From NCBI GenBank assembly GCA_903813345.2, contig CAIIXF020000009.1:11218530-11282529 (forward strand): a stretch of 64,000 nt of DNA, given 5' to 3'. Under the pieces are notes generated by a model. It made no database searches and was not told where the DNA came from. It saw only the letters and a program-made list of their open reading frames with translations. Shown here in pieces: positions 1 through 64,000 of the stretch. Origin of the DNA: Owenia fusiformis (taxonomy: Eukaryota; Annelida; Polychaeta; Sabellida; Oweniidae). The translations under genes and the position numbers were made by a program. The stretch's first letter is position 1. Each line of letters begins with the position of its first letter.

Positions 1-176
1 TTTTCAAGATGGCTGCTGAATATCAAAATAACCCAAATACCAGCTGACAGATTTGGTTCAAATTTTATGTGCTTAGGGATAAAGGAGCTCTGTTAAAGAA
101 GAAATTTTCAAGATGAACTCTACCTATCAAAATATATTTTATTTAGTGTGATTTGCTACTTACATAGTTTTTCTAG
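1..176 (+). mobile_element. 3' end of a Helitron/pearl-like element (truncated by window edge)
   Basis: Opens inside a monomer of the tandem family seen at 14371-15663 (ttcaagatggctgctgaat, then gatttggttcaaatttta). It ends with gatttgctactt...tttttCTAG at 173-176, like the hairpin plus CTAG end of the complete copies. The hairpin here is decayed. Confidence 0.75.
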
Positions 177-185
177 TAAAAAGAT

Positions 186-912
186 TGGTATCGATATGGC
201 GAACTTTTTGAACACACGTTTCTCTTAAGCCAATCATCAAAAAATTCTGAAAATTTTACACATTGTCAATTTAATGGTCATCTTTTGAATGGTAACAATA
301 TAATTTGAAAAATATATATATAATTTCATCTATATTGTTTTAGAAAACACATCAAACACTTGTTTTGTTCTTAATATCATGTTTCCAGAGTGAAATGAAA
401 CATCTTTCCGAACCTCATCTAATTGGAACAAAACAACATAAACACAACATGTTTAGGTCTCTCAATATTGTAATTGTACAAAGGAGATTTTGGTTGATTT
501 TAAAAAAGTCTTGTTAATGAAATAAAAGGTTTATCTTGATTTTTATCTATTTTGGGGGATTTTGTTTTAATTTTATGAATACTTTTAAAATCAACCAAAA
601 ATTCCTTTGTATAACTATAATATTGAGAGGTCTAAAAACATGTTGTATATGCTATTTTGTTCCAACAAGGTTCGGAAAGACATTTTATTTCATTCTCAAG
701 AATTGGTAGAAAGGAACAAAAACAATTGCACTAGAAAAACAAAAAATGTTAACAAAAACAGTTATATAAAATATTTCTAAATAATTTTCGCATTGAATTG
801 TTGTCAATCAGTCAACATTACATAAAATACCGTGTTTTTTTACAGAATGTTTTTAATGATTGGTTTAAGAGAAAAACATTGTTGAATTTAGTTCTCCATA
901 TCGATACCACTC
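186..912. repeat. large foldback (imperfect inverted repeat)
   Basis: The left arm from ttggtatcgatatgg (187) pairs with the right arm ending in ccatatcgataccac (910). Inner parts also pair: 385-500 (cttcc..gaac...aacaaaacaac) with 575-705. The centre near 540 is an AT-rich spacer. No coding potential. It starts within a few bases of the CTAG end of the Helitron-like element. Confidence 0.82.
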
Positions 913-936
913 CTTTCAGTAAAAAGAAATAATACC

Positions 937-2092
937 TGTACACATTTGCATTATTGAAATATTTTCACTCATTTGGCATTTTGCTTAAGTTTTCTTAAAA
1001 TATTTATTGAAATTATATTCTAGTTGAAAGAAGGGTCAGAATTAGGAAAGAATTAAGAAGTTATAGCTTTTACACAAAATACATTGTTTGATTCCTGTAT
1101 CATGGTAGAGTAAAAATACAATTCTATTCACATGATTTTCTTAACAGAAACAAAGATCATTTAAAGTGTTGTGTTGTCATGTTATTATTCTTCACTGTTT
1201 TAAATAATTATGTTCATGTATTTTTGCTTTTAGGTGAAATCTGTAAGTGAAATGTGACCCTTTAAATGTTGTAGGTTTTGGTTTCTGATGTTCTTGTTTG
1301 TATTTAGACCCTTTAAGAGTGTTGTAGATCTGTGTGTGAATCTAAGGCTTTGGAATTAAATATCTTCACTTAATTGAGTGCTTAAAAAAAGAAGTTGGAG
1401 CAATTTATGATTTTTAAGTCAAACTATCTAAATGTTGCATTGAATGCATGCAATTGACTAAGCAAGTGACACTTGACTTTCTTGCATAGCTTAAACATCA
1501 TATTTATGCATCATGATACCACCCTTACTAATTAATCATGTGCTTTAACTCTTTAATAACAAAGTAAAATCTGAATCCTATAAATCTGTTGATTTTTCTT
1601 GCTGTAGTTTAAAAATAAATGTTAAATAAAACCAATCCATGTTATACTAACACAAACAATGACTATGTTTTGCTGTGTGCATTCTTAGAGTGTAAAATCT
1701 TTATTACAAAAATGGTGCCTCGGCATATTAGGAATACCATTAATTTGCTTTTTCAGTAAATCAATATGCCATCACTTTTGTGAACATTTTCTGAAAAGAC
1801 AATTCTTTTCTTTAGTATCAGGAATATAGATTAAAAATGAAAATAAGTAGATTAAACTTATTGCTTCAGTATTCAACACTAATTTGATGAATTTATTTGA
1901 AATAAAAGACTAGGGACCTAAAAAGTAGAACCTATGACATCATCAATTTAGCCATTATATCCTAGCTTTTATGATGTAGCAAATGATTGCATGATTGCAA
2001 ATGAGTTTATTGGAAAAGTCTATTTAATGACTTTACGATGGCTATCAAATCATGATCATAACTATGACATTTTTCTAAACTTCTACTTGTAG
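937..2092. other. intronic AT-rich DNA, no gene seen
   Basis: Unique-looking AT-rich sequence with stop codons in all frames, between the foldback element and exon A. A 9-base segment between an AG and a GTAAGT near 1234 is too short to support as an exon. Confidence 0.6.
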
Positions 2093-2222
2093 CAAAATTG
2101 GAAGTCATACATTGTTTGTTGTAAGAGTGAACCGTGGAAAGATGACCTTCCAAATCTACTGCCAATTGTTGGGAGGGTCATTTCACACCTCATGGGGGAT
2201 GTTTCAAGGAATCCTTACAAAG
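2093..2222 (+). CDS. TRPM: TRPM exon A: cytosolic N-terminal homology region (partial gene)
   Basis: First exon of the gene visible here. It follows an acceptor (ttgtAG) and ends in codon phase 1 before GTAAAA. It reads 43 residues, including LLPIVGRVISHLMGDVSRNP, like the stretch in TRPM proteins just before the linker to the distal homology region, where a GxxIxxLMG pattern is usual. The start phase (0) rests on the choice of the AG at 2091-2092; no upstream exon is available to test it. This exon must be joined to N-terminal exons outside the window. Confidence 0.8.
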
Positions 2223-2840
2223 GTAAAAAATTAAAGTAACTTTCACAGGAGATGACAAGACAGTTTGCCCATTTTGTGCATCTCTAGATCTCTCTATCTG
2301 TTACGTCTTAGATCTCTCCAGAAGTACCAAGATGGAAAGGGCATGGCTTACCATGATGCAATTTGTGAGAGAATGCTTTTGTCTTGTCAAATGATGTACA
2401 GTGTAATCATATATGTTGCTTGACTTATATTTGGTTCTTTTAAATGTATGATTTAAAATGTTAAAACTTAAAGTGGGGGTTGATAAGCCCAGGTAGATTA
2501 GGTAGATTTATGTAAACCTACATGTGCCAGTATAAAGAAAAAGAACTATAAATTTTAAAAAATGTACAGTGCAGTGTCATGTCCTTGTGCAAACGTGTTT
2601 TATCATAGTTGAGTTCTTTAGTATCTATCAACTGAGGCAGCTATGTCTCAGGTTTAAGTGTGAATCTTATCTGCTTTAATTAAAAGATGAGTTTTGAGTG
2701 AAAAATGTTATATGTTTTTATCAAACTAATGACTGTTATGCAAAGATTTATTATCATAGTCAGGCCTTAGCCAGCTTTTGATATCTACATGTATACTATA
2801 TAAATTATAGTTTTCACCCTGAATGTGTTTTGTATTTTAG

Positions 2841-2936
2841 ATAAGAAATATCTTGTACCAGACCATCCAGACCTTTCTGGTCACACAGATCCTAATTATC
2901 ACCAATTAAATGAACTGAATAACACTAGAGATTATA
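2841..2936 (+). CDS. TRPM: TRPM exon B: hydrophilic linker
   Basis: Preceded by tgtattttAG and followed by GTAAGT, phase 1 to phase 1. It encodes about 32 residues rich in D, H, P and N (KKYLVPDHPDLSGHTDPNYH). TRPM proteins have a variable hydrophilic linker at this place, so the support is the splice sites and phase rather than conserved residues. Confidence 0.75.
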
Positions 2937-4127
2937 GTAAGTTGCTTACACTTTCTATACAATTATGGTGTTCTTTAAATGAATTTAAGACATTACATAA
3001 GTTGAAAGAATTGTAAAAACGAAATTTTAACTCTAAAGCAAAATCCATTACATTGAAAAGTGAATGATATTAAGAGTAATGATATCAGTAATTTATTAAT
3101 TTAGCCTCCAATACTGAAGAACAGTTTGACAATTAAAACAATCTTACACTATACCTTATGCTAATTAGACAATTACAATATCATGAATTATACATGTATA
3201 CATGGGCATAGAATGGAACCACATGATGAGAGATACCATTTCAATATTCATGAATGCCCATCTAATCAAGTATAAGTTTATTTTGTCATTGCTTAGCTTT
3301 TCCATACAGTGAAACCTATGTGGAATACCCTTGGTTCTGTTAAAAAGTGTTCCTCTCAGGAGGTGTTCCACTCACAGTGGTCCACTTAACACAAAGTCAC
3401 TTGGTCATTAGACTAAAAATTGATATTTTAGGAATACCATTAACACACTCTGTGATCTGAAGAAATGAATGCAGAGGGAGTGGCCGGTTTTTGCTAGAAA
3501 ATTCAACAAATCTAGAAGATTTATTTTTTTAAGAGAAAGGTAGCAATGAATTGCAAAATGAATAGGTACAAGACATAGGGAAATATGTTAAGTCTTCTGG
3601 AATTTCTTTTGAACCAGTATGTTTTAAGATATAAAATCGATTAAAAAAGGCACAATGTGCAAATGACAATTGGTTTTTGCTTTATCTCAAGTAACGGTAA
3701 TCTATACGACCTGCTATAAATAGTTGTTAGTGACATTTAGACACAAAATTAATGTCATAATAATTTTATTATAAAAACTTCACTTATAAGTATTTATAAC
3801 AGGTCATGAAGACCATTGTTGCTTGATTTAGAGCACAAACATTGACATTTGCTTGTTGGTGACGCTGCACCTTTTGAATAGATCTTAAATTTAGAAGCCT
3901 ATTAGAAATCTTAGAAGACCTAACATATTTTTTCCCAATGTTGTGCACCTACTCATTTAACAATTCAATCATGAACTTTCTCTTGAAAAATAAATCTTCT
4001 AGCAAAAATCAACCACTCCCTCTGCATTCATTTCTTCCAATCACCAGGGTCCCAAGTCTGTTATCCTTTTTGGGTGGCTACCTGGTGGAGTGATTTTGTT
4101 TTTAAGTCATTTTCCTTGTTATTTCAG
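2937..4127. other. intron between exons B and C, with a repeat fragment
   Basis: No gene. At 3305-3415 it holds a fragment resembling the ACAGTRAARCCT element at 24674 (acagtgaaacctatgtgg...gtgttcctctcagg...gtggtccacttaa). The rest is AT-rich unique sequence. Confidence 0.6.
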
Positions 4128-4268
4128 TTACCCCAAGAAGAAGGAAGATGAGGGAAATGAAACCTGCTGACTTTGAAGACCCTTATAAAGAACTGTTCCT
4201 ATGGGCAATCCTTCTTAATAGGAGAGAACTGGCCCATCTGTTTTGGAAGCTTGGCAAAGATCACATAG
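4128..4268 (+). CDS. TRPM: TRPM exon C: distal homology region
   Basis: Phase 1 to phase 1 between atttcAG and GTATTT. It encodes a basic stretch and then DPYKELFLWAILLNRRELAH, which matches the TRPM segment usually written P-L-N-E-L-L-I-W-A with a following R..A..LW. This ankyrin-like helix region forms part of the cytosolic ring of the tetramer. The match is strong enough to fix the reading frame for the neighbouring exons. Confidence 0.92.
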
Positions 4269-4503
4269 GTATTTGGTATTGTAGTAAAGTATCTTCCAAA
4301 CATACAGAGTTGTGTGGTGAACTGCTCAAGTGGGGTTTCCTTTTTTTATAAAACAACTGGGTCATCTTTATCAGAAACATTGGCAATGTAGATGAAAATA
4401 TTATTTTTTCAAAATGAGGAATATACTTTTCCAGACATTTAAACATAGAAAGGAAATACATTGTAACACTTCTACGATTGTTTCATTTTTTTAGAAATCT
4501 GAA

Positions 4504-4797
4504 AAATACATGTAATACATTTTGTGTTTCAGGTGGAACTCTGATGGGAAGTGCCCTTTTGAAGTCACTATCTGAAAAATACATGTGATACATTTTGTGT
4601 TTCAGGTGGAGCTCTGATGGGAAGTGCCCTTTTGAAGTCACTATCTGAAAAGTGCATGTAATACATTTGTGTTATAGGTGGAGCTCTGATGGGAAGTGCC
4701 CTTTTGAAGTCACTATCTGAAAAGTGCATGTAATACATTTGTGTTATAGGTGGAGCTCTGATGGGAAGTGCCCTTTTGAAGTCACTATCTGAAATAG
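4504..4797 (+). repeat. 72-bp tandem repeat spanning a splice acceptor (4 copies)
   Basis: Four tandem units begin their exon-like part at 4533, 4606, 4678 and 4750 (periods 73, 72 and 72). Each unit holds an intron end (tgtgtttcAG or tgtgttatAG) and the first 45 or so bases of exon D. The units are nearly identical, so the amplification is recent. Copies 1-3 carry in-frame stop codons just after the duplicated exon segment: copy 1 TGA, copies 2 and 3 TAA. Confidence 0.95.
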
Positions 4798-4849
4798 CAG
4801 ATGATGAAGAAGAAGTTGATCTTGCACAAGACATTGCAAAACATTCTGA
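4750..4849 (+). CDS. TRPM: TRPM exon D: helical linker, fourth copy of a duplicated acceptor
   Basis: The exon starts after ttatAG, completes the split glycine codon of exon C and reads GGALMGSALLKSLSE, then IADDEEEVDLAQDIAKHS, ending in phase 2 before GTAAGA. TRPM proteins have the matching AxALxxxK...L/A pattern followed by an acidic segment. The first 45 or so bases and the preceding intron end are repeated three more times upstream (4533, 4606, 4678), but only this copy continues into an open exon. Use of an upstream acceptor would end within about 20 codons at TGA or TAA. Confidence 0.9.
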
Positions 4850-5391
4850 GTAAGAACATAATACATGTAATTGCAAATTAAGCTTTGACCAAATGAATGA
4901 CACTGGAAAGTGATGTTTTGGTGATTTAATTAATTGATAATAATTATCACATTTCTTTAAAATAAAAGTTAAAAATATGAAATATAAACATCTTATTAGG
5001 TTATAATTTCAATAATATATACATGTATTATATGATATCATAAGAGATGAATGCTATGTCACACTACCCTACCCCATGCTGTAGCTTGTATTCCTTTAAA
5101 AGGGATACATCACAACAATACACACTAGGGGAGGGCATTTGTAATGAAAGGAGAGTTTTCAGCACAAAAATACACAGGGCTTTTCTGGTAATATTACAAT
5201 GCAAACTGCTCTATTTATACAATGTTGCTGTAGAGTAGAACACTTGGAATATATATAAAATTAAGTATACCTGCAGAAATATGGAAATGTGCAACTTCAC
5301 TGTAGCCTGTATCCATTTTAAAGAAATACAGGCCACAGTTAGGAGGTAGGGTAGTGTGTATGTCTACCTTGATTTTAAAAACTGCACATAG
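4850..5391. other. intron between exons D and E, no feature
   Basis: AT-rich sequence without recognisable gene. A short inverted similarity exists between 5060-5100 (accctaccccatgctgtagcttgtattcctttaaa) and 5300-5350, suggesting a small foldback. Confidence 0.5.
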
Positions 5392-5617
5392 GTCATGGGA
5401 AGAGATTGCATGTGGAGTCCTAAATGAATGTTACACCAGAGACAAGCAGATGTCCCACAACCTGTTGATCAGGAAACTTAACACATGGGGAGGCACCACA
5501 TTATTCTCCATAGCAGAAGAGGCTAATAAGATGGACTTCATGGGGCTATCATGCTGCCAGACTAAACTTAATAAAATATGGAAAGGCAATATGGCTTTAT
5601 ATACTTCAAACTGGAAG
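5392..5617 (+). CDS. TRPM: TRPM exon E: distal homology region towards pre-S1
   Basis: Phase 2 to phase 0 between gcacatAG and GTAAGT, 75 full codons. It includes VLNECYTRDKQMSHNLLIRK, then LNTWGGTTLFSIAEEANKMD and FMGLSCCQTKLNKIWKGNM. This matches the TRPM pattern of an E..Y..D...A..LL helix, W....CLxLA, and the conserved H/C-TQ..L...W.G. The match places it just before the pre-S1 helix. Confidence 0.96.
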
Positions 5618-5775
5618 GTAAGTTATGATTTTTGATCACACACCAAAGAAGTACAGGGTAGAACTTGTATAAAAGCGATGCATTGTATTTAGCAAATATA
5701 TAGAATTAGTGGAATTTATTTCACTGAGGTATTATTTATTCATCTGTTTTTGAAAGCTTTATTTTTGCATTTCAG

Positions 5776-5945
5776 ATATTTGCCTCCCTGTTCTTGCCAT
5801 TCTTCCTGCCTTTGATAAAGTTCTCAACAAATGACTTCACTACAGAAGGTCCCTCTGATAATAACCTTGCACAAGGTCCACCAGAGTCTAAAGGCAGCAA
5901 AGTTGATGTACAGCCCCTTGGGAATGACAATGAAGAATTTGTAAG
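5776..5945 (+). CDS. TRPM: TRPM exon F: pre-S1 helix and variable linker
   Basis: Phase 0 to phase 2 between ttcAG and GTAAGT. It starts with the hydrophobic pre-S1 segment IFASLFLPFFLPLIKF and runs into a hydrophilic linker (DVQPLGNDNEEFVR) of the kind that is poorly conserved in TRPM channels. The last 105 bases of the exon are the first unit of a long tandem array that continues into the intron, each unit repeating the exon end together with its splice donor. Confidence 0.95.
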
Positions 5946-7182
5946 GTAAGTGTCCCTTTCCGCAAGTAACCTAGCACAGGGACCACCAGAGTTTAAAGGT
6001 AGCAAAATGGATGTACAGCCCCTTGGGAATGACAATGAAGAATTTGTAAGGTAAGTGTCCCTTTCCGCAAGTAACCTAGCACAGGGACCACCAGAGTTTA
6101 AAGGTAGCAAAGTTGATGTACAGCCCCTTGGGAATGACAATGAAGAATTTGTAAGGTAAGTGTCCCTTTCCGCAAGTAACCTAGCACAGGGACCACCAGA
6201 GTTTAAAGGTAGCAAAATTGATGTACAGCCCCTTGGGAATGACAATGAAGAATTTGTAAGGTAAGTGTTCTTTTCTGCAAGTAACCTTGCCTAGGGCACA
6301 CCAGAGTCTTAAGGCAGCAAAGTTGATGTACAGCCCCTTGGGAATGATAATGTAGAATTTGTAAGGTAAGTGTCCCTTTCCACAAGTAACCTTGCATAGG
6401 GCCCACCAGATTCTTAAGGCAGCAAAGTTGATGTACAGCCCCTTGGGAATACTAATGTAGAATTTGTAAGGTAAGTGTCCCTTTCCACAAGTAACCTTGC
6501 ATAGGGCCCACCTGAGTCTTAACTCATTCGCTACTAAGGACGTGATATGACGTCATAAAGCACATACGTTGACTACTAAGGACTTGATATCAAGTCCAAG
6601 CAAAACCCCAATGTATTTTTAGGGGAATCTTGTAACCATGACAACTTATAAAATGGGACTTAAAAAACTATTCATTCTGAACGAGTATGTCATATGCTTT
6701 AAAATGATATATAACACTATATATGTATGCCCATGTATATACAATATATATTATTTCAGAGGTACCATATATGGCAATTTTCAAAATATCGTCAGTATTA
6801 TAGTGCTTTTTGCCCCAGTATTGAATGAGTTAAGGCAGCAAAGTTGATGTACAGCCCCTTGGGAATGACAATGAAGAATTTGTAAGGTAAGTGTTCTTTT
6901 CTCACAATGACTTTACCCAGGGCCCATTAGAGTCTAAAGGCAGAAGAATTGATGTACAGACCCTGTGGAATGACATTGAGGAATTTGTAAGGTACGTGTA
7001 AGTGTTAATTCCTTCCCTATAATTGTCCACAGAACCCATCAGAGTCCAAACAGCAAAGTTGGGAATGTCAATGAAGAATTTGTAAGGTAAATGTGTTTTT
7101 TTCTGCCAATAACCTTGCAAAACGCCTACTAGAAGTTGTTTGATGTACAACCCCTTGGGAATGGTAGTACAGTGTTTGTAAG
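5841..7182 (+). repeat. 105-bp tandem repeat spanning a splice donor (about 10 copies)
   Basis: Exon-end-plus-donor copies end at 5945, 6050, 6155, 6260, 6365, 6470, 6886, 6992, 7086 and 7182. The period is exactly 105 for the first six; the 416-base step to 6886 is explained by a 311-base insertion. Copies 2-4 are almost identical and later ones decay, losing clean donors (GTACGT, GTAAAT, GTATGT). Reading through the first donor gives an immediate TAA, because GTAAGT in this phase supplies it. Copies 5-7 also carry a TAA in place of the exonic lysine codon after the ES of PPES. Confidence 0.96.
6523..6829. mobile_element. piggyBac-like MITE, copy 1, with TTAA target duplication
   Basis: A 307-bp insert lies between two TTAA tetranucleotides (6519-6522 and 6830-6833). 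Its ends are inverted: CTCATTCGCTACT at the left, GTATTGAATGAG at the right. Removing the insert and one TTAA restores the seventh copy of the flanking 105-bp repeat exactly, which shows the empty site. TTAA duplication and ends of this type are typical of piggyBac MITEs. It contains no coding capacity. A perfect 18-bp palindrome (GGACTTGATATCAAGTCC) lies near the left end. Confidence 0.9.
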
Positions 7183-7600
7183 GTATGTGGTAGGCAATGT
7201 ATCTAGTCCTGCCGTTGCCCACATCTAAAGGTTCAAGTATTAAGGACTTGTTGCAGATGGGCAGTTTATTATGCAAGGTGTGTTAGGAATTGTCCCACCT
7301 CAAAGATGTACAGACATAGGCTATGGGTGATAGAAATCATTTTTAAATAAAGATGGCATGGTAATCGATCTGTGTTTATCTCTGTTTCCCTGTGCAATGA
7401 ATAAATAAATAAAAATGATGGCAGAGTCACCACTAGTCTACACTCCTGCCATCTTTCTATTGACTTACAACATAAAATATTCTTACATAAGCAGTCAATC
7501 TATAAATATTCCGATGACTAGGATGTAGACAATTACATTGTCATATTCAACTTCCTTGTATTCACAATTGTCACTCAAGCAATTTACTTTAACATTGCAG

Positions 7601-7711
7601 GTATGGGAGAAACTACCAGGTATCTGCTTTGGAGACTGTGTACAGCAATAAGAGCCCCCCTCCTTTAAGAGATAGATTGAAATTGGAAATTAATGATATA
7701 TGTTATGATGA
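7601..7711 (+). CDS. possible TRPM cassette exon between exons F and G
   Basis: A good acceptor (aacattgcAG) opens a stretch that is in frame after exon F and reads like protein: YGRNYQVSALETVYSNKSPP, then LRDRLKLEINDICYDE. If it ended at 7711 its length would be 111 (37 codons) and it would join exon G in phase. However, the only suitable donor is a poor GTCCTT. Reading on, it reaches TGA about four codons later, so it could also be an alternative last exon or chance. Direct splicing from exon F to exon G is fully in phase without it. Confidence 0.3.
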
Positions 7712-7752
7712 GTCCTTTAATTGATTCTTCAAATGATATTTTCTTATTTCAG

Positions 7753-7897
7753 GTCTAAATCTCGGAGGAAGAGAAAAAGACTGACTCGGAAATTGTACAC
7801 AGTCGCCTGCGGGTCAGGTGCCCAGGGGTCAATCAGTGTATTCAGTGCCATCTATTATTACCATACAGCACCAGTCACCAAATTCTCTTATCATACA
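7753..7897 (+). CDS. TRPM: TRPM exon G: region leading into S1
   Basis: Phase 2 to phase 0 between tttcAG and GTGAGT. It starts with a very basic stretch (SKSRRKRKRLTRKLYT) and ends with AIYYYHTAPVTKFSYHT. The latter matches the hallmark TRPM sequence F/Y-Y-x-A-P-x-x-K-F immediately before S1. The basic part could contact lipid head groups at the inner membrane face, which is an inference. Confidence 0.93.
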
Positions 7898-8022
7898 GTG
7901 AGTAATTAAATGATATTAAATATTCAAATGAATATCACATTATTCAAACAAAAATATTTATGTAGTTTGAACAAAATCAAATTGTAAATATAGAATCATG
8001 TTGATAAATAATACTGGGTTAA

Positions 8023-8335
8023 CTCATTCAATACTGGGGCAAAAAGCACTAAAATACTGAAGAATTTTTGAAAATTGCCATATACATTGTATGGTACCTC
8101 TGAGATAATATATAAAATATATACATGGGCATACATATGTAGTGTTATATATCATTTTAAAGCATATGATATACTCTTTCAGAATCAATAGGTTTTTTAA
8201 GTTCAATTTTATAGATTGTCATGGTTACAAGATTCCAAAAAATACATTGAGTTTGTGCTTGGACGTGATATCACGTCCTCCGTAGTCAACGTATGTGCTT
8301 CAAGACGTCATATCACGTCATTTGTAGCGAATGAG
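8023..8335. mobile_element. piggyBac-like MITE, copy 2, opposite orientation
   Basis: A 313-bp second copy of the same family, again between TTAA tetranucleotides (8019-8022 and 8336-8339) but inverted relative to the copy at 6523-6829. Its palindrome reads GGACGTGATATCACGTCC. It lies in the intron between exons G and H. Confidence 0.88.
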
Positions 8336-8573
8336 TTAATAATGTAGCATTAAAAAAAAAATTAGGATTTAAAATTTTGACTTTTACAATATTGAAGGAC
8401 ACATGTCATACATCCACACAAAAGCTCACATTAATTGTATAAACACTAGCTAAATAAACTTGAAATATGTATGTATCTCACATATCATACAAAAAAGAAT
8501 GAAACTATGTCAGTGTTCTATTTTAGATATCTTACATCATATATCATACCTGAGTATGTTAGTGAAAACTTCC

Positions 8574-8650
8574 TGTGCCAAGGGCTGACGTGAAAAAGTC
8601 AGCCCTCCCAAGTGTGGATCAGACCCACAACCCCTTGCTTGCTCAATGAT
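8574..8650 (-). repeat. possible SINE fragment with hairpin
   Basis: Contains a perfect 9-bp stem (agggctgac / gtcagccct). On the minus strand it has a stretch gtgggtctgatccac that loosely resembles a tRNA-type B box. No A box or tail could be identified, so the call is weak. Confidence 0.3.
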
Positions 8651-8689
8651 TGCTCATCATATCATACATAAATGCTGTTTCTATTTCAG

Positions 8690-8833
8690 ATATCCTACAT
8701 TGTATTCTTGGGCATGTTCACATTCTTCCTACTTACTAACCTCAGACCTGTGACGCATCCTGACTCCCCAAGTTTCTGGGAAATGTTGGTGTGGGGCTGG
8801 GCTGCTACTATGTTTGTTGAAGAACTGAGACAG
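8690..8833 (+). CDS. TRPM: TRPM exon H: S1 and first half of S2
   Basis: Phase 0 to phase 0, 48 codons. The hydrophobic run IVFLGMFTFFLLTNL is S1. After a loop with PVTHPDSPSFWE comes S2, ending in FVEELRQ. The E and Q of this E-x-x-Q arrangement correspond to two of the four residues that coordinate activating Ca2+ in TRPM2, TRPM4, TRPM5 and TRPM8. Confidence 0.97.
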
Positions 8834-9347
8834 GTAAGAAGAAAATAATGCTTTCTGAAGTCAGGGTCAGGGGGTCATTATCAGAAACTTAGTAAAAATT
8901 CAGAAATCTAAAGTCTAATGTTCCCTTTACTTTGACTTCATTTTATCTTACAGTAAGTCCAACTCTTCAAAGAATTTGAGATATTTTTGGCTGGGGTAGG
9001 ATTCAATTTTCCAAAAATTAAGAAGAAATGATTGTGAGACATCATTCAGTAGTTTTGCAGTAAGGCCACAAAAACTACCTAAACTAACCACATAAATTAA
9101 AATCCAATATATCATTTTGTATCGCAATATATTTTCCGTATGGCCCAGTAACTCATATGAACAGTTGACAACTCATACCACCTGATGAATTTTCAACTGA
9201 TACAGCTCATACTAACGTAGATTAGTATAACCAATGTCTTACCAGCTAATGTCTTACCACCAGATCCTCTTGATCAAAAAAAAAACAAACATGTAAAAAA
9301 CTATGAGTGGTTGTCTGCAGTAAAATGGAACAAATTTTTATTTTCAG

Positions 9348-9605
9348 TTCCTCACGAAAGACACAACCTCTGTCAAATACAAATTCTCTGGCTACTTCAG
9401 TAATCTTTGGAATGCCTTTGACCAAGGCATCTACATCATGCTCCTCATCTCTATCATTCTCCGCTACACCCTGCTGGACGAGGAAGACTTCAAATGGGCA
9501 AGGAGGTTCTACAGCATCACTCTCGCCATGTTCTTCGTTCGCTTCATGCATATATTTTTCGTTGAGAAAAATCTGGGACCAAAAGTTATCATGATTAGGA
9601 GAATG
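9348..9605 (+). CDS. TRPM: TRPM exon I: S2-S3 loop, S3, S4 and S4-S5 linker
   Basis: Phase 0 to phase 0, 86 codons. YFSNLWNAFDQGIYIMLLIS is S3 and carries the N-x-x-D pair that completes the TRPM2/4/5/8 Ca2+ site. SITLAMFFVRFMHIFFVEK is S4 and NLGPKVIMIRRM the S4-S5 linker; both are very close to the TRPM2 pattern (LRLMHIF....LGPKI). S4 has a single arginine rather than an array, as expected for weakly voltage-dependent TRPM channels. Confidence 0.98.
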
Positions 9606-9671
9606 GTGAGTCCTTTGTTTGTGACTTTAGATTAGAATGGTGAAAACAAAACTAAACTCTATAAACCATAG

Positions 9672-9852
9672 TAAAGGCAGAGTCGGGTCTGAAGGGGTTG
9701 ACAGAATTTCAAGCAACATGGAACGGTTGATCAACAAATATATATTCCTTAAAATCTCAAAAATAATATCTCCCAAAAGATCTGGGATATATTATGAATT
9801 GGTAAATGAAATGATTATTCATTGGATAAGTGAATTGTTTAAGCCTTTCTAT
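9672..9852. mobile_element. truncated MITE, family of the element at 37341
   Basis: Starts taaaggcagagtcgggtct and shares a long internal match with 37341-37500, including atatctcccaaaagat and attggt. The right inverted end seen in the other copy is absent. It fills most of the small intron between exons I and J. Confidence 0.7.
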
Positions 9853-9918
9853 TAAGTATCTGTACTCAAAGGCATTGTATACCTCCCCTATTTAATATAT
9901 GTACATGTTTATTTTCAG

Positions 9919-10093
9919 TTGACTGATCTGCTGTTCTTTATTGCCATATTGCTGGTATTCATATTAGCATATGGTGTTGCTAGTCAAGCGTTGAGGTACC
10001 CCAATGCGCCAGTAAGCTGGAACTTACTCAAAGACATTGTTTACCTCCCCTATTGGCAAATGTATGGAGAACTCGAACTTGCTCTAGTTGAAG
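9919..10093 (+). CDS. TRPM: TRPM exon J: S5, pore helix and filter
   Basis: Phase 0 to phase 1. LLFFIAILLVFILAYGVASQ is S5, with the TRPM-typical GVA.QA. After WNLLKDIVYLPYWQMYGELE come the pore helix and selectivity region. YGE aligns with FGE/FGQ in other TRPM members; a glutamate here, as in TRPM1/3/6/7, favours divalent permeation, which is inferred. The pore is cut by a 14-kb intron directly after this exon. Confidence 0.97.
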
Positions 10094-10117
10094 GTAGGTT
10101 GATTTTAGTACTTATTC

Positions 10118-10208
10118 AGGGCTGTATTCAGGATGGTAGTCAGGGGTGTGGTCAGGGGTGTAATCAGGGCTTTAGAAAAGGGTGTAGTCAGGGGTGTTAT
10201 CAGGCATG
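10118..10208 (+). repeat. 13-bp minisatellite at the start of the pore intron
   Basis: About seven imperfect units of a 13-base motif like tcaggggtgtagt begin some 25 bases after the exon J donor. The repeat keeps the exon J frame open for 39 codons past the donor, so the open frame there is not evidence of coding. Confidence 0.8.
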
Positions 10209-11118
10209 ATCCAAAATGCTTTACCATTTTAGGCTAAAAATTAAAGAAATTCCTCAGATCAAGTTTAATGCTGTCTTCTTGTTACCACCAAAAGGTCACC
10301 AAGGCATTCAATCAACTTCTGTCTTTGACCATCTTTGCATTTGATCAATTTTGTCCACAGTATTTGTATGAAATGAAATCCTGAGGCTGTTTTTCATGAC
10401 ACAATTTCCAAATATCAAATGTTTATTTTGATCTAACCCAACTGTTACAGTTTAAAAAGACAATTGATTGTCAGGAGTTTTTATTCATAATGTGTCAAAA
10501 TTCTTCCTCTTCTTCTGAGAACACATTAGGTTGTACAAACACCTGGTTAAATTCGCATGCATGATGTATTTTCAGTTGTTATTTTAATGTTTTATGGAAT
10601 TCAAGAAACATTAAAGGCCTATAAAGAGGCATAGTGTGGGCTATTAGTAGTGTGTGTTTGGGCTTTGGCCATTATTCGCATTAAGAAATTTTGATCAATA
10701 GAGTAAGCCATTTTAGTTCATTACAAAGTGATTCATACTTGAAAATTATTAAGAACATACGAGTCTTTAAACTAATATAGCTTTGGCTTTGATGTTACGT
10801 CTGAGTAAAATCACATTGCCATAGACCTATCTAGATTTAGAATTCTAATAATTCAACATCAAAAATTTATAAGAAAAGTTGGTGTAACTTTTCACTTTTT
10901 CTCATTATGGACTCGCAGAAAACAATATAAGGGGTCATATCAAAACTTTGTTACCTGACACATATACATTACACACTCCAAACCCCCTCCCTCCTCCTTG
11001 GAACAGACAGATATGTTGATAAAGCCTGTGGAGTTACCCAAAAACTGATAGTGTAGAAAACAAATATTGCTTTTATGTTCATAAGTTCACATTAACAATA
11101 TTTTAATCACACCAGAGC
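10209..11118. other. intronic DNA, no gene seen
   Basis: Start of the 14-kb pore intron. Unique-looking AT-rich sequence with no open frame of note and no repeat structure recognised. Confidence 0.5.
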
Positions 11119-11482
11119 CCTCATTATCCGGTCAGCGCTAAATTAGCGTTGCGATTTGCGTTGCGCTTGCGAATCAACATTATTTGCAAGCGCAAATCAT
11201 GGTTTGCGTCGTATTACGCGCTTCACGCAAACGCAGACGCAACGCAGACGCAACAGTATGCTAATCGCAAATAAATTGGAAACGCGGGAAATTTAAACTT
11301 AGAGCTCAAAATAGATTTATCGATTTTCTAATGTCTATGTATATGTTTACGCCAGTGCGGATGTGTCAATCCCATACTTGGACGTGTTATAGGTACATAA
11401 AGCTGGTTTGTAAAAACTTTTATTCCATACTTAGTAGTGTTATAGGTATATAACATGCGGGAATATAACTGAATATGTGACG

Positions 11483-11512
11483 TGAGCGGGAGATATATAT
11501 ATCTCCCGCTCA
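11483..11512. repeat. perfect 30-bp palindrome
   Basis: tgagcgggagatata followed directly by its exact reverse complement. An acgacgtcataa stretch follows 10 bases later. Confidence 0.9.
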
Positions 11513-11599
11513 GCAGATCTACGACGTCATAAATTCAGGGAGTAGATACTGAGCCAGGGGACTTTGCTATTATTCCTCACAATCTACTAAGTATAGAAT

Positions 11600-12660
11600 A
11601 AATCAGTTATTAAATGCTCGATTTTTGATACAGGGTATATCCCTCGGTAAATACAATATATCAACCCTCGGTCCCTACGGTCCCTCGGGTTGATATATTG
11701 TATTTCCCTCAGATATACCCTGTATCAAAAACCTCCCATTAAATAACCTCTATATATTTTCATAAGCGTTCAGATATAGCTATACGTCCCGCTCTGAGCG
11801 GGCAGATATAGTATATCTGCCCGCTGACGTCATAATCGCCGTTCGCATATTGGTTCATTTTTGTAACATGCGCATAATTACTGTAAACGTTAATGGAGAA
11901 AAGGCAGACAATCGCGATCTGTTTGAAGGAAGGAAATGAGCGTATCCCTGTTAAACAAGGATTTCAGAAATAAATGTGGATGAATATCTGAAAATCAGAC
12001 TATTCTAAATGAATTCTGAACTCCGGCCAATTGAACAGCGTGAACAAAATGACCAAGATTGGTATGGGATAAACAGATCATCCTATAGTTCAATATCCTG
12101 AACCTCATATAGGATAATCTCTATTTATCCCATGATACTACTATTTCCCGATGAATAACCGGGAATATTTTTGATATTGAGAAAAAATCGTATTGAAAAT
12201 TTTTGCCAAACAAAGCTTCCTCTTTCAATCAGTTGGGTCGATATAGTATGCTAAAATGATGTTCTGTGAAAAACGAATTCCAGTTTTATCATCATCGCTC
12301 TGACACAGACAAAAATGCTTACGTATTGCTGAATGTTTTGATGTTGATGTGTTTATGTTACACATGTACAATAATTTTTTTTAAAGCTAAGTCATATTTT
12401 CTTGATTAAATATACCATTTTTTCATAGAAAAATCTAACTAATGATTTTATGAAGACAGTTATGAATATCATGGAATAAAAAGCTAATTTACTGGTCGGG
12501 ATTAAATATGGGTTTATTCCTCATGACAATTTGATATATCACATATTGTGAGGGACAATTTGGTATTTCCCTCTGACCCTCCGGGCTCTCGGTAAATATC
12601 ATATTGTCCATCATAATAAAACCCATATTGAATCCCTCCCACTACATAACCTATATATAT
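11600..12660. repeat. three related foldback elements inside the Harbinger element
   Basis: Foldback 1 (11622-11731) has arms tttttgatacagggtatat and atataccctgtatcaaaaa. Foldback 2 (12063-12133) pairs tatgggataaa with tttatcccat. Foldback 3 (12505-12630) pairs aatatgggtttatt with aataaaacccatatt. Outside the arms all three have a flank of the type GGTTATTTAATGGGAGG on the reverse side, so they look like members of one small family. Confidence 0.7.
11797..11825. repeat. perfect palindrome with CRE-like neighbour
   Basis: Arms of 14 bp (agcgggcagatata and its reverse complement) around a single central G. TGACGTCA, a consensus cAMP-response-element core, begins at the last base of the right arm (11825-11832). 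Confidence 0.9.
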
Positions 12661-12747
12661 CTTGCGAAAATCTAGATCTGTCACTGGAAGGCAGCCCATC
12701 TTGAAAACAAGACACGGTGTCTTTGTAATTAGTCCGACTGATATAGC

Positions 12748-13080
12748 CTACCTAGAGAAAACCGCCGATACCTCAGCAACAATGTTCGAAACAGTAGGTT
12801 GGGATACCCCGAATATATCTCCATTTATCATTTGCATACAACCTGTAGCATAAAATCGTAATGAAATGAATACTTTTAGCTGACATGGAATTGCCTGAGG
12901 ATTCCTTGTTCTTGACGCTAGATCCCCATCTAATATATTAATCAACTCAAGAATGAGTGGCCTCGGCATGCGATATCTGTTTAATATCTCATCGTCAGTC
13001 ATCTCTAACGGCTGACTCCTGTCTCTGAATAAGCGTAAACCTCTTCTATTGTGAACATCCTGGAATAATATGCACCACAT
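12748..13080 (-). pseudogene. HARBI1-like transposase, N-terminal fragment
   Basis: 110 residues with the order typical of HARBI1-like nucleases: a conserved FRDRSQPLEMTDDEILNRYR segment, an R-P..L.LI..L helix, then LRFYATGCMQMINGDIFGVS and QPTVSNIVAEV. These are the helix-turn-helix and G-D-x-x-G-x-S-Q/x-S signature. The frame ends shortly after, before any of the catalytic DDE aspartates, so it cannot encode an active nuclease. A foldback insertion lies just downstream at about 12480-12660. Confidence 0.85.
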
Positions 13081-13689
13081 TTTCCAGCTTGATCGAACCC
13101 TAATATTTTAATTTTAGCAGACGATATTTGCGAAATGGAATTGCGATATTTATTATAGATTTCACAAAACCAAGGTAGCATAATCGTGCACTTTCAGACT
13201 TGATTTTGATAAGTTTTGGTTATTTGTGTCTCTAATGTTTTTCAACCTATTTTTAGTTGGATGTCTCAAAGGGCACTTCCTAGATTTCTAAAACGATAAT
13301 GTTAATTTAAATAGGAAAACTATCAAGATTCTTGATGATATGTTTGCGATTTATATTGCGGCAGGGTCAGGGATGCCGCAAATAAAGTGGAGTTTGCGAC
13401 ATAAAAATCAACTGATTTACGTGGACGCAACTGTGCGATGACTGCATAATACCAATTTGCGTGCGGTTAGCAGTGTATTTGCGATGCGAAATGAAAATAG
13501 CGATGCGTCTACCGTGTAATAAGAAAACTGCGATTTGCGCTAAAGACGCAAAACGGCAATGAATTTGCGCTAGAGTGCCTTTGAGATGACCTCATAATAT
13601 CGTTTTGCGTACGATTCGCTAAATATTTACGTTGCGATTGCGATTTGCGGTGCGTCGACCGGATAATGAGGCCTCAGGTCCTATAGAAA

Positions 13690-14370
13690 GTACAGTTGTA
13701 CATTGTTGTTTGCTTAGTGGGTGGATGACAGCAGACAAACCAGTGTCTTTATGGATTGTTTTGAAATTTCAAGATGTTTTTTGGTACAGATATCTAGAAT
13801 AGATTTTTGGTATGCTGTGGAAAGGGACACCCATTTTTGATCTTAGGTACATCATTGTTCACCTGTGCCTTGTTTACCCTTTCCTCTCTCATTGATCCTT
13901 TGGAGCCATGATTTGCATCATAAAAAATAACACTCAGTTCATTGTCTGGTTTGTAAGGGTGAGCCTGTTTAGTGTATTTCAAAGGAAATACTTACTTTGG
14001 CTGGAAAACGTGTATATTCTCACGATTATAGTCTAGTTCTTTAGATACGATATGGCATTGTAATTGTTGTCTGATAAGTTTTCTAAGAAATATTAAAATA
14101 GATTGGAGGGAGTTCATAAGTTTAAGGAGTGTCTCAAAAGTTCAGTACTAAATTTTACATCTATAATTCAACATGTAAGGTATAAAGGTATGTAGGTCCT
14201 AGATCATCCAGCTATCAACAATTTTTTGGACTTTATTGAAATATAAAGCCTTATATACAGGGTGTCCATAATATATTAATATGGTTATGTATCCGCAACA
14301 ATTGTTACACTTTTTGTGTTTTGTCATTACACATATACATAAGCAAAACTCAGTTAGAATAGTGAATAAT
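13690..14370. other. intronic DNA, no gene seen
   Basis: AT-rich sequence between the Harbinger and Helitron-like elements, with no supported feature. Confidence 0.5.
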
Positions 14371-15663
14371 TATCCCACCGAACGAAGTTCGAGAGGGATA
14401 TAGGAAAGCTGTCCGTCCGTCCGTCCGTCTGTTTGTCCGGGCGGTTACTCAAATATCATTTCACCAATTTGATTCAAATTTTATAGGCTTATGCCTTATG
14501 GGTGTAGGACCTCTGCTCGAGAAGGAATTTGCAATATGGCCACTGAATTCAAAATGGCCGCCATTTTTCGTAAAAAATGTAATCTTTAATAACTCAAATA
14601 CTAGTTTGCGGATTTGGTTCAAATTTTATATGCTGATGCCTAGGGACAAAGGAGTTTCGCACAAAAAGAGATTTTTAAGATGGCCGCTTAATTTCAAAAT
14701 GGCGGCCATTTTTCGTAAAAAAATGTAATCTTTGATAACTCAAATACCAGTGAACGGATTTGGTTCAAATTTTATATGATGATGCTTAGGGACACAGTAG
14801 CTATGTTCAACAAAACATTTTCAAGATGGCCGCTTGATTTCAAAATGGCGGCAATTTTCCGTAAAAAACATAATCTTTGATAACTCAAATACCAGTGAAC
14901 AGATTTGGTTGAAATTTTATATGATTATGCCTAGGGACACAGTAGCTCTGTTCAAGAAATAATTTTCAAGATGGCGGCTGAATTTCAAGATGGCGGCCCA
15001 AATTCCTTAAAAAACGTAATATTTGATAACTCATATGCCAGTGAACGGATTTGGTTCAAATTTTATATGCTGATGCCTAGGGACAAAGGAGTTCCACACA
15101 AAAAGAGATTTTCAAGATGGCTGCTTAATTTCAAAGTGGCGGCCATTTTTCGTAAAAATATGTAATCTTTGATAACTCAAATACCAGTGAACGGATTTGC
15201 TTCAAATTTTATATTATAATTATTAGGGACACAGTAGCTATGTTCAACAAAACGTTTTCAAGATGGCCACTTAATTTCAAAATTGCGGCAATTTTTCGTA
15301 AAAAACGTAATCTTTGATAACTCAAATACCAGTGAACAGATTTGATTGAAATTTTATATGATTATGCCTAGGGACACAGTAGCTCTGTTCAAGAAATAAT
15401 TTTCAAGATGGCGGCTGAATTTCAAGATGGCGGCCCATATTCGTAAAAAACGTAATCTTTGATAACTCATATACCAGTGAACAGATTTGGTTCAAATTTT
15501 ATATGATGATGCCTAGTTCACAATGGTATAAACTAACTTTGTGCCAAATTTCATGCTTCTATCTCAAAGTGCACAAACATTTTAACATTCACACTAGCTA
15601 TAATAAGCATAATATGTTTTGTTCGATGGGATTTGCTACTCCGTGGAGTTGCTGTTTTTCTAG
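14371..15663 (+). mobile_element. Helitron/pearl-like non-autonomous element with tandem core, copy 1
   Basis: The left end is tatcccaccgaacgaagttc, with internal complementarity (CGAAC/GTTCG, TCCC/GGGA), followed by a (CCGT)n microsatellite. The core is about seven monomers of roughly 145 bp, each with gataactcaaatac, ggatttggttcaaatttta and two aagatggcggc/aaaatggcggc motifs. The right end is gctactccgtggagttgc (hairpin) plus tttttCTAG before a T, the hallmark 3' end of Helitrons. Bivalve pearl elements have this layout. No Rep/helicase gene is present. Confidence 0.8.
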
Positions 15664-16256
15664 TTGGGAAAGTTAGAGAGTTTTGGGAAAACATATTTCA
15701 AATTAATTAAAAGAGATTAACCATGTATGCATCTGTGATTTATGAATCATTCTGATTGTATCATCCTGGTTAGATTGCCATGAAAACAATTGAAAGCAAA
15801 CATATGCTTTACTGCTAATTTTTTCATTACTCAAAATAGGTTTACAAATAATGAGCGATGAACATGATAACTGATCTGTGTTATTATATTTTACTCAGAA
15901 ATCCAGGGGTTGGTTGTACTGCTCTGAATGTCATAATAAAAAGTTCATTTTATTGACAATGCTGCCACAGATATCTGTTTCCAAGAATTTTTTTTCGTTT
16001 AATCTACTCATCATCATGTTGCAATGGTTACCAGAAATATTTGTTACTGCAATCTAACCAGGGGCCAAATGGGAGATGTTATATCTGAGGGATAACACCA
16101 TATCCATAATGACTTAACATAAAGACAGCAACCTCAAATAAGAGATGCACAAATTATATCCAAACTGATTATTTTGGTTCTAAAATGATGTCAGTCTTGC
16201 ATCTTAAATCAGTTTGTCAATATACTAATTATTGTGCCAGTGAAAATTATATCTTA
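15664..16256. other. intronic DNA, no gene seen
   Basis: No open frame or recognisable repeat between the Helitron-like element and the MITE at 16257. Confidence 0.5.
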
Positions 16257-16460
16257 AGTGATCTCCCCAGCATTAAAGCAAGTGGGCGCAGCACCCAGCT
16301 GAAATTTTGAAAATAGGCTTGCACCCACCTGAAAATCCATTTGCACCCACTTGAAAATGAAACAAATCATGAAAAATTGGCATATTTTGACCAAATTTGG
16401 TCTGCATTGTGGAAATGAGAATTTTGCACCCACCTGAGAAAAAATCCTGAGGAGATCACT
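16257..16460. mobile_element. MITE, AGTGATCTCCCC family, copy 1
   Basis: Inverted ends agtgatctcc and ggagatcact. The interior repeats cacccacctgaaaat/ttgcacccacttgaaaat. Related copies lie at 24824-25018 and 38670-38948. The CAGTG-type ends suggest hAT, but no 8-bp target duplication could be confirmed. Confidence 0.78.
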
Positions 16461-16739
16461 GATTTTATTCAAGAACTGTTGACTTTTGGACACCATCCCT
16501 CAAAAGATTAGACACATCAAACTGCCTTATTTGTGTGAGAGAGAATGTATGAATACAGATCTTCTCTTTGTTGAAAAGCCTGTGAAGTTTCTGAAGTTTA
16601 AACTCACCCATTGATATTTCACATAAAAAGTATGTTTACTTTAAGAGTCGTTTCTACATATTTATCCATTCATAATGTTGTTGCACCTCTGTAAAGTGGA
16701 ATGTCATTATAATGATAGTAGTATTGTGAATGTCAACAA

Positions 16740-16975
16740 CAAGATACACATTGATATCATTTGATCACAATACAGAATGATGTCATTTGAACATGATATG
16801 TATCAATGTCATTCAAAGAAGATTCATATTGATGCCATATACATTCAAACATGAAGAATATCAATGCTATTCAGATGTGATATACTTTGAAGTCATTTGA
16901 ATTTGATACATTTTGATGACTCACACATGATGCACTTTGTCTTTCAAATGTGATACATATTGATATCACATTTGA
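16740..16975 (+). repeat. degenerate 30-35-bp tandem repeat
   Basis: About seven diverged units of the type gatacatattgatgtcatttgaaca. Confidence 0.65.
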
Positions 16976-17040
16976 AATCTTCATATTTCTGATATTTAGC
17001 ATTCTGTTGGTGTATTGAAACTTATCAAGTGCAAAAAGAA

Positions 17041-17700
17041 TTACCGTATTTGCTGTGATTGGCGCCCGGGCGCTTAAAGTAAGTCAAAACAGTTCAAAAA
17101 GTTGTCCTTATTAGCGCCCATATGAGTCCCGATGAGAAAAATGCCGGAGTTTCAGTTTCACTTTCAGTTTAGAAAAAAATTGGAGAAAAAAATTTGTTTC
17201 ATGAAATTCGCCATGTTTGCATGAATCGTAGGGTTCTTACCTATCCTACTCTTTTCGGAATACTAGTGGAATATAAAGCATGTACTTACATCAGTATTTT
17301 ACTAGATAATTCGATAGGAAAACGATATAAACCCACGGAATCGAATACTTCCGTTTCAATTTCTTCTCAGCCTCGTTTTGAAATTTTCAACACAAACTGA
17401 ACGAGGTGGCAAGATTACAGGAAAAATCACCGGTAAATATCAAAATAATGGATATATACTTGAGTAACCAACATTATATACATTTTATGGTGAAAAGAAT
17501 GACATATTCAAGCTGGAATACCTTTTGGAAAACTGCAAAAAGTGATAAAACCAGGAAGTACTCTATTATCGCCCACTAGTGTTTTTCACGTTTGACCCTA
17601 ATGATCGTTGATTCTCCACCCAGGGACTCACCCTCGGGCCTCCAAGAGTCTGGGTGGGCGCTAATAGGAACATGGGCGCCAATTAAGGCAAATACGGTAA
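17041..17700. mobile_element. MITE, TTACCGTATTTGC family, copy 1 (660 bp)
   Basis: Inverted ends ttaccgtatttgctg and ggcaaatacggtaa, extending inward through ggcgcccgggcgctt/gggcgctaataggaacatgggcgcc. A shorter copy lies at 61164-61648. No coding capacity. The superfamily is not certain. Confidence 0.85.
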
Positions 17701-18011
17701 TGTGTTTTTAATTGATCTACACAAAACAGCTTTAATTGATTGTATTTTAAGCAGCCTGTCTACAAAGCATTAAGTATATAATTGCCATGAATGAATACTA
17801 AATTATGATTTTGATATTGTTTTTTGTACTAATGACCTGTAATGATTTATTGTAAACAATTCCTGGTAGTGATCTGCATTAAATCATGTTTTGCCTGAAT
17901 GTGGTCTACCAAATTGTGAAATGTCGAGATGACCTTGTTTCTTGATGCTATAATAAAATGATATATGCCAAGCTGGATAATATTATCTACCTTATAAGGT
18001 AGTAAACTGAA

Positions 18012-18137
18012 TAATAATTTGTCTAATTAAGGTAGGCGCAATAGAATGAGTAATCTTTCTTATTAAGGTAGACAGAATAGAATGAGTAATCTTTCTTATT
18101 AAGGTAGGCACAATAGAATGAGTAATTTTTCTTAGTA
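18012..18137 (+). repeat. 36-bp tandem repeat, about 3.5 copies
   Basis: Units of the type aatctttcttattaaggtag plus gcacaatagaatgagt. Confidence 0.85.
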
Positions 18138-18328
18138 AAAGTGTTTCATATCTAAAGTTGAAAACATGAATGCCATAATTCACTTTATTGACATGCGGTC
18201 CATTGCTTAAAGGACAAACAAGTTTCAAAGATAATTGCCAAGAGTGAATAGCAATTTCCATCACCTGGGTGATTCAAACCCTGACTACAAGTTTAATATT
18301 GGCTTCTTATCATTACAATATGCAGTCT

Positions 18329-18553
18329 GGTGGATCTGGGCCCCAGAAAAAAATTGGCCCAAAAGAATTGATAGGGTCAAAGAATTTTTTAAGGTCCAAT
18401 CAATGGACATTTTTGGGCATAAATGGGCCTTATTTTTATTTACTTAATTTTAGGCCAAATTATCAGGAAAATGGATCTTAAATTTTCTTCCAATTTTTTT
18501 CCATACTTCGAATTTGCCCCCCCCCCCTTTGTTGGTTCCTGGAACAGCCCCTG
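18329..18553 (+). repeat. GGATCTGGG...GGCCC interspersed repeat, copy 1
   Basis: Starts ggatctgggccccag, contains tttttgggcataaatgggcc and ttttaggccaaatt, and ends in a C-run followed by tttgttggttcctgg. Related copies are at 43466-43729 (reverse), 52373-52616 and 57968-58170 (reverse). Confidence 0.7.
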
Positions 18554-21430
18554 ATATGAGACTAGTTTAGAGAGAGAAATCTTAAGTTTCAAGCAATATG
18601 CATGAAATATAAAAGCTTTCTGTCAAAGTCACATTTAGTCTTAAATATTATTAACAATAGTACGCTGATGTTTTATTTATTTTTCCCATGACTTACTATA
18701 ATCATAACAATCAATTTCCAATTCCTGGAAATTCCTTGCGGTATAAATTATGGCAATTAGAATTACTTTGGTCTATACAGTTTAGTACAATAATATTGTT
18801 TATTCACTTTAATTGACATTTCTTGGAATTTGCCATTTGATTTTGTTTGGCTTACCAAGGACAAATGATAGATAATGATGTTAATTGAGTATTATTTGTC
18901 TGTGATCTAGTCCAGCCTAAACAAAAAATATATATCTGATTTCATAACTGTTTTTTAAAAAAGTACAATATTGATTTTTTGCAATATTAATAATATTTTA
19001 CATGGTTTGGGAGTTAAGTTCTAAAAATGCTTTGTATCACTCACATGTCGCTGGTCATGACATGTCTTTTACCTCGAGTAACCAATTTTTTTTTTTGAAA
19101 TATGCAAGTGTGTTTGAGATACGTTAAATTGGAAAATCCTTAAAAGGTAAGATAAAGATTGACTGGGGGGGGGGGTTATTATGTCACTACCTTAAGTCTT
19201 GAATTATTTCTATATAGTCTCCAACTGTTTGGCATTTGGCATGCATTTGCCTTGTGCAAATTGTGTTATAATTTCAAGACCCAGAAGTATTCTAATGTTT
19301 AAGGAAATCTGCATAATCAGATACAAGAGCATTTAGATTTCCATGACCGCCAAGTATTTAAATTGAAGTCATGTAGGTATACTACACGTGCACCTTAAAT
19401 GGCTTTTGAACACCAGACACTATAATTATATCATCACACACTACATTCTTTATAGTCATAACATACATTCATAGACTCTTTTCTGAGAAACCAAAGCTTG
19501 TCTATGCTTTAACTGACATGTAGACTTCTGAAAGATGTCTCTGTTGATTGTTTTTGTTAGTTTTGCTTTATATACAAATAAATGCCATACATACCTAAAA
19601 ACTCTCAAAATATGGGAGTCTTATAATAGATCCTGATAAATCCAAACTGGGGCCGAAAGTCAAAAGGGTTTTTACGGAATAACAGTTGTCCACATTTCAA
19701 GCTTGACTAGGTATATTATTTGTATTGAGAGGTATTCCGATTACAATGGTGTTCACATAATGTAGGTTTTACAAGCCCTTTACTTTAGATGCAGATTAAA
19801 TTCTCCAATGCAATTAGAAGTTTATTTAGAGCTATAGAGAAGCAGTCTGTCGTTTGACATATTTGAAAAAAAATTAACTTTTTGCAATAATTAGAATGAT
19901 GACTTGCATTGGATTTGATTTAAGAATATATTGTTCCTCCCTGGTTTTCCTAGCAAATAAAGTCGAATGACTTGAGGAAACATGTTTTGTTAAATTGGAT
20001 TTGTAACTGAATGGGGTTACCAATTTATAGTTACAGAATGTAATATTTATTTATTCATTTATATAATTGTTTATTTTATATTATTTTACTTATTTTCTAA
20101 CAATTAATTCTCACGTTATATGCGAATATTGTTTATAATATTTGTGTTTGTTTATCACATTCTGTTTACTTGTTTACTGTTGTTATCCAAACAATAATAG
20201 AACTTCAGAGAAATCCTTGAGATAAATGAAACATGTGACAAAATTCTCAGATTTGGAAGTGGTTAACTGAGATAACTAAGATCATAACCTCAGCAAATAA
20301 CAAAATCACCTTGCGGTTTTGTGGTTAGACTATTTACAAGATATAGAAAATATTGAATAGTCTGAGTACATTTTTTGTACAGTTGTGGCCTCCTATACAG
20401 TGGGTGGTATTTCTTGTATTCAGTTGTCATTAGGTGGTCATCTCTTGGAAACAATGACAACATATTCATTGATTTGCTTGGAAATTGACTCACGTTTCAG
20501 ATCCAAAACCATCCAGATCCATGTTACAACTTCCCTGTTTACCAGTGGCCTTCTGAAATAGTTATCTTTTTATTATCTTATTTTTGACATTATACTGTTA
20601 GGTCATATGTCCATTTAAAAGAGGTACCTGAGAATTTACAGGCCCAGCTCAACATATCCCTGTATATCCTTGAAATAAATGAGGGTTATATTATGGGGAG
20701 GTTTTGGATATGGGGTATATCCTGAGGGAAATATAGATATCTTACTGAGGACCTGGACTTATAACTTTTATATCTCATTGATAGAATTAGGAGATTTTTA
20801 AACCTGCTGTTTATTCATATTTATTCTACATAATTGTACTACAAGAATAGTACATACTAAAGTGCTTCCTACTTTATACATATTTCATATGCAGTACTTA
20901 AGTATTAAACCAGTAGTACAAATAAAATGAACAAAATGTTTTTCCAGAAATATTGGAAGGGGAGATAAACAGCGGGAGACATATATGTCCCTCTTCCCCA
21001 AGATATCAATTCTATATCCCGCTATTATGTGCTTAAACCCTGCTTGTCATAGGATAAGACTTTGTACCCCCTCCCAACTCTCCCTTCTTGTACCTAAATA
21101 AGATAAAAAAGACACATGGCTTTTTGTAAAATGTTAGTATTTTGGGGTTACTCTGTATTGTATAGTGAACTTAGTGCAGACATATCATTATAACATTTCA
21201 TAAATAGTTACCATAAAAGAGTAATGCTTAATAATAAAAAGGGAGTTCAAAATTCAAAGAAATTAGATAAGAATACAAAGCTCAATCTTATCTTACAGGG
21301 TGACATTAAAAAGAACGACCCTTTTGTAAGAATGATCCAGAACTTTGTATAGATAGCATGTTCACAGTGTAGTGGTAGTGGTGTACTTATTTTGTGACTT
21401 TGTGATTTCGACAAATCACATGCTGTCAAG
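18554..21430. other. intronic DNA, no gene seen
   Basis: Long AT-rich stretch without supported genes. Includes a G-run at 19165-19174. At 20700-21030, short palindrome-like pieces (gggtatatcctgagggaaata; gcgggagacatatatgtccctc) resemble the foldbacks at 11600-12660. Confidence 0.5.
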
Positions 21431-21449
21431 TCATGCTCTCACCAAAATC

Positions 21450-21500
21450 ATTCAAAAGGGTTTGTCTGTCTGTGTGTCCGTCTGTCTGTCAACAATAGTG
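21450..21500 (+). repeat. (TCTG/TCCG)n simple repeat
   Basis: tttgtctgtctgtgtgtccg and following; resembles the microsatellite part of the Helitron/pearl-like elements, with adjacent tttaaaacctctgtcaatagg sequence. Confidence 0.6.
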
Positions 21501-21876
21501 GCACATTTTAAAACCTCTGTCAATAGGAATCCTATTATAACTTTTTTTGCTTAATAGAGAAAAATCCCTTTTGACTTCTAGTCTAAAAGCTCGTCTGGAT
21601 ATTTTCAAAAAGGCTGCCATTTTTGTCACAGAAAATTCACTTTTTGTGCTTCATCATGTGAGCCCAGTACCCATGATACTATTTATTTAATATATAGAAT
21701 TCAGACACATGTTGTTTCGAAGTGACTCTTAAATATGTCAAAATGCCACATGGCTTATGCAGTTGTTCTAAACAGAGAACAAGTATCACTTATTATTTGA
21801 AAGTCTGAATTGTCAGTCACAGAATTTATCACACTTATGCCACACAGTATCGTATCGTAAAGTGAAACGAAACTTA

Positions 21877-22393
21877 AAGGACAACTGAAATAGCTTTTCT
21901 CAACTTGCAGCTACAAAAATGCGGTTTTCTCCATTGTAAGCCCACCGTAGAATTCTTGCGATAGCCATTATAAAATAAATGTTAGATAACTGCTAACGGT
22001 CATAGATAACGAAATAAAACTAACCGATAAATCAAATTGGCCCCCACGTGATAAGTAACGTCATATACAAAATATAGCTTTGGTTTATTGGTTCCATAGA
22101 AATCACAACGTCACGGCAACCATAGAATTGTTGTGTAAACAAATAACAAAACATTTTGGCATTATGACGTCATGATCTAATGGACCAAAACGGGCCGTGT
22201 GGGGACCAGTGAGAGATCACGTGGGGGCCAATAACGTCACAACCAATTCGAATATTGCTTATTAAGCAGCTATAACAGTCGTTAGAGTGAAATAGTTTTC
22301 ACAATACTGATGAGAAAACATGTCCAAATACATCTATCAAAAAATTATATTGATTCCTTTAGGTTAAAAATACCATTTCATATCTGCTTTAAT
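21877..22393. mobile_element. probable MITE with palindromic E-box/CRE core
   Basis: The ends are weakly inverted (ttaaaggacaactgaaat; atttcatatctgctttaa). The core has a strong inverted repeat, attggcccccacgtgat at 22037 and atcacgtgggggccaat at 22216, each with CACGTG. It also has TGACGTCA at 22165-22172 and further acgtca motifs. No open frame. Confidence 0.55.
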
Positions 22394-23740
22394 ATTTTCA
22401 ATTGAAATGAAACTAAGTGTTATCTAACATACCATGATATTTGACATTTAAGAGTGTCCTGCTTTTAATTTGAACAAGTTTCATTTCGAAAATATCAGAT
22501 GTTCGATTGCACAAGTGTCAAAGTCCTGGATGATGAAATCACAGGTCTTAGACCAATCGGAAGAATGGTTTCCTTTTGATATAGGACATTGAAACATGTC
22601 TGCATAAAATAAACTGTAGATAAGATAATTTTTTTTCAAAGTTATTGAATAATTTTTAGGATCCACACGCTCTTTAAATATACATAGGAAGTAATTGTTT
22701 TATCAGTTGAGAGGTTTTCAAAGCACATGTGTTTTGCGGTGAAGTGCTACGAATTGTATCGGTATCATATTTTTCTCCGAATACTTAGTAATAATCAATT
22801 AATTAGATATTGACACAACTTTCTGACAAATATAAATCACATCACATGTTAGTTATTGTTTTATTTCAAGTATAGGTTTCCTTTTTAAAACGCCTATATC
22901 TGGACATTGAATGAATGTTAAAAAGCAGATATATAGAGTAATTTTCTCAAAATTTTAATTAATTAATAATTTCCATAATAACCCATCTTTGAACTTATAA
23001 TGAAGTAACTGTTTCATTAGAAGAAATGTTAATTTTGGAACAATTTCTCAAAATTAATAAAGAGATATAGACTACAATACTTTTGTTTTGATTATTAGAT
23101 TTATGATTTTATGATACAAGGATGTCTGACTTACATGCATTTAGAACCAGGATTTTGGTTTTTCAAAAAAGAAACTATGATTAAGTTGTACTTTTGTTTT
23201 AGTTTTTCGATCTAATTGCCTATATCAGAATGTCAGATTTGTCATTCAGTTTTTGAGTATTAAACTTTATTTGTTTTACATATTAATATGTACCTTATCA
23301 ATTAAGTGTCAGTGCTATTAAAATAAATAACCTTTCATCTCCAAATAGGATAATGTCATTGAATAATAATCATAATTTACCATAATTATGTTTTTGACAA
23401 GCAAATGTATTTGAACTATCCAGGGGTTGTTTTAGGTACAATCTTAATTTACGATTCTTAGAAAACCATTGTCTACTTCTTGACAGCCTATGAATCCCGC
23501 TATGAATTGGGATCAAATCCAGACTAGCAGTTTAGATTGCAGACTAGATTGTGGCAAAATATGCCACGCCACACCTTCTCATTGTTACCACAATGATATA
23601 TTCTCCACTAAAACAAAAAATGAAATAACCTGTCTAATTTGAATCCTCCTGAGTCAAGGTAAAGAATGGATTGTTGCTATTTCAAGCTTCCTTAATAAGT
23701 GAGAAGATAATAAGAAAAAGGGAGATAATAAAAAAAAAGT
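22394..23740. other. intronic DNA, no gene seen
   Basis: AT-rich, no supported feature up to the 41-bp minisatellite. Confidence 0.5.
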
Positions 23741-23986
23741 GTTCACATTGAAATGTTTAGATTCGAGTAGAGGTGTTCAATGTTCACATTGAAGTGTTTG
23801 GATTCGAGTAGAGGTGTTCAGTGTTCACATTGAAGTGTTTGGATTCGAGTAGAGGTGTTCAGTGTTCACATTGAAGTGTTTGGATTCGAGTAGAGGTGTT
23901 CAGTGTTCACATTGAAGTGTTTGGATTTGAGTAGAGGTGTTCAGTGTTCACATTGAAGTGTTTGGATTAGAGTAGAGGTGTTCAGA
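23741..23986 (+). repeat. 41-bp minisatellite, 6 copies, next to exon K
   Basis: Six units starting at 23741, 23782, 23823, 23864, 23905 and 23946 (gttcacattgaagtgtttgg, then attcgagtagaggtgttcagt), nearly identical. The array ends 62 bases before the exon K acceptor side begins. Confidence 0.95.
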
Positions 23987-24047
23987 TATACTGGTTTTCC
24001 TGTAATAATCTATCAAGTTTATGATATACTATTACTTGTTTTTCCAG

Positions 24048-24204
24048 GTGAGCTTGAAGGTTGTACGTCTAATGAAACAATCTGGAGAAATGACCCAGAG
24101 GCGGAGAGATGTCCTGAAGAATCGTCACTGGCCATCATCTTATTCGCCATCTATATGATGGTCAGCAATGTGCTGCTCCTTAACCTGCTTATTGCCCTCT
24201 TCAG
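24048..24204 (+). CDS. TRPM: TRPM exon K: outer pore loop and S6
   Basis: Phase 1 to phase 2. GELEGCTSNETIWRNDPEAE then RCPEES is the extracellular pore loop. Its two cysteines and CPE match TRPM2, where they form a disulfide, and NET is a possible N-glycosylation site. S6 is ILFAIYMMVSNVLLLNLLIA followed by LF, a near-exact TRPM2-type S6. The exon end and its donor are repeated five times in the intron. Confidence 0.97.
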
Positions 24205-24339
24205 GTAGGTCATTCTTATTGCCCTCTTCAGGTAGGTCATTCTTATTGCCCTCTTTAAGTAGGTCATTCTTATTGCCCTCTTTAGGAAGGTCATTCTCAT
24301 TGCCCTCCTTAGGTTGGTCATTCTTATAGCCCTCTTCAG
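24188..24339 (+). repeat. 27-bp tandem repeat spanning a splice donor (exonic copy plus 5)
   Basis: The last bases of exon K (cttattgccctcttcag) and the donor gtaggtcatt repeat with a 27-base period, ending at 24204, 24231, 24258, 24285, 24312 and 24339. Donors are GTAGGT, GTAGGT, GTAGGT, GAAGGT (broken), GTTGGT and GTAGGC. Reading past the first donor gives an immediate TAG. Confidence 0.95.
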
Positions 24340-24673
24340 GTAGGCCATCCTTGTAAAACGAAAACTCAAAAAGATAGAACAGAGATATCCCATTTCTGAA
24401 TACCTCTTAATTTGAAAAATATCACAAATTCAAATTCAGCAATGGCTTTGAGTTACATTATTTCTATTTTCATTTATTCTTAATAAGTTTAAATAAGGAA
24501 ACTGAGAAACAACTTTATTAGTTTCGTTTTAAATACAAATGAAAAAAAGAGAGTCATTTAAATGTAAGCAATGTCATTATGGTACTGATATCAGTTGTTA
24601 TCTTTTTATGAGCCTAGACAGGAAAACTGGCCAAAGTGGCCTTATTGTATTTAGACTCTGTCTTTTAAATTAT

Positions 24674-25053
24674 ACAGTAAAGCCTGAGTAAGTGGAAAAC
24701 CTTGTTACCTCAAAGTGGTGGCCAGGTTGAAGAACATGTTCCTCTTAATATACTAGATACATTTTACAATAATAAATGAGTGTGGGTAAGTGTTCTACTT
24801 ATGGGGGTGTTCCACTTACATAGCAGTGATCTCCCCAGTTTTAAAGCAAGAGGGCGCAGCATCCACCTGAAATTTTGAAAAAATGCCTGCACCCAACTGA
24901 TTATTCATTTGCACCCACTTGAAAATGGCAAAAATAATGAAAAATTGGCAAATTTTGGTCTGAATTGTGAAAATAAAAAATTTGCATCCACTTGAGAAAA
25001 ATTCTGTGGGGAACACTGTATATTGTGTTGTTCCACTTTTCACATTTTACTGT
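24674..25053. mobile_element. ACAGTAAA-type MITE hosting a nested MITE
   Basis: Outer ends are acagtaaagcctgagtaagtgg and the inverted ccacttttcacattttactgt. Another MITE is inserted at 24824-25018. A fragment of the same family may lie at 3305-3415. Confidence 0.7.
24824..25018. mobile_element. MITE, AGTGATCTCCCC family, copy 2 (nested)
   Basis: Ends cagtgatctccccag and ctgtggggaacactg, with interior like that of 16257-16460. It interrupts the element at 24674-25053, so it is the younger insertion. Confidence 0.78.
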
Positions 25054-25193
25054 GTGTCACATTAACATATTTGCCATTGTTGAATCAGTCAATGTCAATT
25101 TAAAATAATATTTTCTGTTCGAATATGTTTTGTGAGAAAAGGCACGCTTCTAAGATGCATTTCAAAACATTTCTTTTTGTTTGTTTGTTTTAG

Positions 25194-25381
25194 CCATACC
25201 TTTGAAAAGGTGCAAGAGAATTCTGAGAAAGTGTGGCGCTTCTACAGGTACAACTTGATCTATGAATACTTTGATCGCCCAACTCTGGCCCCTCCATTGA
25301 TCATCCTGAGCCATATCGCCCGCATCATCATGTTCTTCATCTATGCCTGTCGAAGTGATATGACCAAGAGTCATGCTTTCA
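25194..25381 (+). CDS. TRPM: TRPM exon L: TRP helix and C-terminal rib region
   Basis: Phase 2 to phase 1 between gttttAG and GTAAGT. VWRFYRYNLIYEYFDRPTLA followed by PPLIILSHI matches the TRP helix and the invariant RP..APP.I.LSH of TRPM channels. The TRP helix couples the S4-S5 linker to the S6 gate. A further hydrophobic stretch (IIMFFIYAC) and a basic end follow. Confidence 0.97.
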
Positions 25382-25800
25382 GTAAGTGACATTTTGCGTG
25401 TTAATTTCTTGACTAATTATACACAAACATTGACTCCGATATTGTTACCAAAGTGATATATCTTGAAAGCCTGTGATTATGTATTGGAAATGAAGCAGAA
25501 CTCATGCAATACTTTTTTTTGTTTTCAATAAATGATTTTGTTTACAGTAAATGGTTGTGTTTGCTCTTCCTAAAAAATAAGCTTAAAGACGATCAGGCAG
25601 ACTGGCCATCTTTCCCAAAAAAAATAATTGTTGAATAAATAGACTTTGCAATCTATAATTTATAGCTTTAGGTATCCAAAATATTGACGCCAGTTCTTTC
25701 GTTAAATTCATTGGAAATTGTGTTGCAACAATATATCTTGAAAGCCCATGATTAGGCATTGGAAATAGAGCAGAAATCAATACGTTAAGATTTTGTTTTC
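25382..25800. other. intron after exon L, no gene
   Basis: AT-rich, with no supported feature except a near-duplicate segment (atatatcttgaaagcc near 25456 and 25732). Confidence 0.5.
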
Positions 25801-26212
25801 AATAAATGATTTTGTTTTCAGTAAATGATTGTGACAAAGTGTGTTTTTCAATAAGTGATTGTGACACAGTGTGTTTTCAGAAAATCATTGTGCCTTAGCG
25901 TATTTTCAGTAATTGGATGTGCCATATAATGTTTTCATTAAATCAATGTACAGTGAGTTTTGAATGGATTATTGTGCCATTTTGTGTTTTCAATCAATAA
26001 TTGTGCCAAATTGTCTTATCAAGAAATGATTGTGCCAAATTGTGTTTTCACTCAATTGTTGTTTTCGATAAATGATTGTACCAAATTATGTTTCCAGGAA
26101 ATGATTGTGCCAAAGTGTACTTTCAATTAATGATTGTGCCAAAGTGTATTTTCAATAAATGATTGTGTCAAATTGTGTTTCCATGAAATGATTGTGCCAA
26201 ATTTTGTTGCAG
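25800..26212 (+). repeat. degenerate 28-35-bp tandem repeat running into the exon M acceptor
   Basis: A dozen or so diverged units of the type ttttcaataaatgattgtgcc plus aaattgtg. The last unit becomes gattgtgccaaattttgttgcAG, so the acceptor of exon M lies inside the repeat pattern. Several units contain ttttcag, a possible decoy acceptor. Confidence 0.85.
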
Positions 26213-26345
26213 AGAAATACCTTAGCAAAGAGGAATATAACAAACTCACAGCATTTGAGAGAGCAGGCATGGAAGAATATCTACTACATGCACAACAATT
26301 GCACCATGAGCACATTGAGAACAAAGTCAGCGCAACTGGAGAAAG
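26213..26345 (+). CDS. TRPM: TRPM exon M: post-TRP connecting helix
   Basis: Phase 1 to phase 2. KKYLSKEEYNKLTAFERAGM followed by EEYLLHAQQLHHEHIENKVS matches the TRPM segment L..eE...L..fE....e.Yl, a charged helix between the rib helix and the coiled-coil pole. Followed by GTAACA. A 25-kb intron begins here. Confidence 0.94.
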
Positions 26346-26380
26346 GTAACATTATTTAAACAAGGCATTAACATGACAAA

Positions 26381-28232
26381 ATGTCACCACCTAAAACAAT
26401 TTGGTCAATTTAAAGCAAGTTGGAAAATACCTTTTGACCTTAAGAAGGTTTGATTTGAACTTCTTAAAACATGTAGATGATTTTGAAAAAAAAATTCGTC
26501 AATTTGAAGCAAGTTGAAAAAATACCTCTTTGACTTTTTTTTACATTGAGAAGGTCATTGAAGGTCAAATGTCAAATGTAAAGTCAGATTTGAACTTCTG
26601 AGAACATGTAGATGATTTTGAAAAAAAAATTAAGTAAATTTGAAGCAAGTTGAAAAAAGACCTTTTTGACCTTGAAAAGGTCATTGAAGGTCAAATGTCA
26701 AATCTAAAGTCAGATTTGAACTTCTGAGAACATGTAGATGATTTTGAAGAAAAAAATTAGTCAATTTGAAGCAAGTTGAAAAAAGACCTTTTTGACCTTG
26801 AGAAGGTCATTGAAGGTCACAGGACAAATCTAAAGTCAGATTTGAACTTCTGAGAACTTGTAAACGTCAAATTTGAACTTCTGAAAAGATGTAGACGATT
26901 TTGAAAAAAAAAGTTGGTCAATTTGAAGCAAGTTGAAAACAGACCTTTTTGACCTTTTTTGACCTTGAGAAGGTCATTGAAGGTCAAATGTCAAATCTAA
27001 AGTCAGATTTGAATTTCTGAGAACATGTAGATGATTTTGAAAAAAAAAATTAGTCAATTTGAAGCAAGTTGAAAAAATACCTTTTTGACCTTTTTTTACC
27101 TTGAGAAGGACATTGAAGGTCAAATGTCAAATCTAAAGTCAAATCTAAAGTCATATTTGAATTTCTGAGAACATGAAGATGATTTTGAAAAAAAAATTTA
27201 GTCAATTTGAAGCAAGATGAAAAAAGACCTTTTTGACCTTTTTGGACATTGAGAAGGTCATTGAAGGTCAAATGTCTAATCTAAAGTCAGATTTGAATTT
27301 CTGAGAACATGTAGATGATTTTGAAAAAAAATTTAGTCAATTAGAAGCAAGTTGAAAAAAGACCTTTTTGACCTTTTTTGACTTTGAGAAGGTCATTGAA
27401 GGTCAAATGTCAAATCTTAAGTCAAATCTTAAGTCAGATTTGAATTTCTGAGAACACGTAGATGATTTTTAAAATTTTTTTTAGTCAATTTGAAGCAAGT
27501 TGAAAACAGACCTTTTTGACCTTTTTTGACCTTGAGAAGGTCATTGAAGGTCAAATGTCAAATCTAAAGTCAGATTTGAATTTCTGAGAACATGTAGATG
27601 ATTTTGAAAAAAAAATTTAGTCAATTTGAAGCAAGTTGAAAAAAGACCTTTTTGACCTTTTTTGACTTTGAGAAGGTCATTGAAGGTCAAATGTCAAATC
27701 TTAAGTCAAATCTTAAGTCAGATTTGAATTTCTGAGAACACATAGATGATTTTGAAAAAAAAATTTAGTCAATTTGAAGCAAGTTGAAAACAGACCTTTT
27801 TGACCTTTTTGACCTTGAGAAGGTCATTGAAGGTCAAATGTCAAATCTAAAGTCAGATTTGAAGGTTAAATGTCAAATCTAAAGTCAAATCTAAAGTCAG
27901 ATTTGAATTTCTGAGAACATATAGATGATTTTGAAAAAAAATTTAGTCAATGTGAAGCAAGTTGAAAAAAGACCTTTTTGACCTTGAGAAGGTCATTGAA
28001 GGTCAAATGTCAAATCTAAAGTCAGATTTGAACTTCTGAGAACATGTAGATGATTTAGAAAAAAATTGAAGTCAGTCTAAACAGTATTTGTTAAGTTATA
28101 GGAAGTTGTAAGAAATTGTTACAGACGCCGGACGCCAACCACCAACCGCCGGACGCCGGACGCCAACCACCAACCGCCGTCGCAAAAAAAACGGAGACCA
28201 TAACAATATGTCACCACTTTTGGTGGTGACAT
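26381..28232. mobile_element. tandem-repeat element bounded by ATGTCACCAC
   Basis: Begins atgtcaccacctaaaac, 36 bases after the exon M donor, and ends in a perfect hairpin atgtcaccac-ttttg-gtggtgacat at 28208-28232. The core is about 12 monomers of 120-160 bp (gaacatgtagatgattttga, tcaatttgaagcaagttgaa, gaccttgagaaggtcattga). A GC-rich tract of cgccggacgcc repeats precedes the hairpin. The layout resembles pearl/Helentron-like elements; there is no coding capacity. Confidence 0.8.
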
Positions 28233-28329
28233 AATAGTGTATAAGTAGAAATATTTATTATTACTGTGTATGACATTCAATGAAATCACATTGATCCAAA
28301 CTTGGGGCGGCTATCCATGATGCTGATGG

Positions 28330-29410
28330 TGCTTGACTTGATACATGCTCACACATCCAGTTTCCACACTTATGGAGGGGAGTGTAGATCATTTGATACT
28401 TGCTCCCACATCCAGTTTCAACACTTATGGAGGGGAGTGTAGATCATTTGATACATGCTCACACATCCAGTTGCCACACTTATGGAGGGGAGTGTAGATC
28501 ATTTGATACTTGCTCCCACATCCAGTTTCAACACTAATGGAGGGGAGTGTAGATCATTTGATACATGCTCACACATCCAGTTGCCACACTTATGGAAGGG
28601 AGTGTAGATCATTTGATACTTGCTCACACATCCAGTTGCCACACTTATGGAGGGGAGTGTAGATCATTTGATACTTGCTCACACATCCAGTTGCCACACT
28701 TATGGAGGGGAGTGTAGATCATTTGATACATGCTCACACATCCAGTTGCCACACTTATGGAGGGGAGTGTAGATCATTTGATACATGCTCACACATCCAG
28801 TTTCAACACTTATGGAGGGGAGTGTAGATCATTTGATACATGCTCACACATCCAGTTGCCACACTTATGGAGGGGAGTGTAGATCATTTGATACTTGCTC
28901 ACACATCCAGTTGCCACACTTATGGAGGGGAGTGTAGATCATTTGATACTTGCTAACACATCCTGTTTGCAACACTTATGGAGGGGAGTGTAGATCATTT
29001 GATACATGCTCACACATCCAGTTTCCACACTTATGGAGGGGAGTGTAGATAATTTTTTGATACTTGCTCACACATCCAGTTGCCACACTTATGGAGGGGA
29101 GTGTAAATCATTTGATACTTGCTCACACATCCAGTTTCCACACTTATGGAAGGGAGTGTAGATCATTTGATACTTGCTCACACATCCAGTTGCCACACTT
29201 ATGGAGGGGAGTGTAGATCATTTGATACTTGCTCACACATCCAAATGCCACACTTATGGAGGGGAGTGTAGATCATTTGATACTTGCTCACACATTCAGT
29301 TGCCACACTTATGGAGGGGAGTGTAGATCATTTGATACTTGCTCACACATTCAGTTGCCACACTTATGGAGGGGAGTGTAGATCATTTGATACTTGCTCA
29401 CACATCCTGT
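28330..29410 (+). repeat. 55-bp minisatellite, about 20 copies
   Basis: Units of the type cttatggaggggagtgtaga, tcatttgatacttgctcaca, catccagttgccaca. Units vary mainly at cttgct/catgct and at gttgcc/gtttca. An open frame crossing the last units (29284-29487) is a by-product of the repeat. Confidence 0.97.
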
Positions 29411-31027
29411 TGGGAGCAATAAAAAACCGCATTCATTTCTCACTGATTAGACAAAGTATTGATTCCATTTCCAGGTATTGTTTATAACAATGTGTAAAAT
29501 GATTTATATTTTCTGGCATGTTTCAAAGCCAATTTAATAACAAAACTCAAGAGGGATTTAGGAAAAGGGCATGTCTGTTCATCTCATGTTCAGAATTTTT
29601 TTTTTTGATTTTTGCACTTTGAAATACAATGTACATCAAAGCATGTGTTACCATGATGGCAGACAGGCCCATACCTGTAGCTAGGATTTGCCTAGGGGGT
29701 TCAATTGACAATTTTGGCCCAAATATGGCTAAAATCACAATTTTTGGCCCCCCTGGCTACGGGCCTGGCAGAGTATGATACAGAATGAAGTTCATCCCAA
29801 AGGCCAATTTGATCTCTAGAAATGTCACCCTTATTAATTTAAGGCAATAGACCTTTCCAATAAACTCTTCATCAATTTTGATTCGATTTTAAAGGTGTCA
29901 AGATCTCAACTTTTGTAAAAAAAATTGTTGTTTTATTAAAATAAAGAACAACAATGAAACAGATTGTCATTATATTTAGAGTAGTTGTTCAAATGAAGGG
30001 ATGCTTGAATGTTGAAAACATGTTTTGTTTATTCATTTTTTCATTCAGCGTAAATTCCAGTAAATCTTAACTTGTTTTTCTAAATACATGTCAAGGAGGC
30101 CTAGATAGTTGTACTTGCAGAATCGTGCAAGCATTATACCTTAATCGGAAACTCTAACGCTAACATCCTAATTGAAATCCTCTACATCGATGTAATTTTG
30201 TCAAGAAGCGACGTGTTTCAGGAAGTTCAAAAGTGAATATTTCATTGTTATTTTATCTTAACTGTGTCAAAGAAGCATAGATTGTCACTCAACCAGGAAG
30301 TCGTATTTCATGAGATTCATCTTTCATTTTAAGTATGTCATACATATCTACATGTGGGTGTAATTCTGCAATCAGGAAGTTATATTTCAAGAAATTCTGA
30401 AATAGTATTATTATTTTAATCCTCTTGGATTTTGAATTTAAATTGCAAGAATGACGATAAAATTCACTGATCAATGAACAATATCTTTCATAATTTCTAG
30501 CTTAAAGAAAATGTAATTTAGAAGAAATTAGTGTTTCTGTATTATATTATCAACAATAACAAACAAACAAACAATATAACAAACTATATACATGTACATG
30601 TGTACATCAAGATACCTTAAAAGGAATGTCTGAACTGAATAATCGTCAGCTCCTAGAAAATGTTGATATTTTAATATGATAAATCTTTTTCTGTCATAAT
30701 ATTTATGACGTTTTAATCAAGCGAAATCCTCCATGGTACCAATAAAGGAAGGTTCGAGGTGAATGACCCCTGGCACTTAGAAAATGTAATATTTTCTGAG
30801 AAAACTGTTACTCTATCAGAATATCCAGTTTATATACAATTCATCTGGTAATAACAAGGAAGGACTATCTAAGTTCAATAATTAGAAAAGATATTTGGAT
30901 GAAACAAACCCTTAAGTTTATAATGCTTATGAGGTATTTCATTATTTTTTGTATCTGAATCATTTGCACCTTCAGGGGAATAACAAATGTTATCAAAATC
31001 AATCTTCAACTTCAACTTGTTATGTCT
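29410..31027. other. intronic DNA with one MITE, no gene
   Basis: AT-rich; contains the GTAGCCAGG-type MITE at 29662-29769 and nothing else that can be supported. Confidence 0.5.
29662..29769. mobile_element. GTAGCCAGG-type MITE, copy 1
   Basis: Ends caggcccatacctgtagctagg and the inverted cctggctacgggcctgg, with ttgacaattttggcccaaatatgg shared with 39273-39443. Fragments of the same family lie at 54755-54815 and 55225-55263 (aatcctggctacgccactg). Ends of this kind are widespread in invertebrate hAT-type MITEs. Confidence 0.72.
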
Positions 31028-31156
31028 GGGTCACATTTGCTCTGATCCATCGGCCGGCGCCCGGCCGATTGAGTGTTTTTCGATATTGTATTCCCCTTTT
31101 GAGCAAAATACTCAATCGGCAGGGTGCCATTAGTAAAAATCGGAGCAAATGTGACC
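31028..31156. mobile_element. foldback MITE GGTCACATTTGCTC, copy 1
   Basis: Inverted ends gggtcacatttgctctga and cggagcaaatgtgacc. The inner arms are catcggccggcgcccggccg plus attgag and its inverted ctcaatcggcagggtgcc. Almost the whole 129 bp can fold on itself. Second copy at 39963-40093. Confidence 0.85.
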
Positions 31157-31339
31157 ACAACATTAATGAACAAACTAATGCACTGTAGATGCTTCTAACA
31201 GAGCTAATAGACCCATTTTAAAAAATTGGGACTTGAGTGTTCAAATGTGGAAAAGTGTTCAGACGCAGAAGTATTCACATATTGGTTGTTGACTTAAGAA
31301 AGGTATCAACATCAACATGTTTTTCTGCAATTTTCTTAA

Positions 31340-31537
31340 TAAATCATAAATGATTTACACTTAAATCATAAATGATTTACACTTAAATCATGAATGATTT
31401 ACACTTAAATCATAAATGATTTACACTTAAATCATGAATGATTTACACTTAGATCATGAATGATTTACACTTAAATCATGAATGATTTACACTTAAATCA
31501 TAACTGATTTACACTTAAATCATAACTGATTTACACG
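31340..31537 (+). repeat. 22-bp minisatellite, about 9 copies, with internal palindrome
   Basis: Unit ttacacttaaatcataaatgat; each unit contains aaatcat..atgattt, so each can form a small hairpin. Confidence 0.93.
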
Positions 31538-31539
31538 AA

Positions 31540-34430
31540 AGCAGCGATAAAAATAATGAACAACTTTATCCTTGTAGAGAAAATGTACCTGGGAATTCTA
31601 AGAAGTCCAATAATTGACTGATAAAAACATGATCGGTGCCTAGGTATAGAATAAAGTGTTTAGCAAACAATGTTTCAAGGTATTTTATAGACTTATATAA
31701 ATCAGTAAAAATATTACAAATTCACGTTGGAGTCAAACCTCAGTCACATTTGCTCTATGCTGACTGTAATTCTCTGAAATATGTGAATGTAGACAGAAAA
31801 GCTATCCCCAACCCTCCACCATAGGAACAACACTCTACTGTGACCATGCATCTGACTGTTACTTAAAACAATGTCCATTATGTTATTATACTTCAATAGA
31901 CTAGATGCGAGTAGAAATGATCTTGATTCACATCATTAAATATTCAAAATTAAGTCAAAGTGATGTCATATTTGAAATCTACATGTAAAAATACATCTAA
32001 AAATATGGTTTCGAAAATTGTTTATCAACTTTGCAAATTTAATATCTTTTGAATTGATATAGTTTTGACACATAGCACATTTGCATATATTGCAGTTTGA
32101 ATTATAAAAATTGAGTATTTTTAGAGAAAGAGGTCTTTTGAACTCACTTATATATTTGAATTGTATGGACTTAGGACCCTCTTAAGTTGAAGTTGTTTTA
32201 AATTACTGGAAGTTAGCATTGTTGCCTGGGAATTCCAGAAAGGTATTGGTTATCAAACTTTATAAGAATAGAAGTTGTCCAATCTTTGACTCAATAGATT
32301 ATATATTTTATATTACGCTGCAGTCATGAGAGGGGTCGGGTCATTATCGTAGTGCAATGAAATCAAACAGGGAGGCCAATTATGGTACCTTATACATAAC
32401 AGGTTGCAATTGATTCATTATGAAGCATTTTGACAAAAAGCTTTATAACTAAGAATTTGTGCCTGTGGAACACCTCAAAATTCCTTCGTAATGAAGCTTT
32501 TTCTCACAAATACTTCATAGCGATGAAATAAATTGATACCAAAAATCAAATCAATCAATGCCAATAATCAAATAGATGAATTTTAAAAATAATAAATTTT
32601 AATAATTATTAAGCAAATTTACCCCCTCCCCCAACTATTATATGTACACTTAAGTATTTTTTTAGAGTTTGATGTTTTGAGCTGATCCCACAACTCATTC
32701 ACTGATAAGGGTGCTACAAATAAGAAGTAGCTTTTGATTATATGTTGTCAATTGTATGATTTATGACCAAACATTAGATTCGTTTAATCTTGTATTTCTA
32801 AAAATAATTCACGATTTAAAATTAAAATCACCTTTTACTTCCTTGTTTCAATAAGTTTTTATTTTTATGTTTATTTTAAATGCTTCATGGTTTCTATTTG
32901 GACACTGCGAATGGTGAACAATTGAATATAAAATTCTTTTTTCTGAGAAATCTTTGAATTGTAAGAATTTAGTCTATATAAGACATGTGACCTGGTCAAA
33001 TAGGCTCGTCATATCTGTTCTATAAATGGAATAAAAAAAACTATAATCAGTTTTATCTTACAGATCAAAAAATGGATTTTTCAGAAACCATATTTAGTAA
33101 TATAGTACTATGCATATATAATTGAATATTTCGTAATAATATACACAAGACCTGAGTATACATATATTTAGACGTTTCTTTAGATTTCACGGTATTGTAA
33201 TGAGATATAAGACTGATGACAATGTCAAGGCTTCTCAATTCTTTTATTGACAAACCTTAGATAAGTTACAGTTAACAAGTTCTCTTGCTTGGTCTCGGGT
33301 TCGATTTCTGGTCCAGACAAATTTAATTGTGCATTATGTAATTTAGGCTGTTGGACTAAGTGGTCCATAACTCATATAAAAGGTTCAGGTGTGTACCATT
33401 GTACATAAAAGAACACAGGGCTTCTCCAAGGAGGTGTTTCTGACTTTGTCTTTGACTGTACATGGAATACAGAAATATACCAATTAGGTATATTGTTTGC
33501 CAAAAATATGACGGTAACCAAAATACAATACGAATACTACATTATCTTTAAATCTAATGAAGCTTTACTAAGTTCTGCAAAAGAAATTTTTTTGTTTCGA
33601 TGTTGAATGTGTGGTTATGCATGTTTAGAATTATTTATTAGACTTAATTGCAGTAACACATTTGGTGCACAGTTCCCTTCTTGGGGAATAATAGTGAAAA
33701 AAACGATTGCCACACTAACACTCAAATTAATTATATGTTCGATGAAATATATTCAAAATCTTGTAATCATTAGATTTCTGTCTATCTGACAAACAGAAAC
33801 AATTTTGAGACATATGTCGTATTAAAACAAAAGCGAAACAATTCCTTATCAGTGTATTGTTTCAACTAGGTGATAAAAGGACGTCAAGTGGGTATTATTA
33901 AATATAAATGACATATGTTCTTCAAATAATCGCAAAATGTATTCACAAAACGAAACCGTTCATTATCAAAGTTCAAGATGGACATGTTATACTGCAAAAT
34001 ATAAGATTTGATAACAAGTTGACCTCTTGCACCTTAAGATAAAATGTCACAGATGGTCATGTTATAAAATGCAAATTAAAGTGAAAAGGAGTGTCATATC
34101 AAATAAATAAACTCCACAGCCATGTAGAAGACATTCTAAGTTGTATAGAGATGTCAGAAAATTCGGCAGGAATTTTGATCTTTTAGAGAAACGTTATGTA
34201 GTATGTCACGGGATCATATGTAGTATGACATTTGACTTCTGTTCACTTCAATACAAATAAAGGTGTCTAAGTGCTTGTTTAATGATTGATTTATCTAGAA
34301 TACATGGGAGGTATTATATACAAGGGTGATCAAAAAGTTCATCATTGATTTATCTAGCATGCAGTGGAGGGTATGATATGAGGGTGATCAATAAGTTGTG
34401 ACTTTTTTTATGATGGTTAATAAGCATTTA
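31540..34430. other. intronic DNA, no gene seen
   Basis: Long AT-rich stretch. At 33282-33310 a ggtctcgggttcgatttctg stretch resembles a tRNA-type B box and could be part of a SINE, but no A box was found. At 34320-34400 two short agggtgatcaaaaagtt-like pieces resemble mariner ends. Confidence 0.45.
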
Positions 34431-34434
34431 CTCA

Positions 34435-34685
34435 AACACACAATGTACAAAGTTATTCAAAAATAATACAAAATAATACAAAATTTACAGAATAATAAAA
34501 AATATACAGAGTTATACAAAAATACAAAATATACAGAATAATACAAAATATACAGAATAATACAAACTATACAGGATAATATAAAATATACAGAATAATA
34601 CAAAGAACATAGAATGATACAAAATATATAGAATAAAACAAAATATACAGAATAATTGAAAATATAAAGAATAGTTAAAGATGAG
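34435..34685 (+). repeat. 18-bp AT-rich tandem repeat (tacagaataatacaaaat)
   Basis: About 13 imperfect units. The minus-strand open frame across it is low-complexity and not coding. Confidence 0.88.
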
Positions 34686-34689
34686 TCTT

Positions 34690-36670
34690 GAGCTTTCTCT
34701 CCTTCCTTCCATATGCAGTATTCAGATAGGACATTGACCGATTTTTTTTAATCATAAAGAACTCTAACAAATGCTATTCAGCTTAGCAGAATCCAATGAG
34801 TCTTTAGTGCATCATCATGTCTGATATCCATTATCACAAACCGTATTATATTATTTCTTGGAAATGGAAACATATAATTTACATCTTTATGTCACCATAG
34901 GCAGATTGATCTATCATTAGGTACATTACCCTTACAGTTAAACTTAGTGGAACTTTCATTCGAAATTCACCAGACTCAAATCTCTCACATTTAATGATAC
35001 ATTGGAAGATTTTTGACAATGCATAAAAAATGCCGAGGAAGATTTTGCAAGGGAGGTAAAGGGATATCCAGACATTCATTGTTGACAAGACAAATAATTT
35101 GTAAGGGATGTCTGGATATTTGCCTATTCCCTTAAAGTTAAGTATTACATGAGACCTGTCATCTTATAAAATTAAAATATATATGATCAATGCATGAGAC
35201 CTGTCATCTTATAAAATTAAAATTAAAAAATCTAGATTCTCGAAAAAATGGCACTGTAGGTTGGCAGGTCTGTAAAAGGTCAGGTAATGAAAAATGTCAA
35301 TTGTGTGTTTCAACAATTGTAAATGTTTTTTATTCATATTAACATTGAATTAATAGCAATGGGAATTAATGGGAATGTTTTCACAATTACTGTTGCATGA
35401 GAATGACAATGATATAATAGGTTAGTTCACTGAGGTCTTCACTTAATAATGCATATAACAAAAAATGTGACCTTGGAATTTATGAATAAATATTTCGCTG
35501 ACATTATGACTGGATAATGTGAGAATATCATCCATAATACATGATATTGTTGAATTATATTAAGTGCTTTGACAAGGGTGACAGTGAAGATATGTGAAAA
35601 ACATATATTAATAAAAAATGTATAAATATCAGTATACAAAGCCAGACTAATGTGTCATGCTTTAATACTACTGTCAATTAAAGAAATAATAAAGCATCTT
35701 GGTTTAAAAATAGATAAATATTTCAAAATGAAACATCATTATCGATGAAATAATCATTCATGATATATTATAGAATCAGCTGCTATTACATTCATTACAT
35801 ACTGCTATTTCTGCATGATTTGCATACCTTACCTATTAGTACCTCTGTACCAGGAAGCAAATTTCAGTTTATTTTTGCTCACGTAAAGTTCTGTATACTT
35901 GACATGTGGTATCATTTATTGAATAATATAAAAGATATTTAAGAGTTGCGGTTGATACCAATATTAGTGAAAATAATATGTATATTATAAGCCATGTAAT
36001 TTTTCTGTTATTGTTTATTTGAAAACCGAAAAAAATTCCCATTCGGTTTTATTGTTCATTTATATGTTTGTGAAGTTTAAGTAACCCAGACTGAATGGTG
36101 CTGGATGATTAAAAGTAATTACGTTGCCTCTTTGAAAGAGGTGATGATCTAGTTAACTAAACAAGCAACCTGAAGAAAACCATATAAGTTGTAAAAAGGC
36201 AAACATTTTGAAGATTCTAAAGGATCTGAAAATATCTGAGCCGAAACAGCTCTGTAATTGCTGAAATAACACGATTCCTGAGAAAATCGGTAAAATTGCA
36301 GTCATTGTTGGGTAAGTATAGACTTTTTGGTTTTGCAAAAAAATTTGGAGGGGAAAATAGTTCTTGAAGGTCAAGTGCAAATGGTGATAAATAGAAATAT
36401 ACTTAGACTTTTCAAGAATTATATGTACAGAGTTTCAAGTTCATGGGAAACTCTCATAGATAAAATGCCTTTTACTGTCACAAAAATAACTCATAATATG
36501 GTGGTCAAAAAGCATTTCTAATAAGCCCCAACCTTATTTGGTACTATTTGAACTAAATTATTAGATTTTATTTACGTGTGCAGTTATTTTAACATTTATT
36601 CTTGGTAAGAGTCAATTATCCTACTTACATGAGTATCTTTTTAAATCAGGCAAACATTCTTCTACAAATC
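34690..36670. other. intronic DNA, no gene seen
   Basis: AT-rich. A short duplication of gagacctgtcatcttataaa occurs at 35152 and 35199. Confidence 0.5.
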
Positions 36671-36672
36671 TA

Positions 36673-36880
36673 CGAGGGCTGTTCAACATTGCAGTATCCG
36701 AGTCACATGCCCAATGATTGGTGATGAGTCGTTCCATGACAACTAAACACTCTCTCAATATAAAGTAATTTTGTGCAGAAAATGTGGCCCTTTATTATTC
36801 ATATTCACCAAAGTTTGGATTAAAACAGATTAAAATTGACAATTCTAGGATAATAGAGGCATTATTTATTGAACAGTCCT
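36673..36880. mobile_element. mariner-type MITE (208 bp) with TA duplication
   Basis: TA (36671-36672), then cgagggctgttcaac; ends ttgaacagtcct, then TA (36881-36882). Inverted ends and TA target are typical of Tc1/mariner MITEs. No coding. Confidence 0.75.
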
Positions 36881-37340
36881 TATATGCCTTTACGTATTTT
36901 AAGATAAGTATTGTTTGAATAACATACTGAACTTTGCGGTTACTTTCATGTTCATAAAAGTCAACATGACTTTTATAATATTATTTTAGTTACAACAGTA
37001 ACATGATGTGCCTGAATTTGTTCTTTACTTGTGCGTCACCTCAAAGGTAAACTAAACAAGATTTTTGTTGAACCTGCCCGGGCCAAAATATATTGCCTAT
37101 TACTTTCAAAAAGCACAATCAAAATGTGCAGACATTATGGGTTAAAGTACTGTAAAAAAAGTTCACTATTTTGTCAATTTGAAATGTTTCATGGGCATTA
37201 ATTCCACTGTTTGAAGAAATATCCAAATGAATTCAATGTTAAGTCAAATTTTCACTGTGCTTTTAATTCCATGGTCTAGCCCCTTTAGCGCAAATAGTAA
37301 AAATGAGGGTGCCTTGAAAATTTGGACTTTTACTGTATAT

Positions 37341-37716
37341 TAAAGGTAGAATCAGATCTATGGGGGTGAAAAAATTACAAGCAATGTGTACAATTGACCT
37401 ACCAATCTATTCTTTACAATTTCAAATACAATATCTCCCAAAAGATTAATGCTATGTTATAAATTGGTGAAGATATAATGGATTCAAAGTGCAAAAATGA
37501 GTGAAAAATTTTAAAATTCTCTCAAGTAATAAGAATGGTAACCATTCTTATAGAAAAATAATACATTTTGTTAATATCTTTAGTTGTCCTGAAATAAAGT
37601 ATGCACGTTGATGATTTGAAGAAAAAAGACATGAAAAGGAATGACATGAGCCAGAAATATTCTAAAATTGAAACAATTTTTTGTTGGGCTGCTCGCTAGA
37701 TCTGATTCTCTCTTTA
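37341..37716. mobile_element. TAAAGGTAGAATCAGATCT MITE, complete copy
   Basis: Inverted ends taaaggtagaatcagatcta and tagatctgattctctcttta. A truncated relative lies at 9672-9852. Confidence 0.82.
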
Positions 37717-38669
37717 AATGAACAGAAAACAGAACGTTTAATTACCAAGTACAGGAATAAACCAACCTCACATCCCAACCAATAATCCAATATACAAATG
37801 CAAAAGTTTGGCCCTCTTCCAAAAAAGAATTTTAATCCTGATAAATAAGCAATAATTAATTTGTTTCATTGTTTACATTTCATTGTTTACAAAGTTTATA
37901 GTTTGACAAAGAATATTTCATGTTTTATTTCCTTTATAACCAACTTTTTCTAATTTTTTCTTTGAATCATGACTTAATTCTACAATCATAATTATTTGAA
38001 AGTTTTCCTTCTCAGAAAGTATGTAAACAAATGTATCAGTTCATCGTAGACTCCACATTATCCCATTGTATCGCAAAGGAGAAGTCTCTAAACTAGAATA
38101 ACCTCCCCCCTCCCCCATTTCAGTAACCCATTGAGCTCTCTCTCTCAGCCATTTGAACTTTACTCTCTTTGTCAACTGTTTGTCAGTTTTATGAATGTGG
38201 GTGTGTCACATGATTTACTGATATTGTAAGTTATACATGCATAATATATAATTGTTATAAATTTATTGACTGTGGTAGGTACCACTTGACAGTTTTGTAT
38301 TACAGCTTGTAATACTTGCTCTCAGTCTAAAGTAGTGTTGTCCTAGATCTAGAATGAAGAAAATACTTGTTTCTTTAACAAGATGGTATGGGGTTTTAGT
38401 AATGAATCATTGATTTAATTTTCATTTAGATTGTGTCCAGTGGGAATTGACATCACTAGAAAAAGAGGAGAACTTTGCCACTTAAGTAATAGAAGGGATG
38501 GATGGAGAGTGAAATGTTAGAAGCAAAATTTTCAACAATAGTGCAAATGTTTTCGTTGCAATTTTAACTGAGACATCTGATGCAATATAGAACCCTTTGA
38601 AGAAAGGAAGAATTTTTGATATATAACAAACCCTAAAACTGAAGGATAATCCTGAACATAGTTAGAACT
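37717..38669. other. intronic DNA, no gene seen
   Basis: No supported feature; contains a short pyrimidine-rich tract near 38101-38155. Confidence 0.5.
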
Positions 38670-38948
38670 CAGTGCTCTCCCCATATTTAAATCTTTGAAG
38701 CGCAGCACCTCCATGTATCTTATAAAACCAAATTGCTCCTCAAAGCAATTGTTACATTAAAAAATAAAGAAATTCTAAAATGTTGCACAAAAAATGACAA
38801 TGTTGCACAAAAAATTACAAAATTCTAAAATGTTGCACAAAAAAGTTTCAATATCATAGAATGTTGCACAAAAAGTTACAAAATGCTAAAATGTTGCATT
38901 AAAAAGATAACAAAATCCACCACACAAAAATTCCTGGGGAGAGCATTG
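38670..38948. mobile_element. MITE, AGTGATCTCCCC family, copy 3
   Basis: Ends cagtgctctccccat and cctggggagagcattg. The core is about five units of aaaatgttgcacaaaaa, unlike the cores of copies 1 and 2. Confidence 0.72.
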
Positions 38949-39272
38949 GAACTGTTGGACTATTCAGAGAAAAATAACATTAATCTACTCCCTTTGTGAA
39001 CACCCTGTATAATACATATATCTAGTATTCGGACTTGCAAAAATACCATTTCATAGTTTATCAAAAGTAAGAAACTAAGGATACTTGCATCTCACACAAA
39101 TCACATTTAATTGCTGTTAAAATTCCACAGTGAGACTGGTATAATGGAAAAAATAATAATATGTTTTTATAGCCAGTATCATATGTCTTTAGAGGGATAT
39201 GGATGCTTAACATGGTTTCTTTTACATTAGATTGTTGTTTGAGGTGTTGGGGATTTTTTCCACTGAAATGGT

Positions 39273-39443
39273 CAGGCCTGTTACAAGGATTTGCCAAGGG
39301 GGGTTCAGTTATCAAAAATTTCCAGGGGGGTTCACATTTGACAATTTTGGCCCAAATATGGCTAAAACCACTTGAGAAGTGCTCAAAAAGGTGAAGGCCA
39401 GGGGGAACCCTGTGAACCCCCCCCCCCCTGGCTACGGTTCTGA
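39273..39443. mobile_element. GTAGCCAGG-type MITE, copy 2
   Basis: Starts caggcctgttacaaggattt and ends cccctggctacggttctg; shares gacaattttggcccaaatatgg with 29662-29769. It contains a 14-base C-run. Confidence 0.7.
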
Positions 39444-39962
39444 TGGTTGTACCTTTAATGTTCTTTTCTTTCTGTGTTTTTAGTACTTTTTTTCCTTCAT
39501 CCTTTTCTGGCACATAAATATTGACATGTTGAGACTTCTCAGAAGTGAGCTTAAGCTATACAGCCTAGATGGTGCAACCTTGAAAAACTCTTTGCTCTAG
39601 ATTTTGACATACAATGTAAAAATTACTATTTATACAGACATGCTATTGGTATATACAAGTTTTGTTTGATTGACATGAGTTTTTCTTGCTCTTTTTCAAA
39701 TTGCTATATTGTTGTTTTTACAGATGCAATAGCATTTGTTAAAATAAGTGACAGATCTGATTGGGATTTAGACATTTTAATAAATGAGGATGCCCCATTG
39801 GTCCAAATTCCACTGCCACTTGTCTGGAACTCAGTTGTCTGAATTCCATTCATCCGAATCTCAGTTGTCCCAATATGGACTGTACATGTATCAAATATGT
39901 ATTTTTGCATTGAGATTTGTCACAGGGTTTTTTTTTTTTGCTTAAAGTCCCCGATAATACCT

Positions 39963-40093
39963 TGGTCACATAGGCTCCGATTTTCACTACGGCGCCCGGC
40001 CGATTGAGTATTTTGTTCAAAATTGAATACACTATTGAACAAAACACTCAATCGGCCGGGCGCCGGCCGATGGACCGGAGCATATGTGACCCA
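39963..40093. mobile_element. foldback MITE GGTCACATTTGCTC, copy 2
   Basis: Inverted ends tggtcacataggctccg and cggagcatatgtgaccca, inner arms cggcgcccggccgattgagt and actcaatcggccgggcgccg. Matches 31028-31156. Confidence 0.86.
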
Positions 40094-40304
40094 GGCATAA
40101 ATCGGGCTACGTATACCGCCGTGTTTACATAAGGGGATTAGAAGAGTTTATTCTTTATTTAGGTATGCAAGCTACGTATATCAATATTAGGCCTTCATTC
40201 ATGTACTCGTGTGCATGTAATCAGCATGCCCTTCAATATTATGTAAACCAGGCTATTCAAGTACTGTATAATGTACACTATTTATGTGTGTACTACATAC
40301 AATA

Positions 40305-41372
40305 CGAGGGTTGTCCCAGAAGTAATGCACTATATGTTCTAACTTTCTTTAATATTCTTCAATTCAGCTGAAATTTTGTGTATATAACAATTGAAGTTTT
40401 ATCTATTATATCCTGAAGTTTCAGCATCCAATAATAATACTAAGTCTTAATATGGTTGCTATAACAACATGGGGGTAGGGGTGGGCGGGGCAGGTACCAA
40501 TTTTTCTAATTATGAAAAGATCTAAAGTGTTATTTTATTAACATTTCTTTCCTTTAAATGGTCAAAATGTTTGGGAAATTGTTAAATGTATTCAGCATGA
40601 TGTTAACCAAGTTCAAATAATGACATTTAGCACTGTGGTGTCATAATATCACATTTCAATAGTCACAAATTCAAATACAGTCACAGTCAAGAAATTGCAA
40701 AAATGGCTGCAATTCTCACCTGATAACAGAAGGCCTTGCATTAGGTGACCTAATTTCATACTTCACTTGGACTCACAGTCACACGAAACAATGCTACCAT
40801 GAAGAAAGAATATAAGGAGTATATACCAGATAGAACTCCAATTATGGGGTGGCAGAAGAGATTTAAAAGAGACGATTTGACCCTGTATGACAACTCCAAA
40901 CATGGGAAGCAAAAACTGAACAAGTCACACTGGAAGAAATTGCCGAGAGTGTTTGACCTGACAGGCATCAAAAGTACATAGCATGCAAAGGGCAATATTT
41001 TGAGAAAATGTAAAATAGGACACTGTGCAATATACATAAATTAAATCTAGGATGTGCTCAAAGTAATTTAGTACCTTAAAATGTATTTTTTGAGCATACT
41101 TCTTATAGCTACACTAAATGGTATTTGTTGGTTAATTATTTCATATTTTCAATTTTCTTATTCCTTTTTACGTGACTGTATAACCTGCCCCGCCCTACCC
41201 AAACTCACCAACTTGATTTTATTATAACATCAATATAGTTTAATCGGTCAACATGAAATTTTTTAGAATAATCAAAATGTCTCTAAGGAACATTTACTGA
41301 AAATTTCCTGGAAAAATATCAATTATTGATAAAGTTAGAGCATAAAGTGCATTACTTCTGGGACAACCCTCG
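40305..41372 (+). mobile_element. decayed mariner with long inverted repeats
   Basis: TA on both sides (40303-40304, 41373-41374). Ends cgagggttgtcccagaagta and the inverted tacttctgggacaaccctcg. Similarity continues inward about 190 bases to ggggtaggggtgggcggggc near 40470 and its inverted partner near 41195, though diverged in the middle. The interior holds only a transposase remnant. Confidence 0.85.
40675..40981 (+). pseudogene. mariner transposase remnant
   Basis: Open from 40799, reading PIMGWQKRFKRDDLTLYDNS and KHGKQKLNKS, the helix-turn-helix end and the following linker of a mariner-type transposase. It stops after 60 codons. No catalytic aspartates follow. Confidence 0.7.
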
Positions 41373-41764
41373 TACAATTCCCTGGGAAACAAAACACAAA
41401 TACTTTTTTTATGTTCAAAATGAGCCATTTGATTGATGCAAACACTAAATAGCTTCATAAATAACATCTACAAAGTATATCTAATAGTAATTTTCAATTT
41501 CAATGGTGAAACTTCCCTGGTTACGATTATATGGGAAATCATCACGAGACAAAGATCGTTCGCCTTCCTGGCTTACCTCTGAATCGTGTACCTGGTAATC
41601 TCTTTATATAGTTTAGCGAGAGCGGTGCGCCTGCACAGTTTTAAACTTTGGTGCACACTTTAAAAGTAAGAAAAAGTTCAAATATCATTATTTGGATTGA
41701 GTCCCATTTTCTCCCCCAAAACATTGTTATTGAAATATCTATTGCCTATTTTATGCTTATTTCT
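41373..41764. other. intronic DNA, no gene
   Basis: Unique-looking sequence between the mariner remnant and the 51-bp minisatellite. Confidence 0.5.
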
Positions 41765-42432
41765 ATAACAAAATATAGTTTTACTTTTGCCCATTTTATG
41801 CTTTTTCCTATAACAAGTATACTTTTCAGTCTTACTTTTGCCTATTTCATTTCTATAACAAGTATACTTTTTAGTCTTACTTTTGTCTATTTTATACTTA
41901 TTTCTATAACAAGTATACTTTTTAGTCTTACTTTTGCCTATTTCATTTCTATAACAATTAGTATACTTTTTAGTCTCACTTTTGCCTATTTTATGCTTAT
42001 TTCTATAACAAGTATACTTTTTAGTCTTACTTTTGCCTATTTCATTTCTATAACAAGTATACTTTTTAGTCTCACTTTTGCCTATTTTATGCTTATTTCT
42101 ATAACAAGTATACTTTTTAGTCTTACTTTTGCCTATTTTATGCTTATTTCTATTATAACAAGTATACATTTTAGTCTTACTTTTGCCTTATGCTTATTTC
42201 AATAACAAGTATACTTTTTAGTCTTACTTTTGCCTATTTTACGCTTATTTCAATAACAAGTATACTTTTTAGTCTTACTTTTGCCTATTTTATGATTATT
42301 TCTATAACAAGTATACTTTTTAGTCTAAATTTTGCCTATTTTATGCTTATTTCTATAACAAGTATACTTTTTAGTCTTACTTTTGCCTATTTATGCTTAT
42401 TTCTATAACAAGTATACTTTTTAGTCTTATTT
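41765..42432 (+). repeat. 45/51-bp minisatellite, about 14 copies
   Basis: Unit tataacaagtatacttttta, gtcttacttttgcctatttt, atgcttatttc, with a shorter 45-base variant lacking six bases of the last block. Both lengths are multiples of three, so long open frames on both strands cross the array; they are repeat artefacts. Confidence 0.96.
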
Positions 42433-43465
42433 TTGCAATGTGGGTATCTCAGGCATTGGCAATGGGCCTTACAGTTGCAATCATTTGTAATCGAAGAGAC
42501 CATTGAAAATCTCAAGAGCAATGGTATACTGTGTGTGTTAATAAGAAGTGTCAAGTATTCTCACTTGATTTAACAGCTCTTTTAGGTAAAAATCAAAATT
42601 CTCAGAAAGAGTTCATTAGTCTCAATTATCATTGAACTCTCACTAACTAAAAAAATCAGAGTTTGTATTACTTGTATATATCATTTTCAGAACTGATAAA
42701 TATTTTGGGCTTGAGGACACAAAGAAAGTTATCTTGTTTCTTGTGTTCTATACTCCCACTGCTTGACTTTACCTAGCAGGTATAACTCTTCATCAGCTAA
42801 AACAAAACATGAGAAAATATGTTCAAATATTTGACTAGAGTTTATAGCGTCATCTCTCTTCAAAAGTCATTCTGGTTCGTGACTCTTAAATTATATGACA
42901 ATATTTGTTCAATATAAGTGAACATGGTAAAACATGAAAATAGATGTTCACTTCATCATCATATGATATTATATCATATATACTTGATATGCCATTTATG
43001 ACTGTTTAAAATTTGGTGATGCCATTTAAATAAAGTTAAGTCTTATTTTACTTGAGCAGAGTATATTATTCTGATAAGTTAATTAAGCCTTAATCATAAG
43101 ATTATCTTTATCCAAATATATTGTAAGTTATGGTCTCCAACTTTTTGTGGATAGTGCTCGGTGTTCGGCTTTTGGTAGTTGGCATCTGTAACAAATGGCA
43201 GGTGGTGACATATTGCATGTTAATGCCTTGTGTAAATTTGCTGCTTTAGTTGCTATAGGCAGGTACAAGGACATGCATATGCACTCACTGTGGTGAGTGT
43301 CTTATTCTTGTCTATCTACAGGGCAAATCAATCTATGAACTAATCCAACCTCAAGCAAATTTTAGTGTATTACGTACTAGTCTTTTTAATTAATAACAAA
43401 TCATACACAGCCTGACATGAACAGAGAATTTAAGACCAATGGCCTAATTATGGACAATTAAGGCT
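42433..43465. other. intronic DNA, no gene seen
   Basis: No supported feature. Confidence 0.5.
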
Positions 43466-43729
43466 AAATCATATGAATTTTTTTGGGCCCCTAAAACCAA
43501 AATGTGGGCCCAAATTTTGAAATTTTGAGGCCCATTTTCTTCAAAATTTGGCCTAAAATTAAAAAATAAGGCCTTAGAAGGCCCATTTATGACCAAAAAG
43601 GCCCACTTTTTGGGGCAACAAGGCCTTTTTTGGCTCACAAATTTTTTTGGGCCCAATTTTTTTTTTCTGGGCCCACCCGAGGGGGGGGGGCCCGGGCCCC
43701 TGGGCCCCCCCCCCCAGATCCGCCAGTGC
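43466..43729 (-). repeat. GGATCTGGG...GGCCC interspersed repeat, copy 2 (reverse)
   Basis: Many ggcccattt/ggcctaaaatt motifs and a G-run/C-run block (43680-43716), then agatccgccag. The minus-strand open frames here are repeat artefacts. Confidence 0.7.
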
Positions 43730-44430
43730 TGTACATCCTCTAATCACAGTAATCAGATAGTTTGAGCAAGAAAATGTATGTATGACGTGTTTTACATTAT
43801 CGTAGGATCTACATGTAGTAATTTTGAAAATCAATCTCTTCTCCTTAAATGTTAAAATCGTGATCAAGGAAGGGATGTTTGAGAGGCTTTCATAACTCTT
43901 CATCATGTTTCATTTCCATGAAAACCCGAATTAAGAAATCATGACTTTCACTTATAATAATATTGATTGGAAGCTAATCATGAAACAGAGTAGGCGAAAA
44001 GTATCATTTATTTCATGTTAATATATATTCAGAATATTTGTTCAGCTATAAAGTGTGGTGTTCATTAAAACCCACAGGGCTTAAGCATAGAACTTCGAAG
44101 AAGTACTTACTATAATTAAATGCACAATTACATAGAGCTTCACACAAGAATATAAAATACAGTATATAATGTTCAGCTTAAAATTGTTATGTTCAGTAAA
44201 ACCCATAGAGACAGTACTGTATTTCGAAGTTCATAGTTATAACTAAATGCACTGATCATAGTTAAAGATTCTTGAGTAATAATGACTTGCATAAGAATAA
44301 TTTTATTGATATAATTTTTTTATTGCACTTAAATCCCACGCTACTTGAGGGCATTCAATGAAGGGGGAATTTCTAGCGATGTGATTGGTTAATCTAATGT
44401 AAATACAGTCGTATATTATCATCCCATATA

Positions 44431-45560
44431 GGCGAGTAGGCCAAGCCTCAGAAGTCCATAAATAAAGGAGTTTAATAGTCGGCTGACCCTATAGGATATT
44501 TTGGTATCGTTGGAAAGCTGAGATATTGACCTGTAATATGTGATAGATATCTACTTTGAAAACAGGTGACGTTACCATGGAAACGGGCATTGAACAATAG
44601 TTATACTTAATAATAACTAAATACCCATTTCAGGTTTATGTGCACCAAATGATAAAAAATTTCTCCCTTTTAATGCGTAAATGGTGAGAATTCAATAGAG
44701 ATTGGTAAATCTTGAACATTTGTGACTAAATTTGTAGTATAAAACAGTTATAATTTACATTGTGACATCACAATTGTGAAATTCAAATAGAAAACTGTTT
44801 ATTTCATTTGGTCTCCTTTAATCCAATTCATCGTGTAATTATAATTTAGATAAAATATCACCTTCATGTATATCAAATGAAAGCTGCTTTTCTTACAAAT
44901 ACGTTGGTATACGAAACAAAAGGATTGGACAATCACCCACTGAGATATAGCATATTTTGCTCTGATTAAGCAATGGCCAGAACTTCTGAAATCTACTCTA
45001 ATGGCACAGGTTTAGCACACAGTTTGTGAATTTCAATACCAAAACACATTTTAATTGTCTTATAACTTTAGATATCTGTGGCCCTTTGGATTCGTTTTGG
45101 TCTCATTTCAATAAAGAGGTATATATCTAAAATGTATGATATTGACTCATTTGAAAAGCATGTATTGTTACCATGGAAACAGGTGTTGAATAGGAGGTTT
45201 CATTATTAAGAATAATGCATTTATATTCATTATTAGTTGGTGATCTAGTGAAATACTGTGAATACAAATGAAGTGATCCTATGTGGATCCTATGGATAAA
45301 ATTGGTATGTTCGAACAGTTACCACTTTGTTCTTGTAGACATAGGGATAGATTTGGATTATAACTGAAATGGGGTTTGTTGCTATGGAAACGCTTGTCAA
45401 ACAATATATGTCATTGATATGAGTAAAATATATAAAACAATTTGTTCGCATAGTTAACATTATGATTGTGTATTCTTTCAGTGCCTAATGTGAGGATATT
45501 GGTGGATTTGATTGATATTGACCATAAGTGGCTAATTAAGTTCAGTTAATTGAAGTGTAT
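44431..45560 (+). repeat. GGCGAGTAGGCC repeat with ~600-bp monomers, copy 1
   Basis: Starts ggcgagtaggccaagcc, then gaccctataggatattttgg, gttaccatggaaacgggc. A second monomer carries accatggaaacaggtgttga at about 45170. The same element occurs in reverse at 49850-51165. The right boundary is approximate. Confidence 0.7.
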
Positions 45561-46036
45561 ATATGCTATGTGATGTCACAATGGTGAATTTTGATTAAGA
45601 TAATTGAAAATCAAAATTAATTACCGCAATTAATTGTGAAATTTCAATTTTATTGGAATGTGACCGTGTTATATATCATATTAAAGCTACTGGTCTATTG
45701 ATTTCAGTGATATATAAAAGTAATATGATCAGTTTGATATATGTGGATATAACCCTTATTTCTTTCTGGTGTATCAGTACTGGCTACAATGGCTAAATTG
45801 ATCTGTTTTGGCACAAACAGATTCTCGATTTGTTAATACTGAATTATTTAAACTATTGATAAGAATGTGCAGAAAACTAATATTTGAATATTCTCAGTTA
45901 CTTTATGAAACTTTCAAATATTTATATTTTAATGATCTTTCTTTCAGATGACCTAATTTCAAGAATATCCCTTCTTCACTTGAGATTTGTTCTATCCAGG
46001 TATAACATCGAAATATAGGTAACAGTACTAAAACAA

Positions 46037-47370
46037 CTAGAAAACAGCAACTCCACGGAGTAGCAAATCCCAACGAACAAAACATGTTTTGGTAAATAGC
46101 GGCCATATAAAATTTGAGCCAAATCCATCCACTGGTATTTGAATTATCAAAGATTGTGTTTTTATGATGCTTGGTTGCCATTTTGAAATTCAGCTGTCAT
46201 CTTTAGATTTTTTCTTTAGCAGAGCTCCTTTGTCCCAAGGCATCAGCATATACAATTTAATCCAAATCTGTCAACTGGGACTTGAGTTATCAAGGATTAC
46301 ATGTTTAATGAAAAATTGTGGAGATTTCGATAAATAGCAGCCACCTTGAAAATTTCTTCTCAAGCAGAACTCCTTTATCTCTAGGCATCAGTATATACAA
46401 TTTAAAGTTAATACGTCCAATGATATTTGAGTTATCAAGATTACCTTTTTTATGAAAAATGGCAGCCATTTTGAAATTCAGCTGACACCTTTGATATTTC
46501 TTCTGAAGCAGATCTCCTATTTCCATAAACATCAGGATACAAAATTGGAACCAAATCCATCCACTGGTATTTGAGTTATCAATAATTGTTTTTTTACGAA
46601 AAATTGCGGCCATTTTGAAATTCAGTGGCCATCTTGAAAATGTCTTCTTGAGCAGAACTTTTTTGTCTCTAGGCATCAGCATATAGAATTTGAACCAAAT
46701 CCATCAACTGGTATTTGAGTTATCAGAGGTTATATTATTTTATGAAAAATGGCGGCCATTTTGAAATTTAGCTGCCATCTTGGAAATCCCTCCTCGAAAC
46801 AGAGCTCCTATGTCCCTAGGCATCAGTATGTAAAATTTGAACCAAATCCATTCAATGGTATTTGAATTATCAAAGATAACGTTTTTACGAAAAATGGCCG
46901 CCATTTTGAAATATGGTGGCCATCTTGAAAATGTCTTCATGAGCAAGGCTCCTTTGTATCCAGGCAACAGCATATGAAATTTGATCCAAATCCATTCAAT
47001 GGTATTTGAGTTATCAAAGATAAAGTTTTTTTTACGAAAATATGGTGGCCATCTTGAAAATGTCTTTTTCAGCAAGGCTCCTTTGTACCCGCGCAACAGC
47101 ATATAAAATTTGAACCAAATCCATCAACTAGTATTTGAGTAATCAAAGATTATATTTTTTCGAAAAATGGCCGCCATTTTTAATTTATCAGCCATATTGA
47201 AAATTCCTTCTCGAGCAGAGGTCCTACACCCATAAGGCATAAGCCTATAAAATTTGAATGAAATCCATCAACCGTTATTTGAGTTATTGCCCGGACACAA
47301 GAACGGACGAACGGAGGGACGGACGGACAGCTTTTCTATATCCCCCTCGAACTTCATTCGGTGGGATAAT
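46037..47370 (-). mobile_element. Helitron/pearl-like non-autonomous element, copy 2 (reverse)
   Basis: Reverse-orientation copy of 14371-15663. The 3' end is CTAG with hairpin gcaactccacggagtagc at 46037-46066; the 5' end is gaacttcattcggtgggata at about 47350-47367, next to a (GGAC)n microsatellite. About nine monomers lie between. Open frames here follow the repeat. Confidence 0.8.
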
Positions 47371-47479
47371 AATTTCTCCAAACTTAATACTGTAGAGTTA
47401 CCTAGTTAAACGTTCAGCTGCTTAGAACTAGCAATCTACCCATTAGAGTAGGTCACCAAGGGTCCATAACAGCTCCACA

Positions 47480-48175
47480 TGGCAACAGCTCCCATCAAAT
47501 GCTCGTCTGTATTGATCGTTTGACCTTAATATGACCTTGGCCAAGAAACATTGACTTTGACTTCAGGTCACTTAATCATGAGTCACTGAGGGTTACAGTA
47601 TCCTTCAAGTAAGTGTTGAACTTTGTTCTTGAGATCTTGACAAATATAATGTCGACCTTAACCCGAAGGTCGCCTAGTCATGGGTTGCCAAAGATCACAA
47701 CAGCCCACCAGGCTCTTAAAACACCAAATATCTAAATATCAACCTTTGATCTTGGTATGACCTCAGGTCACGTAATCATGGGTCGACAAGGGTCACAATA
47801 GCCCTTAAGGTACTTACTTAGATAGCAACCCTCGACCTTGACCCATAAAAATTGACTTTGACCTTAGGTTACTTAATCAATGGTCGTCAAGGGTCACAGC
47901 AGCCCCAAGGACCTTACATCACCAAATATCTAGATATTGACCTATGATCTTGGAATAACCATGACCTCAAGTCACCTTTTACCTTTAAATGACTTTAACT
48001 CTGATCTTCGTAGAATGTCCACCAATCCACTTAGTATGTTGACCAAGTATGGGAGCTCAGGTTCAAACGGTCTAGGCGGAGGAGATGTCTGGACAGACAG
48101 AGAATGACAGACAGACCACCATACTTCATACATGCTGACCCGATTTGTACCCTAATAGGTATTAGGGTATTAGTG
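47480..48175. mobile_element. tandem element rich in TGACCTT/AAGGTCA
   Basis: About five diverged monomers of roughly 130 bp (gaccttggccaagaaacatt, caccaaatatctagatattg, aatcatgggtcgacaagggt). It ends with an (ACAG)n tract and a palindrome-like ccctaataggtattagggt. The layout is like the other pearl-like elements. Confidence 0.65.
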
Positions 48176-49849
48176 TTGTGTTTATAGCCCCTAGTGCTTC
48201 CTAGTTGGCCTTAGAGAATATCCTTGAAGATCCAAAATAGTGGAACCATAAAGGACTAAAGACAGATCTTCATCTTTTGGTTCAGAGTTTGAACACAGTT
48301 GACAAAATTCAGTTCTTTTGTATGGTGATGAAGATTTAGATAATTCATTAAATGAAAAATTAATAGAACTAATGAGCCATTTTGTGGATCAAAGTTTGAG
48401 CCAAATTGATTGGTTTGCTTGGCTAATTTTTACATGCATGTGTTAACTCATCCCTGGCCCATGGGATTATAGTTTCTTATCTGAATTATAACATTACTTT
48501 GATGAATTTCTAAATGTTAAATCATGCATTCCTATTCATATTGTCTAAAATTGCCGCTAATGTTTTTTATAAAAGTTTGGCAATCAATTGCATGTCTATA
48601 ATTGTTAACTAAAGGAATAAATCTATGTATAAAAAAACAAAAAACAAAGACAGTTCCTTGAAGGAGGGCCTTCGTTTTTTCAATGATGGAAACATTAGGT
48701 CCAAATAAGACTTTAATGATTTCCATACATCTGATGGTGTCTGCTTAGAAGGTCCTGATTGGCATTTAGAATCTTCTGAATAAGGGACAGTGGCTTCATA
48801 GAAGGCCCAGTACCAGCACAACAGTGATTTCAAGGAAGACTCTTGTAGATTACTACATGGTCATGGTTGTTCCATAGAAGGCCACAGTGGTATCCCGTCA
48901 ATCCATAGCAGTTCGCATTTTTGTTCCACAAAAGGCCCTATCCCTGGTTGTGCCTAGATAGACATTGTCCTTAGCTCAAATAATTCCCATTTAAAACATA
49001 GCAACTCCCATTTAAAACATAGGCGATGCCAGAACCAGAATTTGATTTATATAATAAACACAGTATTCCTAACTTGATTGAATGATAAATTCTTATGAAA
49101 TCATTCTTTAAAATTGTTGATTGTATACAAATTAAATTGTTAATTATTTTTAAAGTATATTTCACATTGTAAGATTGATACTTATCCAATAGTCGACTAC
49201 ATGAAAAGAATCCTCAAATAATCATGAATTTATTGAAGGAATATTTTTGCAGACTTTTTGAGGTCATGTGAACATGCCGTACAGTATGTGAAGTTATCAT
49301 GGATGATTGGCTCAATGGAGTGCAACATTGATATTTTTGCCATATATGGACATGTCGTGATTTCAAAATTTGAAGGCTGAACCAAAGTAGAAATATGCAT
49401 TAGTTTCTCATTTGTACGCATTTCAATAACAAAAATATTTATAATCGACTTCACAAAAAAATAATTCTTGTGAAAAATTATCCCTTGCAAATACATCTCG
49501 ATGAATTCCGAAAGTGGTATAATTAGTCTTCACAAAATTTATATAAGAGGGGGTCCAAAAGTTTTGAACGCCCTGCTATTTTTTTAATGAACATGAAACT
49601 TTCAAATCATTAAGAACAATTTATAAGTTTCACCGAAAAATAATTTATTTTGGGTACTTTTCTAAATCGTTTCTAATAAAGAGACCAAGCCAATCGGAAT
49701 TAATGAATATAATTATTTCTAAATCACGCCCATGTCCAAAATGAGTAAAACAGTTTAGTGCAGCTTTAAAAAACACCAAAAGTTGTAAATCATTTATTAT
49801 AATGACATCACAATAGGAGTATTTACTTAAATTAGTGACTTTAAATGTT
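48176..49849. other. intronic DNA, no gene seen
   Basis: Includes a weakly repetitive stretch 48640-48960 with recurring agaaggcc(c/t) blocks. No coding signal. Confidence 0.45.
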
Positions 49850-51165
49850 TATAAAGCTTTGTCTGATATGAGACATACATGACAACATACCGTATGTACT
49901 GAGGAAAACACCTTTCTTGCGACTTTCAGACTCATCGATCAGGATAAAAAGTTGTTCCACCTCTCCCGAGACTAGCATAAAAGATGTTAGTCTCAGACCT
50001 CTCATACAGTATTTTGTGTCTATAACCACTGATACCCCAGATTCAAAGCATGAAACCACGGCATAGCTTGATCTAATCATGTTGATTTACTTATCATAAT
50101 ACTCGTTATTGCACCAGCTTTAATTTGATATCCATGAAGTGCATATTCTTTTGCAATTGTAATCATGGAAGATATCAGTTTCACGGATACCATGTAAAGC
50201 AAACTGTTTCTCATTTGAAATCTGCTATTGTGATGTCACAATAACACTTTAAAATTTAATATATAGAATCATTTAGTCATTATAGTTCAAGATTGATAAA
50301 AATTGGCCATTTCCACACAATTGCTATTAATAAAATATACATATTTGGATCACTGGCTGGAAATGCCCATTCCTATACGTATTTCAATCTTATTAAGGAT
50401 ACCTATTGCTCAACGCCCGTTTCCATGGCAACGGCACCTGTTTAAACACTAATCATATATCACACATCATAGACAGTTGTCAAAGCTTTGCATTGATACC
50501 AACTTTTCTCATAGGGTCAAAATACTACTAAAGTTATGATATCAATAAGAGTGTATACAATGGTAGAAATTCGCCAATATTTTGTCATTTGTGATAATGC
50601 CTAACTGCTGATAATTTCTGTAACTCAGGCTACAATTTGAATCACCTTATATCATAATATCTCAAAGAGTAAATGATCAATGTTTACAATTTATATACCA
50701 AAATGATCGTGAGAGCAGTAGCTTTCATTTGATATACATAAAGGTAACATTTGTAAGCAATTGTGATTACACAATCTAATGGTGTTAATAATTTCATATG
50801 AGACCAACTGTTTTTCATTCAAAATATACCATTATGACATCACAATAATCAAAATAGAGTAGAATATGTATAATTTTGAGTTAAATGTTGAAGATAAACT
50901 AAAATTCTTTCAATTCCTTAATTTTCATTCTTTCAAAGTTGCACATTGACTTAACCAGATATCCCTTGCAATGGTGCTGTACATTTTATTCTTATTAAGG
51001 ACATCTTTTGTTCAACGCCCGTTTCCATGACAACGTCACCTATTCCAACACAAATTATTTATCACACGACATAGACAATTCTCTGAGCTTTGCTATGATA
51101 CCAAATTTTCCCATAGGGTCAGTTGAACTATTAAACTCATATTTTATTTCTTTGGCCTACTCGCC
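49850..51165 (-). repeat. GGCGAGTAGGCC repeat with ~610-bp monomers, copy 2 (reverse)
   Basis: Ends ttggcctactcgcc at 51165. Contains two clear monomers in reverse: caacgcccgtttccatg at about 51014 and again at about 50412, each with cccatagggtca or tcatagggtca. The outer left boundary is approximate. Confidence 0.7.
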
Positions 51166-51243
51166 TAATATTACAGACGTAACAGCGATACTTTGACTTC
51201 TAAGACATCTTTTTCTGAATTATGACATCACATGTCCTCATCA

Positions 51244-51440
51244 TCTCAACCAACCAACCATACAACCCCACTGAATGACGTACCAACCAAACCAACCAAC
51301 CCAACGGAATGACTGACCTACCATCCAACCAACCAACCTGACCAACCAACTCAACCAGCCAACCCAACCCAACTGACTGACCCAACCAGCCAACCCAACC
51401 CAACTGACTGACCAACCAAACCAGCCAACCAACCAACCCT
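51244..51440 (+). repeat. (CCAA)n-rich simple repeat before exon N
   Basis: About 200 bases of ccaaccaaccaacc and cccaacccaactgactgacc variants, ending about 40 bases before the exon N acceptor. Minus-strand tryptophan-rich open frames are artefacts. Confidence 0.95.
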
Positions 51441-51481
51441 TGTTTAACATTGCCATAAATAGCTCACTTATCTACTTTCAG

Positions 51482-51628
51482 GATTGAAAAAGTTATTGAA
51501 GATCTGGAAGAGATCAAGGAACAAGTGGTGACATCTGACAGCAGTGTCCCTACACTAGAATTTGACCAAGCTGTGATGGTACAACAACTTGGTGCTACAC
51601 CTCATGAGCAGCCTGATCCCATTGAAAG
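51482..51628 (+). CDS. TRPM: TRPM exon N: C-terminal coiled coil
   Basis: Phase 2 to phase 2 between ctttcAG and GTACCT. IEKVIEDLEEIKEQVVTS has hydrophobic residues at heptad spacing, as expected for the TRPM C-terminal pole coiled coil that holds the tetramer. It is followed by a flexible acidic segment ending HEQPDPIER. The exon end with its donor is repeated downstream. Confidence 0.87.
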
Positions 51629-52078
51629 GTACCTGTTTTTAGATTTTCAAAGTGTAATTGAGTTACAAATAATGAGTATTTTGCTTATGAAGGGTAGTAA
51701 GTTAACTCTCTGCACTAGAGATTGACCAATAATAGTAATTCAACAACTTGGTTCTACACCTCATGAGCAGCCTGATCCCATTGAAAGGTACCTGTTTTTA
51801 GATTTTCAAAGTGTAATCGAGTTACAAATAATGAGTATTTTGCCTTTGAAGGGTATAAAGTTAACTCTCTGCACTAGAGATTGACCAATAATAATAATTC
51901 AACAGCTTGGTGCTACTTCTCATGAACAACCTGGTCCCATTGAAAGGATGGGTATTTGAATAGCAAATGAGTATCTTGCATATGAATGAAGTAAGTTAAC
52001 TTCCATATACACTAGAGTTTGTCAAAACCATAATAGTAAGTTAAAAGCTCAATTGGTGTAGCCTGATCCCATTGAAAG
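51529..52078 (+). repeat. 159-bp tandem repeat spanning a splice donor (4 copies)
   Basis: Copies of the exon N end (gcctgatcccattgaaag) finish at 51628, 51787, 51946 and 52078. The first two periods are 159. Donors are GTACCT, GTACCT, GATGGG (broken) and GTTTTG. Reading past the first donor stays open for 32 codons and then meets TGA before the second copy. Confidence 0.93.
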
Positions 52079-52079
52079 G

Positions 52080-52280
52080 TTTTGAAGGACCTCATCCTTT
52101 TAAACTTCTGATCATTTTAAAGGTACTCATCCTTGAAAGGGACCCATCCATACAAAGGGACTCACCCTTTTAAAGGTTCCTCCTTTTGAAAGTGCTCTCC
52201 TTTTAAAGGAACTCATCTTGTTATAGGTACTGATCTTTCTAGAGGTATCCATCCTTTTAAAGGTATTCACCCATCACCAA
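52080..52280 (+). repeat. degenerate ~20-bp repeat (ccttttaaaggtactcatcc)
   Basis: About nine imperfect units directly after the exon N donor array. Confidence 0.75.
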
Positions 52281-52372
52281 GCAACATTATGTGATAAGAC
52301 TGTTTTTAAGACATTATAGTTTGAAGTGCTTGGAAAACACTATATTAGAAAATAAAAACAGTATATACCCTA

Positions 52373-52616
52373 GAACAACCCCCTTGGGTGGGGCCACAAA
52401 AAAAATTGGGTGCTAGAAATTTTTTGGGCCAATACAGGCCTTAAGGCCTTACTGGGCTTTATTTTTAATTTTAGGCCAATTTAGAAGAAAATGTGCCTCA
52501 AGATTAGGGCCCACTTTTTGTTTTTAGAGACCAAAAATGTTTTTCCCCTCAGACGCGGAAGTTTTTCTCAGACCTATTTGCCCCCCCCCCCTTGTTGGTT
52601 CCCAGATCCGCCCCTG
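52373..52616 (+). repeat. GGATCTGGG...GGCCC interspersed repeat, copy 3
   Basis: Contains gggccaatacaggccttaag, attttaggccaatttagaag and a C-run, ending ttgttggttcccagatccgc. Confidence 0.7.
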
Positions 52617-53880
52617 TGGTTCTACCTTAAGAGAAGATCTACAATATTGAAGCTTTGTCAAAGATAATTTCCTCTTTCCTTGGACTAGAAAAGGTTTTTA
52701 TTTGTTAACAATATATTTCATATTCACTTCTTGGAAGTCTGATTATAGCCACCAGCACTTTCCTTATTTGCGAAAAAATAAACCAGGTGATCTACACTCT
52801 TTCCGAAAATCTGGAAACAAAATTAATATTTGTATCACATTTTGAAGTCATTATATTTAGCCATTGAAAAACATCATTTGCCATAAATGTCAGACATGGC
52901 ATGAAAAACCTGCATATACAGGCTTGTGAAAGCTATATGATGGGTAGATGGGATTACCAAACTTTTGGAGGGGGTGTATTTTAGCATGAAGGGAAGAAAC
53001 ACAGAAAAAATAATAAACCTTTGAGACATTATTTTGTGACCTTGTTTAAGTTGCTGTTGGCAGGTATGACTGCCATCATATTCTTGTCCTTCTCTGGGTG
53101 CTGATGTCATAACCTTGAGGTTGTGATAAGTTCGAGAAGCGTGTTCTCCTTGTGTTAATGCAACCGATCTTTGAAACAGTTTTCCCTCAAGCAGATTTTT
53201 TGTGTGTGTTCGCTTTTTGAAAGAATAGAAAAATAATCAAAAGGTACTTGGTGGATATTATTTGCACAATCACATAAACTCACACCTCAAATCAGTTTTC
53301 TTTTTAATTCAATATTTGATATAGTAGATGACGCCATAAGGTGGGAGTTCAAGTTTCATATATCAGTGATAGGAGTGTTCTGATTGATCACGTTTATTGA
53401 GATACATGGAAATTAATATATGAGTCCATGTGGGTTAATGCAGTCATCCTTCATCATTATGATTTTTTTAGAATGCGGTTTGTCTTCCGTTCAATCCTTT
53501 AAATGGAATGTGCGTTTTACTATTACATCAGTGTTTTCAGTAGGTTTGTCCAAGATTGTGTCCCTGGGATGTAATGCTTTTCAAAAAATGCGTCTCCCTC
53601 TCCCCTCAAAAAACTGCGTCCCTTGAAAAGTTGTTCCCGGGAATTCAAAGTCACGCTTTTACACTAATCAAAATAAAATTGATGAAATTTTGTATCGCTT
53701 TTGCTATTTATTGGTCTAAATCAGTGTTCTGGCGAGTCTAGTATGTCATTGAATGATACAGATACCATCACTTGTGAGGTATAACTTATATTCAACCATT
53801 AGAAACACATTTTCTTTGCGTATTTCGAAGCAATTAGCTACTGATATTGCTTTAGTTTAAGGGCAATCTTCGCAAGTTTC
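52617..53880. other. intronic DNA, no gene seen
   Basis: AT-rich, short open frames only. Confidence 0.5.
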
Positions 53881-53894
53881 AATTTTTGGGTTCA

Positions 53895-53990
53895 GTTTCT
53901 TGCGCATGCGCATTCTTAAATAATGATCTTGTGATCACACTTGACCAATAGAAAATGGTTTAAATCGGGTCTTCAGCTAGCGGCCAATCG
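53895..53990 (+). promoter_or_regulatory. promoter-like cluster: NRF1 site and two CCAAT boxes
   Basis: TGCGCATGCGCA at 53901-53912 is a full match to the NRF1 consensus. CCAAT boxes lie at 53945-53949 and 53984-53988 (agcggccaatcg). The sequence is less AT-rich than its surroundings. No gene is recognised downstream except the last TRPM exon, so the role is open. Confidence 0.4.
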
Positions 53991-54019
53991 TAAGACTCGT
54001 ACTGATTACTGCTTGGATA

Positions 54020-55039
54020 TCGAGTATTGGATAACTATTTGTCCTATCACATGTCTCGTACTATTTCGATCAGAAATCAACCTCCGGGAAGGAAACTTCG
54101 AAAGAAAATTTTATTTCTTTTAGAAATAGAATTTCCTTCAATTATTTAGTGGATTCACGAAGTGATTTACGAAGTTCAAATTGCGCCCCAAAAACGTAAT
54201 TATTTTTTAATTTACATCCACCCAATCTTGATTTATGTCCTCTCCATTGAAGGACGCCGTTATAATGGAATCACTGTACATGTAGTTTTATTCATAATGT
54301 TTTAAGGTATTTGGACTAAGATGTACTTAACCATTAATGATTTTTCATTGGTAATAAGTTTCTCAGAAATTCTATATTTAGAAAGAGGATTTGATCAAAT
54401 TGTCATATTGCTTCTGGGATGGATTCATTAGAAAGTATGAGTGTACTTTCAATTTCATTTTTAACTGATATGGTGAGCCATTTTGTAATCACCTTTACAT
54501 CGCTGGATCTGTCTGTCTGTGTCAATCCTTTTGTCCCTCTGTCCATTAACTATATAAAGAATAACGACTTTTCAGTCTATCAATCCTATGATTAATGGGC
54601 TGTGGCACAATATGTGACCAAAATTTTTTGTTCTGTTCATTGCATTGCATATCGATTGAGGTCTTTGGCAATGGCCAGAATCAGAATTTATTTTAAAATC
54701 ATGCAGTTTTTCACCATTCTGACTATCTTTTGAGTGATTTTGGGCTAAATTTGCCAAAGTGAACCCCCCTAGAATTTTTGGGAAAAGTGAACCCCCCTTG
54801 GAAAATCCTGGCCTGCACTTGTATGATTGGTCAAAACTTGCAGATTTAAAACAGAACAGATATTACCTATTTCTATGGTGAATATCTCGGGATGAACATA
54901 GTTTCAAATTAATGGAAAATGTCTACATAAATTTCAGTAAAATATTTATTTGGTTTATTTGATTGAGGGGAATGAGAACAATGTTAGCTCCCAAATTTCT
55001 TAAATATTTGTCAAATTTCATCTGATAAATTTAATAGAA
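54020..55039. other. intronic DNA with a repeat fragment, no gene
   Basis: At 54755-54815 a fragment of the GTAGCCAGG-type family (gtgaacccccctagaatttt). Otherwise nothing supported. Confidence 0.5.
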
Positions 55040-55570
55040 TTGAAGATTTCAGTTATGTAACCACAATGATCTTATGAACCAACCATATACAGAGAATTTA
55101 GACTTTGGTAAACATTTATATTCTAGCAAAAATTAATAAGATTAATAATATTGGACCAAAATTTAACCAAAGGCAGAGATTAAGCAAACTATGAAAAGTT
55201 TTCACCAGATTTTTTCAGAAAATATTCGAACCCCCTCCTGTCAAATCCTGGCTACGCCACTGCATATGATTATTTGAATTTGATATGTAACCCCAATGAT
55301 CTAATGAACCACTCATATAAACATTTGATATACATGTATAGCCTTGATGATCTTATGAACCACCCCTATAAATATTTGATATACAATGCAAGAACAGGCT
55401 ACGGTAACCCCAATGACCTAATAACATAACACCCATATAACAATTCGATGTTCATGTATAGCCTCAATGATCTTATGAACCACCCCTATAAATATTTGAA
55501 TTTGATATGTAACCCCTGCAATGACCTAATTTACCGCCAATATAAACATTTGACCTTGATGCATAACTCC
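55040..55570 (+). repeat. degenerate ~50-60-bp tandem repeat
   Basis: About seven diverged units of the type gtaaccccaatgatctaatg, aaccacccatataaatattt, gatata. A GTAGCCAGG-family fragment sits inside (55225-55263). Confidence 0.78.
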
Positions 55571-57967
55571 ATGTGGATATTATACAATGATATTCCAAAT
55601 TTTTATCACAAATCAAATAGGAGCTGTGTAATCAATAAATATTGCATAATTCTGCTTTATATGTATGTTTGGCTGTAGGTTCTGAGAAGTGCTTTGCAGT
55701 ACATGTCAATCATTATAGCTTAAAGCCACACCCACTTTAAGCCAGCTGACTTTAATTGAATCTGAGAATTCAGGATAGTTATATATTTGTTTTATTGAAT
55801 ATGCGTCATTTTCAGCCAAAATATATTTTATCAATATGATTTTTAAACAACAGAAATTTGTAGAATTGCATGAGAATTGAGAATTTAACAGGAACTTACA
55901 TAAATTGTATATTACTGTACATTTATAATATTATATGTATTGAATGTATTTCATTGTTTTGTGCCACATGCAAATATAAAATGATTATATTTTCTCCTCA
56001 TTTTACCCGAATCTGTAGTGTCAATATCTGTTACAAAATAGCTTACGACTTCTAAGAAGTGCTAGAAATAAGTACTCTTGCGTCATTCAGCTCATTGTCG
56101 AAGAAACCTTGAAGGACATAATTAGGTTTTGCAATTTGATGACTATTTTCAAGTCTATAAATTCAGATTAGGTAATTCTTGCTAATGAAATCAGTCTATT
56201 TGCTAGTTGCATTTCCTATGTTAGAAATCGGCAAACGCCTCAATAAAGTTAACACCGAGGTCCCAAAAGAAATCTGAAAATCTCTTCCCATGCTTGTGTG
56301 TTTTATGAGATGTTTTAGACAAAAATGAAAAAAGACTCCAAAAATTGTTTTGACCCACCAGTCAGTGCGAACACTCATTCAAATCATAAAAATCAAAATA
56401 AACTCATTGAAAATTGAAAAGTCAGACTTATCGCAATATAATAGTAATACTTTACATTAAATGTAATTTTGCATTAAATAATACTGCATCATCCCCTGTG
56501 CCCCCCTCCCACAGCCACCCTCCCTTGAACGTAACCACAAAGAAGACGCATATAGATAATATTCAACATAAATGAAGAAGTCCCTCCCATGACATGATTT
56601 CCAGGGCAATTTATCTGGGGATGAAATTATTGATGTTGACTTCTGAGAACTACTTAGCTATTCTGTTATACTCGACACCCACTGCTGTATGTTATAGAAT
56701 TGGAATTACACAAAAATGTATAAAGCAAGGGGGGGTTCCTATTGACAATCTTACTACAGAACTGAAGTCAATGCATTCAATCTCAAATATCATAACAAAA
56801 ATATACACAAAAGCAGTATGAAAAGAAATAGTAAGAAAAAGAAATGGTTGCATAAAAAGACAAAAAAAGCATTTGTACGAACATACATGAAAATGAGCAA
56901 GCAACAAGCACACAAAGACAAGCATTTGAACAAACATATTACATACATGTACAAAATAAAAAAAGCATTTATGATTTGGCATTAATTTCAAGAAGGAATA
57001 TAAAAATGAAAGAAATACATAAAAATAAAATAAAATACATTTTGACATTGCAAATCTCTAGTAACAGCCATGATCTTTTATCAGATATTTGAAATAGGAC
57101 TTGTAATCAAAGAAATATGTATTGTCATGATTTTAACATATCGCATTACCAAGCATTTTATACTCTTTGTCCTTTGCAGGCAGTAAAATAAAGCAAAATT
57201 CCGACAATATATTTTGTAACTGATATTGCATCTTTTCATGACGTTGTGCATGTAATTTACAAAGCAATAGGGAGCAGCGAGATTGTTTCACAGAGAGAGA
57301 CAAAGATCACACAAATTTTAATAGTGTGGTTGCTCCTCCCACCCCTGTTTCCTCTTCTTCCATCACACTTCACCATTTGTGGCATAATATGCTTTGTATG
57401 AGTCTAGGGGTGAAGCCAGAATCTAAATATAGGCAGGGAAATATGAATATTCATCGTCTGCAATAACAATTTTCTGAATTTGATGAAGCTGGTCTACAGC
57501 CCCAGAGTTTTACATTGCCAAGCTGAAAAATAACAATAGTGTAAGTGTAATTAGATTGCCTGCTATATATAGAGGGCAAATAAGATCTAATTGCGCTTTC
57601 CTGGAAAGCTAATTTTATGTAACCTTGCTGCACTGATATCTTATCGTAGCTGGCAGGTGATCAGAGTCTACATGCTATTCTAATTCAAGGTCAAATATTG
57701 ACTCCCTTGACTGTAATCTCATTTTCTCATTTTATAAAGAAGTGCATATCCTCATAATCATGTCAGGATTCTTATTTTTCACTTCATTAGAAAATGATTC
57801 CTTTCTCACATATTGTCATCATTTTGTATGTTAGTCATAAGCCACCCCCCCCCCCTCCTACAGTCCATAAAAATCTGAAAAGTGAACCTTGAAAATTAAA
57901 AAAAGAAGCATAGCCAAAATTGGATTAGCTCCCAGCATTAATTTTTGCCTTCTGTTAACAGACATGG
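55571..57967. other. intronic DNA, no gene seen
   Basis: No supported feature. The open frame at 56594-56821 follows an AG but has no TRPM similarity. Confidence 0.5.
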
Positions 57968-58170
57968 ACCAGGGGGGATCTGGGAACCAACCAGGGGGGT
58001 GGGCAAATTTTAGTTCTGATAAAAAAAACAAAGAATGGTCCCAAAAATTAAACATTTAAGGCCAATTTTCTTCAAAATTTGGCCTTAAATTAAAAAATTT
58101 AGGCCCTGTAATGTCCAAAAAGGCTCACTTATTGGAGCCTTAAGCCCTTTTTTCTGGGCCAACCCAAGGG
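57968..58170 (-). repeat. GGATCTGGG...GGCCC interspersed repeat, copy 4 (reverse)
   Basis: Starts aggggggatctgggaaccaa and contains ggccaattttcttcaaaatt and tgtccaaaaaggctc, as in the other copies. Confidence 0.7.
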
Positions 58171-58377
58171 AACAATTTGGTATTGATATGGATATAATAT
58201 TCCTCTCTCGACTACACACAAGGCCTGGAGATGAATGTTATAGTAATATTGTTAGAACCAAAAGTCAAAAGAAGGTAAAAATAGAATGCTGGGAGTATAC
58301 CTTCCTCCAATGTAACCTTGGCCTTGAAACAACAAATTTATAACATTTCACTCCCTCACAAAGGTTAAGCACATGTA

Positions 58378-58566
58378 CAGGGTGATCCAGAAGTAACGTC
58401 AAAGACATTGTAATTTCAAAAGTATTCATCAGATCTTCATGAAATTTGGTATACATGTACCCACAACATTTCTGAGTTACCATCTCAAAGATTGGAATTC
58501 AATCATTTCATTGGTTGAAATTATGGTTGCTATAGTAACCCGATATCGCGTAACCCGGGGCAAATT
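58378..58566 (+). repeat. mariner 5' terminal inverted repeat (189 bp)
   Basis: Matches the reverse complement of 60148-60336 at 187 of 189 positions by eye. Unusually long for mariner, whose repeats are commonly about 30 bp. Confidence 0.95.
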
Positions 58567-58799
58567 GAAGAGAAACCATAACGTTTTTGTGAATTTCTCT
58601 AATTTAAAAAGTCAGTAACATTTGAAAATGTTCATTGTTTGTTTTCTATGATTTTTATATTTGTTGCCATGGTAACAAATATGTAATAGTTGTGATGTCA
58701 CAATAGGCATTCATAAAAAGCTTTCAATTTCTTTGAATTGCTTCCATCATCCATGACAAATACTAACATGACCAAGGACACTAACCCACCCAATTCAAG

Positions 58800-59492
58800 A
58801 TGGCGCCAAGTCAGAGTAAAATAGAGCAAAGAACAAACATTAAGTTCTGTGTAAAGTTGGGGAAAGGTGTAAAAGAGACTATAAGACAGATAAAGGCATA
58901 TGGTAAAGCTGCCATTGCTGAGAGAAACATTTACAGGTGGTTTAACAAGTATTCCAGTGGATATGATGAAGTGGTAGACAAGCAGCGAGGAGGCAGGCCA
59001 GTGTCGTCATTCGATGATCAAACCATCAAAGCAATTGAAGCTGATGTTATGGACAATAGGCAAATTTCTATCAGAGAATTGGCTGAAAAACACGATCTGA
59101 GCTATGGGACTGTGCAACGGATACTGACAAAGAACTGTCTGTTAAAGAAGGTGTCTGCTAAATGGGTGCCGCATGACTTGACACAGGAGCAGAAAGACCG
59201 GCGTGTTAAGGCTTCAAGGGACTTTCTTGCAAAATATCGGAGAGATGGAGATGACTTTCTTAACAAGATCATTACGAGTGACGAATCATTGCTATCATTC
59301 TACATCCCAGAGACCACACAACAAAGTTCATCGTGGAAACATGACAACTCCCCAACACCAACCAAGCCTAAAATAGTACCAGGAATTCCACAAAAGAAAC
59401 AAATGGTTGTGACATTCTTTGACATTAGAGGAATGGTGTTAACCCGTTTTGTTCCCATTGGCCAGAGAATTAATGCCGTTTACATTGCAAAG
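58800..59492 (+). CDS. mariner transposase, exon 1 (residues 1-231)
   Basis: The start codon lies in a good context (aagATGG). It has two helix-turn-helix parts, ETIRQIKAYGKAAIAERNIY-RWF and ISIRELAEKHDLSYGTVQRI, joined by RGGRP. The mariner signature WVPHDLT follows, and then the first catalytic aspartate D161 in ITSDESLLSFYIPETTQ. It ends with YIAK before GTAAGA. Without splicing the frame stops six codons later. The protein binds the inverted repeats and carries out cut-and-paste transposition into TA. Confidence 0.95.
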
Positions 59493-59663
59493 GTAAGATA
59501 TCATTTGTTCTAATAATACATCATACTGTGAATTTTATTTTTAAATTAAAGTATTTAAATGTTGTTCACTGTCAATATAATTATAACTCCATGGCCATGA
59601 TTCAAATCCAAATCCAATCAATGAAACAACTGGTTTAACAACCATTAAACATTTGTTTTTCAG
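59493..59663 (+). other. spliceosomal-type intron inside the mariner transposase
   Basis: 171 bases from GTAAGA to tgtttttcAG, AT-rich, phase 0, with stops in frame. Removing it joins YIAK to VLKRDLQRSL and restores a continuous mariner catalytic domain. Confidence 0.88.
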
Positions 59664-60032
59664 GTTCTGAAGCGTGATCTTCAACGTTCCCTGAGGAAAA
59701 AGCGTCCCGGACATCTGCAGCAGTTTATCTTGCATTGGGACAATGCCCCTACGCACACTGCAATCCTGACCAGCAACACAGTCCAAACACTTGGATTTCA
59801 ACAACTTGAACATGCCCCTTATTCACCTGATCTTGCCCCCAGTGACTTTTATTTGTATGGGGAACTAAAAAGAAACCTTAGTGGAAATAATTTTCAATCC
59901 TGTGAGGAATTGAAAAATGCCGTAGTACTAGCCCTACAAGGAATGAGTTCTAATGGATTTAATTCTGTGTTCAAGGAATGGGTATCCAGACATGAGAAAT
60001 GTGTTGCAAATGGTGGCAATTATGTAGAATGA
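59664..60032 (+). CDS. mariner transposase, exon 2 (residues 232-353)
   Basis: Encodes the rest of the catalytic domain. ILHWDNAPTHTA carries the second aspartate (D257) and YSPDLAPSDFYLYGELKRNL the third (D292), with 34 residues between them, the DD34D mark of mariner. It ends GGNYVE and TGA; the full product is 353 residues, close to the usual 345-350. AATAAA follows at 60078-60083. Confidence 0.95.
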   Translation, partial: VLKRDLQRSLRKKRPGHLQQFILHWDNAPTHTAILTSNTVQTLGFQQLEHAPYSPDLAPSDFYLYGELKRNLSGNNFQSCEELKNAVVLALQGMSSNGFNSVFKEWVSRHEKCVANGGNYVE

Positions 60033-60147
60033 ACTATTATTAGTAACTGTGCAATTGTATGATTTATATTGTTGTGAAATAAAATGTTAAGGATATAACA
60101 ATTTCAGATCTTGTTGATATTTTGAGATTACGCATTACACGTTAAGT

Positions 60148-60336
60148 AATTTGCCCCGGGTTACGCGATATCGGGTTACTATAGCAACCATAATTTCAAC
60201 CAATGAAATGATTGAATTCCAATCTTTGAGATGGTAACTCAGAAATGTTGTGGGTACATGTATACCAAATTTCATGAAGATCTGATGAATACTTTTGAAA
60301 TTACAACATCTTTGACGTTACTTCTGGATCACCCTG
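60148..60336 (-). repeat. mariner 3' terminal inverted repeat (189 bp)
   Basis: Inverted partner of 58378-58566. Confidence 0.95.
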
Positions 60337-60339
60337 TAA

Positions 60340-61163
60340 AGTGTCCGACAACTAGGGCCATTGAAAAAATATTTCATCTATAAAAATACACAATTCATAA
60401 AATGGCTCAGTGCAAAATTGTGGATGTAATTCCTAAATACTCATATACACACTACTATACCTTGCATTTGGTGTTCATGAGCAACCCATTTGGCTTATTA
60501 GTAATGATTATGTATTTGTTTTTATTTGTCTGTTCCTTATGAACTGTTTATCGGTTGAAAATTAGATGCTAGTAAGGCACTTTCAAAAATATATTAAACA
60601 ATTCAATTAGACAAACAAAGTATCTTATGCATTTCTAGGTGTTAGGTATAGTAGTGTGATATACACATTATCTCTGTAATGATAGTTTCCACTCTGTATA
60701 AGTGGATTATGATCTTTTCGGATTTTGTAAGGTTGATTTCAATCCCAGGGTGATAGATTTACAAGGCCTCACTTCTCAGAAATAACCTTATGAATTAGCT
60801 TGAGACTTTAACATTAAGCAGCATGTTTAAAATGTACTAACTTTTTTATTTGTATTAAAAGGCTTCAACGTTCTTTCTAATTAATTTTTCAAACTGCAAA
60901 AATCTCAGTTTGCATAATATAATTGGTCAAAATGTCTCAATTTTTCATGAATATGTGGAAATATACTTTTCTATATTCCTGCATCAAATTTTACCAATAA
61001 AATTCTAAATTCTCTAGTTTTTAACTTAACACTGCAGTCTCAGTGCTTTAATCGATGTGATAATATTACAAGTCTCTTATACCAAGTAAATAAATTGACG
61101 CCGAGGTCCCTGACCCAATGAAAAATGAAAATAAGATGAAGAACGAAAATAGATAAAATATGA
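60340..61163. other. intronic DNA, no gene seen
   Basis: AT-rich unique sequence between the mariner element and the MITE at 61164. Confidence 0.5.
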
Positions 61164-61648
61164 TTACCGTATTTGCCGTAGTAGGCGCCCGGGCGCTTAA
61201 AGTAAGTCAAAACAGTTCAAAAAGTTGTCCTTATTAGCGCCCATATGAGTACCGTCTGAGAAAAGATGCCGGAGTTTCACTTTCAGTTTAGAAAAAAATT
61301 GGAAGAAAATTTTGGTTCTTGAAATTCGTCACGTTTGCATGGACTGTGGGGTTCATACCTATCCCACTCTTTTTGCTACACTAATGGAATATAAAATATG
61401 TACTTACATCGGTATTTTACTCGATAAATCTATAGGAAAACGGACTTATACCTGCTGAATCAAATTTGAATTTTTTTCTCAGCCTCGTTTTGGAATTACA
61501 TGCCGGGACCCTATTATCGCCCACTTGATTTCTTACGTTTGACCACAATGATCGTTGATTCTTCAACCAGGGACTCACCCTCGGGCCTCCAAAAGTCTGG
61601 GGGGGGCGCTAATAGGAACATGGGCGCCAATTACGGCAAATACGGTAA
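61164..61648. mobile_element. MITE, TTACCGTATTTGC family, copy 2 (485 bp)
   Basis: Inverted ends ttaccgtatttgccgtagta and ttacggcaaatacggtaa. Aligns with 17041-17700 over both ends but lacks about 175 bases from the middle. Confidence 0.85.
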
Positions 61649-62042
61649 TTAAGAGTTTGATCTTGCCAAAAATAAATAAATAAATGTGATTGTGTCATTT
61701 GCTATCCTTTAATTACAAATTAAACAGAATTTAATAGTACTTTCAATTAAATAGTGCTTTATCATTGATTATTAATTCAAAGTAAACACAAACAATTATT
61801 GAAGTATTATTCTATTTAAATGTATGAGGTTTCGATTTAATACAGTAAATGTAAATTTTCATTAATACGTAATATAGATTAAATAATAAAAAAAATATTA
61901 GAACTAATGTAATCACTTAAATCTTGTGTACATTATCTCATGGAGGGAATAACACATTCATATATTTCATGTATAAGTTCATCAGAAACCTAATACATGA
62001 AACTTTTACCCTCCTATATATCTTCTACTTAGTTTGTTTTAG

Positions 62043-62118
62043 ACCACTTTTACTTGGCACCAACCCCTCTCAGTCCCTGGGATACCGCTTGATGCACAGT
62101 CGTCTAAAAGACAGCTAA
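62043..62118 (+). CDS. TRPM: probable last TRPM coding exon
   Basis: Follows tttgttttAG and continues exon N in phase: PLLLGTNPSQSLGYRLMHSR, then LKDS and TAA. A polyadenylation signal follows 95 bases later. No conserved TRPM residues exist at this end, so the support is phase, acceptor quality and the signal. If correct, the channel ends about 70 residues after the coiled coil begins, without a NUDT9-H domain. Confidence 0.6.
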
Positions 62119-62212
62119 ACATTGTATATTTATTTTGTTATGTGTAAATGATGGCCAACCTAGAATGCCGAAATGGCAATATTGGTGGACGACAATGTAT
62201 TGACATTACTTC

Positions 62213-62218
62213 AATAAA
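62213..62218 (+). promoter_or_regulatory. polyadenylation signal AATAAA for the TRPM gene
   Basis: AATAAA 95 bases after the stop codon of the proposed last exon, followed by a T-rich stretch. Confidence 0.55.
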
Positions 62219-62635
62219 GTTTATATTATGAAAATAAATTTTGAATTCCAATATGGTGTTAAAACGAAACAAAAAAATATTGAATCCTTTATTAATATGG
62301 TTAATATGAAGTGTTTTCATCCAGGGTTCCCACATTAATTTATATTTCAATGACTGATAAGATTCAACTTATTTATCTCATATTATATTGGTGGGAGAAT
62401 AAGTAATTGGTTTCGTTTTACAAAGTAAATGATCAAAACATTAAATCTTTAATGATTATTACTTTTTGAAAGATAAGTTTGATATATATATTATGAAGTG
62501 CTTTCAATTTATCAAAAATTACATAATTTTGAGAATTAGACCCCAACTCTAATATCGAGAACATTTTTCAGATAAGCTTTCAAATACTATTTTAGTTATA
62601 GAAAATTTTGAGTTTACACAATTCCATATCATATC

Positions 62636-64000
62636 TGTTTCTAAATATCCTCAATGTTCATACTAAGATTGTAAGGAATATATTGGTATGCCTGGTTGTT
62701 TCTAAATATCCTCAACGTTCATACTGAGATTGTAAGGAATATATTGGTGTGCTGATTGTTTCTAAATATCCTCAATGTTCATACTGAGATTGTAAGGAAT
62801 ATATTGGTATGCCTGGTTGTTTCTAAATATCCTCAACGTTCATTCTAAGATTGTAAGGAATATATTGGTATGCCTGGTTGTTTCTAAATATCCTCAATGT
62901 TCATACTGAGATTGTAAGGAATATTTGGTATGCTGGTTGTTTCTAAATATCCTCAATGTTCATACTGAGATTGTAAGGAATATATTGATATGCTGGTTGT
63001 TTCTAAATATCCTCAACGTTCATACTAAGATTGTAAGGAATATATTGGTATGCCTGGTTGTTTCTAAATATCCTCAACATTCATACTAAGATTGTAAGGA
63101 ATATATTGGTATGCCTGGTTGTTTCTAAATATCCTCAACATTTATACTGAGATTGTAAGGAATATATTGGTATGCCTGGTTGTTTCTAAATATCCTCAAC
63201 ATTCATACTGAGATTGTAAGGAATATATTGGTATGCCTGGTTGTTTAAATATCCTCAACGTTCATACTAAGATTGTAAGGAATATATTGGTATGCCTGGT
63301 TGTTTCTAAATATCTTCAACGTTCATACTAAGATTGTAAGGAATATATTGGTATGCTGGTTGTTTCTAAATATCCTCAACGTTCATACTAAGATTGTAAG
63401 GAATATATTGGTATGCTGGTTGTTTCTAAATATCTTCAACGTTCATACTGAGATTGTAAGGAATATATTGGTATGCTGGTTGTTTCTAAATATCCTCAAC
63501 GTTCATACTAAGATTGTAAGGAATATATTGGTATGCCTGGTTGTTTCTAAATATCCTCAATGTTCATACTAAGATTATAAGGAATATATTGGTATGCCTG
63601 GTTGTTTCTAAATATCCTCAATGTTCATACTGAGATTGTAAGGAATATATTGATATGCCTGGTTGTTTCTAAATATCCTCAACGTTCATACTAAGATTGT
63701 AAGGAATAAATTGGTATGCCTGGTTGTTTCTAAATATCCTCAACGTTCATACTAAGATTGTAAGGAATATGTTGGTATGCCTGGTTGTTTCTAAATATCC
63801 TCAACGTTCATACTAAGATTGTAAGGAATATATTGGTATGCCTGGTTGTTTCTAAATATCCTCAATGTTCATACTAAGATTGTAAGGAATATATTGGTAT
63901 GCCTGGTTGTTTCTAAATATCCTCAACGTTCATACTAAGATTGTAAGGAATATATTGGTATGCCTGGTTGTTTCTAAATATCCTCAACATTCATCCTAAG
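62636..64000 (+). repeat. 61-bp minisatellite, at least 22 copies, runs off the window
   Basis: Unit gtttctaaatatcctcaacg, ttcatactaagattgtaagg, aatatattggtatgcctggt, t. Some units lack one base (60 bp), and a run of those gives an artefactual open frame with a 20-residue period (63300-63572). The array continues beyond 64000. Confidence 0.98.

Follow-up and report, generated by a model that had tools for sequence, protein, structure and literature searches.

Four exon-intron borders of a single TRPM channel gene in Owenia fusiformis are crossed by tandem arrays, and these arrays are very probably ordinary minisatellites whose birth and expansion happened to start on exon-intron borders and which have been tolerated since their copies leave with the intron. 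The window, by which we mean the whole stretch of 64,000 nucleotides that was analyzed (G000 C9:11218530-11282529), contains 14 exons of the gene, A to N, on the + strand. In our exon annotation, the frame across the 14 joined exons is open, with no stop. The top PDB match of the joined protein is 6co7 (E 1e-104), and the other matches include TRPM3, TRPM1, TRPM5, TRPM4, and TRPM2; the TRPM3 match (E 3e-94) covers residues 25-725 of 737. Similarity to TRPM channels was found in both the cytosolic and the transmembrane parts, which identifies the gene as that of a TRPM cation channel. Its N-terminal half lies outside the window. The N-terminal TRPM homology domain (LSDAT, PF18139) is matched at seven sites elsewhere in the genome, none of them on C9, and no TRPM exon was recognized when the open frames in the 20 kb upstream of the gene were checked by eye; this region was left out of the counts.

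TRF returns 62 rows for the window, which merge to 30 arrays occupying 10,728 of the 64,000 bases. Taken with the exon annotation, these place arrays over the acceptor of exon D (4 copies) and over the donors of exons F (10 copies), K (6 copies), and N (4 copies). The features concerned are listed below in window coordinates.

4128-4268, + strand: TRPM exon C (exon annotation)
4750-4849, + strand: TRPM exon D (exon annotation)
5776-5945, + strand: TRPM exon F (exon annotation)
24048-24204, + strand: TRPM exon K (exon annotation)
51482-51628, + strand: TRPM exon N (exon annotation)
4497-4794, + strand: D acceptor array, 72 bp x 4.1 (TRF and exon annotation)
5862-6522, + strand: F donor array, 105 bp x 6.3 (TRF and exon annotation)
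6523-6829, unstranded: element of about 307 bp flanked by TTAA, within the F array
6830-7203, + strand: four more F copies, of which the last three have clearly diverged (donor-motif search)
24188-24352, + strand: K donor array, 27 bp x 6.1 (TRF and exon annotation)
51582-51947, + strand: N donor array, 159 bp x 2.3, with a fourth copy at 52078 (TRF and exon annotation)
25789-26208, + strand: 29-bp array that stops 4 bases short of exon M, which begins at 26213 (TRF)

The original prediction of four junction-crossing tandem arrays in one TRPM gene was thus borne out by TRF and the exon annotation, and a 30-mer test gives the same answer. Only 4 of the 28 window junctions, namely, the D acceptor and the F, K, and N donors, have an identical 30-base copy (30/30) within 1.5 kb, and the best local copy of the remaining 24 junction-centered 30-mers reaches at most 22/30. 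Each tandem unit consists of an exon end and its splice site, with a few decayed copies that are missing the GT, and the exon-adjacent copy retains its GT or AG in all four arrays. The D acceptors lie at 4533, 4606, 4678, and 4750 (spacing 73/72/72), the last being the intact exon's own. The F array runs as six regular copies, the TTAA-flanked element, and then four copies with donor-like sites at 6887, 6992, 7087, and 7183 (spacing 105/95/96); the element has an inverted relative, 88% identical, about 1.5 kb downstream (~8019-8338). Among the five extra K copies, one is without the GT and one without the G that precedes it, and one of the three extra N copies (array spacing 159/159/132) is likewise without a GT. 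The description of the arrays as internally fresh consequently holds in part; the inserted element and three diverged copies at F, together with the K and N copies that lost the GT, do not fit it.

The 29-bp array beside exon M was considered as a fifth junction array but does not qualify as one, as the similarity of the acceptor to the repeat unit is not significant (P 0.12). The acceptor of exon H has a weaker copy (22/30) at 8512-8541, 163 bp upstream of the real site, which is perhaps an older junction duplication. Elsewhere in the window, two tandem arrays of about 145/291 bp that are rich in AAGATGGCGGCCAT-like words (14467-15516 and 46104-47287) are apparently related and lie in opposite orientation. 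Open frames in two pieces at 58785-60029 resemble a mariner-type transposase, and an open frame on the - strand at 12751-13107 resembles a Harbinger-type transposase.

Translation of the extra copies speaks to what their use would entail. With exon F extended to a distal donor, translation runs into a stop at 5947 for all five donors tested, and extension of K to a distal donor meets one at 24206, each beginning two bases past the exon end. Exon N, when extended, meets a stop at 51723, ahead of the second N donor, and use of any one of the three D acceptors upstream leads to a stop after 17 residues. To judge from these translations, use of an extra copy should truncate the reading frame, and the array should be unable to add in-frame protein length. 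Because every extra copy translated yields a premature stop, the divisibility of the periods by three is without coding meaning. The main periods had been noted as multiples of three, with the caveat that this may be chance: the regularity is not strict (spacings of 73, 95, 96, and 132 bp occur), and the caveat stands, given that only two of the periods of nine further junction-crossing arrays (34, 61, 67, 16, 87, 39, 38, 89, and 52 bp) are divisible by three. The read-through stops and the seven periods that are not divisible by three rule out a meaningful multiple-of-three rule. Mutually exclusive duplicated exons are ruled out as well, since each copy has a single splice site and only a portion of one exon.

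Arrays of this geometry recur in a paralog of the gene. The acceptor of exon K in the C2 TRPM paralog is the end of a 10,076-bp array of 113.2 copies of 89 bp (C2:33661449-33671524), the most unusual example met in this analysis. It contains 113 acceptor motifs, and its units, each composed of an acceptor and part of the exon, are about 99% alike; the 106 units of exactly 89 bp fall into 12 types, and 82 of them equal the consensus. Translation of the first, 51st, and 112th copies ends at a stop after 29 residues in each case, and from the last copy it opens into the K exon. In the same paralog, the acceptor of the next exon, L, is crossed by a 38-bp array of 4.3 copies. A 25-bp array in the C5 paralog reaches 2 bases into exon L at its acceptor and was counted as abutting, not crossing, the junction. 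The array-bearing junctions thus differ from one TRPM paralog to another. The C1, C2, C5, and C10 paralogs that were examined all have the K-L intron at the same place and in the same phase, and none of the four has a TRF array over its K donor, from which we conclude that the K array of the window arose after the K-L intron. The shared intron also rules out, for K, the creation of an intron by AGGT duplication. In the C1 paralog, the sequence roughly 30 bp past the K donor is diverged but similar to the end of exon K with its donor, and on this resemblance it may be a decayed second donor copy.

For comparison outside the family, we assembled a sample of 65 exon loci (213,078 bp) from three unrelated families, with 25 myosin, 20 SLC6/SNF, and 20 dynein loci, using 120 distinct family matches that are a selection among the matches listed. 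Its 186 junctions were predicted with a home-made splice score whose weights come from recall. According to TRF, arrays cross 6 of these 186 predicted junctions: three at donors (34 bp x 4, 16 bp x 3.1, and 39 bp x 2.7) and three at acceptors (61 bp x 4.5, 67 bp x 1.9, and 87 bp x 5.9). A further case lies in G000 C1, where an exon assigned to the Muted (BLOC1S5) family (PF14942, E 5.9e-15) is trailed by 29 exact copies of the donor word AGGTAAGT in steps of about 52 bp (C1:2575188-2576699; the middle of this array lies outside the fetched sequence). The junction-crossing geometry is therefore not peculiar to the TRPM gene of the window. Separately, one myosin gene (G000 C9:37986009-37994334) has twelve consecutive matches that all fall on roughly one part of the myosin head (profile positions about 18-84), likely an alternative-exon cluster.

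The original prediction had raised two readings of the shared geometry, a junction-prone mutational process and tolerated splice-site redundancy. In the former, duplications at or near junctions are seeded by a process linked to splicing or transcription, such as R-loops or replication stalling at the edges of exons; we regard this reading as quite improbable, and two direct tests speak against it. For the placement test, the 65 sample loci were merged to 54 stretches (189,269 bp) with 77 arrays, and under a stricter null, in which arrays may not cover or lie within whole known exons, 6 arrays cross a junction vs 10.26 expected (P(>=6) 0.97, P(<=6) 0.07). In the window, with 30 arrays, 4 cross vs 1.19 expected under the same null (P 0.029), and free random placement puts 2.46 over a junction (P 0.23); neither of these P values is a clean test because the gene was picked for looking unusual. 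The second test scored local duplication of 30-mers at a level of at least 27/30. In the sample, 3 of 186 junction 30-mers are duplicated, compared with 47 of 1649 in introns and 2 of 280 in exon interiors; the corresponding window counts are 4 of 28 at junctions, 42 of 260 in introns at set distances, and 4 of 56 in exon interiors. By neither the crossing test nor the 30-mer test is there a junction excess over intronic duplication in the 186-junction sample. The original prediction had named arrays equally frequent at intron positions as the outcome that would tell against it, and this is what was observed, within a small sample of 186 junctions. Of its two readings, tolerated redundancy fits, as the exon-adjacent GT or AG is kept and the extra copies translated run into stops, and the junction-prone process is unsupported.

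Several counts do lean toward exon edges. Arrays on the intron side that lie 0-149 bp from the junction and do not cross it are in excess, with 18 in the sample vs 9.95 expected (P 0.008) and 8 in the window vs 1.58. Over 231 junctions, array ends are concentrated near the exon, with 10, 11, 8, and 11 in successive 50-bp bins between -50 and 149 and 0-6 per bin from there to 599, where the far bins are shortened by unrecognized exons in the loci and the C2 K acceptor is not binned. Intron 30-mers of the window are duplicated in 99 of 526 cases within 200 bp of a junction vs 541 of 5307 beyond 200 bp, but in the sample those 40-160 bp from a junction are duplicated no more than distant ones (27/30 level). 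Junction arrays are more frequent in the window (4/28) than in the sample (6/186; Fisher P 0.028), and the same is true of the TRPM family, chosen after the fact, at 6/45 (P 0.015) or, if the abutting C5 array is counted too, 7/45 (P 0.005). The 45 family junctions are the 28 of the window and 17 paralog junctions placed by motif, the C2 K acceptor included; further junctions in the fetched paralog pieces were left out, and the paralogs alone give 2/17 (P 0.14). The donor word AGGTAAGT forms 666 doubles at 20-50 bp per 19,109 singles (3.49%), 1.9-3.2 times as often as three control words of equal composition (1.85, 1.57, and 1.10%). However, hand counts among the matches listed put the doubled loci at 27 for the donor word vs 20 for one control word listed to the same place (P 0.06), and triples at 4 donor loci vs 12 control loci in C1 plus the first 29.6 Mb of C2; the 449 triple matches of the donor word vs 362 of the reversed word are a weak difference to which a few large arrays contribute many. 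Together with what may be a decayed second K donor in C1, these counts make a modest exon-proximal bias of arrays possible. The farther-reaching proposal, that splice junctions seed their own satellites via transcription- or splicing-linked duplication at exon edges, which then grow to more than 100 near-identical splice sites, is unlikely; if true, such junction-seeded satellites would be a natural test of how the spliceosome chooses among identical sites.

That the copies are functional, as redundant or alternative sites for regulated splicing or as a means of dosing the channel via nonsense-mediated decay, is very doubtful. Seven of the ten F donors retain a full GTAAGT, and in human IFI6 downstream repeat units are reported to be used as donors (PMC4526556). 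But the F copies were found via a donor-motif search, which inflates their apparent conservation; the GT is lost in one K and one N copy, every distal copy translated gives a stop, and paralogs do not bear arrays at the same junctions. An assembly artifact, with copies collapsed or falsely expanded, is extremely unlikely. The mostly identical units of the 113-copy array are what such an artifact would resemble, whereas the copies in the window differ from one another and one array holds an inserted element, which makes misassembly unlikely there, and similar arrays are present in other genes.

The reading that we favor, tolerated minisatellites on exon-intron borders, could come about as follows. 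If a local tandem duplication had one of its breakpoints in the exon and the other in the intron, the exon would stay intact next to a functional splice site, and the extra exon edge and extra site would end up in the intron. The array would then grow by slippage or unequal exchange and decay as intron DNA does. It would persist, as the exon-adjacent copy would still be used and the rest would be spliced out; an array would be tolerated since the site next to the intact exon functions and the others are removed with the intron. Under exon definition, the acceptor and donor flanking an exon are paired. This would be the simplest selector, given that the exon-adjacent site alone has a full exon beside it. 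We infer that the arrays are neutral, that exon definition selects the site, and that slippage or unequal exchange expands the array. Even if neutral, the arrays are natural experiments on splice-site choice, with dozens to more than 100 copies beside one intact exon and, among the copies translated, an open frame only from the exon-adjacent one. RNA from array-bearing genes could tell whether exon definition or first-site scanning governs the choice. In addition, the arrays indicate that spare splice sites can build up in introns, where they are raw material for alternative splicing.

Tandem repeat units carrying splice donors were reportedly described in a 1995 paper cited in PMC4526556 and PMC2572611, to go by its title and a citing passage. 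Junction-spanning tandem repeats are already in print, and the arrays of the window belong to that kind; open-licence full texts yielded human and plant relatives and no junction arrays of the 113-copy order. In human IFI6, repeat units are said to serve as alternative donors that give three mRNAs (PMC4526556). The Owenia arrays share with IFI6 the tandem units with splice donors, but the units are said to be used as donors there, whereas distal use is predicted to give stops here, and here acceptors are arrayed too, in up to 113 copies. In human genes within segmental duplications, internal tandem repeats are described at the borders of exons and introns, with 162 alignments counted as containing them and, on manual inspection, 27 intron modifications (PMC2812944). 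There, as here, repeats at exon-intron borders differ between paralogs, but those repeats alter the exon-intron structure or create novel introns, whereas in the window gene the K array is younger than the K-L intron and the frame through all 14 exons remains open. Tandem duplication is also discussed as a route to introns, with the potato RdRp gene as a case (PMC4974935). The likeness lies in the tandem duplication of a segment that contains AGGT or an intron-exon structure; the difference is that at K no new intron is formed, and the copies lie inside an existing one.
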